A stretch of 64,000 nucleotides of DNA, from positions 62,001 to 126,000 of the forward strand of contig NZ_JAMXMY010000006.1 in assembly GCF_024055795.1 (NCBI RefSeq). The letters are read 5' to 3'. Under the pieces are notes generated by a model. It did not search any database and had not been told where the DNA came from. It saw only the letters and a list, made by a program, of their open reading frames with translations. Position numbers and translations under genes: made by a program. This stretch comes from Actinoallomurus purpureus. GTDB taxonomy: Bacteria > Actinomycetota > Actinomycetes > Streptosporangiales > Streptosporangiaceae. Of this stretch, positions 1-64,000 are shown in pieces. Position 1 is the stretch's first letter. Each line of letters starts with the position of its first letter.

Positions 1-2211
1 CCTCGCACGGTGGTACGGGCGGCAGTGGCGGACGAGGGCGTACGGGAGTCGCGGCCCGCCTTCTGGCCGGAGTTGGCGGAGCAGGGCCTGCTCGGTCTGC
101 ATCTTCCGGAGAAGTACGGCGGGCAGGGCTTCTCCGTCCTGGAACTCGCGGTCGCCGTCGAGGAGATGGGGCGGGCGCTGGCGCCGGGGCCGTACGTGCC
201 GACGGTGCTGGCGAGCGCCGTCGTCGCCGCGGCCGACGCGCCCAGGGCGCACGAGGAACTGCTGGGCGGCCTCGCCCAGGGGGCGCGGACCGGTGCGGTG
301 TGCCTGGCGGCAGGGCTGACCGGCCGCCGCGACGGCGGCACCCTCGTCGTCGGCGGCGTCGCCGGGCCGGTGCCCGGCGGCCTGCCGGCCGACGTCCTCG
401 TGGTCCCGGTCGCCGTCGACGGCGGCGCCGAGGAGTGGGTGGTCCTGTACCGGCGTGAGCTCGGCGAGGGCATCGAGGCGATGGACGGCGTCGACGCCGT
501 ACGGGGGATGGCGCGCGTCGCGCCGCGCGGCGTCGTCGTGCCCGAGCACCGCGTCCTGACCGGGCTCACGCGGTCCGGCGTCCTGGCCCTCGCGGCGGTG
601 ATCCTCGGCGCCGAGGCCTGCGGGGTGGCCGGGTGGGCGGTCGATGCGGCGGCGTCGTACGCCCGGTGCCGGGAGCAGTTCGGCCGCCCGATCGGGCAGT
701 TCCAGGGGGTGAAGCACAAGTGCGCCCGGATGCTGATCGAGCTGGAGAAGGCCCGCGCCGCCGTCTGGGACGCCGCCCAGGCCGTCACCGGCGGTGACCA
801 GGTCCCGTACGCCACCGGGGTCGCGGCCGTCGTCGCCCCCGACGCGGCGGTGGCCTGCGCCGAGGACTGCATCCAGGTGCACGGCGGCATCGGCTACACC
901 TTCGAGCACGACGCCCATCTGTACTACCGGCGGGCCCTGACCCTGCGGGCGGTGCTGGGCCGCGCGGCGGGGTGGCGCGCGTCGATCGCCGGGCTCGCCC
1001 TCGCCGGCACGACGCGGGATCGGGAGCCGGACCTGCCGCCCGAGGCCGAGCCGCTGCGGCAGGAGATCCGGGCGCGGGTGGCCGAGCTGGCCGCGCTGGA
1101 GGAGCGCGAGCGCGTCGCGGAGCTGGCCGCCGGCGGCTGGGTGCAGCCGCACCTGCCCCGGCCGTGGGGCCGGGCGGCCTCACCGCTCGAACAGGTCGTC
1201 ATCCACCAGGAACTGCGCGCCGCCGCGCTCCAGGGGCCGCGGCTGGGCATCGGCGCGTGGGTCGTGCCGTCGCTGGCCGCCTACGGCACGCCGGAGCAGC
1301 AGGAACGCTTCCTGCCCGCGACGCTCCGGGGCGAGATCGTGTGGTGCCAGCTGTTCAGCGAGCCGGGCGCCGGCTCGGACCTGGCCGGCCTGCGCACCCG
1401 GGCGGAGCGCGCCGAGGGGGTGGTGGGGCGTGGCCATGGGGGTGGAACCGGGGGGGTGGCGGGGCGTGGCTATGGGGGTGGAGCACAGACCGGCTGGCGG
1501 GTGTCGGGGCAGAAGATCTGGACCTCCCTCGCCCAGTACGCCCAGTGGGGCATCTGCGTCGCCCGCACCGACCCGGACGCGCCCAAGCGCGAGGGCATCA
1601 CCTACTTCCTGATCGACATGGCGTCTCCGGGAGTCGAGGTACGGCCGCTGAGGGACCTCACCGGCGAGGAGGTCTTCAACGAGGTGTTCCTCGACGAGGT
1701 CTTCGTGCCCGACTCCCTCGTCGTCGGCCCGGTGAACGCCGGCTGGCAGGTCGCGCGGGTCACCCTCACCGCCGAGCGCGTCAACCTGTCGACCGGCTGG
1801 CAGCTCGGCGCCGACGTGCCCCGGCTGCTGGAACTGGTCGGCGAGCTCGGCCTCGCCGAGGACCCGGTCGTACGTGACGGAGTCGGCGGCCTGGTCGCCG
1901 ACGCCCACGTGTTCGCGCTGCTGGGCCTGCGGGCCACCCTCAAACGGCTGTCCGGCGTGGACGCCGGCGCCACCGCGAACGTCAGCAAGCTCGTCGGCAT
2001 GGAGCACGGCCAGCGGGTCACCGAGTACGGCTTCGGGCTGCTGGACGCCGAGGGCGCGCTGACCGGCCGGGGCGGCGCCCGCGCGGAGTGGGCCCGGCTG
2101 CTGCTGGCCTCGCGGGCCATGACGATCGGCGGGGGCACCACCGAGGTCAACCTCAACGTCATCGCCGAACGCCTCCTCGGGCTGCCCCGGGACCCCGAAC
2201 CGGGACGTTAG
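1..2211 (+). CDS. Acyl-CoA dehydrogenase, two tandem ACAD domains (FadE type), 5' partial
   Basis: Flavoenzyme expected to introduce the alpha,beta double bond in an acyl-CoA. The frame is open to base 1, so the true start is probably outside the window; GTG at 10 is the first visible start. Two ACAD modules are fused: the N-terminal half (to about residue 335) ends in the family signature CIQVHGGIGYTFEHDAHLYY, and the C-terminal half (from about 345) carries WCQLFSEPGAGSDLAG, SGQKIWTS and the terminal GGGTTEVNLNVIAERLLGLPR. Two-domain FadE proteins are common in actinobacteria and may form a pseudo-heterodimer within one chain. A Gly-rich insert of about 25 residues (bases 1419-1488) interrupts the loop before SGQKIW. 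Its stop lies 3 bases before the next GTG, so it is probably the first visible gene of the plus-strand block. The substrate cannot be told from sequence. Confidence 0.9.
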   Translation, partial: PRTVVRAAVADEGVRESRPAFWPELAEQGLLGLHLPEKYGGQGFSVLELAVAVEEMGRALAPGPYVPTVLASAVVAAADAPRAHEELLGGLAQGARTGAVCLAAGLTGRRDGGTLVVGGVAGPVPGGLPADVLVVPVAVDGGAEEWVVLYRRELGEGIEAMDGVDAVRGMARVAPRGVVVPEHRVLTGLTRSGVLALAAVILGAEACGVAGWAVDAAASYARCREQFGRPIGQFQGVKHKCARMLIELEKARAAVWDAAQAVTGGDQVPYATGVAAVVAPDAAVACAEDCIQVHGGIGYTFEHDAHLYYRRALTLRAVLGRAAGWRASIAGLALAGTTRDREPDLPPEAEPLRQEIRARVAELAALEERERVAELAAGGWVQPHLPRPWGRAASPLEQVVIHQELRAAALQGPRLGIGAWVVPSLAAYGTPEQQERFLPATLRGEIVWCQLFSEPGAGSDLAGLRTRAERAEGVVGRGHGGGTGGVAGRGYGGGAQTGWRVSGQKIWTSLAQYAQWGICVARTDPDAPKREGITYFLIDMASPGVEVRPLRDLTGEEVFNEVFLDEVFVPDSLVVGPVNAGWQVARVTLTAERVNLSTGWQLGADVPRLLELVGELGLAEDPVVRDGVGGLVADAHVFALLGLRATLKRLSGVDAGATANVSKLVGMEHGQRVTEYGFGLLDAEGALTGRGGARAEWARLLLASRAMTIGGGTTEVNLNVIAERLLGLPRDPEPGR
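1425..1482 (+). repeat. Two-copy G-rich repeat, 36-bp period, inside acyl-CoA dehydrogenase
   Basis: A 22-base unit at 1425-1446 recurs at 1461-1482 with one change (C to T), giving a 36-bp, 12-codon period. It encodes GRGHGGGTGGVA then GRGYGGGAQTGW in a surface loop where related enzymes usually have only a few residues. The frame is preserved. Confidence 0.75.
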
Positions 2212-2214
2212 CGC

Positions 2215-3924
2215 GTGGCCCGCGGCTCCGCCGTTCTCTCGCCGGAGACGGAACTCGGGGGACGGCCCCTGAGGCGCCGGCACGCGGCCGTCGCCGCCGG
2301 GACGGGACTCGTCCTCGGGCTGCTGGCGCTCGGGCCCGCGCTGGCCCCGGGGTTCGTCCTGGCGTACGACATGGTGTTCGTGCCGCATCCGGTGTTCGAC
2401 CGGGAGACGTTCGGGCTCACCGGCATGCTGCCGCGCCACGTGCCGAGTGACGCCGTGGTGACGGCCCTGTCCCAGGTTCTGCCCGCCGACCTGGTCCAGA
2501 AGGCGATCCTGCTGGCGATCTTCGTCATCGCCTGTGTCTCCGCCTCCGCCCTGGTCCCGTCCGAGCGGCTCACGGCGCGGCTGGCCGGGGGCGTCGTCTA
2601 CGCCTGGAACCCGTTCGTCGCCGAACGCCTGCTGCTCGGCCAGTGGGCGCTGCTCCTCGGGTACGCCGCGCTGCCGTGGGTGGTGCGGGCCGCCGCGCGC
2701 GGCGACCCCCGTCGGCTGATCCTCTCCCTGGTGCCGGCGGCGATCGGCGGGTTCGCCGCGATGGCCGTGTCCGGCCTGGTCGTCCTCGCGATCGGCCTCC
2801 GCCGGGAGCCCCCGCGCCTTCTCCTGCCGCTCGCCGGGCTGCTCGTGATGAGCCTGCCCTGGTTCGTGCCCTCGATGGAGCTCTTCTCCGGGGTCCCGGC
2901 GGACCCGGCCGGGGTGACGGCGTTCGCCGCCCGCGCCGACACGCCGTTCGGCACGCTCGGCAGCCTGCTGCTCCTCGGCGGGGGCTGGAACGCCGAGACC
3001 GTGCCGCCCGGGTACGGCGCCGTCGTCACCGCCGTGCCCTGGCTGTGCGTCGTCCTGCTCGCCCTGGCGGCGTACGCGGGCCGGGGGACCGGGACGCGGG
3101 GGCTGGGGACGGCGGCGCTGGTCGGTCTGTTCCTGGCCGCCCTCGGCGCGGTCGCACCCGGTCTCCTGCGCGGCGCGATCGGCCTGTGGCCGGGGTTCGC
3201 GGTCCTGCGGGACGGCCAGCAGTACCTCGCGCCGTCGGCCCTGGCGGTCGCGGTCGGAACCGGCCTGGCCGTCGACCGTCTCGGCCGGTGGCGCCCGGAG
3301 CTGGCCGCCCTGGCCCTTCTCGTGCCGGTGGCGCTGCTGCCCGGCCTGGCCTGGGGGGCGGGCGGACGGCTCGCCGCGGTGCGCTACCCGGCCGACTGGG
3401 CGCGGGCGCGCGCCGTGGTGCGGGCCGACCCCGGTGACGTGCTCGTCCTGCCGTGGGAGGCGTACCGGAGTTACCCCTGGAACCACGGCCGCCGGGTGCT
3501 CGATCCGCTGCCACGCTTCCTGCCGGGCCGGGTGATCCTGAACGACGCGGTACGGGTCGGGACGACCGGGCGGCGCGACCTCCGGATGGCGGCGGAGGAC
3601 CCTCGGGCGCGGGCGCTCGGCCCCCTGATCCGCTCCGGTGCGCCGCTCACCGGCGCGCTGCGCGCCCGCGGCGTCCGCTACGTCGCCGTCGACGCGCCCG
3701 AGTCTCTGGGCGTCCCGGCGGAGCGTCTCGCCGGGACCGAACGGGTCGCCGCAGGGCCTGACCTGGTGCTCTACCGCATCCCCGCGGTGGTTCCGAGCCG
3801 TGAGAAACGCGTTCCGCAGTGGCCGGTTGAAATTGCATGGTTCATTACATTTGCGGTTGTTGTCTGGTCAACGCGACTACCGGTCGGTAGCCTCTTCGCA
3901 CGATCTTCGCCGAAGGAGCCATGA
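2215..3924 (+). CDS. Multispanning membrane protein, GT-C-like (Rv0226c-like)
   Basis: GTG start 3 bases after the acyl-CoA dehydrogenase stop. 569 residues with many hydrophobic segments: TM near residues 24-45, a cluster at 95-330, and a last one at about 540-555. A soluble portion after about residue 380 contains VLVLPWEAYRSYPWNHGRR. The architecture (membrane-embedded N-terminus, extracytoplasmic C-terminus) resembles GT-C glycosyltransferases that use polyprenyl-phosphate sugars. Length and neighbours match the M. tuberculosis membrane protein Rv0226c (576 residues, from memory). The stop overlaps the ATG of the next gene. Catalysis is not demonstrated by any motif I can see; a role in cell-envelope glycan assembly is inferred from context. 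Confidence 0.75.
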   Translation: MARGSAVLSPETELGGRPLRRRHAAVAAGTGLVLGLLALGPALAPGFVLAYDMVFVPHPVFDRETFGLTGMLPRHVPSDAVVTALSQVLPADLVQKAILLAIFVIACVSASALVPSERLTARLAGGVVYAWNPFVAERLLLGQWALLLGYAALPWVVRAAARGDPRRLILSLVPAAIGGFAAMAVSGLVVLAIGLRREPPRLLLPLAGLLVMSLPWFVPSMELFSGVPADPAGVTAFAARADTPFGTLGSLLLLGGGWNAETVPPGYGAVVTAVPWLCVVLLALAAYAGRGTGTRGLGTAALVGLFLAALGAVAPGLLRGAIGLWPGFAVLRDGQQYLAPSALAVAVGTGLAVDRLGRWRPELAALALLVPVALLPGLAWGAGGRLAAVRYPADWARARAVVRADPGDVLVLPWEAYRSYPWNHGRRVLDPLPRFLPGRVILNDAVRVGTTGRRDLRMAAEDPRARALGPLIRSGAPLTGALRARGVRYVAVDAPESLGVPAERLAGTERVAAGPDLVLYRIPAVVPSREKRVPQWPVEIAWFITFAVVVWSTRLPVGSLFARSSPKEP

Positions 3925-4055
3925 TGCGGATCGCCGTCGCCATGCTGGCCGGAATCATGCTGGCCCTCGTGACCTCGTTCGGCATCGTGCGCGTCGTCAC
4001 GACCTCCCAGCGGGACCCGGTCGTCAAGCCCCTGTACAACTACGGCACCCGGTGA
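3921..4055 (+). CDS. DUF2613-like small membrane/secreted protein
   Basis: 44 codons. The ATG overlaps the upstream stop (ATGA), with GAAGGAG upstream as ribosome binding site. The protein has one N-terminal hydrophobic segment (about residues 3-25) and a short polar tail ending KPLYNYGTR, which resembles the VEYG(N/T)R ending of DUF2613 proteins. In mycobacteria the DUF2613 gene Rv0236A sits beside aftD (from memory), and here it lies in the same block as the AftD homologue, supporting the call. Probably inserted in the membrane with its C-terminus outside. Function unknown; an accessory role to AftD or its partners is possible. Confidence 0.65.
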   Translation: MMRIAVAMLAGIMLALVTSFGIVRVVTTSQRDPVVKPLYNYGTR

Positions 4056-4058
4056 CCC

Positions 4059-4832
4059 GTGCGCCCGGAGGGCCCGCCCGCTGAGGCGCTGGACGTCGTC
4101 ATCCCCGCGCGCGACGAGGCCGGGCGGCTTCCGTACGGCCTCGAGCGGCTGTCGGACAAGCTGGTCGGCCTGCCGCTGAGCAGTTCGATCATCGTCGTGG
4201 ACAACGCCAGCGCCGACGCCACCGCGCGGATCGCCGCGCGCTGGTCCGGGCCGGTGCCGGTGCGCCTCCTGCGGTGCGCGACGCCCGGCAAGGGCGCGGC
4301 GGTCCGGGCGGGGCTGCTGGCCACCACCGCCCCGTACGTCGGGTTCTGCGACGCGGACATGGCCACCGACCTGGCCGCCCTCGACGACGCGCTCGAGCTG
4401 ATCAGGGCCGGGCACCACGTCGTCGTCGGCTCGCGGCGCCACCCGGGCTCGGTCGTCGAGGTGTACGGGCATCCGCTCCGACGCCTGGGCGCCCTCACCT
4501 TCAACCGCCTGGTCCGCGACCTCACCGGCGGTGTCACCGACACGCAGTGCGGGTTCAAGTTCTTCACCGGCCCGCTGGCCCGGTCCGCCGCCGCCGACCT
4601 GCGCACGCCCGGGTTCGCCTTCGACGTGGAACTGCTGCTGCACTGCCGTCGCCGGGGCGCCGCGGCCGTGGAGATCCCGGTGGTGTGGCACGACGTGCCC
4701 GGCTCGACGTTCTCCGTACGGCGGCACGCGGCCGGCTGCCTGCGCGACCTGGTCCGCATCCACGCCCAGGCCAGGTGCTCCCTGGCGGGCCGGCGCGCCC
4801 GCGCCGTCGCCGACGAACTGCGGGCCGGATGA
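4059..4832 (+). CDS. Family 2 glycosyltransferase, dolichyl/polyprenyl-phosphate sugar synthase-like
   Basis: GTG start 3 bases after the microprotein stop; the stop overlaps the next ATG (ATGA). 257 residues with a GT-A fold: VVIPARDEAGRLP (nucleotide-sugar binding start), VVDNASADAT, GKGAAVRAGL, and FCDADMATD as the DXD-type metal site at about residue 93. TQCGFKFF and the C-terminal FAFDVELLLHC motif are typical of the dolichyl-phosphate glucose/mannose synthase branch. No C-terminal membrane helices are visible, so it would act on the cytoplasmic face, loading a sugar onto a polyprenyl phosphate. This would supply lipid-linked donors for the GT-C-like proteins in the same operon (inference). 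Confidence 0.88.
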   Translation: MRPEGPPAEALDVVIPARDEAGRLPYGLERLSDKLVGLPLSSSIIVVDNASADATARIAARWSGPVPVRLLRCATPGKGAAVRAGLLATTAPYVGFCDADMATDLAALDDALELIRAGHHVVVGSRRHPGSVVEVYGHPLRRLGALTFNRLVRDLTGGVTDTQCGFKFFTGPLARSAAADLRTPGFAFDVELLLHCRRRGAAAVEIPVVWHDVPGSTFSVRRHAAGCLRDLVRIHAQARCSLAGRRARAVADELRAG

Positions 4833-6166
4833 GCGCCGAGCGAGAGCCGCGGACTGCGGGCCGACAGAGCGTGGAGCCAGGGCGGCGGACTGTGGGGCGA
4901 CAGGGCATGGAGCCAGGGCGGCGGACTGTGGGCCGACAGAGCGTGGAGCCAGGGCGGCGGACTGTCGGGCGACAGGGCATGGAGCCAGGGCCGCGGACTG
5001 CGGGCCGGGTGCGCACGGAGCGAGAGCTGCGGACGCTCGCGGTCGTCAACTGGCGCGACCCCTGGCACCCGGCGGCCGGCGGGGCCGAGCGTTACGCGTG
5101 GGAGATGGCCCAGTGGTTCACCGCGCGGGGGACCCGGGTGCGGTTCGTCACCGCACGGGCCCCCGGCCAGGCCCGGAGGGAACGCGTCGACGGGGTCGAG
5201 GTCGTCCGCCTCGGCGGCCGGTTCAGTATCTATCCGCTGGTCCTGGCCTGGATGCTGATCCACCGGCGGGCGTTCGACGCCGTGCTCGACTGCCAGAACG
5301 GCATCCCCTTCTTCACCCCCTGGGTGATGCCGCGCGGCGTGCCGGTGCTGTGCGTCGTCCACCACGTCCACGACGAGCAGTTCGGCGTCCACTTCCCGGC
5401 ATGGCCGGCGCGGATCGGCCGGTTTCTCGAAGGGCCAGTGGCCCGGCGCGCGTACCGGCGGCACGCCTGTGTGGCGGTCTCGCCGTCGACGGTGACCGCC
5501 ATGCGGGAGCGCCTGGCCTGGACCGGGCCGGTGTACGTCGTCCCGAACGGCGTCACGCTCGCCGGCGCCGTTTCGGAACGGGAGGAAGGCGCGCCGGAGC
5601 TGGTGTGCGTGAGCAGGCTCGTCCCGCACAAGCGCGTCGACCGGCTCCTCGACGTCGCCGAGCGCCTCCGCGTCCGGCTGCACGTCATCGGGCGCGGGCC
5701 CGAAGGGGAAAGGCTGCGCGCCCTGGTCGCCGCGCGCGGCCTGGACGACCTGGTCGTCCTGCACGGCCACCTGCCGGAGGAGGACAAGGTCGCGCTGGTC
5801 GCCCGGGCCCGGCTCCATCTCAGCGCCTCGCAGGGGGAGGGCTGGGGCCTCAGCGTGGCCGAGGCGGCGGCCCTGGGCGTGCCGACGGTGGCGTACGACG
5901 TCGACGGGCTGCGCGACGCCGTCATCGACGGCGTGACCGGCTGGCTCGCGCCCGAGGGAGACGACCTCACGGACGTCGTGGAGCGGGCGCTGAAGGAGCT
6001 CACCGGGCCGGAACGGCGGCGCGAGACGGCTGCTGCCTGCCGGTCCTGGGCCGCCGAGTTCGCCTGGGCCCACAGCGCCGAACGGATGGCGGCGCTGCTC
6101 GACGCGGCCGTACGGCGCGGTACGGCGCACGGCTTGGAGGATCAGTCGTTCCCATGGCCGCGCTGA
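4829..6166 (+). CDS. Family 4 glycosyltransferase with N-terminal 12-residue repeats
   Basis: ATG overlaps the GT2 stop. The first 60 or so residues are a 12-residue repeat (RRTVGRQSVEPG/RRTVGRQGMEPG) and the catalytic part begins at TLAVVNWRDPWHPAAGG. GT-B features are present: N-terminal AGGAERYAWEMA, C-terminal SRLVPHKRVDRLLDVAERL, GRGPEG, and the donor-binding SASQGEGWGLSVAEAAALG. Similar to Rv0225-type transferases beside the mycobacterial homologues of its neighbours. An alternative start is GTG 5009, which would exclude the repeat; sequence around 5009 (GAGCGAGAG) is itself echoed at the present ATG, so 5009 may be the ancestral start. The C-terminal codons overlap aftD by 13 bases. 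Confidence 0.88.
   Translation: MSAEREPRTAGRQSVEPGRRTVGRQGMEPGRRTVGRQSVEPGRRTVGRQGMEPGPRTAGRVRTERELRTLAVVNWRDPWHPAAGGAERYAWEMAQWFTARGTRVRFVTARAPGQARRERVDGVEVVRLGGRFSIYPLVLAWMLIHRRAFDAVLDCQNGIPFFTPWVMPRGVPVLCVVHHVHDEQFGVHFPAWPARIGRFLEGPVARRAYRRHACVAVSPSTVTAMRERLAWTGPVYVVPNGVTLAGAVSEREEGAPELVCVSRLVPHKRVDRLLDVAERLRVRLHVIGRGPEGERLRALVAARGLDDLVVLHGHLPEEDKVALVARARLHLSASQGEGWGLSVAEAAALGVPTVAYDVDGLRDAVIDGVTGWLAPEGDDLTDVVERALKELTGPERRRETAAACRSWAAEFAWAHSAERMAALLDAAVRRGTAHGLEDQSFPWPR
4847..5008 (+). repeat. 36-bp tandem repeat, 4.5 copies, alternating A/B units
   Basis: Units at 4847-4882, 4883-4918, 4919-4954 and 4955-4990, plus half a unit to 5008. Units 1 and 3 share GCCGACAGAGCGTGGAG while 2 and 4 share GGCGACAGGGCATGGAG, so a 72-bp AB block appears duplicated. 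The array keeps the reading frame of the GT4 gene and sits exactly at its 5' end. Confidence 0.92.
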
Positions 6167-9100
6167 CCAGGGCCGAGGCGCTCCCCGGCACGGCCGACGA
6201 ACCGGACGGCGTCGACGAGCGGCTCCGCGAACGCCTGCGGACCCTGCTGTGCTGCGCGCTCCTGACGCTGCTCGCGACGGCGACGCGACCGGGCCGCATC
6301 ATCGCCGACACCAAGATCGACATGGCGGTGAACCCGCTCGGCTTCCTCGGCCGGGCGCTGCACCTGTGGGACATCGAGCAGTTCGGCCAGCTGCAGAACC
6401 AGGTGTCGGGCTACCTGTTCCCGATGGGCCCGTTCTACGCGCTCGCCCACCTCGCCGGAATGCCGCCCTGGATCACCCAGCGGCTGTGGCTGGCGACGCT
6501 CCTGTGCACCGCGTTCCTCGGCGCCCGCCGCCTCGCCGGACGGCTGGCGATCGGCACGCCGACGGCGCGGCTGATCGGCGCGCTCGCGTACGCCCTCGGG
6601 CCGCACGGGCTGGCGTCCCTCGGCACGAACTCCTCCGAGTACCTGCCCCTGGCCATGCTGCCGTGGATGGTGCTGCCGCTGGTCGGCGCGGCCCACGGCG
6701 GCGGGCGGGTCCGGGCGGCCGCGCGGTCGGGCCTCGCCGTCGCCTGCTGCGGCGGCATCAACGCCACCGCGACCCTCGCGGTCCTCGTCGTCCCGGTCCT
6801 GTACGTGCTCACCAGGACCGGACGCCCCCGGCTGCTCCGTGCCCGCCTCCTCGCCTGGTGGACGGTCGCCGTCGGCTGCGCGACCGCCTGGTGGTCCGTG
6901 CCCCTGCTCCTGCTCGGCCGGTACGCCTACTCGTGGCTGCTCTACACCGAGAAGGCCGCGACGACCACCGCGACCACCGGCCCGGCCAACGTCCTGCGGG
7001 GTTCCGAACGCTGGGTGAACTTCCTCGTGGTCGACGGCCGCGCCTGGTGGCCCCTCGGCCACGCCTTCGCGACCGAGACCGCCCCCATCCTGTGCACCGG
7101 CCTCATCGCCGCCCTCGGGCTGGCCGGTCTCATGCGCGCCGGGCTGCCCGAGCGGACCTTCCTCATCCTCACCCTGCTGACCGGCCTCACCGTCATGGTC
7201 GCCGGGCACGCGGGCCCGCTCGCCCTCGCCGTACGGGACCTGATCGACGGGCCGCTCGCCCCGCTCCGCAACCTCTACAAGTTCGACGGCCTGGTACGGC
7301 TGCCGCTGGCCCTGGGCGTCGCGCACCTGCTGTCGTCCCCGCGCCGGTCCCGGCGGCCCTGGGCGGCGGTCGGAGCGGCGGCCGCCCTGGCCGGCGTGAT
7401 GCTGTCCGCGCTGAGTACCGGCCTGTCCGCCGACGGCGACTTCCCGAAGGTCCCGCAGTACTGGCGGGAGGCCGCCGCCTGGCTCAACGGGCGCGCCGGA
7501 GAGCAGGGCGTCATGGTCGTCCCCGGTGCGCGCTTCGGCGAGTACCTGTGGGGACGCCCCATGGACGAGATCACCCAGCCGCTCCTCAACGTCCGCTGGG
7601 GGGAACGGCAGCTCGTCCCCGCCGGGTCGGCGGGCTTGACCCGGATGATGGACGCCATCGACCAGCGGATCACGACCGGTCAGGGCTCCCAGGGTCTGAC
7701 CGAGGTACTGGCCCGGATGGGCGTCCGGTACCTCCTCGTGCGCAACGACCTGCAGCGCAGCGATCTGCGCGGCGCGTGGCCCGCCCGCGTCCACCAGGCC
7801 CTGGACGCCTCGCCCGGCATCCGGCGGGTCGCCTGGTTCGGCGATGTCCCGGCCGGCTCGACCCTGCCCGACGACGCGGTCGGCTCCCCGGACCAGCCGT
7901 ACGCGCCCGTCGAGATCTACGAGGTCGGGGGCGCGGACGACGCCGTCGGGCTCCTCGACGCCGACCGGGCGCTGCGGCTGTACGGCTCGCCCGAGGCACT
8001 GCTCACCCTGGCCGACAACGGCCTGCTGGGCGACCGGCCCGTCCTGTTCGGCGACGACGACCCGAACACCACCGGCCGGTCCGTCGTCGCCGACTCCCTG
8101 CGCCGGGTGGAGCGCGACTTCGGGGAACTGCGCGGCCACACCTCGCCCACCCTGACCACCGCCGAGCGCGCGACCGTGCCCGCCACGCGGCGGGACATCC
8201 TCGAATCCGGCTGGGACCGTTACTCCACGGTCGCCGCCTACAGCGGCATCAGGGACGTCACGGCCTCCGCCTCCGCGTCGGACGTCACCTCGCCCGCCGA
8301 ACTCGACCAGAGCGGCGCCCTGCCGTACGCCGCCCTGGACGGCGACCCGCGGACGCGGTGGGAGAGCGGCGGGTGGACCGGCCCCGTCGGCCAGTGGCTC
8401 AGAGTCGACTTCGACCACCCGCTGACGCCCCGGAACGTCACGGCGATGTTCGCCCAGGACGACCGGCTCGGCCCGCCGCCCGACGAGATCGCCGTGGAGA
8501 CCGAGACCGGCCGGATCGTCCAGCGCCTCGCCCGTACCTCCCCCGCCCAGCCGCTCCGCGTCCCCGCCGGAGCGACCCGCTGGCTGCGGATCCGCGTCCT
8601 CTCCCTCACCGCCCGGCCCGCCGTACCCGCCGCGGCCCGCGTCGCCGTACCCGAACTGCACATCGACGGCGTGCACGCGGCCCGCGAGTACCGCCTGCCC
8701 TCGGTCCCGGCCGGCGCCACCGTGGTGATGTCGCGGACCTCCGGCGGAATGCCCGCCTGCATGCAGGGCTCCGTCCGCTGGGTCTGCTCGCCGTTCTTCG
8801 AACGCCGTGACGAGGAGCCGTACGGCTTCGACCGCGTCTTCGCCGCCGCTCGTACGGGCACCGCCAAGCTGTCCGGAACGGCCACCCTCACCGATCCCGG
8901 CCTGATCCAGCGCTACACCAGCACCGATCCCCGCCTGAAGGTCACGGCGAGCTCGACCCTGACCGGCGAGCCCGCGACCCTGCCCCGCGCCGCGTTCGAC
9001 GCCGACCCGGCGACCACCTGGGTGCCCGCGACCGGGGACCGCGCCCCCTGGCTCTCACTGGCCTGGAAGCGCAAGATCCGCGTCGGCCGGATCACCGTAC

Positions 9101-10299
9101 GACGCCCGGCCGGTGCCGCCTTTCTCACCCAGGTCCGCCTGGAGGGGGACGACGGCCAGTGGCGCGAGGCGCCGCTCGACGACAACGGCCGCCTGTCGTT
9201 CAAGCCGATGCGGACCGGCCACTTGACGCTGCGCTTCTCCGGCCTGCCGCAGATAACCGACGTCACCGTGCCCGGGGTCCCGCCGTTCCGCACGCTCCCC
9301 GGCGCCCGTGTCCCCCTGCCGTGCGGCTTCGGCCCGCGCCTGCGCCTGGGCGGCACCGACGTCCCCACGCGAGCGACCGGCACGTACGCGGACCTCCTGC
9401 AGGGCCGTCCCATTCGCTTCCATGCCTGCCGTACGGTCACGGTCAGGGCCGGGGACGACCGGCTCACCCCGGTGCCCTTCGACACCTTCCGCGTCGACTC
9501 GGCCGTGCTGAGCCCGGTCGGCGCCGCGGCCGCCGCCGACCACGAGCCCGCGCCGGTGACCGTGACGCGGTGGACGTCCGAGCACCGGCAGGTCGAGGTC
9601 TCGGCCCAGCAGGCGTCCTACTTGGTGGTCAACGAGAACGCCAACGCCGGGTGGCAGGCGAAGATCGGCGGCCGGACCCTGCGCCCGGTCCGCATCGACG
9701 GCTGGCGACAGGCGTGGGCGGTCCCCGCGGGCACCATCGGCACCGTCCACCTGTCGTACACGCCCGACCGCACCTACCAGGCCTCCGTCCTGGCCGGCCT
9801 GAACTTCCTCCTCATCCTGCTGATCGCCGCCCGCTGGCCCTCCCGGCACCGGCCCGACGGGGAGGACGCGCGGGACCGGGCCGCAGAGCCGGAGTCGGCG
9901 CCGCGCGGGACGGTGTCGACCGTGATCACGACGATCGCCGGGGCGGTGGGGACCGCCGGCATCGGATTCTGGGCCGGGGGCATCACCGCGTCGGCCGTGG
10001 CGCTCGTCGCCGTGGTGGTGTTCGCCGCCTCCGCGAGAGTGCCGCGCGTGCGGCCGGCCGCCGCCTGGCTCCCGGCGGCGGCGATGCTCGCCGCGACGGC
10101 GTCCCTGACGATCGGCCTGCGACTGCAGTCGGCGCAGAACTCCTGGGGGGCCTTCTTCGCCGAGACCCTCCCAGGGCTCCTCTGCCTCCTCATCGTCGCG
10201 CGTCTCATCGCGGCACTGGCGGGGTTCGGGACCCCGGCCAGATCGGATGGTCGACGTAGCCGCGGGCCCCGCCGGAGTAGTGAGTCGCCGGGTCGCTGA
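6154..10299 (+). CDS. aftD: AftD-like alpha-(1->3)-arabinofuranosyltransferase (DUF3367)
   Basis: 1381 residues, close to mycobacterial AftD (about 1400). ATG at 6154 with GGAGG at 6136-6140. An N-terminal GT-C membrane domain covers about residues 30-470 with the family start ADTKIDMAVNPLGFL and GTNSSEYLPLAMLPW. Then come soluble segments with two discoidin/carbohydrate-binding-like stretches: one near residue 720 (ALDGDPRTRWESGGW) and one near 930 (AFDADPATTWVPATGDRAPW). A further beta-rich region and four or five C-terminal membrane helices follow (1205-1375). Known AftD adds alpha-1,3-linked arabinofuranose from decaprenyl-phosphoarabinose to envelope arabinan outside the membrane; whether this organism makes such arabinan is not shown. 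The 3' end overlaps the convergent OYE gene by 95 bases. Confidence 0.88.
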   Translation: MAALTRAEALPGTADEPDGVDERLRERLRTLLCCALLTLLATATRPGRIIADTKIDMAVNPLGFLGRALHLWDIEQFGQLQNQVSGYLFPMGPFYALAHLAGMPPWITQRLWLATLLCTAFLGARRLAGRLAIGTPTARLIGALAYALGPHGLASLGTNSSEYLPLAMLPWMVLPLVGAAHGGGRVRAAARSGLAVACCGGINATATLAVLVVPVLYVLTRTGRPRLLRARLLAWWTVAVGCATAWWSVPLLLLGRYAYSWLLYTEKAATTTATTGPANVLRGSERWVNFLVVDGRAWWPLGHAFATETAPILCTGLIAALGLAGLMRAGLPERTFLILTLLTGLTVMVAGHAGPLALAVRDLIDGPLAPLRNLYKFDGLVRLPLALGVAHLLSSPRRSRRPWAAVGAAAALAGVMLSALSTGLSADGDFPKVPQYWREAAAWLNGRAGEQGVMVVPGARFGEYLWGRPMDEITQPLLNVRWGERQLVPAGSAGLTRMMDAIDQRITTGQGSQGLTEVLARMGVRYLLVRNDLQRSDLRGAWPARVHQALDASPGIRRVAWFGDVPAGSTLPDDAVGSPDQPYAPVEIYEVGGADDAVGLLDADRALRLYGSPEALLTLADNGLLGDRPVLFGDDDPNTTGRSVVADSLRRVERDFGELRGHTSPTLTTAERATVPATRRDILESGWDRYSTVAAYSGIRDVTASASASDVTSPAELDQSGALPYAALDGDPRTRWESGGWTGPVGQWLRVDFDHPLTPRNVTAMFAQDDRLGPPPDEIAVETETGRIVQRLARTSPAQPLRVPAGATRWLRIRVLSLTARPAVPAAARVAVPELHIDGVHAAREYRLPSVPAGATVVMSRTSGGMPACMQGSVRWVCSPFFERRDEEPYGFDRVFAAARTGTAKLSGTATLTDPGLIQRYTSTDPRLKVTASSTLTGEPATLPRAAFDADPATTWVPATGDRAPWLSLAWKRKIRVGRITVRRPAGAAFLTQVRLEGDDGQWREAPLDDNGRLSFKPMRTGHLTLRFSGLPQITDVTVPGVPPFRTLPGARVPLPCGFGPRLRLGGTDVPTRATGTYADLLQGRPIRFHACRTVTVRAGDDRLTPVPFDTFRVDSAVLSPVGAAAAADHEPAPVTVTRWTSEHRQVEVSAQQASYLVVNENANAGWQAKIGGRTLRPVRIDGWRQAWAVPAGTIGTVHLSYTPDRTYQASVLAGLNFLLILLIAARWPSRHRPDGEDARDRAAEPESAPRGTVSTVITTIAGAVGTAGIGFWAGGITASAVALVAVVVFAASARVPRVRPAAAWLPAAAMLAATASLTIGLRLQSAQNSWGAFFAETLPGLLCLLIVARLIAALAGFGTPARSDGRRSRGPRRSSESPGR

Positions 10300-11275
10300 T
10301 CGCCGTCTCCCGTCCCAGGGCGAACCGGCAGACCAGGTCGGGGTTGGCGATGAAGAGGCGGGCGAAGGACACGGCGTCGGCGATGCCGGCCTCGACGATC
10401 GCGTCACCCGTCTCCCGGTCGTAGCCGTGGTTGGCGATCAGCGGCCCGTCGAAGAGCTTGCGGTAGCGGGCGATCGCGTCGATGTCGGGGACGGGGTTCC
10501 TGGGAGCGGGACCGCGGAGGTGCAGGTACGCGAGGGGATGTTCGTTCAGCCCGGCCACGACGGTGTCATGGCCCACCAGGGTCCGCTCATCGGCGGTGTA
10601 GGGGTAGTCGTCGCGCGAACGGTCGGCGGAGGGCGCGTCGTCGATGGTCCAGTACGGCGACAGCCGTACGCCGACCCGTCGCCCGTCCCACGCGGCGGTC
10701 ACCGCGTCGACGACCTCGAAGAGCAGACGGTCCCGATGGGTGCCGTACGCGTCGGTTCGCCGGTTCAGCCGCGGGTTGAGGAACCGCGCCATCAGGTACG
10801 TGCCGTTCGCGGCGATCTCGACGCCGTCGAATCCGGCCCGGCGCGCGTTCTCGGACGCGGCGCCGTACTCCGCCACCGTGCGCCCGATGTCCGCCGGGGT
10901 CAGCTCCCGTACGGATCGCGCGTCGGCACCGGCGTACCAGAGCTGCAACACGATGCGTCCGCCCAGGGCGTGGACGACGTCCGTGACCCGGCTCCACGCG
11001 GCGGCCTGCCGCTCGTTGTAGATGCCGGGGACGTTCGGGAAGCCGATCGCGCGCTCGCTCACCCAGCTGCCTTCGGCGACGATCAGGCCGGCACTCGCCC
11101 GTTGGCCGTAGTAGGCGGTATGCAGGTCCGTCGGCACCAGGTCCTCGTTGGTCGCACGGCACCGCGTCAACGGCGCCATCACCACCCGGTTCGGCAGCCG
11201 GAGGTCCCCGAGGGCCACCGGACCCAGCAACGGGCGGTTCCCGCCGAACTCGCTACCCTGCTTCTGTCGCATCAT
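10205..11275 (-). CDS. Degenerate Old Yellow Enzyme-family flavin oxidoreductase
   Basis: 356 residues with the OYE (beta/alpha)8 core: LPNRVVMAPLTRCRA, YYGQRASAGLIVAEGSWVS, RRTDAYGTHRDRLLFEVVDAV and the FMN-phosphate region. GAGGAAG precedes the start (MM; ATG at 11275 or 11272). Key departures from the family: the usual EIHGANGYL, whose His and Asn bind substrate carbonyls, reads EIAANGTYL. The stretch between LQL and the following helix is 30 residues shorter than in the canonical OYE at 58340 in this window, deleting the substrate loop. It probably still binds FMN but should not polarise enones normally. Divergent from the ECF41-like sigma gene, whose family commonly neighbours oxidoreductases, so it may be a sigma target. 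Confidence 0.85.
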   Translation of the reverse strand: MMRQKQGSEFGGNRPLLGPVALGDLRLPNRVVMAPLTRCRATNEDLVPTDLHTAYYGQRASAGLIVAEGSWVSERAIGFPNVPGIYNERQAAAWSRVTDVVHALGGRIVLQLWYAGADARSVRELTPADIGRTVAEYGAASENARRAGFDGVEIAANGTYLMARFLNPRLNRRTDAYGTHRDRLLFEVVDAVTAAWDGRRVGVRLSPYWTIDDAPSADRSRDDYPYTADERTLVGHDTVVAGLNEHPLAYLHLRGPAPRNPVPDIDAIARYRKLFDGPLIANHGYDRETGDAIVEAGIADAVSFARLFIANPDLVCRFALGRETAISDPATHYSGGARGYVDHPIWPGSRTPPVPR

Positions 11276-11347
11276 TGATCTTTCTTCCTCATCGCTCGCT
11301 GATTCGGCGCCACGAGACAGACGGAGCGCGACGGTGAAAGGTGACCG

Positions 11348-12262
11348 ATGGACGAGCACGACGGGCCGGCCGAGCAGTTCGAGGGGCATCGCGAGCAACT
11401 GCGCGCGGTGGCCTACCGGATGCTGGGCTCCCTGAGCGAGGCGGACGACGCCGTCCAGGAGGCCTGGCTCCGGCTCAGCCGCACCGACCTCGGCGGCATC
11501 GACAATCTGGAGGCCTGGCTCCGTACGGTGGTGTCCCGCCTCTGCCTCGACATGCTGCGCACGCGCACATCGCGCCGGGAGGACCCGCTGGGGTGGCACG
11601 TGCCCGCCCCGGCGGCGGACGACGATCCGGAGCAGGAGGCGGTCCTCGTCGACGCGGTCGGCCGCGCGATGCTCGTGGTGCTGGACGCGCTCCCTCCCGC
11701 CGAGCGTGTCGCGTTCGTGCTGCACGACCTGTTCGCCGTGCCGTTCGACCAGATCGCTCCCATCGTCGACCGCACCCCGGTCGCCACGAAGAAACTCGCC
11801 AGCCGGGCGCGGCACCGGGTACGCGGCGCCGCCGCGGTCCCCGTCTCGGAGCTTGCCCGGCAGCGGCGGGTCGTCGAGGCGTTCCTCGCCGCCACGCGCG
11901 GCGGCGACCTGGGCGCGCTGCTCGCCGTGCTGGCCCCGGACGTCGTACGGCGAGCCGACGCCCTGGCGCTGACGCCGGGCCGGGAGACGGTGCTGCGGGG
12001 GGCGGACGCCGTCGCGCGGGAGATGCTGGTCTTCGGACGGCGCGCGAGGTTCGCGGAGCCGGCGCTGGTCGACGGCACGGTCGGTGCCGTGGTCGCCCCG
12101 AACGGCCGGCTGCTGCTCGCTCTCGCGATCACGGTGGCGGGCGACCGGGTCGCCGAGTACGAGCTCATCGCCGACCCGGCTCGCCTCCGGCGGCTCGACC
12201 TCGCGGTCCTGGACGTCAGGCCTGCCGCCTGGTCCTACCGGGACGGCGACGATCTAAGGTGA
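11348..12262 (+). CDS. ECF41-type (SigJ-like) RNA polymerase sigma factor with SnoaL-like C-terminal domain
   Basis: 304 residues. Sigma region 2 is seen in YRMLGSLSEADDAVQEAWLR (about 20-40) and sigma region 4 in LPPAERVAFVLHDLFAVPF through ATKKLASRARHRVRG (about 115-160). After ARQRRVVEAFLAATRGGDL a SnoaL-like domain of about 125 residues follows, ending YELIADPARLRRLDL, which aligns with the NPDKL-type motif of ECF41 sigmas. In ECF41 no separate anti-sigma is needed; the C-terminal domain tunes activity. It faces the degenerate OYE gene across 72 bases and is followed at once by a TetR gene (start overlapping or 5 bases downstream). Confidence 0.88.
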   Translation: MDEHDGPAEQFEGHREQLRAVAYRMLGSLSEADDAVQEAWLRLSRTDLGGIDNLEAWLRTVVSRLCLDMLRTRTSRREDPLGWHVPAPAADDDPEQEAVLVDAVGRAMLVVLDALPPAERVAFVLHDLFAVPFDQIAPIVDRTPVATKKLASRARHRVRGAAAVPVSELARQRRVVEAFLAATRGGDLGALLAVLAPDVVRRADALALTPGRETVLRGADAVAREMLVFGRRARFAEPALVDGTVGAVVAPNGRLLLALAITVAGDRVAEYELIADPARLRRLDLAVLDVRPAAWSYRDGDDLR

Positions 12263-12267
12263 AACAC

Positions 12268-12948
12268 GTGTCGGACTCATCGCCGCGTCGGCTGCCTCGC
12301 GGGCGTTACGCCCTTGCGCCGGAGGAAGTGGAGCGCATCCAGCGATCGCGGCTGTGCGCGGCGATGGCGGAGGTGATGGCCGAGAAGGGGTACGTGGCCA
12401 CCTCGGTCGCCGACGTACTGAAGCGGTCGGGGGTGTCGCGGCAGAGCTTCTACCAGGTGTTCGATTCCAAGATCGACTGCTTCATGGCCGCCTTCGACGT
12501 GGCGGGCGACCTGCTGATGAGGCGGCTGCTGGAGATGGTCGGCGCCGACGAGCGCGGCGTACCCGGACCGGAGGCGGCCGGCGATCCGCTGCAGAGGTTC
12601 GAGCGGGCGTTCACCGCCTACCTCGAAGCGCTCGCCATCGAACTGCCCTACACGCGGTTGTTCCTGATCGAGGTGTACGCGGCCGGGCCCGAGGCCATCG
12701 GGCGCCGGGGTGAGCTGCAGGCCGCCATCACCGCCAACTTCGCCGACCTCATGGGGGTCACCGATGACGCGGGCCGGTTCGCCTGCCAACTGATCGTCGC
12801 GGGGACCAGCACCCTGGTGACCCAGGCGGTCGCCGACAACGATCTGGAGGCGCTGCGCGCCATCGGACCATCGGTGATCGACCACGTCCGCACCCTCTGG
12901 AAGGCCGGAGCCTTCGGACAGCAGGCAGGTCGGCCGGGATCGGCGTGA
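12268..12948 (+). CDS. TetR/AcrR family transcriptional regulator
   Basis: 226 residues from GTG 12268, preceded by AAGG at 12256-12259; GTG 12259, overlapping the sigma stop, is an alternative. The N-terminal HTH is KGYVATSVADVLKRSGVSRQ followed by SFYQVFDSKIDCFMAAFD (about residues 35-72), the usual TetR signature. The C-terminal ligand domain runs to about residue 215 and has no recognisable ligand motif. It probably forms a transcription unit with the sigma factor. No target is apparent. Confidence 0.88.
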   Translation: MSDSSPRRLPRGRYALAPEEVERIQRSRLCAAMAEVMAEKGYVATSVADVLKRSGVSRQSFYQVFDSKIDCFMAAFDVAGDLLMRRLLEMVGADERGVPGPEAAGDPLQRFERAFTAYLEALAIELPYTRLFLIEVYAAGPEAIGRRGELQAAITANFADLMGVTDDAGRFACQLIVAGTSTLVTQAVADNDLEALRAIGPSVIDHVRTLWKAGAFGQQAGRPGSA

Positions 12949-12971
12949 TCCAGCAAGCTCGCCCGTGACCT

Positions 12972-15008
12972 CTAACCGATCGTCCACATTGTCAGATTCC
13001 TGCCTCCGATGGCGACGGTCCTGCCGTTCGGGCTGAAGGCGACGCAGTTGATCGCGGCATCGGTGCCGGTGCTGAGGGCAGTGATGCCCTTGCGGCGAGT
13101 GACGTCCCACAACGTGACGGTGCCGTCATTGAAACCGGTTGCCAGGACGGCGTCCGGGCCGAACGCGATGCAGGTCACGCCGGAGCCGGGCCCGGTCAGG
13201 CCGGCGATCCTCGTACGGGCCGTGACGTCCCACAGCGTGATCGTCCCGTCGCTGCGGAGGTTCGCCAGCGTCTTTCCGTCGGGACTGAATGCCAGGGAGT
13301 GCGCACTGGAATTGGTATGGGCCAGGGTGGCGATGTTCGCATGGGAGGAGGTGTCCCACAGTTGGAGCAGCCCGTCGCTGCTGGTGTTCCCGGGGTTGCC
13401 GTTGCCGCTGGCGCTGGCCAGGATGCGGCCGGAGGGGTTGAACGCCAGGACCGCGACCCAGTAGCCGTTGCCGGTGTGCAGGGTCGCGCTGCTCGTCCGG
13501 GTGGCCGGATTCCAGAGCCTGATGGCCGGGGCGTCGTAGGCGGCTGCCAGCGTCCCGTCGGCCGGGTTGAACGCCACACAGCCGGGAGAGCCGTTCCACT
13601 CGACGGGGTTGAGGTAGGGGAGGGTGGTGACGGCGCCGGTGGCGACATTCCACAGGCTGATCGTCCCGTCGCCATTGCCGACCGCCAGGCCGGCCCCGTC
13701 CGGGCTGAACGCCGCGGACATGGTGGCCGAGAATTGGGAGTTGAAAGCGGTGACCTGTGCGAGCGGCCTCGCCCAGGGGTTGGTGACCGTGTGAGTGAAG
13801 GTCTTGGCCAACGTCCCGGTGGCCACCTCCCACAGCCTGGCCTTACCGTCGTCGCCGACACCGGCCAGCATTTTGCCGTCCGGGCTGAAGGCCACCGATC
13901 GCACCATTTTGTTGCCGCCGTAGAGGAGCGTCACCGGGGCTTCGGAGTGCCCGGTCGCATTCGGCGTCGGAGTCGGATGCCCGCTCGCGCCCACTGAGCG
14001 CAGCAGGGAAACCGCCGGGATGGCCGCGACGGAGGCGACGCCCAGCCCGGCCACCATGAAGTCACGGCGGCTCGGGCGCCACTGACGACCGTGTGACCTT
14101 GCGGTCAGCGCCCTGGTGTCCGGCCTCGGCGCACGGGCCTGGTGCGAAAACTCACGATCACATTCGCTGATCATCGTGGTGACGGCAGGTGGGAGCCATG
14201 TACCCCCCTTTCCGGCGGGAAGCGCGAGCCGGTCCAGGATCTCGGTGAGGCCGGGCCGTTCCTCCGGCTTCTTGGCAAGGCAGCCGCTGATCAATCCGGT
14301 GAGATGGGCGGGGAGCCTGGTCAGGTCGGGATCGTGGTGCACGACTCGGTACACGATCGCTTCGGCCGAACCTGCGCCGAAGGGGCCGTACCCGGTCGCG
14401 GCGAACGTGAGCACCGAGCCCAGCGCGAACACGTCACTGGGCGGTCCTACCCGGAGTCCACTCGCCTGCTCGGGGGACATGAACCCGGGGGTTCCGAGCA
14501 CGGTGGTCGAGGCGTGGGTGGCGTCCAGCGCGCGGGCGATGCCGAAGTCGATGACGCGGGGACCGTCGGCGGCGAGGATGATGTTGCCGGGTTTGAGGTC
14601 ACGGTGCACCAGGCCCACGTTGTGGATCGCGGCCAGCCCCTCCGCCAGCCCCGCCCCCAGGACCCCGACCGCCTGGGCCGGTAGCGGCCCATGTGCCTCG
14701 ATGGCCTGTTGCAGCGATGGGCCGGCGATGAAGGCGGTGACCAACCACGGTGGATCGGCGTCGGGATCGGCATCGACCACCGGGGCGGTGTAAAAGCCGC
14801 CGACCCTGCGGGCCGCGGCGACCTCCTCGGCGAACCTGAGGCGGAACCGCCTATCGTCCGCCAGCTCAGGGCGTACGAGCTTCACCGCGACCAGACGGCC
14901 TCCGCGAGAGCGGCCCACGAACACCTGGCCCATCCCGCCGCCGCCCAGGCGCCCCAGCAGGGGATACGCCCCTACCTGCCGCGGATCGCCGACCTGCAGA
15001 GGATCCAT
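12972..15008 (-). CDS. Membrane Ser/Thr protein kinase with C-terminal seven-blade WD40 propeller
   Basis: 678 residues. The Hanks-type kinase domain (about 15-265) has the glycine loop LGGGGMGQVFVG, catalytic VHRDLKPGN (about 132-140), the DFG-equivalent IDFGIARAL and the APE-like MSPEQASG. After a linker comes one hydrophobic segment (about 316-336) preceded by SRRDFMVAGLG, which looks like a twin-arginine motif. The rest is seven WD40 units (repeated AFSPDGKxLA...DGTxxLWDV), exactly one propeller, predicted outside if the hydrophobic segment spans the membrane. ATG 15008 was chosen because MDPLQ matches the N-terminus of the broken paralogue at 15264. Likely role: envelope-sensing kinase, ligand unknown. 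Confidence 0.9.
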   Translation of the reverse strand: MDPLQVGDPRQVGAYPLLGRLGGGGMGQVFVGRSRGGRLVAVKLVRPELADDRRFRLRFAEEVAAARRVGGFYTAPVVDADPDADPPWLVTAFIAGPSLQQAIEAHGPLPAQAVGVLGAGLAEGLAAIHNVGLVHRDLKPGNIILAADGPRVIDFGIARALDATHASTTVLGTPGFMSPEQASGLRVGPPSDVFALGSVLTFAATGYGPFGAGSAEAIVYRVVHHDPDLTRLPAHLTGLISGCLAKKPEERPGLTEILDRLALPAGKGGTWLPPAVTTMISECDREFSHQARAPRPDTRALTARSHGRQWRPSRRDFMVAGLGVASVAAIPAVSLLRSVGASGHPTPTPNATGHSEAPVTLLYGGNKMVRSVAFSPDGKMLAGVGDDGKARLWEVATGTLAKTFTHTVTNPWARPLAQVTAFNSQFSATMSAAFSPDGAGLAVGNGDGTISLWNVATGAVTTLPYLNPVEWNGSPGCVAFNPADGTLAAAYDAPAIRLWNPATRTSSATLHTGNGYWVAVLAFNPSGRILASASGNGNPGNTSSDGLLQLWDTSSHANIATLAHTNSSAHSLAFSPDGKTLANLRSDGTITLWDVTARTRIAGLTGPGSGVTCIAFGPDAVLATGFNDGTVTLWDVTRRKGITALSTGTDAAINCVAFSPNGRTVAIGGRNLTMWTIG

Positions 15009-15263
15009 GAGTAGCGCCCATCTGGAAAGAACACCAGCGTCTGTCAGACTGGACCGGATTCCTTCGGGAAACAACCGCTCACCGAAGTACGTGAACGCGC
15101 CGGCGTCGTCGACAGGCTCGTCGGCGTCCACCGCCCGCCCGGGTCCCCGGACCGCCGCCACGGGAACCGCCATGGAACCCGATCACTTCACGAAAAGGTC
15201 GTTTCCTGAAAGGATCTACATCAACTGTACATGGATGTTCTTCTGAGCGGGAGCAGGTCCCGG

Positions 15264-15671
15264 ATGGAGCCGCTGCGGGAGCGCGCCAGGTGGGGCCGTA
15301 CCGGCTGGAAGGGCGGCTGGGCGGCGGCGGAATGGGGCAGGTGTACCTGGGGCGTTCCCGTGGCGGGCGTCCGGTCGCGGTCAAGGTGGTACGCCCCGAA
15401 CTGGCCGACGACGCGGGGTTCCGGCGCCGGTTGGCCCTGGAGGCCAAGGCCGCCCGGAGGGTCGGCGGGTTCTACACCGCGCAGCTGGTCAAGGCCGACT
15501 CCGACGCTCACCCGCCGTGGATGGCCAGCGCCTACATCCCCGGCCCCTCCCTGTATGAGGCCGTGGAGGCGCACGGACCGCTGCCCGTCGCGGCGATCGG
15601 CGTCCTGGCGGCGGGCCTGACCGAAGGACTCGCCCGCGCCCGGTGCGCCGGTGTCGTAGGGGGCGATCGAA
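15264..15671 (+). pseudogene. Truncated, frameshifted Ser/Thr kinase paralogue
   Basis: Head-to-head with the kinase at 12972-15008. It begins ATG 15264 (MEPLRER), but the kinase frame continues only from 15290 (VGPYRLEGRLGGGGMGQVYL), so a frameshift lies at about 15285-15290. Strong similarity to the neighbour runs through RSRGGRPVAVKVVRPELADD and ARRVGGFYTAQLV and ends at the catalytic loop, where VHRDLKPGN is replaced by VGGDRN, after which homology stops. The whole C-lobe is missing. Non-functional as a kinase. Confidence 0.85.
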
Positions 15672-15808
15672 ATGCTCGGGAAAGGCGAGGTGAAAGGCAT
15701 CGCCATCCGGATGAAGCGCCTCGTGGTCGGTGTCATCACCGAGCTTTTGTCCGCCCCCAGGGTCGGTGGTCGAGCGCGTCCGCCTCATCGAGCGATCTTC
15801 GGTGTCCA

Positions 15809-15850
15809 CGTCGAGGGTTTTCGTTGTTCTGAGTGCGAAAACCCTCGACG
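15809..15850. terminator. Perfect 15-bp inverted repeat, 12-nt loop
   Basis: Left arm 15809-15823 (CGTCGAGGGTTTTCG) and right arm 15836-15850 are exact reverse complements. It lies in the decayed zone between two pseudogenes. It could act as a factor-independent terminator or be the core of a small palindromic (REP/MITE-like) element. Confidence 0.6.
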
Positions 15851-15871
15851 GTACCGTCGGAGATCATCGAC

Positions 15872-16212
15872 ATGCAGCCGGAGGGTGACTGGATCACCCT
15901 GGCGGCCGGATCGATCCCGGCGAGACGCCCCTCGAAGCCGCCGTACGGGAACTGCACGAGGAGAGCGGCCTGCACCTGCCGACACTCACCCTCGCCGGGT
16001 ACGCACGCTTCCGGCTCACCACCCCACCACGCGACGAATACGCCGCGATCTACACCGCCCGGGTCCTCGCCCGCGACGACGGCTTCACCCCCAACCAGGA
16101 GATCAGCGCCATCCGCTGGTGGGACACCGCCGGCCTTCCTCCCGACAACAGCCAGATCATCGACGTGACCGTGGCACACCACACCCGTTCTCATGCGCGA
16201 CCGACTGGCTGA
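15872..16212 (+). pseudogene. Nudix hydrolase remnant, 5' truncated and frameshifted
   Basis: From 15889 the frame reads LDHPGGRIDPGETP and continues with AAVRELHEESGL, a complete Nudix box (G-x5-E-x7-RE-x2-EE-x-G), then about 80 more residues to a stop at 16210-16212. Upstream in this frame is a stop (15886-15888). The preceding coding-like residues MQPEGDWITL (from ATG 15872) are in another frame, so a small indel near 15897-15903 broke the gene, and the N-terminal strand of the fold is missing. No in-frame start precedes the Nudix box. Confidence 0.75.
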
Positions 16213-16309
16213 CTCCGTTCCAGGCGACTCGGATAGGTGTCCTCCATCAGCTCGTGGACGCAGCTACGCGAGCGTGAGGGCGAGTCCGGGCGTGGTGTAC
16301 AAACCGGGG

Positions 16310-16858
16310 ATGGAGTTCTTCTGCTACCACCGCGATCGGCCCGGCTCCTTGGCGTTGCGCCACGAGTTGCTGGAAGAGCACTGGTCCTACATGGACCGGT
16401 ACGAGAAGGAGCTGATCGCCCGGGGCCCGACCTTCGTCCGTGACGACGGCATGCTCACCGGCAGCGTGCACATCGTCGACCTGCCGGATCCCGCCGCCGC
16501 CCGCGCGTTCGCCTTCGACGAGCCCAGCTACCAGGCCGGCGCGTACCGGGACGTGCTGCTGCGCCGGTGGCGCAACTTGCTCGGGCGCACGATGTGGGAT
16601 TTCCCCGGTGGCCGGACCGGAGGCGACCGGTACCTGGTGCTCGGCCTCGGTTCGGGGCAGGCGGCCGACCTCGCCGTGCCGGCCGACCAGGACGAACTGA
16701 TCGCGTACGGGCCCCTGCTGTCCGACGACGGCTCCACCTGGGTGGGTACGGCGGCGCTGGTCAGGGCGCCGGACCCGGACACGGCACGCGCCGTCCTGAC
16801 CGCGGACCGGTACGCCGACATCGAGGTCCACGCCTGGGAGTTCGGCGGGCGGCGATAA
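16310..16858 (+). CDS. YciI-like domain protein
   Basis: 182 residues from ATG 16310 (GGGG just upstream; no strong ribosome binding site). The N-terminal half has the YciI/dimeric alpha-beta barrel pattern: RHELLEEHWSYMDRYEKELIARGP, DGMLTGSVHIVDLPDP, ARAFAFDEPSYQAGAYRDVLLRRW. The C-terminal half repeats a weaker version (DELIAYGPLLSDDGSTWVG, then DTARAVLTADRYADIEVHAWEFGG), so it may be a tandem YciI fold in one chain. Function of the family is mostly unknown. It faces the regulator cluster convergently with a 4-base gap. Confidence 0.75.
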   Translation: MEFFCYHRDRPGSLALRHELLEEHWSYMDRYEKELIARGPTFVRDDGMLTGSVHIVDLPDPAAARAFAFDEPSYQAGAYRDVLLRRWRNLLGRTMWDFPGGRTGGDRYLVLGLGSGQAADLAVPADQDELIAYGPLLSDDGSTWVGTAALVRAPDPDTARAVLTADRYADIEVHAWEFGGRR

Positions 16859-16862
16859 TGAC

Positions 16863-17156
16863 TTATGAACGTGACGAGAAAGGCTGGGGATCAGACGCCT
16901 GGTACCGGAGGTGATGACGCTCTTCGAGGCGGTTCCCGCCTCCAACGCCGGGGCAACTCCTCTGATAGGTGCTCTCCACCAGACCTATTCTGCGGTGTAG
17001 TTCCGCGCAGGTTCCGGCGGTGACCCAGATGCCCGGCCTGTCGAGCATGTAACCATGCGCGACATAGCGGCGTGTATAGGCGCCGAAAAGGATCAGCCAG
17101 CCCGGATGCGCGCGCCGGAGGCCGTTCAGCTCCGCATCGAGGTCCCCGGCTCTCAT
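16863..17156 (-). CDS. Small protein of unknown function, coupled to HATPase gene
   Basis: 97 residues. ATG at 17156 overlaps the stop of the HATPase gene (ATGA), indicating translational coupling. Visible core: AELNGLRRAHPGWLILFGAYTRRYVAHGY, then a polar tail with HHLRYQ. Not recognised as a named domain. It travels with an anti-sigma-like ATPase and an XRE regulator, so a regulatory role is possible but unsupported. Confidence 0.6.
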   Translation of the reverse strand: MRAGDLDAELNGLRRAHPGWLILFGAYTRRYVAHGYMLDRPGIWVTAGTCAELHRRIGLVESTYQRSCPGVGGGNRLEERHHLRYQASDPQPFSSRS

Positions 17157-17536
17157 GGGGCGACCCGTGCCCAGACGACCTTCTGCCCGTTCTCTCGGCG
17201 GACGCCCCAGCCGGCCGCGAGCGCGTCGACGATCAGCAGGCCCCGTCCACCTTCCCTGTCGGAGTCTCCGAACACGTCCTTGATCTGAGGCTCGTCCGGC
17301 GAGGAGTCCACCACCTCGATCAGCAGGGCGCCGTCCTCGGGAGTCAGCCGGACGGCGAAGACCTGGCCGAGCCTCGCCGCGTTGGCGACCAGTTCGCCTG
17401 CGACGGTGCTCGAGTCCTCCAGCAGCTCCGTCAGGCCCCATTCCGTCAGCCGGTCCTTGAGTACGAGGCGGGCGCAGGGGGCCGCTGCCGTATTCGGGTT
17501 GAGAGAGATTTCATACGGAAGGCGCGATTCGATCAC
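17153..17536 (-). CDS. ATP-binding regulatory protein (HATPase_c_2, RsbW/anti-sigma-kinase-like)
   Basis: 127 residues, GTG start at 17536. Bergerat-fold motifs: N-box VAGELVANAARLG (about 45-57), G1-like IEVVDSSPDEP and G2 GGRGLLIVDALAAGWGVR (about 95-112). Such short proteins are abundant in filamentous actinomycetes beside XRE/DUF5753 and DUF397 genes. The Asn of the N-box is present, so ATP binding is plausible. Divergent from the XRE gene across 142 bases containing a 14-bp palindrome. Confidence 0.85.
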   Translation of the reverse strand: MIESRLPYEISLNPNTAAAPCARLVLKDRLTEWGLTELLEDSSTVAGELVANAARLGQVFAVRLTPEDGALLIEVVDSSPDEPQIKDVFGDSDREGGRGLLIVDALAAGWGVRRENGQKVVWARVAP

Positions 17537-17620
17537 GAGACTTCCTCCGAGGTCGACTATTTCTCCTATCCCTCTCAGGTCGCTGAAGGGATCGGTTTCT
17601 CAGCGTGTCTTGTCGCGGTT

Positions 17621-17634
17621 ACCGTCGATACGGT
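17621..17634. promoter_or_regulatory. 14-bp palindrome in divergent HATPase/XRE intergenic region
   Basis: ACCGT-CGAT-ACGGT, perfect arms, 44 bases before the XRE start. It is a plausible operator for the adjacent XRE regulator; no binding data. Confidence 0.45.
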
Positions 17635-17678
17635 TTCATCCCTACAGATCCCAACGCTCGAAAGTGGAGGTCAAGCCG

Positions 17679-18488
17679 ATGGGACGCGAACGGGAGATCG
17701 ATCCGCGGGTATCGGCGATCGCACAGTACGGATATCGCCTCCGGCATTACCGGAAAAAGGCCAATCTGTCCCAAGATGCATTAGGAGCTCGATTCGGCGT
17801 GACCGGCCAGATGATCGGTCACATCGAGACCGCCAAGCGGCCGACCACCCCGGAGATGTCCAAAGGCTTCGACGAGCTCTTCGGCCTCGACGCCTACTTC
17901 GAGGAGCTCTGGTGGCACGTCCGCCGCGAACAGACCCCCAGCTGGTTCCGCGACTACGTCGCCGCCGAGGCTCGCGCCGCGTCCATCCGCCTCTTCGACC
18001 CGCTGATGATTCCAGGGCTGCTCCAGACCGAGGCGTACGCGCGCGAAGTGCTACGCGCGGGGCAGCCGGAGGACAAGCTGGAGCAACTCGTCGCCGCACG
18101 ACTGGCCAGGCAAGAGATCCTCCGAAGGGAGGAGCCACCATGGCTAGTCTTCGTCATCGCCGAGTCCGCGCTCCGACGCGTCGTTGGCGGGCTCGACGTC
18201 ATGAGGGAGCAGTACGCGCGACTGCTCGAGCTGGCGGAGCGGCCGAACGTCACAATCCATGTTCTGCCGGAACACGCGCCGGTCTATCCATCCGGGGGCT
18301 TCACGCTTTTCAGCTTTGACGAGGCACCCGATCTCGGGCACGCCGAGGCCGTTAACGGCCATGGTCCGCTGATCGAGCAGCGCAAGCCGATCGAGGGACT
18401 TAAAGTGATGTTCGACCTGATCAGATCCGCAGCCCTGTCCGCAGCGGCGTCGGCCGATCTGATCCGAACCCTGGTGGAAGGGACGTGA
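17679..18488 (+). CDS. XRE-family regulator with DUF5753 domain
   Basis: 269 residues, ATG 17679 with GGAGG eight bases upstream. N-terminal HTH_XRE: LRHYRKKANLSQDALGARFG and TGQMIGHIETAKRP (about 20-60). The DUF5753 effector region follows (RLFDPLMIPGLLQTEAYARE, VFVIAESALRRVVGG, VTIHVLPEHAPVYPSGGFT). These WhiJ-like regulators are normally encoded next to DUF397 proteins, as here, and are linked to development and antibiotic control in Streptomyces. Two tiny DUF397-type genes follow immediately. Confidence 0.92.
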   Translation: MGREREIDPRVSAIAQYGYRLRHYRKKANLSQDALGARFGVTGQMIGHIETAKRPTTPEMSKGFDELFGLDAYFEELWWHVRREQTPSWFRDYVAAEARAASIRLFDPLMIPGLLQTEAYAREVLRAGQPEDKLEQLVAARLARQEILRREEPPWLVFVIAESALRRVVGGLDVMREQYARLLELAERPNVTIHVLPEHAPVYPSGGFTLFSFDEAPDLGHAEAVNGHGPLIEQRKPIEGLKVMFDLIRSAALSAAASADLIRTLVEGT

Positions 18489-18493
18489 CAGCC

Positions 18494-18580
18494 ATGAACA
18501 CCTCCTCCCTCGAATGGCGTAAGAGCGACCGCAGCGGTCAGGAAGGCGGGCAGTGTGTCGAGGTGGCGGTCGTCGACTAA
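18494..18580 (+). CDS. Minimal DUF397 microprotein
   Basis: 28 codons from ATG 18494, 5 bases after the XRE stop. It contains the DUF397 N-terminal signature EWRKSDRSGQEGGQCVEVAV and then stops, lacking the usual second half (VRDSKDPDGPxLxFxxxEW). The stop TAA overlaps the ATG of the next ORF (TAATG). Either a truncated DUF397 or a deliberately minimal one; partner of the upstream XRE protein by family precedent. Confidence 0.7.
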   Translation: MNTSSLEWRKSDRSGQEGGQCVEVAVVD

Positions 18581-18795
18581 TGAGTGCGATGTCCGACGGC
18601 CGCGCCGACGGCGGCGCGCGTTTGATGACGAGTGCCGTTCTGGTCGATTGGCGCCGAAGCATTCGTAGCGGTCAGGAGGGCGGGGAGTGTGTGGAGGCCG
18701 CCCTCCTCTGGCGGAAGAGCATCCGCAGCGGTCATGACGGCGGGCAGTGCGTCGAGGTCGCCCTGATTGGTCGTGACAACCGGCTCGGTGCCTGA
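18580..18795 (+). CDS. Protein with two further DUF397 signature repeats
   Basis: 71 codons from ATG 18580. After a polar leader it holds two copies of the same short motif, DWRRSIRSGQEGGECVEAAL and LWRKSIRSGHDGGQCVEVAL, spaced 24 residues apart. With the upstream gene this makes three consecutive copies of W-R-(K/R)-S-x-R-S-G-x-(E/D)-G-G-x-C-V-E. No full-length DUF397 is present. The stop codon lies inside the downstream terminator hairpin. Recent tandem duplication of the motif is likely. Confidence 0.6.
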   Translation: MSAMSDGRADGGARLMTSAVLVDWRRSIRSGQEGGECVEAALLWRKSIRSGHDGGQCVEVALIGRDNRLGA

Positions 18796-18805
18796 CCGAG
18801 CCGGT
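18779..18805. terminator. Strong hairpin between convergent genes
   Basis: 11-bp perfect stem (ACCGGCTCGGT, 18779-18789, and its complement 18795-18805) with a 5-nt loop. It sits between the DUF397-repeat gene and the convergent acyl-CoA reductase gene, and probably acts in both directions. Confidence 0.75.
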
Positions 18806-18839
18806 CATCACGAGACCAGCCGATGCCCCTGGGGCGCGG

Positions 18840-20213
18840 TCAGTCACGGATCACGGCCTTGGTGCGCATCAGGAACTCGCCCAGGTAGGCGTCGTGCGGC
18901 ACGCCCGGTGCCATCCAGTACGTCGGGTGGTCACCGATGTACAGGTTCTTGATCGTGGGGTCGGCGAGCAGGTCGTCCAGCAGGCGCTCGTCCTTGGTCA
19001 CCGCGGTGAGGACGAGGGTGTCCTTGAACACTGCGGTCCCGGCCTCCCGCGTCCACGGCGCCACCCACACGCATGGGAACGCCAACTCGACGCCGGCCTG
19101 CTCGGCGAACGGGTCGTCGAGCTGGTGTACGGCCGGCCGGAGCACGGCGCTGCCGTCGGCGAGTTCGTCGACCACGCCGTCGCCGCCGAGGTGTGTCTTG
19201 GTGCCCGCGGCCTTGGCCAGGAGGTAGCCCTCGATCTTCTTGGCGGCCTCCAGGGAGTAGGCGGTGAGGACGGCCTTGTCGTCTTCCGGCGGCAGGCTCG
19301 GGATCGCCGAGAGCCGCTCGGCGATCGCCTCGGCGACCGGGGTCGGGTCGCCCTCGACGAAGACGGCCGTGGTGTTCACGCAGGCCGTACCGCCCTGGTG
19401 GCTGATCGAATCGACGATCATGTCGATGTGGTCACGCCAGTCGGAGTCGGCGGTGATCAGGATCTTCGACCGGCCGGGACCGTTCGGTAGGACCGTCGGG
19501 TCCGCGGCGTACTTGTCGATCACTTCCTGTCCGCCGTACACCATGCTCAGGTCGGCCTGGCGCAGGATCTCGTCCGCGGCGGCGTAGTCGGTCGGCAACA
19601 GCACGATCTGGTCGTCGCCGAACCCGGACGCGCGCAGCGCGGAGATCAACCGGTAGGGGGTGAGGGGCTCGCGCCGGGAGGGCCGTACGGCCACGCGGTA
19701 GCCGAGCGCGATGGCCTCCAGCCAGAGGCTGTGCACGCCGGGATGGTTGCCCGCCGCATGGACCGCGAAGACGTCTCCGCGCCGGATCCAGGTCGCAGTG
19801 CCCCGCCGGGCGTTCGGATCACGCCAGTCGTTCACCGCGCCGACCGGCCGTGCCTGCTGGGCGCTCCGGTATGCGTCGGCGGCGCTACGGGCGATGGCCT
19901 GCACCGCCTCCCGGACGATCGGCAGCGGCGTGCCGGACATCCGGCTGACCGTGTACTGATAGTCGGCGGCGGACATGCCGTCGACCACGCCGGTGGCGAA
20001 CAGCTCGCCCGCCTTGGCGAGCGCGGCCAGGCGCTCCTCCAGGGGAAGAGTGTCGGCCTTGCGCAGCGCGGACATCGTACGGCTGACGAACAGCTTGGGG
20101 ACGAGGCTGAGCTCGACCAGCGGATCGCCGGCCACGTCGGAGACGGTCAGCCTGCTGCGCGCCCGGTAGGACCCGTTCGCTCCCAGCGCGTCGATGTAGA
20201 TGGGATCGGTCAT
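18840..20213 (-). CDS. LuxC-like acyl-CoA/acyl-protein reductase (aldehyde dehydrogenase superfamily)
   Basis: 457 residues. The ATG overlaps the stop of the LuxE-like gene (ATGA). Aldehyde-dehydrogenase-type features: VFAVHAAGNHPGVHSLWLEA (cofactor half), AVRPSRREPLTP, MVYGGQEV and the nucleophile region SHQGGTACVNTTAVF, where Cys would carry the acyl thioester. The late motif ELAFPCVWVAPW is also typical. The family reduces activated fatty or aromatic acids to aldehydes with NADPH. Its pairing with an adenylating partner suggests a two-protein carboxylic-acid reductase, like LuxC/LuxE without LuxD or luciferase. Physiological substrate unknown. Confidence 0.82.
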   Translation of the reverse strand: MTDPIYIDALGANGSYRARSRLTVSDVAGDPLVELSLVPKLFVSRTMSALRKADTLPLEERLAALAKAGELFATGVVDGMSAADYQYTVSRMSGTPLPIVREAVQAIARSAADAYRSAQQARPVGAVNDWRDPNARRGTATWIRRGDVFAVHAAGNHPGVHSLWLEAIALGYRVAVRPSRREPLTPYRLISALRASGFGDDQIVLLPTDYAAADEILRQADLSMVYGGQEVIDKYAADPTVLPNGPGRSKILITADSDWRDHIDMIVDSISHQGGTACVNTTAVFVEGDPTPVAEAIAERLSAIPSLPPEDDKAVLTAYSLEAAKKIEGYLLAKAAGTKTHLGGDGVVDELADGSAVLRPAVHQLDDPFAEQAGVELAFPCVWVAPWTREAGTAVFKDTLVLTAVTKDERLLDDLLADPTIKNLYIGDHPTYWMAPGVPHDAYLGEFLMRTKAVIRD

Positions 20214-21304
20214 CAGTACACCCCCTCGATGACGGCCTCGTCGTCGAAACGGGCGACAGGGGACACGTCGGCCACCGAGTCACCGGCCTGACCGGCCGGC
20301 GGTTCGACCCGGGTGGCGAGGTCTCGTTCCAGGTTGTTGGGCAGCAGCATGTTCTTGCTGACGTGGTTCATCACGACCTGGCCGCGCTCGCCGTATCCGA
20401 CCGAATGGTCGGTGTCGGGGTCGACGACGCGGAACGTGATGAAAGGCGCGGGCGGGTCGAAGATGCACGGATCGTCGTCCGTGAGGTCGGCGCGCTCATT
20501 CGTGCCGCCGAGGATCATCGTGCTTCCGTAGCCGCCGCGGAGCCTGACTCCGGGGAAGACCTCGGTGCGGTACAGATAGCGGGTGTCGGCGTCCATGTGC
20601 GCCCCGCCCCAGACGATGCCCTCGACCTTCTCGTTGATCAGGTCGACGAGGTCGTCGTGGCGGGCGATCCGCTCCAGCAGCGGCGGCGTCGTCATGATGA
20701 CGCCGACGTCCTGGGTCCGCAGCACGAACGCGGCCTGCTCGACGAGGTGCTCGGCGTAGGAGTCGGCCTCTTCCGCCTTGCCGGCGGCGATGAGCTTCTT
20801 CACCCAGCGCGGATCCATGTCCACCGCGAACCTGATGCCGCCGCGGTCGGCCGCGTGCTTCGTCGTCAGCTCGCCAGCGATGTGCGGCCCGCTCGGCATG
20901 ACGGCGAGCCAGTTGACGTTCCTCGGGAAACCGGCGGCGTCCAGGCCGGCGTTCATCCACGCCATGATCCGGTCCCACCAGTCCCGCAGGACGACCACGC
21001 GCTTCGGGGCGCCGGTGGTGCCGCCGCTCTCGTAGACGCCGACGACGTCCGGGTTCGGCCCGTAGCCCCGTGGGATGAGGTCCTCCACGCGGACATCGCG
21101 CAGCTCGTTGATGATGTTGGGGAAGAGCGCCAGGTCCTCGATGCTCTTGACGTCCGCGCGCGGGTCGAAGTCCAGCGTCTTCGCCCTCCGCAGCCAGTAC
21201 GCCGAACCCGTCTCGGGGTTGAAATGCCACTCCATCGCGGCGCGGACGAACTCGTCAGAGTCCGGTCGCGCGCCGACTGGAAGATCCAGGATGTTGTCGA
21301 TCAT
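20213..21304 (-). CDS. LuxE/PaaK-like acyl-adenylating enzyme
   Basis: 363 residues from ATG 21304 (GGGAGG upstream). The adenylate P-loop reads YESGGTTGAPKRVVV (about residues 88-102), as in phenylacetate-CoA ligase and LuxE acyl-protein synthetases. GYGSTMILGGTNERADL corresponds to the A5 region. It is shorter than PaaK (about 430), closer to LuxE (about 370). Translationally coupled to the reductase downstream; it probably activates a carboxylate for hand-off to the reductase Cys. The pair is divergent from a TetR gene that probably controls it. Confidence 0.78.
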   Translation of the reverse strand: MIDNILDLPVGARPDSDEFVRAAMEWHFNPETGSAYWLRRAKTLDFDPRADVKSIEDLALFPNIINELRDVRVEDLIPRGYGPNPDVVGVYESGGTTGAPKRVVVLRDWWDRIMAWMNAGLDAAGFPRNVNWLAVMPSGPHIAGELTTKHAADRGGIRFAVDMDPRWVKKLIAAGKAEEADSYAEHLVEQAAFVLRTQDVGVIMTTPPLLERIARHDDLVDLINEKVEGIVWGGAHMDADTRYLYRTEVFPGVRLRGGYGSTMILGGTNERADLTDDDPCIFDPPAPFITFRVVDPDTDHSVGYGERGQVVMNHVSKNMLLPNNLERDLATRVEPPAGQAGDSVADVSPVARFDDEAVIEGVY

Positions 21305-21367
21305 GTTGCTCCACCTCCCAGGCCGACGCGGTCGGCCAAGCGGTCTCGTGGGCGTTCCTTCATCGAC

Positions 21368-21381
21368 TTGTATTACAATAC
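21368..21381. promoter_or_regulatory. AT-rich palindrome, candidate TetR operator
   Basis: Overlapping inverted repeats TTGTA-T-TACAA (21368-21378) and GTATT-AC-AATAC (21370-21381), conspicuously AT-rich in this genome. Located 47 bases before the TetR GTG and 64 before the luxE-like ATG, so it can control both. Confidence 0.55.
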
Positions 21382-21427
21382 TGTCACGTAAATTATTCCC
21401 GATCATCGCAGGTCAGGCGGGTTTCCA

Positions 21428-22033
21428 GTGGGAGCAGAGGCTTCGAAGAAGCAGCGGGGGCGGCCGCGGGACCCGCTGGTCGAACAGGCGATCCTGAGCG
21501 CGGCCCGCCGTCGGCTCGCGGTCGACGGCTACTCCCGCATGACCATCGGCGCCGTCGCCGCCGATGCCGGCGTCAGCCGGCCCACCGTCTACCGGCGCTG
21601 GCAGAGCAAGCACGACCTCATCGTCGACGCCCTCGACCAGTCGTTCCGCGCAGAACAGGAGGCGGCCCCGCCCGTCGACCTCGCCGTGCTGACCGCGCGA
21701 GAGGCGGTGACCGAGGCGGTACGCCGCCTCGACCTCCGCGCCCCTGACGAGACGAAGATCATGCTCCTCGGCCACGCGCTGGCAGAGATCGAACACAATC
21801 CGGAACTGCTGGAGATCGTGCGCGAGCATGCGGTGCGGCCCCGGCTCCGCCTGCTGCTCGACACACTCCGTGCTCTCCAACAGCGCGGCGAACTCCGCCT
21901 TGACCTTGATCTGGAGGCCATCGCCGACATGTGCGTCGGCAGCTACTACTCCGCGTTCATCCGTGGCGCGCAGGACCACGACCTCGCGACCCGCGTCGTC
22001 GACACCCTGTGGCCGGCCATCACGGCCCGGTGA
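21428..22033 (+). CDS. TetR family regulator of the LuxC/E-like operon (inferred)
   Basis: 201 residues, GTG start. The HTH is SRMTIGAVAADAGVSRPTVY followed by RRWQSKHDLIVDALD (about residues 37-72). The N-terminal KKQRGRPRDP is a basic AT-hook-like arm. The C-terminal half is of the common TetR_C_16-like type (ALAEIEHNPELLEIVREH). Divergent from the acyl-adenylating gene with an AT-rich palindrome between them, so autoregulation plus control of that operon is the simplest reading. Confidence 0.88.
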   Translation: MGAEASKKQRGRPRDPLVEQAILSAARRRLAVDGYSRMTIGAVAADAGVSRPTVYRRWQSKHDLIVDALDQSFRAEQEAAPPVDLAVLTAREAVTEAVRRLDLRAPDETKIMLLGHALAEIEHNPELLEIVREHAVRPRLRLLLDTLRALQQRGELRLDLDLEAIADMCVGSYYSAFIRGAQDHDLATRVVDTLWPAITAR

Positions 22034-22146
22034 CCCCACCGCCGCGGTGACACATCGAGCAGCATTCCTTCAGTGTCGCCTTGATCCGGGCCGTGTTCCG
22101 CACGCCGCTGAGATCCAGCAGCACACAGCCGATTCGACGGCACGGC

Positions 22147-23106
22147 CTACCGTTCCTGTCCTGCCTTCAGCCAGGTGACGTAGTCGCGGACCGCGCGCTC
22201 GACGTCGTACGCGGGTTCAAAGCCGGTGTCCTCCCGCAGGCGGGTGATGTCGAGGTAGGCGTCTTCCGCCGGAGCCGTCGGGTTACGGCCGTCAGGCAGA
22301 TCGCTTGCCGGCGCGTCGGGGAGGACGGTCCTGATCGCGGCGGCCACCTCGGCGTTGGTCGTCACCCGGCCCGAGCCGACGTTGTACGTGCGGTGGTTCA
22401 GGCTCTCGGCCGTCTGCAGCAGGGCGATGGCCCGGCCGGAGTCCTTGACGTAGCAGTAGTCGCCTCCGTCGCCGGCATACGCGGGGCGGCGTGGTGGTGA
22501 GAAGGCCGGTGTCTCACCCCGTACTGCGGCGTGGACGAGGCGGGGCACCGCGAAGAACACCGACTCCGGGCGGCCGAGCGGGCCCCAGATCGCCGCGATA
22601 CGGAGGTTGACCACCTCCAGGCCGGACTGCTCGGCGACCGAGGTCGCCAGAAGCTCGGCGCTCTTCTTGAACGCGGGGATCGGATGCGGCGCCGTCATGG
22701 GCAGTGGGACGTCCTCGCGGAACGGAACGTCATCGACGCCCACGTAAACGCCGATCGTGCTGGCGACACAGAGGCGCCGCACGCCCCACTCCGAGGCGGC
22801 CCGCAGGGCGTTGAGCAGGCCTCGGAGGTTGACCTCGAACTCGTCGACCGGGTCGAGGGTCCCGATGGGCGCACCGGCCAGATGCACGATCCCGCTGATG
22901 TCGTGGCGCTTGCCGAAGTCGAGGAACGCCTCTCGGTCGGTGACGTCGAGGTCTTCTACGATGACCCGTTCGCCGATCTCGTCGCCCAGGAACGCCGGGA
23001 CCCGGGCCGTACGGTGCCGGGTGAGCACGCACGACTCGCCGAGGTCGAGCAGTGCACGAGCGGTGTGGGAGCCGATGAAGCCGAGCCCACCGGTGATCAG
23101 AATCAT
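22147..23106 (-). CDS. NAD(P)-dependent epimerase/dehydratase-like (extended SDR)
   Basis: 319 residues. The Rossmann start [20 protein letters not shown] is intact, with DLDVTD and HLAGAPIG (strand 3-4) and [10 protein letters not shown] (active-site Ser region). The expected YxxxK reads [13 protein letters not shown]: the Lys is present but the catalytic Tyr is not at its usual place. The C-terminal [18 protein letters not shown] is the typical substrate-domain start. It binds nucleotide but may not be a standard epimerase. Divergent from a MarR gene with two palindromic operators. Confidence 0.85.
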
Positions 23107-23126
23107 GGCCGTCCTCAGAGAGAGTC

Positions 23127-23140
23127 ATTAGCTTGCTAAT
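23127..23140. promoter_or_regulatory. MarR operator candidate 1 (perfect palindrome)
   Basis: ATTAGC-TT-GCTAAT, perfect 6-bp arms, 20 bases upstream of the epimerase start and 52 before the MarR start. Confidence 0.7.
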
Positions 23141-23160
23141 GAAACCGTAGTGGGAAGGTC

Positions 23161-23174
23161 ATTAGCATGCAATC
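23161..23174. promoter_or_regulatory. MarR operator candidate 2 (imperfect copy)
   Basis: ATTAGCATGCAATC repeats the left arm of the 23127 palindrome exactly and matches its right arm at four of six positions. It begins 34 bases downstream of the first site and 19 bases before the MarR start. Confidence 0.6.
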
Positions 23175-23192
23175 GACCTTTAGGATCGGTCT

Positions 23193-23636
23193 GTGGAAGA
23201 GTTCCTGACGCTGTTCACCCGGACGCACAAGCTGCTGGCCGCCGCCTCGGACGAGGCGATGGGCCGACACGGCGTCCGGATCGGCCAGAACCTCATCCTG
23301 GAAGCCCTTTGGGAGACCGACGGGCTGACGCCCGGTGAGGTGGCGGCCCGGGCCCGCCTGCCCATCACGACTCCAACGATCGTGAACACGGCCACGCGCA
23401 TGGAGGCCGCCGGGCTGCTCACCCGCCGCCGTGACCCGAACGACGGCCGGCTCGTCCGCCTCTACCTGACCGACCGCGCCCGCGCCGCCCAGCAGCCCAT
23501 CCAGGAGGCCCGCCGCCGCTTGGAAGAGCACGCGACCGCCACCCTCACCGACGAGGAACGTGATCACCTGAGAACGGCGTTGCTCAAGGTCATTCAACAA
23601 CTTGGTGCCGATCAGGCCGGCCCGAGTGGAGGGTGA
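23193..23636 (+). CDS. MarR family transcriptional regulator
   Basis: 147 residues, GTG start. Winged HTH: WETDGLTPGEVAARARLP, TPTIVNTATRMEAAGLLTRR and the wing RDPNDGRLVRLYLT. Located divergently from the epimerase gene with two TTAGC-type palindromes between. Probably represses both; the inducer is unknown. Confidence 0.9.
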   Translation: MEEFLTLFTRTHKLLAAASDEAMGRHGVRIGQNLILEALWETDGLTPGEVAARARLPITTPTIVNTATRMEAAGLLTRRRDPNDGRLVRLYLTDRARAAQQPIQEARRRLEEHATATLTDEERDHLRTALLKVIQQLGADQAGPSGG

Positions 23637-23638
23637 GG

Positions 23639-24019
23639 ATGCCTCGCACGGTCATCGGGCCCAGCGGCGGGACGCGGCGGCCCGCTCTCCAGGTCTCCTT
23701 CGACGACGGCGGGTCCTGGGCGACGCTGCCGGTGGAGAAGAGCGGCACCGCCTGGACGGCGACCGTACGCAATCCCGACGCGGGATACGTCTCGCTCCGC
23801 GCCACCGCCGACGGCGTCGAACAGACTCTGATCCGCGCGTACGGGGTCAAGAGCTGGTCGTCGGCTCGGTTCGCTCGCCGGCCAGGCCCCAACCGAGGGC
23901 CTGGCCGGTCCGAGACGACCGGACTTTCCTGGAGCCCGCGCCATGCGCTCGTGGTGATGTTCGTCGATATCTCGCCCGGAATGCTGGGGTATGGCCGTTA
24001 TCTGACTGATTCGGCCTAG
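23639..24019 (+). pseudogene. C-terminal remnant of a secreted subtilase (S8) gene
   Basis: The segment PALQVSFDDGGSWATLPVE ... GYVSLRATADGVEQTLIRAYGV (to about 23850) matches the last 60 or so residues of large actinobacterial S8 peptidases, which end near RAYxV. No catalytic domain or signal peptide is present, and the frame runs on without similarity to a stop at 24019, so the original stop appears lost. Best read as a deletion scar; ATG 23639 may still be translated. Confidence 0.6.
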
Positions 24020-24399
24020 TGCCAGTGCGTGCAGGCCCAAGACTTGTATTTGTTCTTGTAGTACGCGTACACGCAGGCCTGAACCTTGTATCCCTTCCCG
24101 CGCCAGACGCCGCCGCTCCACACGTCGGAGGCGGATTTCGCCGTCCAACTCTTGCTCCCGTGGTTGTTCTTGACGAACCCTTTACAGGTCCAGTCGTAGC
24201 TGTACATGCCGACCTTGGCGTACGCCCACTTCGTGCTCTTGTTGAGGTAAAGGCTTACAAAGCAGCCGCCGGAGGCGTCCTGCTGCAGCAAGCTGCCGTG
24301 TGATGCGGCCGATGCCGGGCTGGTGGAGAACGCGACGATGCCCGCCGCGGCTATCGCCGCCATCGGCGCCCCGATCGCTGTCTTGAACGACATTCTCAT
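24016..24399 (-). CDS. Small secreted cysteine-containing protein, unknown function
   Basis: 127 residues. A clear Sec signal peptide (AAIAAAGIVAFSTSPASA, cleavage expected after ASA near residue 32) is followed by about 95 mature residues rich in Lys, Trp and Tyr with four Cys (GGCFV, DWTCKG, VQACVY, SWACTHWH), suggesting two disulfides. Aromatic-basic patches (STKWAYAKVGMYSYDW, YKNKYKSW) could bind carbohydrate or an anionic surface. No family recognised. Confidence 0.75.
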   Translation of the reverse strand: MRMSFKTAIGAPMAAIAAAGIVAFSTSPASAASHGSLLQQDASGGCFVSLYLNKSTKWAYAKVGMYSYDWTCKGFVKNNHGSKSWTAKSASDVWSGGVWRGKGYKVQACVYAYYKNKYKSWACTHWH

Positions 24400-24508
24400 T
24401 CTTCCTCCTCTGTCGCCGCACTATGGCGCGTCGGAGTATGCCATCGACACATCCCGTAAAGTGTGAGAAACGTGGCATGGACGGTAAGAGTGATAGGCCC
24501 CGTCCGGA

Positions 24509-25732
24509 TCAGTGTCTTCGGCGGCGGGTGAGGCGGAGGGCGGGTTTCTCGACGGCGTAGAAGCTGAGGGCCGCCGCCACCAGGGTCAGGGTGGTGATGA
24601 CGGGGAACGCGGTGAGAAAGCCGCCGGTGAAGGCGGCGTGGCCGGTGGCCTTGTACCAGGTGACGGAGACCGCGAGCTGCCAGAGGAAGACGCCGTAGGA
24701 GATCCGGCCCAGGAAGCGCATGACGCGGTTGCCGAGGATCCGGTCGACGCCGGAGTCGTCCGGCCCGGCGAGGGCGACCGGGGCGACGAAGAAGGCCGCG
24801 ACCAGGCCGTACAGCAGGACGCGCAGCTCCGACGTCCAGGTCGAGTCGAGGGTGACCAGGTCGGTGGGGCCGGTGAGCGGGGACGCCGCGACGCAGTAGA
24901 GGACCCCGGCGATGGCCCAGCAGGTCCCCCACGAGTGCGCGATCGTACGGCAGAACCGGAGCGGCGCCGCGGCGCCCGTACGGGCCCAGACCGTCACCAC
25001 GGACAGCGCCATGCCGATCGCGAACCAGGCGAAGTAGCGGGGCAGGAACACGCCGAGCTGGACGGACAGGCGGGGCGTGAACATGAAGATCGTGAAGACG
25101 CACGAGACCGCCGCGTACGCCGCGATGGCCCGGAGCAGGCGCCGGGCCCGCCGGTCCACGTCCTCGCCGCGCCGGCGGGCGTACCGGCCGAGGAGGGCGG
25201 CGGTGACGGGCAGCAGCGCGTACCAGGCGGCCTCGACCGTGAGGCTCCACATCTGGCCGAGCCCGGAGGGGCCCAGGTAGGTACCCCACCAGGGATGCGG
25301 GTCGTAGGTGTAGGTCAGCGTCAGCAGCTTCAGCCAGGTCCACGGGTCACGCGTGTGCTCCGTCAGGATGGTCGCCATCACGAAGCCGACGACGAGCCAG
25401 TACGCGGGCAGGATGCGGACGGCGCGCCGCCACAGGAAACGGCCCGTACGAGGGTGGCGGTGGCCGTCGAGCAGCAGTGCCGCGGCCCACGGGCGGTACA
25501 GCAGCAGGCCGGACAGGGTGAAGAAGACCGGGACGCCGATCCCGGCCCCGGACAGCAGCCAGGCCGTCAGGTCGCTCCTGAAGGTGTGGCCCGTGTCGGC
25601 GGCGATGTGGAAGAGGAGCACCGCGAGCGCGGCGACGGCTCGGACGCCGTCCAGGGCGTCCTGGTGGCCGGAGATCCTGGGCAGGTCGGCGGTCGGGCCC
25701 GGCGTCCGCTCGTCGGCGCGCGTCGTGGTCAT
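24509..25732 (-). CDS. Membrane acyltransferase family 3 (OafA/YrhL type)
   Basis: 407 residues with about ten hydrophobic segments. Family 3 hallmarks: LDGVRAVAALAVLLFHI (catalytic His), GVPVFFTLSGLLLYRPW, RRAVRILPAYW and, late, LGRISYGVFLWQL. It transfers acyl groups to carbohydrates at the membrane. The length equals that recalled for mycobacterial Rv0228, whose neighbours are homologous to the genes on either side. The stop of the upstream methyltransferase overlaps its ATG (ATGA), so the two are co-translated. Probable role: acyl decoration of an envelope glycan (inference). Confidence 0.88.
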   Translation of the reverse strand: MTTTRADERTPGPTADLPRISGHQDALDGVRAVAALAVLLFHIAADTGHTFRSDLTAWLLSGAGIGVPVFFTLSGLLLYRPWAAALLLDGHRHPRTGRFLWRRAVRILPAYWLVVGFVMATILTEHTRDPWTWLKLLTLTYTYDPHPWWGTYLGPSGLGQMWSLTVEAAWYALLPVTAALLGRYARRRGEDVDRRARRLLRAIAAYAAVSCVFTIFMFTPRLSVQLGVFLPRYFAWFAIGMALSVVTVWARTGAAAPLRFCRTIAHSWGTCWAIAGVLYCVAASPLTGPTDLVTLDSTWTSELRVLLYGLVAAFFVAPVALAGPDDSGVDRILGNRVMRFLGRISYGVFLWQLAVSVTWYKATGHAAFTGGFLTAFPVITTLTLVAAALSFYAVEKPALRLTRRRRH

Positions 25733-26466
25733 CGAACCTTGCGCAGCACCAGGAGGAGGTTCCAGGTGAGGAACTCCCGGACGCCGGGGACTCGGACCAC
25801 CGGAGCGGCCCAGCCGGGGAGGTAGCGCGGCGTCGCCGCCTCGATGGTGACGTCGTCTCGGCGGCGTGCCCAGGCGAGGGCGGCGCCGACCGACACGGGG
25901 TGGAGGGTCTGGCCGTACCGGTTCTTGGGCGGCCGGCCGTGCCGCAGCTCGTAGCGCCGGGCGGCCCGGTGTCCGCCGAGGTAGTGCCAGGGCGAGGTCT
26001 CGTGGCCGCCCCAGGGGGACAGCCAGTTGGTGAAGGCGAGGAAGACGACGCCGCCGGGGCGGACGACGCGGATCATCTCGTCACCCTTCCGCCACGGATC
26101 AGGAACGTGTTCCAGGACGTTGGAGGAGAGGCAGGCGTCGACGGAGCCGGAGGCGAGGGGCAGGCTCAGCGCCGTGCCGAGGACGGTGCCCGGAGGCGGC
26201 GGGCCGTGCAGGGTCGTCTCCCCGGCGTCGCATTCGATGCCGACGCACCGGGCGCCCGCGTCGCGCAGCGCGGCGGTGAAGAATCCGGGGCCGCTCCCGA
26301 CGTCCGCCACGATCGCGCCGTCCAGCGTGACGTACCGCGCGAGCTGGGCGATCGTGTCGGCGGCCAGCAGCCGGTAGAACCCCTCCGGGTCGGACTGCTC
26401 GTCGCGGAACGCGCGCAGCAGGCGTACCGAACGGGCGAGCGTCGCGCGGTGAGGGGCAGGCGGCAA
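25729..26466 (-). CDS. Class I SAM-dependent methyltransferase (Rv0224c-like)
   Basis: 245 residues. TTG start at 26466 with GGAGG at proper spacing. SAM motif I VADVGSGPGFFTAAL (about 53-67), acidic VGIECD, motif-IV region SVDACLSSNVLEHVPDPW, and MIRVVRPGGVVFLAF. C-terminal WHYLGGHRAARRYELRHG and KNRYGQTLHPV are typical of the Rv0224c-type envelope-associated methyltransferases. Divergent from the DUF3068 gene across 127 bases and coupled to the acyltransferase, the same trio as in mycobacteria. Confidence 0.87.
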   Translation of the reverse strand: MPPAPHRATLARSVRLLRAFRDEQSDPEGFYRLLAADTIAQLARYVTLDGAIVADVGSGPGFFTAALRDAGARCVGIECDAGETTLHGPPPPGTVLGTALSLPLASGSVDACLSSNVLEHVPDPWRKGDEMIRVVRPGGVVFLAFTNWLSPWGGHETSPWHYLGGHRAARRYELRHGRPPKNRYGQTLHPVSVGAALAWARRRDDVTIEAATPRYLPGWAAPVVRVPGVREFLTWNLLLVLRKVR

Positions 26467-26593
26467 GGAGACCTCCGGCGGAGTGAGGGTGCGATCCTAC
26501 GCCCCGGTAACGTACTCATCACGGCAGATCGCCCCAACCCCGCATCAACCCCACGGTCTTCTAGAATTCGGTTTCACTCGTGTGGAGGTCAAG

Positions 26594-27637
26594 GTGCGGC
26601 GTAACGTCGGATTGGTCCTGACCGGTACCGCGACGTTCTTCCTCGCGTTCGCCGCGCTGGTGCGCTTCTACGTCGCGGACCAGGTCATCGCCGCCCCCGC
26701 CAACTTCTTCCAGCAGACCACGCTGGAGGCGGCCGACGCCTCGTACCTGGACACCGCCACCCTGAAGATCCGCAAGGGCGCACACCTGCGGGCGGTCAAC
26801 ACCATCCGGGGCGACGTACGGGCGGCGAGCCGGAAGACCGCCGTCTGGGACTCCTTCACCTCCATCGAGGATCCGGCCACGAAGAAGAGCGTGGAGATCC
26901 AGCAGCAGCGCGCGGCCTTCGACCGCCGGACCGGCGCGCTCGAGAACGTCCAGGGCGCGTCGGTGGGCGGCGACACGAGCGTCCGGCAGTCCGGGGTCGG
27001 ACTGTTCTGGCCGATCGGCGTCGGAAAGCGCTCCTACCCGTACTTCGACCTGTCGACGAAGCGGACGTGGCCCGCGACGTTCGAGGGGGAGGAACGGATC
27101 CACGGCCTCAGGGCGTACCGCTTCGTCCAGCGCGTCCCCCCGACCGTGACGGAGTCGGTCAAGGGCGGTCTCCCCGCCTCGCTGCTGAAGGTGAAGAACC
27201 CCAAGCGCCTTCCGGGCTATGACAAGAAGACCGGGAACGTCGCCGTGGACCGTGTCTACGACGCGACCGTCACGATCTGGGTCGACCCGCGCACCGGCGG
27301 CCAGGTGAACCAGGAGCAGAAGGTCAGGACCGCGCTGCGTACCAGGGACGGGGTGGACCGGCTCGTCGCCGCCGACCTGGACCTGAAGATGGTCGACGCC
27401 GGCCAGAGGTCCCTCGTCGACCTCAACCGGAGCCAGGCGTTCAAGATCACGCTGCTGCGGACGGCCGGGCCCCTCGGCGGGGCGGGCCTCGGGCTCGTGC
27501 TGCTCGTCGTCGGCCTGGTGCTGGCCATCCCCGGGCGCCAGACGATCATCCCGCTGCCCGACCGCGCCGAGGGCGGCGGGAACACGACGAAGGCGGACGG
27601 CCTGAGCCAGGCCGCCCGCCCTCGTTCCGACGGCTGA
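26594..27637 (+). CDS. DUF3068 (PorA-like) membrane-anchored protein
   Basis: 347 residues from GTG 26594, GGAGG at 26584-26588; a -10-like TAGAAT lies at 26562. N-terminal membrane helix (about 3-23), a large extracytoplasmic beta-rich domain with YFDLSTKRTWPATFEGEE and VTIWVDPRTGGQVNQEQ, and a C-terminal helix (about 292-315) before a short basic/polar tail. This two-helix topology with an external domain is typical of DUF3068, whose M. tuberculosis member Rv0227c lies in the same gene neighbourhood. Function in envelope biogenesis is suspected but unproven. It ends exactly where the convergent M1 peptidase gene ends. Confidence 0.88.
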   Translation: MRRNVGLVLTGTATFFLAFAALVRFYVADQVIAAPANFFQQTTLEAADASYLDTATLKIRKGAHLRAVNTIRGDVRAASRKTAVWDSFTSIEDPATKKSVEIQQQRAAFDRRTGALENVQGASVGGDTSVRQSGVGLFWPIGVGKRSYPYFDLSTKRTWPATFEGEERIHGLRAYRFVQRVPPTVTESVKGGLPASLLKVKNPKRLPGYDKKTGNVAVDRVYDATVTIWVDPRTGGQVNQEQKVRTALRTRDGVDRLVAADLDLKMVDAGQRSLVDLNRSQAFKITLLRTAGPLGGAGLGLVLLVVGLVLAIPGRQTIIPLPDRAEGGGNTTKADGLSQAARPRSDG

Positions 27638-27647
27638 TCAGCCGTCG
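27628..27647. terminator. 20-bp perfect palindrome across two abutting stop codons
   Basis: CGACGGCTGA followed by its exact reverse complement. TGA (27635-27637) ends the DUF3068 gene and the complementary TCA (27638-27640) ends the M1 peptidase gene. Both proteins therefore end in Asp-Gly using the same codons. It may form a short bidirectional terminator hairpin. Confidence 0.6.
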
Positions 27648-29008
27648 ATGCGGTGCTGCGTCCAGAAGGACGTCAGGTCGGTGGAGGTCGCGGCCTGGGC
27701 CGCCGCCTTGAACTCGGCCGTCGTCGAGACGCCGTACCAGTGGGACTGCGCGTAGGAGCGCAGCAGGGTGGTCATCGCCGTCGTCCCGATCAGCCGGCGC
27801 AGGTCGTGGAGCGCGCACTTGCCGTAGGTGTACACCACGGTGCCGTACCGGCTGGAGTGCGCGTCCCAGTACGCCATCGAGTTGCTGATCTTCTCGGCGG
27901 AGGACGCCCAGGACACGTTGTTCCAGCAGCCCGAGCCGGTGATGCCCTGGTACACGTCGGTGGAGTAGTCGGCGAAGGCCTCGTCCAGCCACGGGTTGTT
28001 GTACTCGTCGTCGCCGACGATGCCGTACCACCACTGGTGCGCCAGCTCGTGCGCGAGCGCCGTCGAGCTGACCAGGTCGAGGATGAAGCCGGGGTACTCC
28101 ATGCCCCCGAACCAGAAGTTGTTGTCCAGGATGACGTCGACCTCGCCGTACGGGTAGGCGCCGAACCGCCCGCTGTGCGCGTCGATCGCCGACGTCGCCG
28201 TGTTCAGCATCGACTGCGCGGAACTCGAACTGATCGAGCTCACCCGGTAGACGTTGACCTTCACGCCATTGGGCGAGGTGCCGGAGATGACGCTGTACGG
28301 CCCGGCCCCCCACGCGAAGTCGCGGACCTTCGTCGCGGTCGCCGTGGTGACCGTACGGCCGGAGGAACCGGGCGTGTCCACGGACGTGCCGGTCGCCGGG
28401 ACGCTGATCGAGCTGGGGTGGTCGAGCGTGACCTTGAAGTCACTGGCGAGGCTGTAGAACGACTCGCCGTTGTTGGTGTATGGGTCGAGGTGCCAGCCCG
28501 CGCCGTCCCGGATGGCCAGGACTGGCAGGGCGTTGCCGATGAAGCTGTACGACCCGTCGTGCCCGAACCGGTCGGCCCCGCTCGGGACCGCGATGCTCAG
28601 GTCGAACCCGATCGACCCGCTCTGCCCCTGGCTCAGCGGGCTCGGCAGCGTGACCTTCAGCGCCGTGCAGCTCACCTCGAGTGAGCCGGCGGTGCCGCCG
28701 GTGACGTTCGACACCGTGATCGGCGTCTGCGGGCAGCTGCCGTGGTAGTTGTCCCACAGCCGCAGGTAGACCTCGGTGAGCGGGGTCGCCGAGGCGTTGG
28801 TGAAGCTCACGCTCTCGTGCCCGGTCCAGGTCGAACCGCTGCTGTTGCTGGTCAGGTTCACCGTGTACGACGGCGTCGCCGGCGTCCGTACGGTGTCGGC
28901 GGCCGCCCTGGCGACGGGGGCCGGGTGCGGGGCGGAGGCGTGGGCCGCGACCGCAGGGCTCAGCGCGGTCGCCGCCGAGGCGATGACCGCGATCAAAGTT
29001 TTCTTCAA
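27638..29008 (-). CDS. Secreted M1-family zinc aminopeptidase
   Basis: 456 residues. TTG start at 29008 with AGGAG upstream. A Sec signal peptide (MKKTLIAVIASAATALSPAV...) precedes an M1 N-terminal beta domain (YEVHLRL-like VYLRLWDNYHGSC) and the gluzincin core: FGGMEYPGFI (GAMEN equivalent, about residue 300), HELAHQWWYGIVGDDEYNNP (HExxH, about 318) and WLDEAFADYST (third ligand Glu). The C-terminal helical ERAP domain of larger M1 enzymes is absent. Secreted peptidase acting on peptides outside the cell. Separated from the upstream M4 gene by a strong hairpin. Confidence 0.92.
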   Translation of the reverse strand: MKKTLIAVIASAATALSPAVAAHASAPHPAPVARAAADTVRTPATPSYTVNLTSNSSGSTWTGHESVSFTNASATPLTEVYLRLWDNYHGSCPQTPITVSNVTGGTAGSLEVSCTALKVTLPSPLSQGQSGSIGFDLSIAVPSGADRFGHDGSYSFIGNALPVLAIRDGAGWHLDPYTNNGESFYSLASDFKVTLDHPSSISVPATGTSVDTPGSSGRTVTTATATKVRDFAWGAGPYSVISGTSPNGVKVNVYRVSSISSSSAQSMLNTATSAIDAHSGRFGAYPYGEVDVILDNNFWFGGMEYPGFILDLVSSTALAHELAHQWWYGIVGDDEYNNPWLDEAFADYSTDVYQGITGSGCWNNVSWASSAEKISNSMAYWDAHSSRYGTVVYTYGKCALHDLRRLIGTTAMTTLLRSYAQSHWYGVSTTAEFKAAAQAATSTDLTSFWTQHRIDG

Positions 29009-29030
29009 CTGAAACTCCTGGTGATGAAGA

Positions 29031-29059
29031 GGGCCCCACGCGATGAACGCGCGGGGCCC
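29031..29059. terminator. Hairpin between M4 and M1 peptidase genes
   Basis: GGGCCCC (29031-29037) pairs with GGGGCCC (29053-29059), with an inner CGCG/CGCG pairing after one mismatch and a 5-nt loop. It lies just after the M4 stop and before the M1 start, and would limit read-through. Confidence 0.65.
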
Positions 29060-29072
29060 CGATGGATCACGG

Positions 29073-31544
29073 TCAGGATGCGTTGATGGCGACGTCGTCG
29101 ATCACGAAGCTGGTCTGCAGGCCCGAGTCCTCGGTGCCGCTGAACGATAGCGTCACCGTCTGTCCTGCGTAGGACGACACGTCGAAGGTCTTCTGGACGT
29201 ATCCGGAGGCGGCGTTGACGTTGCTGTAGGTGGCGAGGGTGGTGGTGCCGGTCTTGACCGTGAGCTTGTCGTAGACGGTGCTGCCGGTCTCGCTGGTGTC
29301 GATGTGGAGCCAGAAGCTGAGTGAGGCCTTGCATCCGGCGGGGATGGTCACCGACTGGGTGGCGCTGTCGGTGTGGGTGGAGCCGTATCCGTCGAGCCAG
29401 GCGAGGTAGCTGCCGGTGTGGGCGGTCTCACCGCTGCCGCTGGCCGACACGACGCCGGAGGTCGTCGTCCAGGGTGTGGTGCCGCTCTCGAAGCCGCCGT
29501 TGGTGACCTTGTTGCCGGGCGAGGAGCACCCGCCGCCGACCGCGTTCACCGTCCACGTGAAGGTGGTGCTGCCGGTCAGGTTGGAGGTGTTCTTCGCCGT
29601 CACGGTGACCGAGGAGGTCCCGGCCGTGGTCGGCGTGCCGGAGATGGCGCCGGTGGAGGCGTTGATCGACAGACCGGCGGGCAGTCCCGTCGCGCTGTAG
29701 GTCAGCGTCTGGCCGTTCGGGTCCGTGGCCTGGATCTGCAGGCTCGCCGCCGTGCCGACCGTGCTCGTCTGGTTGCCCGGGTTGGTCACCGTCGGGGCGC
29801 CGGGCTGGCCGGGGCAGGTGCCGGGGACCGGGTCGCTGCCGGTGACGCTGACCGCCGCCCAGGCGGCGTCCACGGTGTTGTACTCGGTGCAGTGCGTGCC
29901 GTACAGGTCCGCCGCGGCCTTCAGCGAGTCGGTGCGCGCGTTGGCGTAGGTCTCGTTGCTGTTGGCGTACGACGCGAGTGCCTTGTACCAGATCTTGCCG
30001 GCCTTGTCGTTGCCGATGCCGGTGACCGTGGAGCTGTTGCACGTCGGGCTGTTGCCGTACCCGTGGTCGCCGCTGCCGACGGCCAGCAGGAAGAACCAGT
30101 GGGCCAGTGGGCCGAGCGAGTAGTGCGGGTCCAGCGAGCCGTTGCCGCTCGTGTAGCAGTTCGGCGAGGTGCCGTCGAGCGAGGGCTGGTACATGTAGCG
30201 CAGCGGCTTGTTGTCGCCGTTGATGTTGATCAGCTCGCCCATGGTGTAGTCAGGCGTGTCCTTGGCGTTGTTCGCGTAGAACTCGACCATGGTGCCGAAG
30301 ATGTCGCTGGTGCCCTCGTTCATGCCACCGGTCTCGCCGTTCTCACCCCAGTTGGTGAGCGCGCCGCTGACGCCGTGGCTCATCTCGTGGCCGGCGACGT
30401 CGATCTCGACGAGCGGCCGGGCGTTCCCCGAGCCGTCGCCGTACGTCATCTGGGTGCCGTCCCAGAAGGCGTTGACGTAGGCGCTCCCGTAGTGGGTGCG
30501 GGACGGCACACCCGCGCCGTTACCGAAGATGCCGCTACGGCCCTGGACGTTCTTGTAGTAGTCGAACGTCTCCGCCGCGCCGTAGTGCGCGTCGACGCCG
30601 GCCGAGGCCGCGTCGCTGTTCGTGCCGTTGCCGAACGTTCCGGTGGAGTTGCTGAAGGTCGTCCCGGTGCCGCTCGTCGCGTGGTTCAGGTTCGTGGTGT
30701 ACCCGTTGCCGTGCGAGGGGTCCTTCATCGTCCAGGTGCTGCCGGACTGGGTGAGGTCGATCGGCACCGTGCCGCTGTAGATCGAGTTCCCGGTGCCCGC
30801 GGTGAGGGTCGTCGCGCCGCCGTTCGGCGCGGCTTGGGCGCGCTCGGCGGCGCGCTGCTGGGCCGGCGACAGGAAGGTGTCGACCTCGTCCCGCTGGGTC
30901 ACCACCTTGCCCTTGACCGCGTCCACCAGCACGTGCAGGACGCTCGGCGTACGGTCGGCGCGCGTGCCGCGTACGACGGTCTCCCACACCAGCTGCGAGG
31001 ACCGGCCGGAGGACCACACGGCGAGGTGCGGCCTGCCGACCGCGGAGACCGTGCCCTTGAGCCGCCCGCGCGAGGTACGGGCCGCGTCGGCGGCGGCGAC
31101 GTGCGGGGTCGTGGAGACCGCGGCGGCGGGGGTGGCCGTGTTCAGTCCGCGGTAGGCCCCGCCGGCCTTGAGGTGCACGACGAGGTCGCCGCCGTAGACC
31201 GGCAGGCCGTGGAACGTCCGGTCGAACCGGACGTCGGCGGCGCCGTTCTTGGCCACGACGACCGTGCGCGGAGTGAAGGCGTCACCCGACTTCACGTGGG
31301 CGCTGCCCTTGTGCGCGGCGAGGGCCTTGCGGGCGTCGGCGATGGCCTGCTTACGGGTGCTGGGGGACGGGTTCGCCGTGAAGTCGTTCGGCGTGAACGC
31401 CGAATGTCCCGCCGGCTGTGGTTTGGCGGGGGCTTTGGCGGGAACTTGGGACGGGGCGGCGGCGGCGATGGGCGCCGTCAGCAGTCCGCCGGCGACGGCG
31501 AGGACGGCCGTGGCCGACACCGTCGCGATGCGTCGTTTGGACAT
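29073..31544 (-). CDS. Secreted M4 (thermolysin-like) metallopeptidase with Ig-like and C-terminal binding modules
   Basis: 823 residues from ATG 31544 (AAAGGA upstream). Signal peptide (ATVSATAVLAVAGGLLTAPI), FTP/PepSY propeptide (about 50-240), then the M4 catalytic domain: VEIDVAGHEMSHGVSGAL (HExxH near 386), GGMNEGTSDIFG (Glu near 410) and HYSLGPLAHWFFLLA. After the peptidase comes a putative Ig fold (LPAGLSINASTGAISGTP, about 590-655) and a C-terminal module starting NKVTNGGFESGTTPW (about 680-823) that resembles carbohydrate- or surface-binding beta-sandwiches. Downstream of the LAL regulator on the same strand, which may control it. Confidence 0.93.
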   Translation of the reverse strand: MSKRRIATVSATAVLAVAGGLLTAPIAAAAPSQVPAKAPAKPQPAGHSAFTPNDFTANPSPSTRKQAIADARKALAAHKGSAHVKSGDAFTPRTVVVAKNGAADVRFDRTFHGLPVYGGDLVVHLKAGGAYRGLNTATPAAAVSTTPHVAAADAARTSRGRLKGTVSAVGRPHLAVWSSGRSSQLVWETVVRGTRADRTPSVLHVLVDAVKGKVVTQRDEVDTFLSPAQQRAAERAQAAPNGGATTLTAGTGNSIYSGTVPIDLTQSGSTWTMKDPSHGNGYTTNLNHATSGTGTTFSNSTGTFGNGTNSDAASAGVDAHYGAAETFDYYKNVQGRSGIFGNGAGVPSRTHYGSAYVNAFWDGTQMTYGDGSGNARPLVEIDVAGHEMSHGVSGALTNWGENGETGGMNEGTSDIFGTMVEFYANNAKDTPDYTMGELININGDNKPLRYMYQPSLDGTSPNCYTSGNGSLDPHYSLGPLAHWFFLLAVGSGDHGYGNSPTCNSSTVTGIGNDKAGKIWYKALASYANSNETYANARTDSLKAAADLYGTHCTEYNTVDAAWAAVSVTGSDPVPGTCPGQPGAPTVTNPGNQTSTVGTAASLQIQATDPNGQTLTYSATGLPAGLSINASTGAISGTPTTAGTSSVTVTAKNTSNLTGSTTFTWTVNAVGGGCSSPGNKVTNGGFESGTTPWTTTSGVVSASGSGETAHTGSYLAWLDGYGSTHTDSATQSVTIPAGCKASLSFWLHIDTSETGSTVYDKLTVKTGTTTLATYSNVNAASGYVQKTFDVSSYAGQTVTLSFSGTEDSGLQTSFVIDDVAINAS

Positions 31545-31700
31545 GGGCGGAGGATCCTTTCGCCAAAGGGGGTGGGTCCGCGTCTTCGCGGGCAGGCGGA
31601 AGGGACAGGGGCGGGCCCTCCGGGGTCGGAGGACCTTGGGCAGAGTGTCCGTTTCCGATGGGACGCTGAAAAGCCCCTTCACGGAGCCGTAGGGAAATCC

Positions 31701-34538
31701 CTACGCAGGCCGGTCCTCCGCGGGCGGCACGGCGATCTTGCGAGTGAGGCCGACCCGGGAACGCACTCCGAGCTTGCGGTACGACCTGGTCAGCGCCGCT
31801 TCGACGGTCTTGATGCTGACGAACAGCCGGCCCGCGATCTCCCGGTTGGTCGCCCCTTCGGCGACCAGCGTCGCGACCCGGCGTTCCATGCCGGACAACG
31901 CGTGCAACGGGTCACCGTCCCCGGTCGACGGCGGGACACCGAGGTCGAGCCGGTCCAGTTCGGAGGTCACCGCGGCGATCCACGGCGCGGCCTTGGCGCG
32001 CAACAGCACCCTGCGCGCCCCGCGCAGGGCCTCCCTCGCCGCGACGGCGTTCTCGCTCCGCAGGTAGAGGCGGCCGAGTTCGAGCCGGGCCCGGCCCTCG
32101 TCCAGCGGATAGGGCAGCGCCGCCAGGGCGGCGACGGCCCGCTCCATCCCCCGTACGGCGCCGTCCGTGTCACCCCGCGCGGCCGTCACGAGAGCGGTGG
32201 CCCGGTCCAGAGTGGCCAGTACGCTCGGCCGGCCCAGCCGGACGGCGTCCCGCCTCGTCTCCTCGATCAGCTGTTCCGCCTCCGCGATCTCCCCGATCGC
32301 CGTCAGGGCCTCGGCGAGGTCGGCGTGCCAGCGCCGCAGCCCCGGCTCGGCCAGGCCCTGTGCCGTCTCCAGGCCGCGTACCCGGCGAAGGGCGCCGACG
32401 GCGCCGGCCGGATCACCGCGCAGCAGCCGGATGTGGCCGAGGGCGTGCAGCGTCGTCGGCAGGAACAGCAGGTCACCGTCGTCCTCGCTGTGTCCGACGG
32501 CCCGTTCGGCGGCTGCCAGGCCACGGTGCGGCGAGCCGCCCGCGGCCTCCGCGAACGCGACCGCGCACCAGGCCGGTCCCTGGCTCAGCTCGCTGTCCTC
32601 GGCCAGCCGCAGGCACTGGTAGGCCAGGTCGAGGGCACGGTCGCAGCGGCCACGCGCCATCTCGACCTGCGCGGAGGCGTACAGGCACATGAACAGGCTC
32701 TCCACCGCGCCGCGCTGGCGCACCGCGTAGGTCAGCGACCGCAGCTCGCCGCGCGCCTCCTCCAGCCGGTCGTGCAGGAGGTGGTGCCGGTAGCGCAGGT
32801 AGACCGGGCCGTTGTGACCCAGCCGGATCGCCGGATCCTGGGGGCCGGCCAGCGCCCGCGCCATCGTCCGTTCCGCCTCCGGCGATCCGATGTGGAACTC
32901 CGCGAGGGCCTGGCTGGTCAGGGCCAGCAGTTCGGTGTTGCGGTCGCCCGCCTCCGCCGCCAGGCGTGCCGCCGTCGCCGCCTCCGCGCGCGCCCTCGGC
33001 GCCGACCCCTTGACGAGCCAGGCCCGCCAGGCGAGGCGGTAGCGCAGCGGCGCGAGGAGCGCCGGATCGTCCCGCGCGTCGGCCAGCGCGCGCGGGAACA
33101 CGTCGTCGACCTCGGCCAGCGCCTGACCGCAGGAGTCCAGCAGCACGATCCACGCCCGCACCCGCTCGGCGGGCAGCGCCTCCGCCGCCAGGACGTCCTC
33201 GGCGATGCCCCGCGCCATCGCGAACTCCCCGGCGGCGAGGGCGTCCTCGGCGGCGGTGAGCCGCAGCTCCGGCTCGGCCTCCGGCTTGGTGGTGCGTTCG
33301 GCGGCCAGCAGGCCGAGCCGCGCGGCGGCGGCACGGGCCCCGCGCCGGCGGGCGGCGGTGGCGGCCTCGCTCAGCGTCTCGGCGACCTGCGGGTCCCGGC
33401 CCGGGGCGACCGCCGCGAGGTGGCGGGCGCGTTCGACCGGATCGGTGACGACGTCGGCAAGGGCCGCGTGGGCGGCGAGCCGGTCCCGCTCGGCCGACTC
33501 CGCGTACAGCACCGCTGACAGCAGCGGGTGCGTGAACCGGACCGCGTCGCCCGGTGCGACGATGCCGGCGTGCCGCGCCTCGGCGATGTCGGCGGCGGCC
33601 TCCGGCCGCCCCGCGGCGCGCAGCAGGGTGAGCGTCGGCCGGGCCGCCGCGCAGGCGATGAGCAGCGTCTTCCGCGTCCCGGAGGACAGGGCCAGCAGGC
33701 GTCCCATCATGAGCGTGCGCAGCCCGTCGGGGACCGGCAGCGGCGCCCCCGGATCGAGGGGCTCGCCGTGGTCCGCCAGGGCCCGGCCCAGCTCCAGCGC
33801 GAAGAACGGGTTGCCGTCGCTGGCCCGGTGCACCTTCGCCAGGACCGCGCGCGGCAGTCCCAGGTCACCGAGGAGCCCGCCGACCTCCGCGACGGTCATC
33901 GGGGGGACGGGCAGGGTCAGTACGGGCGGCGGGCACAGCCCCGGCGGGTCCTGCGAGTCGCCCGGCCCCGTACGCAGGCCGGTCAGGGCCCGCAGCGGGA
34001 GCCCGCCGGCGCGCCGGGCGATGAACGCCAGCAGCTCCGCGCTCGGCGCGTCCAGCCACTGCGCGTCGTCGACGACGAGCAGCACCGGCCCGGCGGCGCA
34101 CAGGGTCCGGAACGCCGCCAGCACGGCGACGCGCAGGCCGAGGACGTCGCGCTCGCCGACCGGGTCGTCGCCGCGCAGCAGCGCGGACTCCAGGACGGCC
34201 CGCTGGTGCTTCGGGAGCGTCTCCAGGAGGTCGTCACCGGTCTCGGCCAGCAGGTCGATGAGGCCCAGGAACGGCAGGTGGCGTTCGGTCTCCGACAGCG
34301 AGCAGCGCAGCACCTGGTGATCGGTGAACTGACCGGCCAGGGTCGCCAGCAGGGTCGACTTGCCGATTCCGGCCGGACCGGTCAGGACGACGCTGCCGCC
34401 GGCGGTGAGGTGGTCGCGGGCGCGGGCGAGGAGGGGCTCGCGGTTCACCAGGGCAGGCGGCCGCGGTCCCCTGGCCGGCGGTCGTGTCACCGCAGGCGGG
34501 GCGGCCGTTCCGTTGGCTGATCCGAACGCATCGGTCAT
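31701..34538 (-). CDS. LuxR-family transcriptional regulator with AAA-type ATPase (LAL)
   Basis: 945 residues from ATG 34538 (GGAGGGCC upstream). Walker A VVLTGPAGIGKSTLLATLAG (about 50-68), Walker B VLLVVDDAQWLDAPS, a long alpha-helical TPR-like middle, and a C-terminal LuxR HTH (ALSGMERRVATLVAEGATNR, then VSIKTVEAALTRSYRKLGVR). LALs are ATP-dependent activators, often of secondary-metabolite or secreted-enzyme genes. Next downstream on the same strand is the M4 peptidase (156-base gap), making it a candidate target. Confidence 0.93.
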   Translation of the reverse strand: MTDAFGSANGTAAPPAVTRPPARGPRPPALVNREPLLARARDHLTAGGSVVLTGPAGIGKSTLLATLAGQFTDHQVLRCSLSETERHLPFLGLIDLLAETGDDLLETLPKHQRAVLESALLRGDDPVGERDVLGLRVAVLAAFRTLCAAGPVLLVVDDAQWLDAPSAELLAFIARRAGGLPLRALTGLRTGPGDSQDPPGLCPPPVLTLPVPPMTVAEVGGLLGDLGLPRAVLAKVHRASDGNPFFALELGRALADHGEPLDPGAPLPVPDGLRTLMMGRLLALSSGTRKTLLIACAAARPTLTLLRAAGRPEAAADIAEARHAGIVAPGDAVRFTHPLLSAVLYAESAERDRLAAHAALADVVTDPVERARHLAAVAPGRDPQVAETLSEAATAARRRGARAAAARLGLLAAERTTKPEAEPELRLTAAEDALAAGEFAMARGIAEDVLAAEALPAERVRAWIVLLDSCGQALAEVDDVFPRALADARDDPALLAPLRYRLAWRAWLVKGSAPRARAEAATAARLAAEAGDRNTELLALTSQALAEFHIGSPEAERTMARALAGPQDPAIRLGHNGPVYLRYRHHLLHDRLEEARGELRSLTYAVRQRGAVESLFMCLYASAQVEMARGRCDRALDLAYQCLRLAEDSELSQGPAWCAVAFAEAAGGSPHRGLAAAERAVGHSEDDGDLLFLPTTLHALGHIRLLRGDPAGAVGALRRVRGLETAQGLAEPGLRRWHADLAEALTAIGEIAEAEQLIEETRRDAVRLGRPSVLATLDRATALVTAARGDTDGAVRGMERAVAALAALPYPLDEGRARLELGRLYLRSENAVAAREALRGARRVLLRAKAAPWIAAVTSELDRLDLGVPPSTGDGDPLHALSGMERRVATLVAEGATNREIAGRLFVSIKTVEAALTRSYRKLGVRSRVGLTRKIAVPPAEDRPA

Positions 34539-34650
34539 CCGTTCTGGCCCTCCGGGCGCCGCTCCCAGCGTGAGAGCCCCGAGCGGGCAAGCTAACAATC
34601 GGTCATACGGCCGTCAACACCCCTAGTTCGGGCATCCGGTGGAGTGGGCC

Positions 34651-34664
34651 TGCTACGTGTTACA
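34651..34664. promoter_or_regulatory. Degenerate KstR-like element
   Basis: TGCTACGTGTTACA fits TNNAACNNGTTNNA except one base (TAC for AAC). It lies 46 bases upstream of the exact element at 34710-34723. Confidence 0.4.
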
Positions 34665-34709
34665 GAGCAGCAGCTGGATTGAGGGGAGAGTCGAGCGAAG
34701 AAAGACAAC

Positions 34710-34723
34710 TAGAACGTGTTGCA
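34710..34723. promoter_or_regulatory. KstR-like operator upstream of the NPD oxidoreductase
   Basis: TAGAACGTGTTGCA fits TNNAACNNGTTNNA at all eight fixed positions and lies 20 bases before the NPD start. The same core AACGTGTT occurs at 57310. The pattern is that recalled for KstR, the TetR-type repressor of cholesterol catabolism. Confidence 0.65.
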
Positions 34724-34742
34724 GTTTCATGGATCGGCTCTT

Positions 34743-35867
34743 ATGGTCGGGACTGTGCGGACACGGGTAACGGAACTCTTCGGCATCGAGTATCCGATCT
34801 TCGCTTTCAGCCACTGTCGTGACGTCGTCGCCGCGGTCAGCCGCGCCGGCGGCATGGGCGTCCTCGGCGCGCTCTACTTCACGCCCGAACAGCTGGAGAC
34901 CGAGCTCAACTGGATCGACGAGCACGTCGGCGGCAAGCCGTACGGAGTCGACGTCGTCATGCCCGCCAAGTACGAGGGCGCGGACCTCGGCGACGCCGGC
35001 GAGCTGCTCGGCAAGCTCCAGGGCATGATCCCCGAGCGCCACCGGCAGTTCGTCAACGACCTCCTCGAACGCCACGGCGTCGACCCGCTCACCGAGGAGG
35101 GCGCCGGCCACTACCTCCTCGGCTGGACCGACGCCACCGCCCGCCCCCAGGTCGAGGTGGCGCTCAAGCACCCCATCGCCCTCCTGGCCAACGCGCTCGG
35201 CCCGCCCCCGGCGGACGTCGTCGAGCAGGCGCACCAGCACGGCGTGAAGGTCGCGGGCCTGGCCAGCAACGCCCGGCACGCCCGCAAGCAGGTCGAGGTC
35301 GGCGTCGACATCATCGTCGCCCAGGGCACCGAGGCCGGCGGCCACACCGGCGACGTGTCCACGATCGTCCTCATCCCCGAGGTCGTCGACGCCGTCGGCC
35401 CCGACACCATCGTGCTCGCCGCGGGCGGAATCGGCCGCGGCCGCCAGCTCGCGGCCGGCCTCGCGCTCGGCGCCGAGGGTGCGTGGACCGGCTCGATCTG
35501 GCTCACCGTCGAGGAGGCGGACACGCCCGAGGGCTCCCGCGACAGGCTCCTCGCCGCGACCTCCCGCGACACGGTGCGCTCCCGCTCCTGGACGGGCAAG
35601 CCCGCGCGGATGCTCAAGACCGCGTGGACCGACGCGTGGGAGTCGCCGGAGTCGCCCGGCACCCTGCCGATGCCCATGCAGTTCATGCTCATCTCCGACG
35701 CCCTCCGCCGGATCAACCGCGCCGGCGCGGGGGAGCTGACCACCTTCCCCGTCGGCCAGATCGTCGGCTCGATGAACCAGGTCAAGAGCACCTCCCAGGT
35801 GATCTACGACCTCATCGAGGAGTACGTCGAGACGATGGAGCGCCTGAACACCCTCACCGAGGGCTGA
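34743..35867 (+). CDS. Nitronate monooxygenase-like FMN oxidoreductase (NPD family)
   Basis: 374 residues; ATG 34743 (MVGTVRTRVTELFG) chosen because the family core starts at RVTELFGIEYPI; GTG 34755 is possible. FMN-binding barrel: SRAGGMGVLGAL, VDIIVAQGTEAGGHTGDVST (about 183-202) and LAAGGIGRGRQLAAGLALGA. The family includes true nitronate monooxygenases but also enoyl-CoA-type reductases; IpdC of steroid-ring degradation belongs here. A KstR-like operator just upstream and acyl-CoA genes nearby favour a catabolic CoA-thioester role over nitroalkane oxidation (inference). Confidence 0.85.
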   Translation: MVGTVRTRVTELFGIEYPIFAFSHCRDVVAAVSRAGGMGVLGALYFTPEQLETELNWIDEHVGGKPYGVDVVMPAKYEGADLGDAGELLGKLQGMIPERHRQFVNDLLERHGVDPLTEEGAGHYLLGWTDATARPQVEVALKHPIALLANALGPPPADVVEQAHQHGVKVAGLASNARHARKQVEVGVDIIVAQGTEAGGHTGDVSTIVLIPEVVDAVGPDTIVLAAGGIGRGRQLAAGLALGAEGAWTGSIWLTVEEADTPEGSRDRLLAATSRDTVRSRSWTGKPARMLKTAWTDAWESPESPGTLPMPMQFMLISDALRRINRAGAGELTTFPVGQIVGSMNQVKSTSQVIYDLIEEYVETMERLNTLTEG

Positions 35868-35885
35868 CCTCAGATCCGCGATCGC

Positions 35886-35929
35886 GGCCCCGGCGCACGG
35901 GCGGGTCCGGCCACCCGCGCGCCGGGGCC
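35886..35929. terminator. Hairpin between convergent NPD and adenosine deaminase genes
   Basis: GGCCCCGGCGC (35886-35896) pairs perfectly with 35919-35929; the loop contains a second inner pairing (GCGGGT/ACCCGC). Confidence 0.7.
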
Positions 35930-36113
35930 CCCGGTCACCACGGGTCCACCGGCCCGCCCCGCACGAGTCCCGTACAGAAGACTCGGCGAACGCGGCCGGA
36001 CCGCTGCGATTCCTCCCAAGCCGTCACCTTCGGGCGGTCGCCCCGCCGACGTTCACCGAGCCTTCCGCTCGGCCGCCGATGCACGGCAGACGCCGCGCTC
36101 CGGGGAACTCGGC

Positions 36114-37127
36114 TCAGGCCGACTGGACGGCGTCGATCTCGGCGAGGATCGCCCGCTTGCGGCCCTCTCCCAAGAAGGACGCACGGACGCCGTTGCGGGC
36201 CAGGTCGGCGAGCTCCTTCCGGCCGAGCCCCAGATCGCGTGCCGCCACCCGGTACTCGTTGGTCAGGGTCGTGCCGAACATCGGCGGGTCGTCGCTGTTC
36301 AACGTCACGTACAGGCCCTCCGCGAGCATGCGGGGGAGCGGGTGCGCGGCGACGTCCGGCACCTGTTTGGTGCACACGTTGGAAGTCGGGCAGACTTCGA
36401 GCGGGAGCTGCGTCTCTCGCAGGTACGCGACGAGCTCCGGGTCGTCCAGGCAGCTGAGGCCGTGCCCGATCCGCTCCGCCTTCAGCTCGCGGATCGCCTC
36501 CCAGATCGTCTCCGGCCCGGTCATCTCCCCGGCGTGCGGCACGCTGTGCAGACCGGCGTCCACCGCCGCGCGGAACGCGTCGCGGATCGCCCGCTCATGC
36601 CCGAGGCGGTCCTGCTCGATGCCGCCGATGCCGAAGCCGACGAGCTTCTCCGGCGGGTGGTTCAGCGCGTGGTCGGCGGTCGCGCGCGCCGCGTCGTCGC
36701 CGAACTCACCGGGGATGTCGAAGACGTACGCGACCTCGATCCGGTCGGCGACCTCCCGCGCCGCCAGGTCGAGCGCCTCGGTCACCGCCGGCATCGTCAT
36801 GCCGACCGACACGTGCGAGTACGGGGTGACGGTCAGCTCCACATAGCGGACGTTCTGCGCCGCCAGGTCCCGAGCCACGCCGGTGACCAGCGTCGCGACG
36901 TCCTCCGGCTCCCGTACGAGACCGTTGACCGCGAAGTAGACCTCGGCGAAGTGCGGGAAGTCGCGGAACTCGAAGAACTCCCGCAGGTCCGCCTCGTTCG
37001 TCGGCACACGGTGGTCCGTGTGCCGACGCGCGAGCTCCAGCACCGTGGGCACGGACGCCGAACCGACCAGATGAACGTGAAGTTCGACCTTGGGCAGCGC
37101 GTTGATGAAGTCATCTGTAACGGTCAT
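36114..37127 (-). CDS. add: Adenosine deaminase-family amidohydrolase
   Basis: 337 residues. Zinc ligands HVH at residues 17-19 (KVELHVHLVGSAS), HAGEMTGPETIWEAI near 198, RIGHGLS, and the late LNSDDPPMFGTTLTNEY with the ligand Asp pair near 279. Catalyses hydrolytic deamination of an adenine nucleoside. Actinobacteria often carry several paralogues; some of this length with LHVHLVGSAS-type starts act as aminodeoxyfutalosine deaminases in menaquinone synthesis, so the substrate may be aminodeoxyfutalosine rather than adenosine. No mqn genes are in the window to decide. Confidence 0.85.
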   Translation of the reverse strand: MTVTDDFINALPKVELHVHLVGSASVPTVLELARRHTDHRVPTNEADLREFFEFRDFPHFAEVYFAVNGLVREPEDVATLVTGVARDLAAQNVRYVELTVTPYSHVSVGMTMPAVTEALDLAAREVADRIEVAYVFDIPGEFGDDAARATADHALNHPPEKLVGFGIGGIEQDRLGHERAIRDAFRAAVDAGLHSVPHAGEMTGPETIWEAIRELKAERIGHGLSCLDDPELVAYLRETQLPLEVCPTSNVCTKQVPDVAAHPLPRMLAEGLYVTLNSDDPPMFGTTLTNEYRVAARDLGLGRKELADLARNGVRASFLGEGRKRAILAEIDAVQSA

Positions 37128-37224
37128 GGCCGGAAGCTAACAGCGCCCGATCAGCCCAGGCCAGAGATTTCGGTCGAAGCTGACGCGGATTGGTCAGTTT
37201 CCGCTCAGCGTGCTCCAGCCGCGG

Positions 37225-37611
37225 TCACCAGCGGAGCAGCCAGGCGAGGACGCGGCCGGCGATGAGATAGACGCCGGCGGCGAACAGCCAGTTCTCCGTC
37301 AGCTCCCTGCGGGCGTCGGCGTTGCGGAAGACGTCGTGGAACGGGGTCGCCAGCCAGGTGCCGGCCCGCAGTAGCCCGTGGACGATGTGGTTGTGCGGGT
37401 TGGCCCCGCCCCACGTCAGCGCGATGCCGAACAGCAGGACGAGCGTGACGGTCCACGCCACGAGCCACACGAACGCGCTCAGCCTGTCGTGCCGCTGGAA
37501 GCGCCGGACCCGTGTGGTGTTCCAGCGTCGGGCTCGGGTGTCGCCGGCCGCCTGCGTCGAACTCGCCTCGGCCGCCGGCTCGCGCCGCCGCCGCCATATC
37601 TGAGTGGCCAT
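37225..37611 (-). CDS. Small two-helix membrane protein, unknown function
   Basis: 128 residues, ATG 37611 with GGAGGAGG upstream. A basic N-terminus (RRRR, RARR) is followed by TM1 (AFVWLVAWTVTLVLLFGIAL, about 47-66), a loop with GGANPHNHIVHGLL and TM2 (LFAAGVYLIAGRVLAWLL, near the C-terminus). Not recognised; similar proteins are scattered in actinobacteria beside housekeeping genes. It starts a minus-strand run with adenosine deaminase. Confidence 0.7.
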   Translation of the reverse strand: MATQIWRRRREPAAEASSTQAAGDTRARRWNTTRVRRFQRHDRLSAFVWLVAWTVTLVLLFGIALTWGGANPHNHIVHGLLRAGTWLATPFHDVFRNADARRELTENWLFAAGVYLIAGRVLAWLLRW

Positions 37612-37808
37612 CTGTATTTCCTCCTCCAGAGGGCCCCCGGGGGGCTTCTTCTGCCCAGGTTGTCCCTCCGAAAAAAGCCACTAAACGGTCACTTTATGTA
37701 ATCGCCTGCGGCGACCGATGTGACCTGGCATGTTGAGCAGCCGAATCGAAGGTTCGTTCGCCCTCGACCCGCGGAAGGAGAGAGGCGTTTCGCGCGTAGG
37801 AGGGTGCG

Positions 37809-38378
37809 TTGTCCTGGTGCGCTTTCGTCGATGAGTCCGAGTCCAACCGCAAACTCGACCCCGACGTCTACATCCTCGTAGCGTCGATCATGGCGTCAGA
37901 TATCCGAGAGAGCGTGCGGGAAGTGATGGCATGCCTGAGGCTGCCTGGCGAGCATAAGGTGCACTGGTACCACGAATCGGACAAGCGGCGTCGCATTCTT
38001 ATCGAGACGGTGATCTCCCTTGAGGTCCTCCATCTCGCTGTCGTGCGCACCGGGGCAGTCGGGGAGACGTCGGAGCGTCGCCGGCGTAAGTGCATGGAGC
38101 GTCTGTTCTTCGAATTGTCTGCGATGGGTGCACACAAGATCATTTTCGAGGCGCGCGAGGCAAGGCAGAGCCGTAATGACCTTAACCTCGTCAAGGCGCT
38201 ACGATCGCGGCGGGAGATACACGCCGACATTCGGGTTGATCATCTATCTGGCCCCAGGGAACCGCTTCTTTGGATTCCGGACTTGGTGGCGGGTGCAGTC
38301 GTGGCCGCACGCTGCGGGGATCGTTCCTACCTTGACCAGATTGCGCCGCTGGTCACCGTCTGCGTGGTGGAGGCATAA
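37809..38378 (+). CDS. DUF3800-like protein
   Basis: 189 residues. TTG start with GGAGG about five bases upstream. The N-terminal FVDESESNRKLDPDVYILVAS matches the DUF3800 FVDESG start, and the C-terminal WIPDLVAGAVVAARCGD matches its (A/P)DLVAxAV motif. The fold is RNase H-like and the acidic residues (Asp/Glu of VDESE and late Asp) could bind metal. Members occur in phage-defence and mobile contexts; no partner gene is seen here. Codon use is visibly less GC-biased than its neighbours (for example GTAATGACCTTAACC), hinting at transfer. Confidence 0.75.
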   Translation: MSWCAFVDESESNRKLDPDVYILVASIMASDIRESVREVMACLRLPGEHKVHWYHESDKRRRILIETVISLEVLHLAVVRTGAVGETSERRRRKCMERLFFELSAMGAHKIIFEAREARQSRNDLNLVKALRSRREIHADIRVDHLSGPREPLLWIPDLVAGAVVAARCGDRSYLDQIAPLVTVCVVEA

Positions 38379-38437
38379 AAAGCCGCGAACCCGGGACCCC
38401 ACCGTCCAGCGGGAACTTCCCGGGCTCACTTCCTGAC

Positions 38438-38453
38438 CCGCTTCGCGAAGCGG
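38438..38453. repeat. 16-bp perfect palindrome between convergent genes
   Basis: CCGCTTCG followed by its reverse complement, downstream of a CCCGGG...CCCGGG pairing at about 38390-38423. Probably part of a terminator region for DUF3800 and crotonase genes. Confidence 0.45.
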
Positions 38454-38589
38454 CGGCGTTGCTACTAAGTGTGCTTCCCTCGAGGCTCTGCGTCAACTGG
38501 AATCTCGAAACGCCTGACGAAGTGGGACGGCCAGAGCCGGGTGAAGCCTTCCGAAGCGCGCAGTGACGGCGTCGCGGGGGCGCGCCGGG

Positions 38590-39402
38590 CTACTCGCCCT
38601 TGAAGACGGCGGGGCGCTTCTCCTTGAAGGCGAGGGAGCCTTCCTTGGCGTCGTTCGAGCCGATGACCGGCCAGCCGAGTTCGTCGGAGATCGTCAGGGC
38701 CTCGTCCTCAGGTAGGCCCTCGGTCCTGCGGTAGGTCTCCAGGATCGCCTGGACGGCAAGAGGACCGCAGGAGGCGATCTCGTCGGCGATCTCACGGGCG
38801 GTCTTCAGGGCCTGGCCGTCCGGGACGATCCGGTTGATCAAGCCCATCCGCAGGGCCTCGTCCGGGGTCACGGACCGGGCGGTGAGCAGGATGTCCATCG
38901 CGAAGGCGTACGGGATCTGGCGGGGGAGCCTGATGGCGCAGCCGCCCATGGGGAACAGGCCGCGCTTGGCCTCGTACAGCCCCAGCGTCGCGCCCTCGGC
39001 GACGACGCGGAGGTCGGTGCCGACGAGCAGTTCGGTCCCGCCGGCCACCGCGTACCCCTCGATCGCGCTGATCAGCGGTTTCTTGGGCCGGGAGTCCCGT
39101 AGCAGGCCCTTCCAGTGGAAGTTCTCGATCTCGGCGGCGCGCTGCCGTACCCGCTCGTCCTCCGACGGGCGGCCCATGGCCTTGAGGTCGGCGCCCGCGC
39201 AGAACTGGCCGTCGGCCCCGGTGAGGATCCCGACGCGTACGTCCGGGGTATCGGAGACGTAGGCCCACGCGTCGGCCATGCCGACGAGCATGTCGGTGCT
39301 GAGGGCGTTGCGGGCCTCGGGCCGGTTCATGGTCACGATCACGACGTGGCCGTCGCGCTCGACCGTGCAGTGCGGGGTGCTGATGGGCAGTCGTTCCGCC
39401 AT
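38590..39402 (-). CDS. Enoyl-CoA hydratase/isomerase (crotonase family)
   Basis: 270 residues. Crotonase hallmarks: VTMNRPEARNALSTDM, the oxyanion-hole strand GADGQFCAGADLKAMG (about 62-77), and AIEGYAVAGGTELLVGTDLR. The acid/base region reads YEAKRGLFPMGG, with Glu present. It hydrates or isomerises enoyl-CoA. Divergent from the acyl-CoA ligase at 39577 across 174 bases containing two degenerate KstR-like elements. Confidence 0.9.
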   Translation of the reverse strand: MAERLPISTPHCTVERDGHVVIVTMNRPEARNALSTDMLVGMADAWAYVSDTPDVRVGILTGADGQFCAGADLKAMGRPSEDERVRQRAAEIENFHWKGLLRDSRPKKPLISAIEGYAVAGGTELLVGTDLRVVAEGATLGLYEAKRGLFPMGGCAIRLPRQIPYAFAMDILLTARSVTPDEALRMGLINRIVPDGQALKTAREIADEIASCGPLAVQAILETYRRTEGLPEDEALTISDELGWPVIGSNDAKEGSLAFKEKRPAVFKGE

Positions 39403-39453
39403 TGCCGTCCTCCCTGCTCGCGGCCGCGTACGAGGTCACGCGACACCTAAAAC

Positions 39454-39467
39454 AAGAACGGATTCTA
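39454..39467. promoter_or_regulatory. Degenerate KstR-like element (echA/fadD intergenic, site 1)
   Basis: Minus strand TAGAATCCGTTCTT: two of the eight fixed positions deviate from TNNAACNNGTTNNA, but the TAGAA..GTTCT arms are kept. Confidence 0.4.
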
Positions 39468-39508
39468 GTGACGCGCGTCGCACTTCAACAGGGCTTGCCC
39501 GACAAAAC

Positions 39509-39522
39509 GAGAACGTGATCTA
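39509..39522. promoter_or_regulatory. Degenerate KstR-like element (echA/fadD intergenic, site 2)
   Basis: Minus strand TAGATCACGTTCTC: two deviations from the pattern. It lies 55 bases upstream of the acyl-CoA ligase start. Confidence 0.4.
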
Positions 39523-39576
39523 CTGCGGGCGGGACACCTCCGTGCGACCGGTACCGAGACGTACAGGGAGAATCCG

Positions 39577-41154
39577 ATGGGCTCGTTGGGCTTTTGGCGG
39601 CTGGCGCGAAACGATCCGGACTGGATCGCGGCCGTGGACCCGGACGGGACGGAGTACCGCGCCGGTGACCTGCTCGCCCGCTGCAACCGCGTCGTCCACG
39701 GGCTGCGCGACCTCGGGCTGGAGCCGGGCGACGGCATCTGCGGCCTGGTGCCCAACGGCGTCGAGGGCCTCATTTTCTACCTCGCCGCGTTGCAGGCCGG
39801 CTGGTACTACACGCCGGTCAACTGGCACCTCACCGGCCCCGAGATCGGTTACATCGTCGCGGACAGCGAGGCGAAGGCGTTCTTCGTGCACGAGCGCTAC
39901 GCCGCCGAGGGCGCGCGGGGAGCCGAGGAGGCGGGCCTCGACCCGCGGCGGCGCTTTTCGCTCGTGTCGGAGACGCGGAATGGGCATCGTGGCGAGGTGC
40001 CGGGGTTTCGGAGCTTCGACGAACTGGTCGACGGGCAGCCGGACACCCTCCCGGAGAACCGTACGAACGGTGCGACCATGCACTACACGTCGGGCACCAC
40101 GGGACGACCCAAAGGCGTGCGCCGCCGGCTGGCCGGGATCGACCCCGATGACAGCGCCGAGCTGATGACCTTCCTGCTGTCGTTCTTCGGCTTCACGCCG
40201 GGCCCGCCCAACGCCCACCTCGTCACCTCGCCGAACTATCACACGGCGGTCACCCAGTTCGGCGGGTCGGCGCTGCAGATGGGCCACACGCTCGTCTACA
40301 TGGACCGGTGGGACGCCGAGGAGGCGCTCCGCCTCATCGAGCGATACCGGATCACGAACACGCACATGGTGCCGACCCACTTCAAGCGCCTCGTGTCGCT
40401 GCCGGAGGACGTGCGCAAGCGGTACGACGTCTCCTCGATGAGGTGGGCGATCCACGCCGCCGCGCCCTGCCCGGTGCCGCTGAAGAAGGCGATGCTCGAC
40501 TGGTGGGGCGACTGCATCTGGGAGTACTACGCGGCCACCGAGGGCGGCGGCACGGTCGCGAGCCCCGAGAACTGGCGCGAGCACCCCGGCACCGTCGGCA
40601 AGGCCTGGCCGATCAGTGAGCTGCTGATCGTCGACGACGACGGCAACGAGGTGCCGCCCGGCACGCACGGCACGATCTACATGAAGATGGCGGGCGTCTC
40701 GTTCGAGTACAAGGGCGACCCCGAGAAGACGAAGGCGAATCAGCTCAAGGACCACTTCACCGTCGGCGACATCGGCTACCTCACCGAGGACGGCTTCCTG
40801 TTCCTGTCCGACCGCAAGGCCGACATGATCATCTCCGGCGGGGCGAACATCTACCCCGCCGAGATCGAGAACGAGATCCTCATCCACCCCAAGGTCGCCG
40901 ACGTCGCCGTCTTCGGCATCCCCGACGACGAGTGGGGCGAGCAGATCAAGGCCGTCGTCGAGCCCGCCGAGGGCGTGGCGCCGGGGCCGGAGCTGGCCGA
41001 GGAGATCCTCGCCACCCTGGACGGCCGGCTGGCCCGCATGAAGTGGCCCAGGTCCTTCGACTTCATCGAGCGGATGCCCCGCGAGCCCAACGGAAAGCTC
41101 CTCAAACGCAAGCTGCGGGACCCGTACTGGAAGGACCGCGACCATGCCATCTGA
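39577..41154 (+). CDS. Acyl-CoA synthetase (ANL superfamily, FadD type)
   Basis: 525 residues, ATG 39577 with GGGAG upstream. P-loop MHYTSGTTGRPKGV (about 168-181), A5 EYYAATEGGG, A7/A8 YLTEDGFLFLSDRKADM and SGGANIYPAEIENE, and the catalytic Lys in REPNGKLLKRKLR near 505. Activates a carboxylate to its CoA thioester via an adenylate. First plus-strand gene of a run with the double DUF35 protein and two thiolase-like proteins, so it probably loads the substrate for that pathway. Chain length or steroid nature cannot be read from sequence. Confidence 0.92.
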   Translation: MGSLGFWRLARNDPDWIAAVDPDGTEYRAGDLLARCNRVVHGLRDLGLEPGDGICGLVPNGVEGLIFYLAALQAGWYYTPVNWHLTGPEIGYIVADSEAKAFFVHERYAAEGARGAEEAGLDPRRRFSLVSETRNGHRGEVPGFRSFDELVDGQPDTLPENRTNGATMHYTSGTTGRPKGVRRRLAGIDPDDSAELMTFLLSFFGFTPGPPNAHLVTSPNYHTAVTQFGGSALQMGHTLVYMDRWDAEEALRLIERYRITNTHMVPTHFKRLVSLPEDVRKRYDVSSMRWAIHAAAPCPVPLKKAMLDWWGDCIWEYYAATEGGGTVASPENWREHPGTVGKAWPISELLIVDDDGNEVPPGTHGTIYMKMAGVSFEYKGDPEKTKANQLKDHFTVGDIGYLTEDGFLFLSDRKADMIISGGANIYPAEIENEILIHPKVADVAVFGIPDDEWGEQIKAVVEPAEGVAPGPELAEEILATLDGRLARMKWPRSFDFIERMPREPNGKLLKRKLRDPYWKDRDHAI

Positions 41155-41183
41155 CCGGAGCGAGTGAGGAGGGGAGCACGACA

Positions 41184-42128
41184 ATGACTGCTGACGACCG
41201 GGAGCCGCTGGTCGCCGACCACGCCCTGGAGTTCCCCGGCGGGTACACCCGGTCGGTCGGCCCGGTGATCGGCCGTTTCCTCACCGAACTGCGCGACGGG
41301 CGTCTCGTCGGTGTGCGTACGGCCTCCGGCGGGGTGCTCTTCCCGCCCGCCGAGTACGACCCCGACGGCGAGGCGGTCACCGACGAGTACGTCGAGGTCG
41401 GTCCCGGCGGCACGGTGACGTCCTGGTCGTGGGTGTCGCGTCCGCGCGCGGTCCATCCCCTGGACCGGCCGTTCGCCTGGGCGCTGATCCGGCCCGACGG
41501 CGCCGGCACGGCCATCCTCCACGCCCTCGACGTTGGGGTGTTCGAGCCCGGCGCCGAACCACCGAAGGCCCTGCGGACGGGGATGCGGGTCCGGCCGAAG
41601 TGGCGCGCCGAGCGCACCGGCTCGATCAAGGACATCGAGTCCTTCCGGCCCGACATCACGATGATCACGGCACCGAGCCGGGCGGAGTACCGCCTGAACG
41701 CGGGCCGGGCGCTCACGAGGTTCCTCACCGGCGTATCCGAGGGCCGCTTCCTCGGCCACCGCTGCGACGTGTGCGGCAAGGTCTACGTGCCGATGAGGGG
41801 GCTGTGTCCGGTCGACGGCGTGCCGACCACCGAGGAGGTGGAGGTCCCCGACACCGGCACGGTCACGACGTTCGCGGTGAACAACATCCCGGACCCGCGC
41901 GCCCCCGAGGTGCCGTTCGTCTCGGCGTACATCCTGCTGGACGGGTCCGACATCGCCCTGCTCGCGCTGGTGGCAGGCGTCCCCGCCGACCAGGTGCGGA
42001 TGGGCATGCGCGTCAGGGCCGCCTGGAGGCCGCGCGAGGAGTGGGGCCGGACCATGGAGAACGTCAAGTGGTTCGAGCCCACCGGCGAACCCGACGTCCC
42101 CTTCGACTCGATCAAGGATTATCTATGA
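41184..42128 (+). CDS. Fused tandem DUF35 OB-fold protein
   Basis: 314 residues, ATG 41184 with GAGGAGGGG upstream. Two DUF35-type halves: the N-terminal one (about 25-150, GRFLTELRDGRLVGVRTASG ... LDRPFAWALIRPDGAG) has lost the zinc-ribbon cysteines. The C-terminal one (about 165-305) has FLGHRCDVCGKVYVPM and GLCPVDG, three Cys with Asp where the fourth is usual, followed by the OB strand VTTFAVNNIP. DUF35 proteins partner with thiolase-fold aldolases or hydratases; here two thiolase-like genes follow, the first with ATGA overlap. One OB domain per thiolase-like subunit is an attractive arrangement (inference). Confidence 0.87.
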   Translation: MTADDREPLVADHALEFPGGYTRSVGPVIGRFLTELRDGRLVGVRTASGGVLFPPAEYDPDGEAVTDEYVEVGPGGTVTSWSWVSRPRAVHPLDRPFAWALIRPDGAGTAILHALDVGVFEPGAEPPKALRTGMRVRPKWRAERTGSIKDIESFRPDITMITAPSRAEYRLNAGRALTRFLTGVSEGRFLGHRCDVCGKVYVPMRGLCPVDGVPTTEEVEVPDTGTVTTFAVNNIPDPRAPEVPFVSAYILLDGSDIALLALVAGVPADQVRMGMRVRAAWRPREEWGRTMENVKWFEPTGEPDVPFDSIKDYL

Positions 42129-43150
42129 CGACGGATGTCGCGGTCGTCGCGTTCGCGCAGACGAAGCACACGGGCGAGGATGCCGGGCTGACCGAGGTGG
42201 AGCTGCTCGCGCCGGTCATCTCCGAGATCAAGCAGACCACCGGGCTGAACCGCTTCGGGTTCACCTGCTCGGGGTCGCTGGACTACCTCGCCGGGGCGCC
42301 GTTCTCGTTCGTGTCCGCCCTGGACACGGTCGGGGCCTGGCCGCCGATCTCCGAGAGCCACGTCGAGATGGACGGCGCCTGGGCACTGTACGAGGCGTGG
42401 GTGCGCCTCCAGCACGGCGACGTCGACACCGCGCTGGTGTACGGGTTCGGCAAGTCCTCCCAGGGGTCGCTGCGGGAGATCATGACCTTGCAACTCGACC
42501 CGTACTACCTGGCGCCGCTCGGCCCCGACCAGGTGTCCCTCGCCGCCCTGCAGGCCCGCGCGTTCCTCGACGCCGGGCACAAGGAGGACGATCTGCGCGC
42601 CGTGGCCGCCCGGTCCCGTGCCGCCGGGCGCGACAACCCGTACGCCCTGGACCTGCCCGATCCGGGCGATGAGGGCTATGAGGTCGCGCCGCTGCGCCCG
42701 TACGACTGCGCGCCGATCACCGACGGGGCGGCGGCGGTCGTGCTGGCCGCCGGGGACCGCGCCCGCGAGCTTTGTGCCAACCCGGCCTGGATCCGCGGCA
42801 TCGACCACCGGATCGAGGCGCACTCCCTCGGCGCCCGCGACCTGAGCCGGTCGGAGTCGGCCGCGCTGGCGGCCGAGAAGGCGGGCGCGCGCGACGTCGA
42901 GGTGGCCGAGCTGCACGCGCAGTTCAGCCACGAGGAGCTGATCCTGCGGGCGGCGATCGGCCTGCCTGACGACGTCCCCGTCAATCCGTCCGGCGGGCCG
43001 CTCGCCGCCAACCCGGTGATGGCCACCGGCCTGATCCGCATCGGCGAGGCGGCGTCGTGGATCCACCGCGGCCGGGCACGCCGCACGCTCGGGCACGCGT
43101 CGTCCGGGCCCTGCCTGCAGCACAACCTCGTCTGCGTCCTGGAGGCCTGA
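42125..43150 (+). CDS. Thiolase-like lipid-transfer protein, nucleophile Cys absent
   Basis: 341 residues; ATG overlaps the DUF35 stop. Thiolase-fold features: TCSGSLDYLAGAPFSFVSAL near the N-terminus, YALDLPDPGDEG, YDCAPITDGAAAVVLAAGD, ELHAQFSHEELIL and the C-terminal NPSGGPLAANPVMATGLIRI. At the position of the thiolase nucleophile (usually xACASG) it reads SHVEMDGAWALYEA, so there is no Cys; Cys48 lies elsewhere. This argues against classical thiolysis and for an aldolase-type or structural role with the partner at 43154. Confidence 0.83.
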   Translation: MTTDVAVVAFAQTKHTGEDAGLTEVELLAPVISEIKQTTGLNRFGFTCSGSLDYLAGAPFSFVSALDTVGAWPPISESHVEMDGAWALYEAWVRLQHGDVDTALVYGFGKSSQGSLREIMTLQLDPYYLAPLGPDQVSLAALQARAFLDAGHKEDDLRAVAARSRAAGRDNPYALDLPDPGDEGYEVAPLRPYDCAPITDGAAAVVLAAGDRARELCANPAWIRGIDHRIEAHSLGARDLSRSESAALAAEKAGARDVEVAELHAQFSHEELILRAAIGLPDDVPVNPSGGPLAANPVMATGLIRIGEAASWIHRGRARRTLGHASSGPCLQHNLVCVLEA

Positions 43151-43153
43151 ACC

Positions 43154-44311
43154 ATGGGGAACCCCTGCGCGGTGATCGGTGTCGGGCAGACCGAGTACCG
43201 CACCAAGCGCACCGACGTCTCCATCGCGGGGCTCGTCCGCGAAGCGGCCCTGCGCGCCCTCGAGGACGCCGGGCTGACGTTCAGGGACATCGACGCGGTC
43301 GTCATCGGCAAGGCCCCCGACCTGTTCGAGGGCGTGATGATGCCGGAGGCGTACCTCGCGGACGCGCTGGGCGCGCGGGGCAAGCCGATGATGCGGGTGC
43401 ACACCGCCGGGTCGGTCGGCGGGTCGACGGCCAACGTCGCGGCGAGCCTCGTCCAGGGCGGCGTGCACGACCGCGTGCTCGTCGTGGCGTGGGAGAAGCA
43501 GTCCGAGTCGAACGCGACGTGGGCGCTGTCCACGCACCCGCCGCTGTCGCCGACGATCGTCGTGGGCGCGGGCGGCTACTTCGCCCCGCACATCCGCGCG
43601 TACATGCGGCGCACCGGCGCGCCTGACCACATCGGCACGCTCGTCGCGGTCAAGGACCGGCAGAACGCGCTGAAGAACCCGTACGCCCACCTGCGCATCG
43701 CCGGCATCTCGCGGGAGATGGTCGAGATGACGCCGATGCTGTGGGAGCCGATCCGCTACCTGGAGACCTGCCCGTCCAGCGACGGTGCCGCCGCGATGGT
43801 GCTGGCGTCGGAGGACGCCGCCCGCCGCGCCCCGAACCCGCCGGCCTGGGTGCACGGCACCGCCATGCGCTCGGAGCCGATCTTCTTCGCCGGACGCGAC
43901 ACGGTGAACCCGCAGGCGGGCAAGGACTGCGCCGCCGACGTGTACCGGCAGGCGGGCATCACCGATCCGCGCCGGGAGCTGGACTGCGCCGAGACGTACG
44001 TCCCCTTCTCCTGGTACGAGCCGATGTGGCTGGAGAACCTCGGCTTCTGCGGTGATGGCGAGGGCTGGAAGCTCACCGAGAGCGGCGCCACCGCACTCGA
44101 CGGTGACATCCCCTGGAACGCCTCGGGCGGCGTGCTGTCGTCCAACCCGATCGGCGCGTCCGGGCTCATCCGTTTCGCCGAGGCGGCCCTGCAGGTGCGC
44201 GGGCTGGCCGGCGAACACCAGGTCGAGGGAGCGCGCAAGGCCCTCGGTCACGCGTACGGCGGCGGCGCGCAGTTCTACGCCATGTGGGTCGTCGGCTCCG
44301 AAAAACCCTGA
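43154..44311 (+). CDS. Thiolase-fold protein, nucleophile Cys replaced
   Basis: 385 residues, ATG 43154, 3 bases after the preceding stop. SCP-x/thiolase features: AVIGVGQTEYRTKR, AALRALEDAGLTFRDID, CPSSDGAAAMVLASED, ETYVPFSWYEPMWLENLG, NASGGVLSSNPIGASGLIRF and HAYGGGAQFYAMWVV. At the nucleophile loop it has MRVHTAGSVGGSTANVAAS, Thr in place of Cys. Found in fixed order with OB-fold and lipid-transfer proteins in many actinobacteria; probably a heteromeric CoA-ester lyase (retro-aldol type) rather than a ketothiolase. Confidence 0.83.
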   Translation: MGNPCAVIGVGQTEYRTKRTDVSIAGLVREAALRALEDAGLTFRDIDAVVIGKAPDLFEGVMMPEAYLADALGARGKPMMRVHTAGSVGGSTANVAASLVQGGVHDRVLVVAWEKQSESNATWALSTHPPLSPTIVVGAGGYFAPHIRAYMRRTGAPDHIGTLVAVKDRQNALKNPYAHLRIAGISREMVEMTPMLWEPIRYLETCPSSDGAAAMVLASEDAARRAPNPPAWVHGTAMRSEPIFFAGRDTVNPQAGKDCAADVYRQAGITDPRRELDCAETYVPFSWYEPMWLENLGFCGDGEGWKLTESGATALDGDIPWNASGGVLSSNPIGASGLIRFAEAALQVRGLAGEHQVEGARKALGHAYGGGAQFYAMWVVGSEKP

Positions 44312-44352
44312 GACTGCCGGCCCGGGCCGGACCCCGGGCCCCGGAGGTTCCG

Positions 44353-45990
44353 ATGGAGTTCAACCACGCCGACCTGTTCGAAGAACTGGCGGACGCGATC
44401 GGGGAGCGGACCGCCGTGGTCGTCTTCGACTCGGCCCGCGGCACGGAGCGGCGGACGTACGCCGACCTGGACGCCGAGGCGAACCGGCTGGCCCACCACC
44501 TGCGGGACGCGGGCGTGGAGGCCGGGCGGCACGTCGGGATCCAGCTGTACAACGGGTTGGAGTACGTGACGGCCCTGCTCGCGGCGTTGAAGATCCGCGC
44601 CGTGCCGGTCAACGTCAACTACCGGTACGTCGAGGCCGAGCTGGAGTACCTCTACGACGACGCCGACCTCGTGGCGCTGGTGTACGACGCGGAGTTCGAG
44701 GACCGTGTGACCGCCGCCGCGGCCCGGGTGCCGGAGCTGGCGCACCGGATCGTCGTCGGCGGCACGTCCCCGCACGCGGTCGCCTACCCCGACGCGCTGG
44801 CGGGCAGCCCGGCGACGCGCGGGTTCGACAAGCGGTCCGGCGAGGACGTCTACATCATCTACACCGGCGGCACGACCGGCATGCCCAAGGGCGTCATGTG
44901 GCGGTGCGCGGACCTGTTCATGGCGTTCGGCGGCGGCAACCCGTACGGCGACCCGCTCGAGACGCCCGAGGCGGTGATCGAGACCGCGCGGGCCTCCGGG
45001 CCGCTGGTGATGATGCCCGCCGCGCCGCTCATGCACGGCGCCGCGCAGATGGCCACCTTCATCGGCTGGTGGATGGGCGCGACGATCGTCTACACCCGCC
45101 GGTTCGACGCGGCCGAGGTGCTGCGGGCCATCGGGGCGGAGAAGGTCTTCACCATCAACATCACCGGCGACGCGATGGCCCGGCCCCTCGCCGACGCCAT
45201 CGCCGCAGGATTGTACGACCTGAGCTCGCTGGCCGTGCTCAGCTCGACCGGCGCGATCCTGTCCGGCGCGGTCCGGGACCGCCTGCAGGAGCAACTGCCG
45301 AACGTCGCGATCCTCGACAACTTCGGATCCTCGGAGTCGGGCTTCACCGCGTCGGGCGTGGACGGCTCCTCCCCGGAGTCGGGGATGCGGTACCGGCCGA
45401 ACAACGCGCGGCTGCGGGTGCTGGACGACGCGCTCAAGGAGGTCCAGCCCGGGTCCGGGGTGATCGGCCAGGTCGCCAAGAGCGGGCACATCGCCTTCGG
45501 CTACTACAGCGACCCGGTCAAGACGGCGAAGACGTTCGTCGAGGTGGACGGGGTGCGCTGGCTGCTGACCGGTGACATCGCCACCGTGGAGGCGGACGGC
45601 ACCATCGCCATCTTCGGCCGGGGCTCCCAGTGCATCAACACCGGCGGGGAGAAGGTCTACCCCGAGGAGGTCGAGGCGGTGCTGAAGCGGCACCCCGCCG
45701 TCTTCGACGCGCTCGTCACGGGCATTCCCGACGAGAGGTTCGGCAGCCGCGTCGCCGCCGTCGTCCAGCCGTACGGCACGGCCCCGTCCCCCGAGGAACT
45801 GGACGCCCACTGCCGCGGCGTCCTGTCGGGCTACAAGGTGCCGCGCACGTACGCCTTCGTCGAGGAGATGCAGCGCTCACCCGCCGGCAAGGCCGACTAC
45901 CGCTGGGCCAAACAGATCGCCGAACACGCCGCAGCCCGCACGTACAACTCCGTCGCGCTGGGTATCCACCGTGATACGCCTGGCTCATGA
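44353..45990 (+). CDS. Acyl-CoA ligase (FadD19-like clade)
   Basis: 545 residues, ATG 44353 with GGAGG upstream. The P-loop has the unusual form YIIYTGGTTGMPKGVMWR (about 167-184), which, with the N-terminus MEFNHADLFEELADAI and VPVNVNYRYVEAELEYLYDD, is typical of the FadD19/FadD17 group of steroid side-chain ligases. Later motifs: NFGSSESGFTASG, TGDIATVEADGTIAIFGRGS, GGEKVYPEEVE and the C-terminal Lys in SPAGKADYRWAK. An extra tail of about 15 residues runs into the next gene by 4 bases. Side-chain steroid ligase activity is inference. Confidence 0.87.
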   Translation: MEFNHADLFEELADAIGERTAVVVFDSARGTERRTYADLDAEANRLAHHLRDAGVEAGRHVGIQLYNGLEYVTALLAALKIRAVPVNVNYRYVEAELEYLYDDADLVALVYDAEFEDRVTAAAARVPELAHRIVVGGTSPHAVAYPDALAGSPATRGFDKRSGEDVYIIYTGGTTGMPKGVMWRCADLFMAFGGGNPYGDPLETPEAVIETARASGPLVMMPAAPLMHGAAQMATFIGWWMGATIVYTRRFDAAEVLRAIGAEKVFTINITGDAMARPLADAIAAGLYDLSSLAVLSSTGAILSGAVRDRLQEQLPNVAILDNFGSSESGFTASGVDGSSPESGMRYRPNNARLRVLDDALKEVQPGSGVIGQVAKSGHIAFGYYSDPVKTAKTFVEVDGVRWLLTGDIATVEADGTIAIFGRGSQCINTGGEKVYPEEVEAVLKRHPAVFDALVTGIPDERFGSRVAAVVQPYGTAPSPEELDAHCRGVLSGYKVPRTYAFVEEMQRSPAGKADYRWAKQIAEHAAARTYNSVALGIHRDTPGS

Positions 45991-46562
45991 CAGAGCGATC
46001 GCCTGTGCAGCGGCCGACCGAGCCACTACGCGATCTCTACGAGCGCTTGGTCCCCCATCTCGGCACGTGGCGGGCGGAGATCATCGACGGACGGCTCATC
46101 ATCGGCCCGAGGGGCACCCCTGAGGAGCGGTGGATGACCGCCGGACTGCTGGAGGCGCTGGCGCCGCTGGCACGGGAGCGGGGCTGGCGGGTGTATCCCG
46201 GGCTCGACGTGTGCCTGCCCGGCACGAGGGAGCCGTTCGAGCCGGACTTCGTGATGGCTCCCAAGGACGCGCCGCGCTGGGGCGAACGGGAGGTCTTCAC
46301 CGACGGCCTCGTCATGGCCGGGGAGATCGTTTCCCCGGCGAGCGTCGCGGACGACCGGGAGAAGAAGCCCCGTATCTACGCCCGGGGCCGTGTGCCGATC
46401 ATGCTGCTGGTCGACCCGGTGTGCGACCCGCCGACCGTCACGGTCTTCAGTCGGCTCAAAAACGGCGCGTACACCGAGAAGACCGAGGTCACGATGGGGG
46501 AGAAGCTGCACATCCCCGAGCCGGTGGACTTTGCGCTGGACACCGCGATCTTTCTCGACTGA
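45987..46562 (+). CDS. Uma2-family (DUF820) PD-(D/E)XK nuclease-like protein
   Basis: 191 residues, ATG overlapping the ligase stop. Core: WRAEIIDGRLIIGPRGTPE, PFEPDFVMAPKDAP (acidic strand), VMAGEIVSPASVADDREKKP (E-x-x-S-P-x-S and the K of the active site) and YARGRVPIMLLVDP. Uma2 proteins are numerous in actinobacteria; a restriction-endonuclease-like fold is established but biological function is unclear. The 3' end (IFLD then stop) and 46 downstream bases are echoed at 49590-49647. Confidence 0.85.
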   Translation: MTERSPVQRPTEPLRDLYERLVPHLGTWRAEIIDGRLIIGPRGTPEERWMTAGLLEALAPLARERGWRVYPGLDVCLPGTREPFEPDFVMAPKDAPRWGEREVFTDGLVMAGEIVSPASVADDREKKPRIYARGRVPIMLLVDPVCDPPTVTVFSRLKNGAYTEKTEVTMGEKLHIPEPVDFALDTAIFLD

Positions 46563-46608
46563 GGCGCGCGCTCCGGGATCTTCTTGACGGGCGCTGAATA
46601 CGATGGCC
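46551..46608 (+). repeat. Imperfect 58-bp direct repeat, copy A
   Basis: Matches 49590-49647 without gaps at 48 of 58 positions by my count. It includes the last codons and stop of the Uma2 gene and a shared TTCTTGACGGG/TCCTTGACGGG ... ATACGATGGCC stretch. Confidence 0.75.
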
Positions 46609-46996
46609 ACGTCCAATTAGGCGAGCCGCCTGCGCAGTCGGCTGCCTGGCCGAGCACGGTCCGGCGCGACTTCAGCTCGTTGACTCGTCGGCGAGTTCCA
46701 TCGTGCTGATGATGGTGTTGCGTGCCGAGTTGGGCGGAGACCTGCTGCAGGCCAAAGAGATGCTGCGGCAGGCTCGTGCGGGGACTCACACGGGGACACT
46801 GGCGGAAGTGCAGCAGTGGAACACCGGACCAGCGGACGCCAGCCCGATACCACGAGTCTGCGGATCAGATCGGCCCTATACATACTCATCTGCCGATGAG
46901 GTTCTTCGGTTAGCGCCCGATGGGTGACAGCATGGGAGCCTGATCACTTCTGCCTTGGTAGGCGGTTCGTTTCCCCAGGGATGTTGAATCGCGTCT
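46609..46996. other. Region without a confident gene
   Basis: An ORF of 74 codons (46703-46927, plus) reads LRAELGGDLLQAKEMLRQAR, a helix-forming stretch, then loses character. It may be a decayed gene. No RNA gene or mobile element is recognisable. Confidence 0.4.
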
Positions 46997-47458
46997 TCAC
47001 GCGTCGGATCCGGCCGTCGCTTCGGGTACTTCGCTGCCGACGTTGCTTTGCAGGCGGTGGAGGAGCCGTTCGAGCGTGGCGATGTCCTCCTTGCTGAGGT
47101 CGGCGTGCAATCGCCGGTCGTGCTCGGTCGCTGCGGCGGCGAGCCGGCCGAACAGGGTCTCACCGCGCTGGGTGAGCGCGACCTGATGGATCCGGCGGTT
47201 TGCAGGATCACGCTGTCGGGTGACCAGGCCGTCGGCCTCCATCGCGTTGAGGTGGTGGGTGAGCGTGGCGCCACGGATGCCGATGGCATCGGCCAACTCG
47301 CGCTGGTTGCCCAGGCTCCGCGTCTTCAACGAGATCATGATCAGCCACACCGGCAGCGAGCCACCCGCGGCGGCGAGCGCATCGTCGAATGCTCGACTCA
47401 CGCTCTTGGCGGTGCGGGCCAAGGTCAGGCCGATCGGTGGGCCAGTCGGACGCGGCAT
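46997..47458 (-). CDS. MarR family transcriptional regulator
   Basis: 153 residues from ATG 47458 (MPRPTGPPIGL); longer GTG/TTG extensions would cross the promoter. Winged HTH: NQRELADAIGIRGATLTHHL, NAMEADGLVTRQRDPANRRI, HQVALTQRGETLFGRL. Divergent from the NmrA-like gene with a 16-bp palindrome between, so it probably represses the NmrA/SnoaL/VOC genes. Confidence 0.9.
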   Translation of the reverse strand: MPRPTGPPIGLTLARTAKSVSRAFDDALAAAGGSLPVWLIMISLKTRSLGNQRELADAIGIRGATLTHHLNAMEADGLVTRQRDPANRRIHQVALTQRGETLFGRLAAAATEHDRRLHADLSKEDIATLERLLHRLQSNVGSEVPEATAGSDA

Positions 47459-47494
47459 GGGCCGAGCATAGCAGATCAGTAGAGATCTAAGGGT

Positions 47495-47523
47495 TTGACA
47501 TGTGACCGTTAGATAACTAACGT
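47495..47523 (+). promoter_or_regulatory. Promoter with embedded palindromic operator
   Basis: TTGACA (47495-47500) and TAACGT (47518-47523) are 17 bases apart. CGTTAG-ATAA-CTAACG (47507-47522), a perfect palindrome, lies between and over the -10. Classic layout for repression by the adjacent MarR protein. Confidence 0.6.
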
Positions 47524-47582
47524 TTGGCTCGGACTGCGGTGCGCACCTCATTCATGAGCACGAAGGCCCAAGGGGGATCACC

Positions 47583-48437
47583 ATGATCATCGTGACCGGG
47601 GCTACCGGGCATGTCGGCGGCGAACTGATCGCCCAATTGGCTGCCGCGCACCAGCCGGTGCGGGCCATGACCCGGCGCCCCAAAGAGTTGGCCGCACCGT
47701 CCGGCGTCGACGTGGTCTTTGGCGACAGCGACGACCCGGCCAGCCTGGACAGGGCATTCGACGGCGCCGAGCGAGCGTTTCTCATGTCCGCCCAAGCTGT
47801 CGGTAGCGCCGCACAGCCGACCCACGACCTGCGGCTCGTTCGCGCCGCACGGCGGGCCGGTGTCCGGCACATCGTGAAGCTTTCGGTGTACGGCGTCCGA
47901 GGCGCCGACGTCCTCGACATCTGGCACCGCGAGGCCGAGGCGGCCGTGATGGACAGCGGCCTGGACTGGACGTTGCTGCGCCCTGGGCGGTTTATGTCCA
48001 ACGCGCTGTACTGGGCACCGATGATCCGACGGGGCGGCACCGTGCACATCCCGTTCGCGGACCGACCGGCCGCGCCGATCGACCCGGCGGACATCGCCGC
48101 CATCGCCGCGGCGGCGCTGACCACCGATGATCACCGCAACGTCGCGTACCAGCTGTCGGGACCCGAGGTGCTGACGCCCGCCGACGAGCTGCGCATCCTC
48201 GCCACGACGCTGGGCCGGCCGTTGCGGTTGGTCGAACCGACGATCGACGAGGCCAAGGCCAGATTGCTCCGGTCCGGGATGTCCGAGCCCGTGGTCGAGG
48301 CGGTCGTCGCCCGCGTTCTGACCGGCGGTGAAGGGGCGGAGGTCCTGCCAACCGTCGAGCAGGTGCTCGGCCGATCTCCGGTCACCTTCGACGCCTGGGC
48401 TCGCGAACACGCTGCCGCGTTTCTCGGCGCCGACTAA
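47583..48437 (+). CDS. NmrA-like NAD(P)-binding protein (atypical SDR)
   Basis: 284 residues. MIIVTGATGHVGGELIAQLA is the Rossmann loop; VVFGDSDDPASLDRAF, HIVKLSVYGVRGADVLDIWH and WTLLRPGRFMSNALYW are typical of the NmrA/quinone-oxidoreductase QorB branch, which lacks the YxxxK pair. Either a redox sensor or a quinone reductase. First gene of a small plus-strand run controlled by the divergent MarR. Confidence 0.87.
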   Translation: MIIVTGATGHVGGELIAQLAAAHQPVRAMTRRPKELAAPSGVDVVFGDSDDPASLDRAFDGAERAFLMSAQAVGSAAQPTHDLRLVRAARRAGVRHIVKLSVYGVRGADVLDIWHREAEAAVMDSGLDWTLLRPGRFMSNALYWAPMIRRGGTVHIPFADRPAAPIDPADIAAIAAAALTTDDHRNVAYQLSGPEVLTPADELRILATTLGRPLRLVEPTIDEAKARLLRSGMSEPVVEAVVARVLTGGEGAEVLPTVEQVLGRSPVTFDAWAREHAAAFLGAD

Positions 48438-48512
48438 CCACAATGGCGCTCACCGTCCACGGTGGCGCCGGCTGTCCGCAGTGGAGCAATTGACCACAGC
48501 AGGGAGACCAAG

Positions 48513-48938
48513 ATGGAACACACCACCGACCACCGCATCCGCGAACTGGGAAGCCGCTGGGCCGAGGCGGAGCAGCGCGGTGATGTCGAAGCACTCGGCG
48601 CACTATCGACCGACGACTTCACGCTCGTCGGACCCCTCGGCTTCGTGTTGCACAAGCAGGCATGGCTCGACCGTTACCGCACTGGCGCGCTGGTCACTCA
48701 TTCCCTGGTGTGGGATGAGATCGAGGTGCGCGCCTACGGCGACGCGGCGGTCGCCATCGGATGCCACACCCAGCGGGCCGAATACCAGGGCAACCGCGCC
48801 GACGCCCGGCTGCGCGGCACGCACGTGGCCGTCCGGCGCGGGGAGGACTGGCTTCTTGCCGGAGTCCATCTCAGCCCGATTGGCGGGCCACCGCCATTTG
48901 CGACACAGCACGCGTCCTCGGAAGGAACAGCAGGATGA
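48513..48938 (+). CDS. SnoaL-like/DUF4440 NTF2-fold protein
   Basis: 141 residues, ATG 48513 with GGGAG upstream. NTF2 pattern: LGSRWAEAEQRGDVEALGAL, STDDFTLVGPLG, KQAWLDRYRTGAL, and RGTHVAVRRGEDWLLAGVHLSP. Cone-shaped small-molecule-binding fold; no catalytic assignment possible. Stop overlaps the VOC gene start (ATGA). Confidence 0.82.
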   Translation: MEHTTDHRIRELGSRWAEAEQRGDVEALGALSTDDFTLVGPLGFVLHKQAWLDRYRTGALVTHSLVWDEIEVRAYGDAAVAIGCHTQRAEYQGNRADARLRGTHVAVRRGEDWLLAGVHLSPIGGPPPFATQHASSEGTAG

Positions 48939-49303
48939 GTATCGAACTCGACCACATCATCATCCCGGCCCACGACAAGCACGCGTCCGCGACGTTCCTC
49001 GCCGACATCCTCGGCGTGCCGATCGGCGAACCGGCGGGCCCGTTCGTCCCCATCACGGTCAGCAACGGCGTGACCCTCGACTACATGAACTGCAAGGACA
49101 TCCACTCGCACCACTGCGCTTTCCTGGTCAGCGACGAGGAGTTCGACGCGGCCTTCGCGCGTGTCCAGGACGCCGGGGTCACCTACTATGCCGACCCCGG
49201 CCACGCCGAGCCGGGAGAGATCGACCATCGCTGGAATGGGCGCGGGGTGTACTTCAACGACCCCAACGGTCACAACATGGAGATCCTGACGCGCGCCGGC
49301 TGA
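48935..49303 (+). CDS. VOC-family (glyoxalase/bleomycin-resistance-like) protein
   Basis: 122 residues. ELDHIIIPAHDKHASATFLA with a metal-ligand His in the first beta-alpha-beta-beta-beta unit, CAFLVSDEEFDAAFARVQDA in the second, and RGVYFNDPNGHNMEILT with His and Glu ligands. Could be a dioxygenase, isomerase or binding protein. Co-translated with the SnoaL-like gene. Confidence 0.87.
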   Translation: MSIELDHIIIPAHDKHASATFLADILGVPIGEPAGPFVPITVSNGVTLDYMNCKDIHSHHCAFLVSDEEFDAAFARVQDAGVTYYADPGHAEPGEIDHRWNGRGVYFNDPNGHNMEILTRAG

Positions 49304-49569
49304 CCCCCGCCCACAGTACTGTCCGGGAAGATCGAGGTCTTCCAGGTGCTCCCGCCGACCGTGACCCGCACCCGCAGCGAACCGAAGCCGCGACGGGCTC
49401 CGCCGGCCAGGTCACGGATCTCCTCGGAAGCCTCGGTAGGCAGGCTCACGAAGGTCCAAGTGTCGGCGCGCCGGGCATCCCATATCCACAGCTCGGCATC
49501 GAAAACGACCACCACGAGTTCATCGTGACGCTGGGGTCCGACAGTCCCTGGGCGCGCCCACGGGTTCAT
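49270..49569 (-). pseudogene. 3'-truncated DUF1905 domain gene
   Basis: The frame from ATG 49569 contains FDAELWIWDARRADTWTFVS, LPTEASEEIRDLAGGARRGF and GSLRVRVTVGGSTWKTSIFP, the first two-thirds of a DUF1905 domain. It then leaves similarity at FPDS and lacks the usual GGYxLPVKKxVR end. The 3' end overlaps the convergent VOC gene by 34 bases, suggesting the terminus was replaced during rearrangement. Confidence 0.65.
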
Positions 49570-49589
49570 CGCGAGAACCCCAGGCGACC

Positions 49590-49647
49590 TTCCTGGACTG
49601 AGACGCGCGCTGGGGAATCTCCTTGACGGGTGATGGATACGATGGCC
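49590..49647 (+). repeat. Imperfect 58-bp direct repeat, copy B (includes Uma2 3' remnant)
   Basis: Pairs with 46551-46608. Its first 12 bases (TTCCTGGACTGA) encode FLD-stop exactly as at the end of the Uma2 gene, implying a lost Uma2 paralogue whose 3' end remains. Confidence 0.65.
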
Positions 49648-49698
49648 GGAGAAGCTCGTCTTCAGAGCGTTTCCCGAATCGTCCGAAGGTGGGGGTCG

Positions 49699-50172
49699 AT
49701 GGCGTCGTCCGAGCGCGCGGAGCTCATCGCGGAGCTGAGTCACCAGGCCCGGGTGAGCACCATGTGGACGGTGCTGCTGCACAACGCGATCGCCAGCCGG
49801 TCCGGCATCAACGTCACCGACATGCAGTGCATCAACCTGCTGCAGCTGCGCGGCCCGATGACGCCGGGGCAGATCGCCGACGCGATGTTCCTCACCACGG
49901 GTGGTGCGATCACCGCCGTGATCGACCGGCTGGAGAAGGCCGGGATGGTGCGGCGCCGCCGGGACGACAAGGACCGCCGCCGGGTCATCATCGAGGTGCT
50001 CGAGGACGGCCCGATCGTGGAGCTCGGCCGCAGGTTCATGCCCGTGGCGGAGCTCTACGAGAAGATCATGGCGGACTTCGGCGACGACGACCTGCGGACC
50101 ATGATCGCCTACGTCACCCGCAACAACGAGATATCCCCCGAGGTCATCGAGCGCGTGAAACGGCTCGACTGA
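49699..50172 (+). CDS. MarR family transcriptional regulator
   Basis: 157 residues from ATG 49699, preceded by GGTGGGGG; an in-frame GTG at 49630 lies within the direct repeat and is less likely. DNA-binding part: MTPGQIADAMFLTTGGAITA, VIDRLEKAGMVRRRRDDKDR, RRVIIEVLEDG. The N-terminal helix has RVSTMWTVLLHNAIA. Target unknown. Confidence 0.85.
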   Translation: MASSERAELIAELSHQARVSTMWTVLLHNAIASRSGINVTDMQCINLLQLRGPMTPGQIADAMFLTTGGAITAVIDRLEKAGMVRRRRDDKDRRRVIIEVLEDGPIVELGRRFMPVAELYEKIMADFGDDDLRTMIAYVTRNNEISPEVIERVKRLD

Positions 50173-50259
50173 CCACCCATCGCTGGTGATGATCGTCGAG
50201 GATCATCGGTGCCAGAGGACCGAAAACCCTCGGCGCGAGTCCGCCGGTCACCCGTCGGC

Positions 50260-50673
50260 TCATGTCCGGGGCCGGCGTGCGGCGAGTTCCGCGGTGGTGA
50301 GGGTGATCCCGGGCGAGGGGATGACGACGTGGACGGTCTTGCCGTGCTCGGCGTAGGTGACCCATCGGTCGGCGGCGTGCTGATCAACGATGGTCAGTCC
50401 GCGGCCGTGCTCGGCCAGCAGGCCGCCCTGGTCAGGTGCGGGCATGGGCCGGTGATCGGGGTCGGTGACGGCCAGGTGCACGTAGCGGGTGGTGGCCAGC
50501 AGTTCGATTCCGATCGGATAGGTGTCGTCCGGCCAGGTGCGCAGGGCAGTGGCGGTGCGGATGGCGTTGGTAACGAGCTCGCTGACGATCAGGGCGACTT
50601 CGTAGGCGTCGAACGGGTATCCGAACACCGCCGTACTGGCGAAGCTGCGGGCCTTGGCGACATGCCTATTCAC
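50260..50673 (-). CDS. ATP-binding regulatory protein (HATPase_c_2)
   Basis: 137 residues from GTG 50673; a longer frame to 50763 exists but would cover the opposing DUF397 gene. N-box ALIVSELVTNAIRTA (about 25-39), VHLAVTDPDHRP (G1 Asp) and HGRGLTIVDQHAADRWV (G2). Anti-sigma-kinase-like. Its start overlaps the start of the plus-strand DUF397 microprotein by 12 bases, an unusual head-to-head overlap. Confidence 0.82.
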   Translation of the reverse strand: MNRHVAKARSFASTAVFGYPFDAYEVALIVSELVTNAIRTATALRTWPDDTYPIGIELLATTRYVHLAVTDPDHRPMPAPDQGGLLAEHGRGLTIVDQHAADRWVTYAEHGKTVHVVIPSPGITLTTAELAARRPRT

Positions 50674-50769
50674 GAGCAGAAGAACTCGCCGACCTGGGTG
50701 AAGAGCAGCCGGAGTGCCAATCAAGGGGCCTGTGTCGAAGTAGCGAGCGTGCCGCCGACGCACAAATAG
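50662..50769 (+). CDS. Minimal DUF397 microprotein
   Basis: 35 codons. SPTWVKSSRSANQGACVEVA is the DUF397 signature; the protein stops a few residues later, lacking the second half of the domain as at 18494 and 18580. No ribosome binding site is obvious. Opposite strand to the HATPase gene. Confidence 0.55.
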   Translation: MPIHEQKNSPTWVKSSRSANQGACVEVASVPPTHK

Positions 50770-50823
50770 GCGTTCCTGTTCCCGGTCCGCAGCTTCTCCT
50801 GGTCCTACGGACCGCCGGGTGAG

Positions 50824-51714
50824 TCAGCCGCCCGCCGAGGGCTGAACGCCCACGCCGGTGCTCTCGGTCAGCGCGTCGAGGAGGGCGGTGGTGGCAGGAG
50901 GCTCGGGTGGCTCGCCGTACGTCGCGGCAAGGACGTATCGGGTCGAGCCTGGCAGCGCGATGGTGCGTACGGCCGGGTTGCGGGCTGCCTCCAGCGCCAG
51001 TGCCGGCAGCGCTGTCACGCCGAGGCCGGCCGCGACGAGTGCCTGGACGGCGACGAAGTCGTCCGTGATGAAGGAGACTCGTGGGCTGAACCCGGCCTGC
51101 TCGCACATTTCCAGCAGGTGGCGGCGGCAGCGGTCGCAGCCGGCGATCCATTCCGCGTCCGCGTACGCCGCCAGGTCGGGCCCGGCCTCCTCCGCCGTGA
51201 CCAGGTGGCTCGGCTCGTCCAGCAGCCGCCGGGTGCGGATGTCGTCCTCCTCGGCGCCGGGGTCGTACCGGAAGATCACCGCCACGTCGACGTAGCCCGC
51301 GCGGAGCATGCGGACGGCCTCGGGCGGCTCGGCCTCGGTGAGGCTCACGCGCAGGCCGGGATGGCGCTCCGCCAGGAGTGACGCGGCCCGGGGCACGAAC
51401 GTGCCCAGCGCCGATGGGAAGGCGGCCAGGCGTACCCGGCCCTGGGTGAGCCCGAGGTGGGCAGACAGCTCGTTCTCGGCAGCGTCGAGCCGGCCGAGGA
51501 TCTCCGCGCCTCGCTCGGCGAGCGTGCGGCCCGCGTCGGTGAGGCGGATGCCGCGCCCGGCGCGCTGCACGAGCTTGGCGCCGGTCTCGGCCTCCAGCCG
51601 GGCGAGGTGATGACTGACCGACGGCTGCGAGTAGTGCAGCTCCTTCGCGGCGGCCGTCACCGAGCCCGTACGGGCGACCGCGACGAGCACGCGAAGGCGG
51701 GATACGTCCAGCAT
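50824..51714 (-). CDS. LysR family transcriptional regulator
   Basis: 296 residues from ATG 51714 (MLDVSRLRVLVAVARTGSVT). HTH AAKELHYSQPSVSHHLARLE (about 22-41). The effector domain includes RVRLAAFPSALGTFVPRA and FITDDFVAVQALVAAGLGVT; a Cys cluster (CDRCRRHLLEMC) in its second half could be redox or metal sensitive. Divergent from the cysteine-dioxygenase-like gene with an 18-bp inverted repeat between, so regulation of that gene is likely. Confidence 0.9.
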   Translation of the reverse strand: MLDVSRLRVLVAVARTGSVTAAAKELHYSQPSVSHHLARLEAETGAKLVQRAGRGIRLTDAGRTLAERGAEILGRLDAAENELSAHLGLTQGRVRLAAFPSALGTFVPRAASLLAERHPGLRVSLTEAEPPEAVRMLRAGYVDVAVIFRYDPGAEEDDIRTRRLLDEPSHLVTAEEAGPDLAAYADAEWIAGCDRCRRHLLEMCEQAGFSPRVSFITDDFVAVQALVAAGLGVTALPALALEAARNPAVRTIALPGSTRYVLAATYGEPPEPPATTALLDALTESTGVGVQPSAGG

Positions 51715-51729
51715 GAGGCCAATATATCG

Positions 51730-51747
51730 ATGTCTTCTATGAGACAT
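51730..51747. promoter_or_regulatory. LysR-type inverted repeat
   Basis: ATGTCT-TCTATG-AGACAT, perfect 6-bp arms containing T-N11-A, 16 bases upstream of the LysR start and 69 before the dioxygenase-like start. Confidence 0.6.
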
Positions 51748-51815
51748 GTCGACGATTGGCATTGGACCGATGAGTGACCCGCCCGGCACTCTGGAGGGGA
51801 CGAAGGAGGTTGGCC

Positions 51816-52352
51816 ATGACACTCGTGCTCGGGACCGTACGCCCTGGTCTGGACGATCTGGTGACGGGAGTGCGCTCCGTCGTCGACCTGCGGGCGGACT
51901 GGCGGGAGACCGCGAGGCGCGTCGCGGCCGAGCTGCGTCGGCACATGCCCACTCCGGACATGCTGACCGCCGAGGAGCGGATCGGTGACCCTGACCGGTA
52001 CGTCAGCCACACGCTCTACGTCGAGCCCGGCGGCATGTTCTCCCTGGTGGGGCTCGTGTGGCGGCCCGGACAGGTCACGCCGATCCACGACCACGTCACC
52101 TGGTGCGTCTTCGGCGTGCTGCAGGGCGTGGAGCACGAGGAGCTGTACGTCGAGCGCGGCGACCACCTCGTCCAGGTGGGTGTCAACGACAACCACGTCG
52201 GCGAGGTCAGCGGCTTCGCGCCGCCCGGTGACATCCACCGGGTGCGGAACTCGGGCGACGGCACCGCGATCTCCCTGCACATCTACGGCACGGACATCTC
52301 CCGCGTCGACTCCAGCGTGCGGCGCTGTTACGACCTGCCCGTACGAGACTGA
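51816..52352 (+). CDS. Cysteine dioxygenase-like cupin
   Basis: 178 residues, ATG 51816 with AAGGAGG upstream. Cupin iron site TPIHDHVTWCVFGVLQG (HxH at about 91 and 93, with a nearby Cys) and FAPPGDIHRVRN supplying the third His. Family oxidises a thiol such as cysteine or 3-mercaptopropionate to the sulfinate. The divergent LysR with a Cys-rich effector domain fits sulfur-compound control. Exact thiol substrate undetermined. Confidence 0.85.
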   Translation: MTLVLGTVRPGLDDLVTGVRSVVDLRADWRETARRVAAELRRHMPTPDMLTAEERIGDPDRYVSHTLYVEPGGMFSLVGLVWRPGQVTPIHDHVTWCVFGVLQGVEHEELYVERGDHLVQVGVNDNHVGEVSGFAPPGDIHRVRNSGDGTAISLHIYGTDISRVDSSVRRCYDLPVRD

Positions 52353-52374
52353 CGCGGGGCGCCGGTGATCCCTG

Positions 52375-53475
52375 TCAGGTGAGCCGCACGACATCGGTCG
52401 ATTCGGTCAGTTCTTCGAGGACGTCGGGGAGCGGCTCGACGCCGAGGCCCGGGCCGTCCGGGACGCGCATCAGCCCGTCCTCCAGCAGGAACGGCTCGGT
52501 CACGTCGCGCGTGTAGTACCGGTTCGACGCGGAGACGTCGCCCGGCAGCGTGCACCCCGGCAGGGCCGCGAACGCCAGGTTGGCGGCGCGGCCCAGCCCG
52601 GTCTCGAGCATTCCGCCGCACCAGACGGGAACGCCGTGCGCCGCGCACACATCGTGGATCCGCCGGGCCTCCAGGTAGCCGCCGACGCGGCCGGCCTTCA
52701 CGTTGACGATCGAGCAGGCGCCCAGCGTGATGGCGTCGGCCGCGGACCGTGCGGAGACGATCGACTCGTCGAGGCAGATCGGTGTCGTCAGGGCCTCCGC
52801 GAGGTGCGCGTGCCCGAGCAGGTCCTCCTCCGGAAGCGGCTGTTCGATCAGCAGCAGGTCGAAGGGGTCCAGCGCCGCGAGGTGCCGCAGGTCCGTCCGC
52901 GTGTAGGCGGTATTGGCGTCGACCTGCAGCGGGACGTCCCCGAACCTTTCCCGCACCGCCCGTACCGGTTCGAGGTCCCACCCTGGTTCGATCTTCAGCT
53001 TGATCCGGGCGTACCCCTGCCGCAGGTAGGCGTCCACGGCGTCCAGCAGTTCGGGGATCGAGTCCATGATCCCGACGGACACCCCGGCCGGCACACGCGT
53101 CCGCGTCGCCCCCAGGTACGCCGCGTACGACATCCCCGAGGCGCGCAGCTCGGCGTCCAGCACCGCCATCTCCACGGCGGCCTTCGCCATCGGGTGCCCC
53201 CGCACCGGGGCGAATGCCGCACCGAGTCCGCGGGCGGTGACGTCATCAGGCAGCCGGGGGAGCAGGAAGTCCCGGATGACCTGCTCGGCCCCGTTCACGT
53301 ACTCGGCGGAGTAAAGGGGGTCGGCGGACGCGACGCACTCGCCCCAGCCCTCCGCCTCGTCGCCGAACACCCGGACGAGCAGGACCTCTCGGTCGACGTC
53401 CGTCCCGAAGGACGTGCGGAACGGCGCCACCAGAGGCATGCGGATCCGCCGCAACTCCACTCCGGCGAGCTTCAT
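52375..53475 (-). CDS. N-acylamino acid racemase / o-succinylbenzoate synthase family (enolase superfamily)
   Basis: 366 residues, ATG 53475 overlapping the GNAT stop. Catalytic pattern: second-shell KLKIEPG (Lys acid/base), VDANTAY (metal Asp), LIEQPLPEE (metal Glu), LDESIVSARS (metal Asp) and NVKAGRVGG (second catalytic Lys). No menaquinone genes adjoin; instead it is coupled to a GNAT acyltransferase, the arrangement known for N-succinylamino acid racemases that convert D- to L-amino acids. OSBS activity may coexist. Confidence 0.87.
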   Translation of the reverse strand: MKLAGVELRRIRMPLVAPFRTSFGTDVDREVLLVRVFGDEAEGWGECVASADPLYSAEYVNGAEQVIRDFLLPRLPDDVTARGLGAAFAPVRGHPMAKAAVEMAVLDAELRASGMSYAAYLGATRTRVPAGVSVGIMDSIPELLDAVDAYLRQGYARIKLKIEPGWDLEPVRAVRERFGDVPLQVDANTAYTRTDLRHLAALDPFDLLLIEQPLPEEDLLGHAHLAEALTTPICLDESIVSARSAADAITLGACSIVNVKAGRVGGYLEARRIHDVCAAHGVPVWCGGMLETGLGRAANLAFAALPGCTLPGDVSASNRYYTRDVTEPFLLEDGLMRVPDGPGLGVEPLPDVLEELTESTDVVRLT

Positions 53476-54257
53476 CGAGGGCCCTCCAGGAGGTAGTAAC
53501 CGGTGAGGGTGAAGCCGGTGACACGATAACCGGCGGCGAGCGCGCCGCCCAGCGCGTCGCGCTGGGCCTGACGCCACTCCCGGGCGGCGTCCGGGTAGCA
53601 GGCCCGCATGGTGGTGATGTCGGCGGGCGTTCCGACCGCCACCGTGAGGGCGCCGGCCGGGTCGTGTCGCTCGGGGCGGCCCATCGAGTCCTCGTCCAGC
53701 GTGATCGCGGTGTCCTCGCCGGGCTCCGGCGTCACCGGGGTGCCCGCGACGGCCGCCGTCACCTCCGGGCTGTCGAGCGGCCAGGTCACGAGGAGACGGT
53801 CACTGGGATCGCCCATGTTCAGCTCGTCGGGCATCTCACCGTAGAAGTCCTCGAGGTACCTAACGGCGTGGGCCGCCAGTTTGGCCAGGTTGAAGTGGGC
53901 GTTGCGCCGAGCCAGCGGGTCGAAGGTCCAACTGATCGTCCTGACGCCCCGGGCCAGCGCCCACTCGCGCTGGTGCACCTTGATCGCGAACCCGACGCCC
54001 CGGCCCTGGACGGCGACGCCGGTGACGTGGGAGTGCAGACCGCCGTCCGCCGTCGGGAAGGCCGCGCATGCGCCGATCATGGTGTTGCCGTCGAAGGCCC
54101 CGGACACGTAGCCGCCGATGTGGCGGGTCACCTGCAGCATCTCGTACGGCATCGGGTCGGTCGGCCGCCAGATCTCGGCGAGCAGCGCCGAAGCGGTGAA
54201 GAGCTCCGTCGCGGCCGTCAGCTCGCGTACGTCCATATACCGATCGTGACGTCTCAT
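53472..54257 (-). CDS. GNAT-family acyltransferase, partner of the racemase
   Basis: 261 residues from ATG 54257; ATG 54236 (MDVRELTAATELF) is an alternative. The acetyl-CoA site is HVTGVAVQGRGVGFAIKVHQREWA (GxGxG/A equivalent), followed by ISWTFDPLARRNAHFNLAKL, a motif shared by the succinyltransferases found with N-succinylamino acid racemases. It would acylate D-amino acids before racemisation. Coupled by a 4-base overlap. Confidence 0.83.
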   Translation of the reverse strand: MRRHDRYMDVRELTAATELFTASALLAEIWRPTDPMPYEMLQVTRHIGGYVSGAFDGNTMIGACAAFPTADGGLHSHVTGVAVQGRGVGFAIKVHQREWALARGVRTISWTFDPLARRNAHFNLAKLAAHAVRYLEDFYGEMPDELNMGDPSDRLLVTWPLDSPEVTAAVAGTPVTPEPGEDTAITLDEDSMGRPERHDPAGALTVAVGTPADITTMRACYPDAAREWRQAQRDALGGALAAGYRVTGFTLTGYYLLEGPR

Positions 54258-54285
54258 CGATACCGTGGGCGCACCGGGGTCCGGG

Positions 54286-55383
54286 TCAGGGGATGACCGG
54301 CAGCGGGTTCCCGGTCTTGGACGTGGACGGAGACGGGGCGGGGGTCTTGGTGCCCTTCGGCGTACCGCCGGACGTTCCCTTCCCGGTCCGCCGCTTCGTG
54401 GTCGGCTGTGCGGCGTCGTTCCGCGTGCTCGGCGGCGCGATGGAGACGGGCAGGGGAATGAGGTTCTGGATGTAGACGTCGAACCACCGGCCGCTGCCGG
54501 TCAGGTCGGCGGTCTCGTTCCCGAACGGGCCCATCGCCTGCAGGGCCTTCTCCAGGTTGCCCTGGTTCCGCTGCAGGATCTGTACGACCCGGTGCAGGTT
54601 CTGCAGCGTGGGGCCGAGGGTCGCCTGGTTCTCGTTGATCGTCGCGGTGATCTGCTGGGACAGAGAGACGGTGCCGGTCAGCAGCTGGTCGATCACCGTC
54701 CGCCGGTCGTTGATCTCCTGCAGCAGCAGGCCGCCGTTCTGGACCAGCACGGCGAGGTCGCCGCTGCGGGAGGCCAGCAGTGAGGTGACATTGCTGGAGT
54801 GCTTCAGGAGCTGGTTCAGCTCGTCATCGCGGGAGGACACCGCCCGGGAGATCTTCTGCAGGCCCGCAAGGGTCCGCCGGACGTTCTCCGGGGAGCCCTC
54901 CATGGTCTGCGTCAGGGTGTCCATCGCCTTGGCCAGCTGCTTGGTGTCGATCTGACCGAGTTGCGCGCTCGCGTCCTGGAGGGCGGGAACCACCTCGTAC
55001 GGTGCCGTGGTGCGCGAGAGCGGGATCTCGTGGTCCGTCGGCTGCCGCCCGGGACCCTTCGGGTCGAGGGAGAGGAAGTGGGAGCCGAGCAGCGTCTTGA
55101 TCTTGATCTGTGCCCGGGTCTGCGTCCCGAAGTGCGCGCTGGCGGTGAACTTCACCTTCACATGGTCGCCGTCGAGGTCGACGCTGCTGACCTTGCCGAC
55201 CTTCACGCCGGCGATCCGGACCTCTTCCCCGGGCTTCAGCCCGGCCGCCTCGCTGAACGCCGCGGAGTACGTCGTGCCACCGGCGAAGTGCTGCAGGTTG
55301 AACGCGAGCAGTGTGGCCAGGCCGGCGGTCGCCAGGCCGGCGATGCCGATCGGCAGCGGGTTGCGCTCCCGGAATGGACGCAT
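54286..55383 (-). CDS. Orphan MCE (mammalian cell entry/MlaD) family protein
   Basis: 365 residues. N-terminal membrane anchor (IGIAGLATAGLATLLAFNL, about 12-30), MlaD domain (AGLKPGEEVRIAGVKVGKVS, KTLLGSHFLSLDPKGPG), a long coiled-coil helical region (about 140-300) and a Pro/Thr-rich tail. MCE proteins form periplasm-spanning lipid channels and are normally encoded as six genes with two yrbE permeases, none of which is here. It lies just downstream of steroid-type aldolase genes, so uptake of a lipidic substrate is plausible. Confidence 0.88.
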   Translation of the reverse strand: MRPFRERNPLPIGIAGLATAGLATLLAFNLQHFAGGTTYSAAFSEAAGLKPGEEVRIAGVKVGKVSSVDLDGDHVKVKFTASAHFGTQTRAQIKIKTLLGSHFLSLDPKGPGRQPTDHEIPLSRTTAPYEVVPALQDASAQLGQIDTKQLAKAMDTLTQTMEGSPENVRRTLAGLQKISRAVSSRDDELNQLLKHSSNVTSLLASRSGDLAVLVQNGGLLLQEINDRRTVIDQLLTGTVSLSQQITATINENQATLGPTLQNLHRVVQILQRNQGNLEKALQAMGPFGNETADLTGSGRWFDVYIQNLIPLPVSIAPPSTRNDAAQPTTKRRTGKGTSGGTPKGTKTPAPSPSTSKTGNPLPVIP

Positions 55384-55611
55384 CAGCGCGGCACCTCGCG
55401 TCGAATCTCGGCGGACTGGGCGCGCGGTCAGGGCCCGGCGTCCACGCGGGAACGCGTGTGACGGGCAGAGAACCCTGGCGCGTCAGTGAAAGGTACTGAC
55501 GCGTAGCGTGGCCGACAAGAACCCACTGTGCTCGATCCACCGCATACCTGCGCACAACGCCGCGTCCGCCCAGGTCAGCAATGCCTTACTAGCGGCGCCG
55601 AGTGACGTAAC

Positions 55612-56808
55612 TCACGTTCGGGCGATGATCGCCGATCCGTGCCCGAACAGACCCTGGTTCACGGCGATGCCCGCTCGTGCCCCCTCCACCTGGCGTTTTC
55701 CCGCCTGCCCGCGCAGCTGCCAGGTCAGCTCGCAGACCTGGGCGATCGCCTGCGCGGGGATCGCCTCACCGAAACAGGCCAGCCCGCCGCTCGGGTTCAC
55801 CGGAATCCGGCCGCCGAGCGCGGTCACGCCGTCGCGCAGCAGCCCCTCCGCCTCACCGGGCTTGCACAGGCCGATGTCCTCGTACCAGTCCAGCTCCAGC
55901 GCCGTGGACAGGTCGTACACCTCGGCGAGTGACAGATCCTCCGGTCCCAGCCCCGCCTCCTCGTACGCCGCCGCCGCGTTCGCCGCCCGGAACGGCCGCT
56001 CGGGCGGATCGACCGCCACGCTGGAGTCGGTCGCGAAGTTCGGCAGTTCGAGGGCGGTGTTCGGGAAGGTCGGAGTGGCCGTCGCGATCGCGCCGATGCG
56101 CACGGGAGCCCGGTGGCCGCGCCTCCTCGCGTACTCGACGCTGGACAGGACGACCGCGGCGCCCCCGTCGCTGGTGGCGCAGATGTCCAGCAGCCGCAGC
56201 GGATCGGCGACCACCGGCGACCCGGCGACGTCGGCCGCCGTGACCTCCTTCCGGTACCGCGCGTACGGGTTGTGCCGGCCGTGGCGGGCGTTCTTGATCT
56301 TCACGGCGGTGAAGTCGTCCCGGGTGGCGCCGTAGGTCGCCATGCGCCGCCGCGCGTACAGCGCGAAGTACACCGGATTGGTCGCGCCCAGCACCCGGAA
56401 CCGCAGCCAGTCCGGGTCGTCGGGCCGGTCGCCGCCGACGGGGGCGAAGAACCCCTTGGGGGCGGCGTCGGCGCCGACCACCAGCGCGACGTCCACGAGA
56501 CCCGCGAGGATCTGGGCCCGCGCCGTGCTCATCGCCTGCGCGCCCGAGGCGCACGCCGCGTAGCAGCTCGACACGCGCGCGCCCGACCAGCCCAGCGCCT
56601 GGGCGAACGTCGCCCCCGCGATGAACCCCGGGTAGCCGTTGCGGATCGTGTCGGCGCCCGCGACGTAGTCGATGTCCGTCCAGGCGAGCCCGGCGTCCTT
56701 CAGCGCGTCGCGCGCCGCCGCCAGGCCGTACTCCACGAAGTTCCGCCCCCACTTGCCCCACGGGTGCATGCCCGCGCCGAGGACGGCGACCTCTCCGCCG
56801 GTGTTCAT
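55612..56808 (-). CDS. Ltp2-like thiolase-fold acyl-CoA aldolase (lipid-transfer protein)
   Basis: 398 residues; ATG 56808 overlaps the DUF35 stop. Features: VAVLGAGMHPWGKWG, SSCYAACASGAQAMSTARAQ (Cys retained), SLAEVYDLSTALELDWYED (Tyr-rich active-site stretch), PVNPSGGLACFGEAIPAQA and the C-terminal GIAVNQGLFGHGSAIIA. This matches the Ltp2/SCP-x-like group that, with a DUF35 partner, cleaves beta-hydroxyacyl-CoA by retro-aldol reaction at the end of steroid side-chain degradation. A KstR-like operator lies upstream of the pair. Substrate is inferred. Confidence 0.85.
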   Translation of the reverse strand: MNTGGEVAVLGAGMHPWGKWGRNFVEYGLAAARDALKDAGLAWTDIDYVAGADTIRNGYPGFIAGATFAQALGWSGARVSSCYAACASGAQAMSTARAQILAGLVDVALVVGADAAPKGFFAPVGGDRPDDPDWLRFRVLGATNPVYFALYARRRMATYGATRDDFTAVKIKNARHGRHNPYARYRKEVTAADVAGSPVVADPLRLLDICATSDGGAAVVLSSVEYARRRGHRAPVRIGAIATATPTFPNTALELPNFATDSSVAVDPPERPFRAANAAAAYEEAGLGPEDLSLAEVYDLSTALELDWYEDIGLCKPGEAEGLLRDGVTALGGRIPVNPSGGLACFGEAIPAQAIAQVCELTWQLRGQAGKRQVEGARAGIAVNQGLFGHGSAIIART

Positions 56809-57272
56809 TCGCCCTCCTCGCTCACCGGGCGCCACTTCCAGACGAGGTGACCGGGATCGAGCTCCTCGACGACGAGCTCGACCTCCATGCCGACGGCCAG
56901 GTCGTCGATGCCCACGCCGCGTACCACCTGGCCCAGGACGACGATGCGCTCGGCCGCCAGCTCGACGGCGGCGATGGCGTACGGCTCGAAGTCCTCGCCC
57001 GAGACGTACGGCGGCGGGGGCCGGTAGCGCGCGTCGGCGTACGACCAGATCCGGCCGCGGTCGGACAACGGGGTCGTGACCAGCTCGTCGCCGTCGCAGG
57101 CGGGATTGCGGCACGTCAGGGTCTGTGGCGGGAAGTAGACGGTCCCGCAGGCGGTGCAGCGGGTCCCGGTCAGCCGCGGCGGGTCGACGGTGAACCAGCC
57201 GTCGACCACGCTGACCGGCCCCGGACCGGCTTTGGCCGTCGCGGGTTCGTCCCCGGGTCGGTTCTGCGCCAC
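56805..57272 (-). CDS. DUF35 OB-fold partner protein (ChsH2-C-like)
   Basis: 155 residues. Zinc ribbon CTACGTVYFPP ... CRNPAC with all four Cys, then an OB fold (GRIWSYADARYRPPPP, AIAAVELAAERIVVLGQVV). Binds the adjacent Ltp2-like aldolase by family precedent. Its promoter region (57273-57354) carries an exact KstR-like element 38 bases upstream. Confidence 0.88.
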   Translation of the reverse strand: MAQNRPGDEPATAKAGPGPVSVVDGWFTVDPPRLTGTRCTACGTVYFPPQTLTCRNPACDGDELVTTPLSDRGRIWSYADARYRPPPPYVSGEDFEPYAIAAVELAAERIVVLGQVVRGVGIDDLAVGMEVELVVEELDPGHLVWKWRPVSEEGE

Positions 57273-57309
57273 CGGCGACCTCCTAGTTGACCAAGCGCCC
57301 GCTCAAATC

Positions 57310-57323
57310 TATAACGTGTTCTA
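57310..57323. promoter_or_regulatory. KstR-like operator upstream of the DUF35-Ltp operon
   Basis: TATAACGTGTTCTA fits TNNAACNNGTTNNA at all fixed positions. It shares the core AACGTGTT with the element at 34710-34723. Confidence 0.65.
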
Positions 57324-57354
57324 CTCCCAGTGGAAGGGCGGCAGTGCGAGAGGG

Positions 57355-58251
57355 CTACTCGGCGCCCCGGCCGGCGGCATCACGGACGGCCTGGACGAAG
57401 GCGCGGACGCGGGCGGTCTCGCCGGTCGCCGGCCACATGAGCCCGTACTCGATCGGCGGAGCGTCATGGAAGGGGACGTAGACGATTCCGGGACGGGAGT
57501 AGTAGGCGGCCGCCACAAGGCTGACCGGTGAGACGCCCCTTCCGGCGGCGACGAGCGCGAGCACCTCCTGGAAGTGGGGTGCCGTAGGGCCGTGGGGGAC
57601 ACTCCGGCCCGAGGGGGTGGTGCGCGGGTAGTGGTGGTCGAGCCAGAGTTGGGGGACGGCACCGGTCACCGCGATCAGAGTCGTGTCCGCGTAGTCCTCG
57701 AGCGACACCGACTCCCGGCCGGCGAGCGGATGGCCGACCGGGACGAGGAGCGCCCGCGGTTCGGAGAGGACGACCGGGCCGACGGTGATGTCCGGCTCGT
57801 CGACCGGGAACTCGGTCAGCTGCAGGTCCAGGTCGCCGGCGCGCAGCCGTCCGTAGGGGTCGCCTAGCTGGACCTCCCGGATCTCTACCTGGCAGTCGGG
57901 ATGGCCCGCCTGGAACTTCTCCGCCGCCCGGAGGACGACATCGCCCGCCATCTGCGAGGAGTAGCCGACGCGCAGCGTGCCGGTGATGCCCCGTCCGGCC
58001 GCGATCACCCGGGCGATCGCCTGCTGGATCTGCCGGTGGGCGGGAAGGAGATCGTCGCGGAAGCGCCGGCCGGCCGGAGTGAGCGTCACGCGCCGGCTGG
58101 TCCGCTCGAACAGCAGCACGCCGAAGCGGCGCTCCAGCCTCTTGATGGTCTGGCTGACCCGCCCCTGGGAGATGCCGAGGCGCTCGGCGGTACGGCCGAA
58201 GTGCAGCTCCTCGGCGAGGGTCAGGAAGATCTCCATCTCGTGCCGCTCCAC
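57355..58251 (-). CDS. LysR family transcriptional regulator
   Basis: 298 residues, GTG start at 58251. HTH RTAERLGISQGRVSQTIKRL (about 20-39). The effector domain has GTLRVGYSSQMAGDVVLRAA and ALVAAGRGVSPVSLVAAAYY. Divergent from the OYE gene at 58340 (88 bases, containing ATGAATCAT at 58280-58288), which it probably regulates. Confidence 0.9.
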   Translation of the reverse strand: MERHEMEIFLTLAEELHFGRTAERLGISQGRVSQTIKRLERRFGVLLFERTSRRVTLTPAGRRFRDDLLPAHRQIQQAIARVIAAGRGITGTLRVGYSSQMAGDVVLRAAEKFQAGHPDCQVEIREVQLGDPYGRLRAGDLDLQLTEFPVDEPDITVGPVVLSEPRALLVPVGHPLAGRESVSLEDYADTTLIAVTGAVPQLWLDHHYPRTTPSGRSVPHGPTAPHFQEVLALVAAGRGVSPVSLVAAAYYSRPGIVYVPFHDAPPIEYGLMWPATGETARVRAFVQAVRDAAGRGAE

Positions 58252-58339
58252 CCGATCCCCTCATCGATTAGCCCAGGTGATGAATCATGGAAAATTATGG
58301 CATTGTTCCAGGTCGCCGAGGTGGTCGATCCTGAGGCCC

Positions 58340-59476
58340 ATGACCGACGAACCCATCTCCTCGCGTCTGTTCGAACCCGCCACCATCGGACCTCTCCGGC
58401 TGCCGAACCGTCTGGTGATGGCGCCGATGACCCGTACGCGCGCCGGAGCGGACGGTGTTCCCCAGCCGATCATGGCGACCTACTACGCCCAGCGCGTGTC
58501 GGCCGGGCTGATCATCGCTGAGGCGTCCACTCCGAACGCGGTCGGGCAGACCTACCCGAACATCCCCGCCATCTACGACGACGCGCACGTCACCGGCTGG
58601 CGCCGCGTCACCGACGCCGTCCGCGCCGCCGGCGGGCGGATGTTCCTGCAGCTGCAGCACGGCGGCCGGATCGGCCACCCCGACAACAGCGGCCTAACGC
58701 CGGTCGCGCCGTCTCCCGTCGCGCTTCCGGACACGATCCACACGCCCGGCGGGCACCAACCCTCGGTGGTGCCGCGGGAGATGACCCGCGACGAGATCCG
58801 TTCCACCGTGGCCGACTTCGCCGCCGCCGCACGCAACGCCGTCGAGGCGGGCTTCGCGGGTGTGGAGGTCCATGGCGCCAACGGCTACCTGTTGCACCAG
58901 TTCACGGCGCAGGGCACCAACCATCGCACCGACGCGTACGGCGGCCCGGTGGGCAACCGCATCCGCCTCACCGTCGAGGTGGTCCAGGCCGTGGCCGACG
59001 CGATCGGCCCGGAGCGCGTGGGCCTGCGCATCTCGCCGGGCGTCACCGTCAACGGCATCGATGAGGGCGACACCGATCAGATCTACCCGACACTGATCGA
59101 CGCGCTGGCCGGCACCGGCATCGCCTACCTGCACGTCGTCTTCGCAGATCCCGGCCAGGCCCTCTTCCACGACATCCGCCGGAACTGGCCGGGCGCCCTG
59201 ATCGCCAACCCCACTCTGCCGTGGCCCGGGCCGTTGCCCGCCGGCGGCGGGCGCCACGAGGGCGAGCGGCTGCTGGCCGCCGGAGCCGACCTGATCGCCC
59301 TCGGCCGCGCCTTCCTGGCCAACCCGGACCTGGTCCACCGATTCCGCCGGGGTGCACCGCTCAACCCCGTACGGGACAACCTGATGTATGTCGGAGGAGA
59401 GGCCGGATACACCGACTATCCGACGCTGGCCACCGCCCCCGGCCAGGTCGAGGCGCCCGAGCCGGCCACGGTCTGA
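58340..59476 (+). CDS. Old Yellow Enzyme-family ene-reductase (canonical)
   Basis: 378 residues from ATG 58340. Complete OYE motifs: LPNRLVMAPMTRTRAG, AGLIIAEASTPNAVGQ, MFLQLQHGGRIGHP, VEVHGANGYLLHQFTAQGTN (substrate-binding His and Asn present), NHRTDAYGGPVGNRI and LIALGRAFLANPDL. Uses NAD(P)H and FMN to reduce activated C=C bonds. Under probable control of the divergent LysR. Serves as an internal reference for the degenerate OYE at 10205. Confidence 0.93.
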   Translation: MTDEPISSRLFEPATIGPLRLPNRLVMAPMTRTRAGADGVPQPIMATYYAQRVSAGLIIAEASTPNAVGQTYPNIPAIYDDAHVTGWRRVTDAVRAAGGRMFLQLQHGGRIGHPDNSGLTPVAPSPVALPDTIHTPGGHQPSVVPREMTRDEIRSTVADFAAAARNAVEAGFAGVEVHGANGYLLHQFTAQGTNHRTDAYGGPVGNRIRLTVEVVQAVADAIGPERVGLRISPGVTVNGIDEGDTDQIYPTLIDALAGTGIAYLHVVFADPGQALFHDIRRNWPGALIANPTLPWPGPLPAGGGRHEGERLLAAGADLIALGRAFLANPDLVHRFRRGAPLNPVRDNLMYVGGEAGYTDYPTLATAPGQVEAPEPATV

Positions 59477-59492
59477 CACCGGCCGCGCCGGC

Positions 59493-60773
59493 TCAGGAGA
59501 CGGGCGCGCCCGACCCGCGCGCGTTCGCGGTCGCGCCTCCGGCGAGCCGCGACCCGGCGCCGGCGGACCCGGAGCTCCCGCCGGCCGGCGCGGACAGGCG
59601 CAGGGCGGCCAGTGCGGCGACGGCGATGAGGGCCAGGGCGTATGCGACCGTGGCCGTCCAGTGGCCGTGCTCGTACGCGAGGCCGCCGGCCGAGCCGCCG
59701 AGGCTGCTGCCGGCGTAGTACGCGAACAGGTACAGCGCGGACGCCTGCGCCTTCCCGGCCGTGGCACGCCGTCCCACCCAGCCGCTGGCGACCGAGTGCG
59801 CCGCGAAGAAGCCCGCGGTGAAGACGAACAGTCCGACGGCCAGGACGGGCAGCGTGTGCGGCAGGGTCGCCAGCAGCCCGGCGGCGGCCAGGGCGAACGC
59901 GCCGAACAGCACGGGACGGCGGCCGACCCGGTCGGCGAGCGACCCGGCGGCCGGCGAACTGACGGTGCCCGCGAGGTACATCAGGAAGACCAGGCCGGTG
60001 ACCCACTGCGGCAGGCCGAACGGCGCGGCGAGCAGGCGGTAGCCCAGGTAGTTGTAGACGGTGACGAATCCGGCCATCAGCACCAGCCCGATCAGGTAGA
60101 GCCGGCGCATCGCGGGATCGCGGAGATGCAGGAGTAGCGGTCCCGGGCCGGTCCGGGCCGGGCGGAAGCAGCGGGAGCGCGGTAGCAGCGTCCAGAAGAT
60201 GAGGGTGAGGAGCAGTGCTCCGAGGGCGGTGACGCCGAGCGCCCACCGCCAGCCCGCCAGGTCGGTCACGAAACCGGGGACGAGCCGCCCCAGCAGGCCG
60301 CCGACGGTGTTCCCAGCGATGTAGCGGCCCATCGCCCCGCCCAGCGCCTCGGGATGCACCTCGTCGGCGAGGTAGGCCATCGCCACGGCCGGCACGCCGG
60401 CGAGCGCGATCCCCTGCGCCGCGCGGACCGCCGCGAGCGCGGGGAACGACGGGGCGAGCGGCAGGAGCAGGCCGAGCACGGCCGCCGTCACCGAGGAGAC
60501 CGCCATGATCCGGGTCCGGCCGAAGCACTCCGACAGCGAACTCACCGGGACCACCGCGAGCGCGAGCGTGCCGGTCGACAGGGAGACCAGCAGGCTCGAC
60601 GTCGTGGGGGAGACGCCGAAGACCCGCGACAGCTCCGGCAGCAGCGCCTGGGTCGAGTACAGCGACATGAACGTGGTCAGGCCCGCCGCGAACAGCGCGA
60701 GGTTCACCCGGCGCAGTCCGTGGGAGCCGCGCCGATGTCGCCGGTCGAGGTCCGCGGGTGAGGCGAGGAGCAC
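59493..60773 (-). CDS. MFS transporter (YnfM-like, 12 TM)
   Basis: About 427 residues if started at GTG 60773. The frame extends to TTG 60839, but that start would lie 5 bases from the divergent LysR start and cover its operator, so the shorter form is preferred; the start remains uncertain. Twelve hydrophobic segments; signatures LSECFGRTRIMAVSS (loop 2-3), AAVRAAQGIALAGVPAVAMA and SLADRVGRRPVLFGA. Probably a drug or metabolite exporter regulated by the adjacent LysR. Confidence 0.85.
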   Translation of the reverse strand: MLLASPADLDRRHRRGSHGLRRVNLALFAAGLTTFMSLYSTQALLPELSRVFGVSPTTSSLLVSLSTGTLALAVVPVSSLSECFGRTRIMAVSSVTAAVLGLLLPLAPSFPALAAVRAAQGIALAGVPAVAMAYLADEVHPEALGGAMGRYIAGNTVGGLLGRLVPGFVTDLAGWRWALGVTALGALLLTLIFWTLLPRSRCFRPARTGPGPLLLHLRDPAMRRLYLIGLVLMAGFVTVYNYLGYRLLAAPFGLPQWVTGLVFLMYLAGTVSSPAAGSLADRVGRRPVLFGAFALAAAGLLATLPHTLPVLAVGLFVFTAGFFAAHSVASGWVGRRATAGKAQASALYLFAYYAGSSLGGSAGGLAYEHGHWTATVAYALALIAVAALAALRLSAPAGGSSGSAGAGSRLAGGATANARGSGAPVS

Positions 60774-60814
60774 CTCTCCAGGCTGCGCCGCACCGAAGCG
60801 ATGCGTCCAATGAA

Positions 60815-60831
60815 AGTTCTTCCTGAGAACT
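60815..60831. promoter_or_regulatory. LysR-type inverted repeat between MFS and LysR genes
   Basis: AGTTCT-TCCTG-AGAACT, perfect 6-bp arms, 13 bases before the LysR start; likely its operator. Confidence 0.6.
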
Positions 60832-60844
60832 ATGCTCAACAGTC

Positions 60845-61705
60845 ATGGACTTGGAAACGGTCCGCTGGTTCCTCGCGGTCGCCGAGCACGGGCACGTCAC
60901 CCGGACGGCGGCCGAGCTCCGGATCTCCCAGCCGGGCCTGTCCCGCGCGATCGCCCGTCTCGAGCGCGAGCTGGGCGTGCGGCTGTTCGATCGCGAGGGG
61001 CGAACGCTCCGGCTGAGCCCGTACGGCGAGATCTTCCGAGGGCACGCCGAGCGGCTGGTCGCCGAGGAGAAGGCGGCACGCCACGCCCTGACCCAGGCCG
61101 CCGACCCCGGCAGCGGCGAGGTCGGACTGGCGTTCCTGCACACCCAGGGCACCGCGCTCGTCCCGGAGCTGCTCCGTGACTACCGGCGGGAGCACCCGCG
61201 CGTGACGTTCCGCCTGAGCCAGGGCAGCAGCGAGCACATCGAGGCGGCCGTCATCGAGGGCCGGGCGGACCTGGCGATCACCAGCCCGCGCCCGGCGGAG
61301 CTGGCCTGGCACCCGCTCGCGACCGAACGCCTCCGCCTCGCCGTTCCGGCCGGGCACCGGCTCGCCGGGCGCGACAGGCTACGCCTGTCCGAGGCGGCCG
61401 GCGAGCCGTTCATCCTGATGAGACGCGGGTACGGGCTGCGCTCCATCACCGACGAGCTGTTCCGCAGCGAGGGCATCCGCCCCGACATCGCGTTCGAGGG
61501 TGAGGAGGCCGCCACGCTCCGCGGGCTGGTCGCCGCGGGGCTCGGCGTCGCGATCGTGCCGCCGGGCGACCCGACGCCCGGGGTCTGCGAGGTGGTCATC
61601 ACCGGGGCGCGGCGGACGATCGGCCTCGCCTGGGTGGCCGGCCGGACGCGCCCGCCCGTCGCCGAGGGCTTCCGTCGTTTCGTCCTCGCCCGCGCCCCGG
61701 CCTGA
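60845..61705 (+). CDS. LysR family transcriptional regulator
   Basis: 286 residues, MDLETVRWFLAVAEHGHVTR start. HTH RTAAELRISQPGLSRAIARL (about 20-39), LFDREGRTLRLSPYGEIF; effector domain with GEVGLAFLHTQGTALVPELL. Divergent from the MFS gene, similar to YnfL-type regulators beside YnfM transporters. Confidence 0.9.
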   Translation: MDLETVRWFLAVAEHGHVTRTAAELRISQPGLSRAIARLERELGVRLFDREGRTLRLSPYGEIFRGHAERLVAEEKAARHALTQAADPGSGEVGLAFLHTQGTALVPELLRDYRREHPRVTFRLSQGSSEHIEAAVIEGRADLAITSPRPAELAWHPLATERLRLAVPAGHRLAGRDRLRLSEAAGEPFILMRRGYGLRSITDELFRSEGIRPDIAFEGEEAATLRGLVAAGLGVAIVPPGDPTPGVCEVVITGARRTIGLAWVAGRTRPPVAEGFRRFVLARAPA

Positions 61706-61734
61706 ACGTCCCCCGGGAACGGCCCGGCGGCCGC

Positions 61735-62517
61735 TCAGGTCTGCAGGGCGGCGACCATCCGGCGCATCCCGCCGAGCCAGCGATCGCGGTCGGCGACCTT
61801 GCCGCGCTCGAACTCGGCCACCTCCGGGTGAGGGAGGATCAAGAACGTCTCGGCCGCGAGTCCCGCCACGACCATGCCGGCGACGTCGTCGGGCTCGAGC
61901 ACCCGGCCGGCCGCGGCGACGACCCGGCCCGCGATGCCGTCCAGGGCCTCGGTGAGCAAGGGGGTACGGACGCCCTGCGGGCACAGCGCGCTCACCTTGA
62001 TGCCCTGGTCGCCGTAGGTCAGCGCGAGCCACTCGGCGAAGGCCACGGCGGCGTGCTTCGTCACCGCGTACGGGGCGTCGCCGGGCTGGGTGAGCAGGCC
62101 GGCGGCCGAACAGGTGTTCAGGAAGTAACCCTCGCCGCGTTCGAGCATGCGGGGCAGCGCCGCGCGTGCGGCGTACACGTGGGCCTGGACGTTGACCGCC
62201 CAGGACGCGGCCCACTGCTCCGGCGTCGCCTCCAGTCCGGCGCCGGTTCCGATGCCCGCGTTCGAGCACACCAGATCGATCGGGCCGAGCTCGGCCGCCT
62301 TGTCGATCATCGCCCGGACCTGGGCCTCGTCGCCGACGTCGGCGCGGACGGTCATGGTGCGGCACTCCAGCGACGTGGCGACCCGCTCCAAGCCGTCGTC
62401 ATCGATGCCGGCCAGGCACAGCGCCGCCGCGCCCTCGGCGGCGAACCGGCGCGCCAGCGCGGCCCCGATCCCGCTGCTCGAGCCGGTGATCACGATGTTC
62501 TTCCCGGTGATCTGCAT
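61735..62517 (-). CDS. Short-chain dehydrogenase/reductase
   Basis: 260 residues. NAD(P) site GSSSGIGAALARRF (about 11-24), CSNAGIGTG, and the active-site motif YAVTKHAAVAFAEW with Tyr and Lys. Classical SDR; substrate unknown. Divergent from the next SDR gene across 82 bases that contain an AACC/GGTT inverted repeat (62547-62560). Confidence 0.9.
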   Translation of the reverse strand: MQITGKNIVITGSSSGIGAALARRFAAEGAAALCLAGIDDDGLERVATSLECRTMTVRADVGDEAQVRAMIDKAAELGPIDLVCSNAGIGTGAGLEATPEQWAASWAVNVQAHVYAARAALPRMLERGEGYFLNTCSAAGLLTQPGDAPYAVTKHAAVAFAEWLALTYGDQGIKVSALCPQGVRTPLLTEALDGIAGRVVAAAGRVLEPDDVAGMVVAGLAAETFLILPHPEVAEFERGKVADRDRWLGGMRRMVAALQT

Positions 62518-62599
62518 GGCAGGAACGTAACATCCGAGACTAGGCTGAACCCGATTCGGTTGTCAGTAAGCTCCAGGCGTCAGTACGAAAGGCAGCACC

Positions 62600-63373
62600 A
62601 TGGCACTCGAGACCGGCCTGGCGGGCAGAACCGCCCTCATCACCGGCGCTTCGCGCGGCATCGGGCGCGCCACCGCGGAGGCGCTGGCCGCGGAGGGCTG
62701 CAACGTCGTCCTCTCCTCGCGGAAGCAGGACGCCCTCGAGGAGGTCGCGAAGGCCATCCGGGCCGCTCACCCCGGGGTGGGCGTCCTGCCGAAGGCCGCA
62801 CACGTGGGTGACGAGGACGCCGCGCGGGCCTGCGTCGAGGCCGCCGTCGCCGAGTTCGGGAGCGTGGACGTCCTCGTCAACAACGCGGGCACCAGCCCGT
62901 ACTTCGGCCCCATGGTCGACCTCGACGCCGCCAGGGCCGACAAGACGGTTCAGGTCAACCAGTTCGCCGTCGTGCTGTGGACGCAGCTCGCCTGGAAGCT
63001 GTCCATGGAGGCGCGGGGCGGGGCGATCGTCAACATCTCCTCCGTCGGCGGCATGGCGACCGAGCACGGCATCGGCTACTACAACGCCACCAAGGCCGCC
63101 GTGATCCACCTCACCCGGCAGTTCGCGGTCGAGCTGGCCCCGTCCGTGCGCGTCAACGCCGTCGCCCCGGGACTGGTCAAGACCCAGCTCGCCCGGGCAC
63201 TGTGGGAGGACAACGAGGAGAAGATCGCCGGGTTCATGCCGCTCGGCCGCCTCGGCGAACCCGAGGACATCGCCAAGGCGGTCGTCTTCCTCGCCGGCGA
63301 CACGGCGAGCTGGCTGACCGGGCAGACCCTTGTCGTCGACGGTGGCGCGACCGTGCGCCCGTCCATCGCCTGA
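62600..63373 (+). CDS. Short-chain dehydrogenase/reductase (FabG-like)
   Basis: 257 residues, ATG 62600. TGXXXGXG site LITGASRGIGRATAEAL, VNNAGTSPYFGP, active-site Ser region VNISSVGG and YYNATKAAVIHLTRQF, C-terminal LAGDTASWLTGQTLVVDGGA. Probably a 3-oxo/3-hydroxyacyl or steroid dehydrogenase. Followed after 11 bases by the F420-type oxidoreductase gene, likely the same operon. Confidence 0.91.
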   Translation: MALETGLAGRTALITGASRGIGRATAEALAAEGCNVVLSSRKQDALEEVAKAIRAAHPGVGVLPKAAHVGDEDAARACVEAAVAEFGSVDVLVNNAGTSPYFGPMVDLDAARADKTVQVNQFAVVLWTQLAWKLSMEARGGAIVNISSVGGMATEHGIGYYNATKAAVIHLTRQFAVELAPSVRVNAVAPGLVKTQLARALWEDNEEKIAGFMPLGRLGEPEDIAKAVVFLAGDTASWLTGQTLVVDGGATVRPSIA

Positions 63374-63384
63374 GGAGGCTCCGC

Positions 63385-64000
63385 ATGTCTCGATGGGGAC
63401 TGACGATTCCGCTCATCGGCGTACCCCTGGCCGAGCACCGCAAGGTCGTCGAGGGTCTGACCGGCCTCGGATACACCGACGCCTGGTCGGCGGAGACCAA
63501 CGGAGCCGACGCGTTCACGCCGCTCGCGCTCGCCTCGCAGTGGGCGCCGGAGCTGCGGCTCGGACCGGCGATCGTGCCCGTCTACACGCGCGGCCCCGCC
63601 CTGCTGGCCCAGCAGGCCGCCACGCTCGCCGACCTCGCGCCCGGCCGGTTCGTGCTGGGGATCGGCACGTCGTCGCCGGTCATCGTGGAGCGCTGGAACG
63701 GCATCCCCTTCACCGAGCCGTACCAGCGGGTCCGGGACACCCTGCGGTTCCTGCGCCGGGCCCTGGCGGGGGAGAAGGTCACCGACGAGGCGCTCGGCGT
63801 GACGGGTTTCAGGCTGGACGCCCCGCCGAAGACGCCGCCGCCGATCGTGCTCGCCGCGCTGCGCCCCGGCATGCTCCGGCTGGCGGCCCGCGAGGCCGAC
63901 GGAGCGATCACCAACTGGCTGGCGCCGCAGGACGTCCGCAAGGTCCGTGCCGAGTTCGGCACGGAGAAGGAGCTGATCGCCCGGATCTTCGTCTGCCCGA
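63385..64000 (+). CDS. LLM-class (probably F420-dependent) oxidoreductase, 3' partial
   Basis: ATG 63385 with GAGGAGG upstream; runs off the window edge after about 205 codons. Luciferase-like TIM barrel: RWGLTIPLIGVPLAEHRKVV, GLGYTDAWSAETNGADAFTP, LGPAIVPVYTRGPALLAQQA, LADLAPGRFVLGIGTSSPVI and GMLRLAAREADGAITNWL. This subgroup usually uses coenzyme F420 rather than FMN. Common in actinobacterial steroid and fatty-acid catabolic loci. Confidence 0.88.
   Translation, partial: MSRWGLTIPLIGVPLAEHRKVVEGLTGLGYTDAWSAETNGADAFTPLALASQWAPELRLGPAIVPVYTRGPALLAQQAATLADLAPGRFVLGIGTSSPVIVERWNGIPFTEPYQRVRDTLRFLRRALAGEKVTDEALGVTGFRLDAPPKTPPPIVLAALRPGMLRLAAREADGAITNWLAPQDVRKVRAEFGTEKELIARIFVCP

Follow-up and report, generated by a model that had tools for sequence, protein, structure and literature searches.

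A probable KstR-like regulon of dispersed sterol side-chain genes in Actinoallomurus purpureus

The 64,000-nucleotide stretch of the Actinoallomurus purpureus genome analyzed here (the window) encodes an NPD/nitronate-monooxygenase-family oxidoreductase, an EchA19-like enoyl-CoA hydratase next to a row of acyl-CoA synthetase (fadD), DUF35 and thiolase genes, and, further on, a second DUF35 protein with a lipid-transfer thiolase (Table 1). These families are of the steroid or branched acyl-CoA catabolism type, as an earlier note on this DNA had stated, and the short elements that it reported in front of them are found where it had placed them. In a pattern scan of the window, exact TNNAACNNGTTNNA occurs at 34710-34723 and 57310-57323, and the core of both sites is AACGTGTT; shuffled windows contain 0.09 matches to this pattern each, and none of 100 shuffles reached three. 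Degraded versions lie at 34651 (TGCTACGTGTTACA) and, with the GTT half broken, at 39454 and 39509.

Table 1. Genes and operator-like elements of the window
Feature	Position	Strand	Basis
Weak second operator copy, 5' of NPD gene	34651..34664	+	9.9 bits; second copies in orthologues
Main KstR-type operator of NPD gene, TAGAACGTGTTGCA	34710..34723	+	27.8 bits; conserved 19/19
NPD/nitronate-monooxygenase-family oxidoreductase	34755..35867	+	Pfam NMO, 160.3 bits
EchA19-like enoyl-CoA hydratase	38590..39402	-	PRK07799 over cut-off; NF051848 EchA19 342.6 bits, cut-off 400
Operator AAGAACGGATTCTA, EchA19-fadD intergenic	39454..39467		18.2 bits; conserved in relatives
Operator GAGAACGTGATCTA, EchA19-fadD intergenic	39509..39522		17.4 bits; conserved in relatives
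Acyl-CoA synthetase	39577..41154	+	Best models PRK12406 and FadD4, both below cut-off
DUF35 protein, OB_ChsH2_C matches in two stretches	41184..42128	+	Pfam
Lipid-transfer-protein thiolase	42125..43150	+	PRK07937 over cut-off
Lipid-transfer-protein-type thiolase	43154..44311	+	PRK08313 over cut-off
Acyl-CoA synthetase	44353..45990	+	PRK07798 over cut-off
Exact pattern match within fadD, probably chance	44548..44561	+	8.9 bits, intragenic
MlaD/Mce4_CUP1 protein	54286..55383	-	60.5% identity to protein of mce operon on contig C22
PRK06059-type lipid-transfer thiolase	55612..56808	-	Over cut-off
zf-ChsH2/OB_ChsH2 (DUF35) protein	56805..57272	-	Pfam
Operator of DUF35-thiolase unit, TAGAACACGTTATA in gene direction	57310..57323	-	25.8 bits; conserved 4/4

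Sites were scored with a matrix derived from the 47 KstR operators of M. smegmatis and M. tuberculosis in Table 3 of PMC1995591, with no data from the genome under study in the training set. By this independent measure 34710, 57310, 39454 and 39509 are, in that order, the four best sites of the window, and the operator observation is confirmed. The only other site with at least 14 bits is the intragenic 26101 (15.7 bits); 0.08 such sites per 64 kb are expected by chance, as estimated from 50 first-order Markov sequences. The fifth operator proposed in the earlier note, 34651, fared less well, its score taken alone being at about chance level. One more exact match, absent from the list in that note, falls inside a fadD gene and is probably fortuitous.

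An NPD homologue (E <= 1e-100) is found in 33 of 60 genomes, this one included, and all 19 readable orthologues (at least 71% identity) have the operator, with variation in its two spacer bases. In 13 of the 19 there is a second copy 42-79 bp 5' of the main site (54-59 bp in ten of those 13); these copies were identified by eye among the three best sites per orthologue and have 2-5 mismatches, at most one of them in the AAC/GTT core. The right half of the 34710 operator reads as a -35 box, TTGCAG (34719-34724), 17 bp from TATGGT at 34742-34747, and the same layout recurs in 15 of 19 orthologues; a -10 box at this spacing accompanies a GTTGCA right half in 15 of 16 cases, and none of the three orthologues without GTTGCA has one. 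The gene caller starts the NPD frame at the in-frame ATG 34743, and the promoter layout suggests translation from GTG 34755 on a leaderless message.

The pair of degraded sites is present in four of the five EchA19-fadD intergenic regions read, and is kept in two other members of the genus and in a second genus: both sites are identical in genomes G001 and G005, and in G023 they read GAGAACGGATTCTA (39454) and TAGAACGTGATCTA (39509). The 57310 operator is kept in all four genus members having the DUF35-thiolase unit, our genome included; at 9 of 14 loci with this PRK06059-type thiolase, all nine in other genera, an operator of this type was not found. The unit had been described as a DUF35-Ltp2 operon; we correct this to a zf/OB-ChsH2 protein plus a PRK06059-type lipid-transfer thiolase, the thiolase having only distant likeness (102 bits) to the lipid-transfer protein of PDB structure 6ok1, solved with ChsH2 (DUF35). 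A better candidate for Ltp2 is the PRK07855-type thiolase on contig C2 (212449-213618), encoded behind FadE and ChsH genes. The MlaD/Mce4_CUP1 gene is possibly the third gene of the DUF35-thiolase unit.

On the scale of the genome, the loose pattern is unspecific and was discarded as evidence: it matches 34 times versus 18 for the reversed control pattern, with 13 of the 34 matches promoter-proximal, 21 not so, and 20 intragenic. Counting TAGAACNNGTTCTA with up to two mismatches was rejected as well, since the reversed control gave more matches (229 versus 105 among the matches listed, to contig C13). The raw counts speak for chance matches in intergenic DNA. Against that stand the matrix scores, the conservation and the promoter position: all eight exact matches with at least 20 bits are promoter-proximal, 25-88 bp 5' of a predicted start (p ~ 7e-10 for sites placed at random, promoters making up 7.2% of the stretches read). 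The expectation that the pattern would favor promoters over genes fails for the raw pattern and holds for its strong matches. We consider chance a negligible explanation overall and very unlikely for 34710, 39454, 39509 and 57310; site 34651 could still be accidental in this genome.

The earlier note saw no regulator in the window, took this to imply a dispersed regulon and suggested looking for a KstR-like TetR protein; such a protein was indeed found, at positions 219141-219734 of contig C2. The units of the regulon lie on four contigs or more (C2, C12, C17, C49). The protein scores 139.8 bits with the NCBIfam KstR model NF033703, and the next TetR protein of the genome scores 45 bits. Its best relatives in PDB are KstR chains, and its helix-turn-helix differs from that of KstR at 4 of 23 residues in the segment compared. 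Because 139.8 bits is below the equivalog cut-off of 280, which is exceeded in 6 of the 60 genomes searched, ours not among them, we call the protein KstR-like and not KstR. The KstR-like type of the order forms one group of 21 (94/81) in a tree built from 45 TetR proteins, KstR-like and others; the tree does not resolve its relation to true KstR, has very long outgroup branches and a bootstrap that had not settled, and omits four of 30 prepared proteins (L105, L106, L108, L120), the called starts of which fall inside the gene. A TetR-sized gene at a double site on contig C1 (93578/93614) was rejected as a TetR candidate, as Pfam detects ABATE and CGNR zinc finger domains in its product.

The regulator gene has an operator of its own, TAGAACAGATTCTA at C2:218947, between it and a divergent fadD17-like gene. 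In our genome and at all 56 loci compared (L171-L226), the 420 bp 5' of the regulator gene contain a site that departs from one of two consensus forms at no more than two positions; at 52 of the 56, one half-site is fixed and asymmetric. At 41 of these 56 loci the sequence can be read as T[TG]GACA-N17-TANNNT, the operator falling within the spacer. Reading the asymmetric half-site as the -10 box of the divergent gene was rejected, since the conserved TGGACA is too near. One may ask whether another TetR protein of similar motif binds the palindromes, given that the KstR profile detects 54 stretches in the genome at E <= 1e-3, a single one of them above 45.1 bits. Close likeness to KstR is confined to the C2 protein, however, and this, with the constant site 5' of its gene, makes a different regulator quite improbable.

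Elsewhere in the genome, strong sites are located in front of genes for a FadA5-type thiolase and a CYP125-like P450, an SDR gene accompanied by that of a second CYP125-like P450, and a FadD-FadE-FadE-ChsH-thiolase operon. The FadE-FadE-ChsH-thiolase genes are directly behind the kstR-divergent operator and are headed by a CasI/FadD17-like synthetase; this C22-end synthetase remains below the CasI cut-off (564.9 versus 900). The ChsH gene combines, in a single 463-aa ORF, OB_ChsH2 and, at the C-terminus, a MaoC domain, and therefore is probably a ChsH2-ChsH1 fusion; the PRK07855 lipid-transfer thiolase is 72.7% identical to its equivalent in a like setting in G037. The side-chain families (cyp125, fadA5, echA19, chsE/H and ltp types) are present behind operators, as judged by family only. 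The chain that the P450s match best in PDB bears the name CYP125MRCA, and solved chains of CYP125 and CYP124 rank lower; no curated CYP125 model of NCBIfam is matched. This last result, and the ring-cleavage genes not found in the genome (see below), would suit real operators of the C2 protein that serve a non-sterol branched isoprenoid acyl chain, for which families of sterol catabolism, CYP125-like and thiolase, had been recruited. We think this unlikely in view of the breadth of the side-chain set, which includes a thiolase over the cut-off of the 'steroid 3-ketoacyl-CoA thiolase' model, and of the operon with the CasI/FadD17-like synthetase at its head.

Searches for ring-cleavage genes in the draft genome (52 contigs, 97.9%) gave no KshA_C match at E <= 1e-3 with one profile, no HsaC-like match at E <= 1e-50 with a single-protein query whose own score of 328.9 falls short of the HsaC cut-off of 450, and no KstD-like match at E <= 1e-60, again with a single-protein query and with 26 of 52 candidates scored. 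Such genes might have been missed, in an assembly gap or through distance from the queries, which would leave an ordinary full KstR regulon; the draft state of the genome agrees with this, and three members of the genus (G004, G006, G007) do have KshA, HsaC-like and KstD-like genes. Strong KshA (E <= 1e-80) and HsaC-like matches, however, go together: of the 37 genomes of the family, the 11 with one also have the other, and 21 of the 28 that have the KstR-like type lack both. This counts as KshA-absent the weaker KshA_C matches in G002 and G032, which exceed the Pfam cut-off, and in G013, which does not. Gaps would need to have hit all of these, and we regard an oversight as a doubtful explanation. 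In the three genomes read for it, a separate KstR-like paralogue lies beside kshA.

We favor, with a probability of about 0.8, a KstR-like regulon with a repressor on C2 and dispersed targets, devoted to removal of the sterol side chain without ring cleavage; the earlier interpretation of a dispersed KstR-like regulon is supported. The C2 protein would bind TAGAACNNGTTCTA-type palindromes as a dimer, and the palindromes overlap promoter boxes, so that bound repressor would block RNA polymerase. It would repress its own gene together with, in the window, the NPD gene, the EchA19/fadD-DUF35-thiolase-thiolase-fadD genes and the DUF35-lipid-transfer thiolase unit, and, outside, the FadA5-type thiolase, the two CYP125-like P450s, SDRs, a PPOX-ferredoxin-ADH unit, an F420 Rv3520c-type oxidoreductase and the FadD-FadE-FadE-ChsH-thiolase operon; the exact step of each enzyme is proposed from its family. 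For KstR, 3-oxo-cholestenoic acid or its CoA ester is reported to cause release (PMC9782250). In the present genome, repression is probably relieved by a sterol acid or the CoA ester of one. The regulon appears limited to removing the side chain, given that no ring-opening enzymes were found; the end product may be a compound such as androstenedione.

For the order as a whole, the odds appear to us about even that Streptosporangiales have a separate KstR-like lineage, which kept the mycobacterial operator and governs only side-chain removal, ring degradation being an optional add-on with its own paralogue beside kshA; the asymmetric own operator may weaken autoregulatory affinity. Among the top matches in the open-licence PMC literature, judged by title and start of abstract, we found no account of a KstR regulon in Streptosporangiales. 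The results would bring a large soil actinomycete order within the range of a regulon known from mycobacteria, and they suggest a modular organization in which KstR-type control belongs with side-chain removal and ring cleavage forms a module of its own. Strains that naturally halt after side-chain removal would be of interest for making C19 or C22 steroid building blocks, for which mycobacteria need engineering against ring cleavage. The regulon would also account, in a way open to direct testing, for partial use of sterols by actinomycetes that surveys of whole pathways would count as non-degraders.

The tags Rv3515c/Rv3516 and Rv3545c/Rv3546 denote fadD19/echA19 and cyp125/fadA5, and Rv1894c and Rv1628c-Rv1627c are the NPD gene and the DUF35-thiolase pair of the mycobacterial KstR regulon; an NPD gene and a DUF35-thiolase pair are thus features of both systems. 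The M. tuberculosis KstR targets in PMC1995591 include Rv3515c/Rv3516, Rv3520c, Rv3545c/Rv3546 and Rv3573c/Rv3574, and the families found here, of fadD19/echA19, Rv3520c and cyp125/fadA5 types, resemble that list. Also common to both are the operator TAGAACNNGTTCTA and an autoregulated repressor divergent from a fad gene; compared with this description, our regulator is below the equivalog cut-off, ring genes were not found, the genes occupy at least four contigs, and the repressor's own operator is asymmetric, TAGAACNNATTCTA. The survey of the 9,10-seco steroid pathway names Thermomonospora as a degrader and seeks whole pathways (PMC4810484), whereas here a side-chain set is seen without KshA/HsaC matches.

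The C2 operon, with its FadD17/CasI-like synthetase, two acyl-CoA dehydrogenases, ChsH and PRK07855 lipid-transfer thiolase, is similar to an igr-type operon. Operons of that type (ChsE-ChsH-Ltp2) are responsible for side-chain loss from C22. Unlike them, the C2 operon is headed by a synthetase, has a ChsH that is probably fused, and is located directly behind the kstR operator.

The window (C49:62001-126000) contains three exact copies of TNNAACNNGTTNNA, where shuffled sequences would yield 0.09; the two claimed in the earlier note, upstream of the NPD oxidoreductase and of the DUF35-thiolase unit, are both present, and the additional one is intragenic. In the complete draft genome (9.25 Mb, 52 contigs) the loose pattern is found in 34 places, compared to 18 for the same pattern read backwards. 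The sites were scored with a symmetrised matrix trained solely on the 47 KstR sites of M. smegmatis and M. tuberculosis tabulated in PMC1995591; it gives its own training sites 19.0-33.7 bits, and its background is 0.08 sites of at least 14 bits per 64 kb (50 first-order Markov sequences). We then inspected the surroundings of all 34 exact genome places. All eight with at least 20 bits lie in non-coding DNA, 25-88 bp 5' of a predicted start, as do one of the five with 14-20 bits and four of the 21 with less than 14 bits; non-coding bases no more than 150 bp 5' of a start make up 7.2% of the 391 kb read, a rough base rate, because these stretches were picked around sites. Thus, on the matter of promoters versus genes raised earlier, the loose pattern turns out to be unspecific, and the full palindrome specific.

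Predicted operators and related sites in the window, scored with the mycobacterial matrix
Feature	Position	Score (bits)	Exact TNNAACNNGTTNNA
Second copy upstream of NPD	34651	9.9	
Operator upstream of NPD	34710	27.8	yes
EchA19/fadD site 1	39454	18.2	
EchA19/fadD site 2	39509	17.4	
Site inside fadD gene	44548	8.9	yes
Operator of DUF35-thiolase unit	57310	25.8	yes
Intragenic site	26101	15.7	

Elsewhere in the genome, TAGAACCTGATCTA at C15:90864 (L261; 14.7 bits) lies 103 bp 5' of a gene for a 226-aa protein, and its half-site is broken like that of 39509. Two pattern matches 36 bp apart, C1:93578 and 93614 (L020:5079, 5115), lie between two divergent genes, one for what looks by eye like an MFS-like transporter, the other for a zinc-finger protein of ABATE/CGNR type; this pair of sites is probably the operator of another regulator.

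The NPD gene, a putative counterpart of Rv1894c, had 54 matches in a search of 60 genomes, 20 of them at least 71% identical. Upstream DNA is readable in 19 of these, our own genome included (G002 is lost at a contig end), and TAGAACNNGTT is found at -28 to -45 in every one, with GTTGCA in 16 and two variable central bases; by eye, 13 of the 19 have a second copy 42-79 bp farther upstream, of which 34651 is a weak version. Ten of the 34 more distant matches were read (these at 53-60% identity), and one of the ten, in G043, has a site with at most two mismatches. The EchA19/fadD pair is identical in two genomes (G001, G005), near-identical in G023, from another genus, and represented by one site in G032. 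The 57310 operator is kept in all four genus members that have the DUF35-thiolase unit and is present in altered form in G043; it was not found in the remaining 9 of 14 loci examined.

The predicted NPD promoter consists of TTGCAG (-35), which is the right half of the operator, a 17 bp spacer and TATGGT; the in-frame GTG at 34755 follows this box immediately, which suggests a leaderless message. A TANNNT box at the same spacing is seen in 15 of 16 orthologues with GTTGCA and in none of the three without it, so GTTGCA probably departs from the palindrome because it serves as a promoter box, not through decay. In front of the operon divergent from the regulator gene, the operator occupies the spacer of TGGACA-N17-TAGTTT, a layout shared by 41 of 56 related loci. 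With operators overlapping a -35 box or filling a spacer, a bound repressor would lie over parts of the promoter; PMC1995591 makes the same argument for the case it studied.

One protein of the genome, and no other, resembles KstR closely; it is encoded outside the window, at C2:219141-219734. This protein, TetR_N/TetR_C_20 by Pfam, scores 139.8 bits against NF033703 (cut-off 280; next-best TetR, 45 bits), its top PDB matches are KstR chains, and its segment QMRTVAERAGVALGTLYRYFPSK differs from theirs at 4 of 23 residues. TAGAACAGATTCTA at C2:218947 lies in the gap separating its gene from the divergent operon, whose first gene encodes a synthetase resembling CasI/FadD17 (564.9 bits against a cut-off of 900). 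Its further genes encode two acyl-CoA dehydrogenases, a protein of 463 aa that combines OB_ChsH2 with a MaoC domain at the C-terminus, and a lipid-transfer thiolase of PRK07855 type that shares 72.7% identity with its counterpart of like setting in G037; by this gene setting we call them putative ChsE, ChsH and Ltp2. Across relatives the regulator's own operator is asymmetric, TAGAACNNATTCTA, with ATT replacing GTT in 52 of 56 loci (L171-L226); Streptomyces-type loci (L227-L250) keep GTT, as TAGAACAAGTT 5' of the KstR-like gene in 24/24 in the same scan. Streptomyces has its own KstR-like lineage, often with extra sites near the gene. The record named Microtetraspora glauca NRRL B-3735 (L245) may be mislabelled, because its KstR-like gene is Streptomyces-type and the tree places it among Streptomyces.

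Beyond the window, strong sites precede a thiolase above the cut-off of the 'steroid 3-ketoacyl-CoA thiolase' model, a CYP125-like P450, and an SDR with another CYP125-like P450 behind it; a PPOX-ferredoxin-ADH unit, a PRK07814 SDR and an F420_Rv3520c oxidoreductase are preceded by such sites too. The DUF35-thiolase pair is a putative counterpart of Rv1628c-Rv1627c; its thiolase (55612-56808) is PRK06059-type and only remotely similar to the PDB 6ok1 lipid-transfer protein (102 bits), so the label Ltp2, used earlier, fits it only loosely. A lone MlaD/Mce4_CUP1 gene (54286-55383) lies 3' of the pair, and its product shares 60.5% identity with one protein of the C22 mce operon (L286:4030-12881). 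Matrix scores, conservation, the regulator and the gene families bear out the earlier note on sites, dispersed regulon and steroid-type genes, and we put the probability of a dispersed KstR-like regulon with these predicted operators at about 0.8.

Searches of the 52-contig draft found no KshA_C by profile, nothing HsaC-like at 1e-50 and nothing KstD-like at 1e-60. A KstR-type protein at 1e-25 is present in 32 of the 37 family genomes searched, a set that contains our own. Four of these 32 exceed the KstR cut-off, and all four have strong KshA (E <= 1e-80) and HsaC-like matches; among the remaining 28, both are present in 7 and neither in 21, counting as absent the weaker KshA_C of G002 (107 bits) and G032 (92 bits), both over the Pfam cut-off, and that of G013, below it. 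Of the 21, 14 encode a ChsH2-type protein of at least 168 bits. KstR-like side-chain control thus seems more widely kept in the family than ring cleavage. For this strain, side-chain-only use is somewhat favoured. A further KstR-like gene adjoins kshA in the three genomes read (G022, G029, G035); this third type (L152:7480, L153:11196, L154:11295) stands beside kshA and ring-cleavage-type genes, and these stretches yielded no intergenic site within two mismatches of TAGAACNNGTTCTA.

Family by family, the predicted target set resembles the mycobacterial KstR list published in PMC1995591. With its divergent regulator, and with ring cleavage apparently missing, this is a known kind of system, now in a new order.
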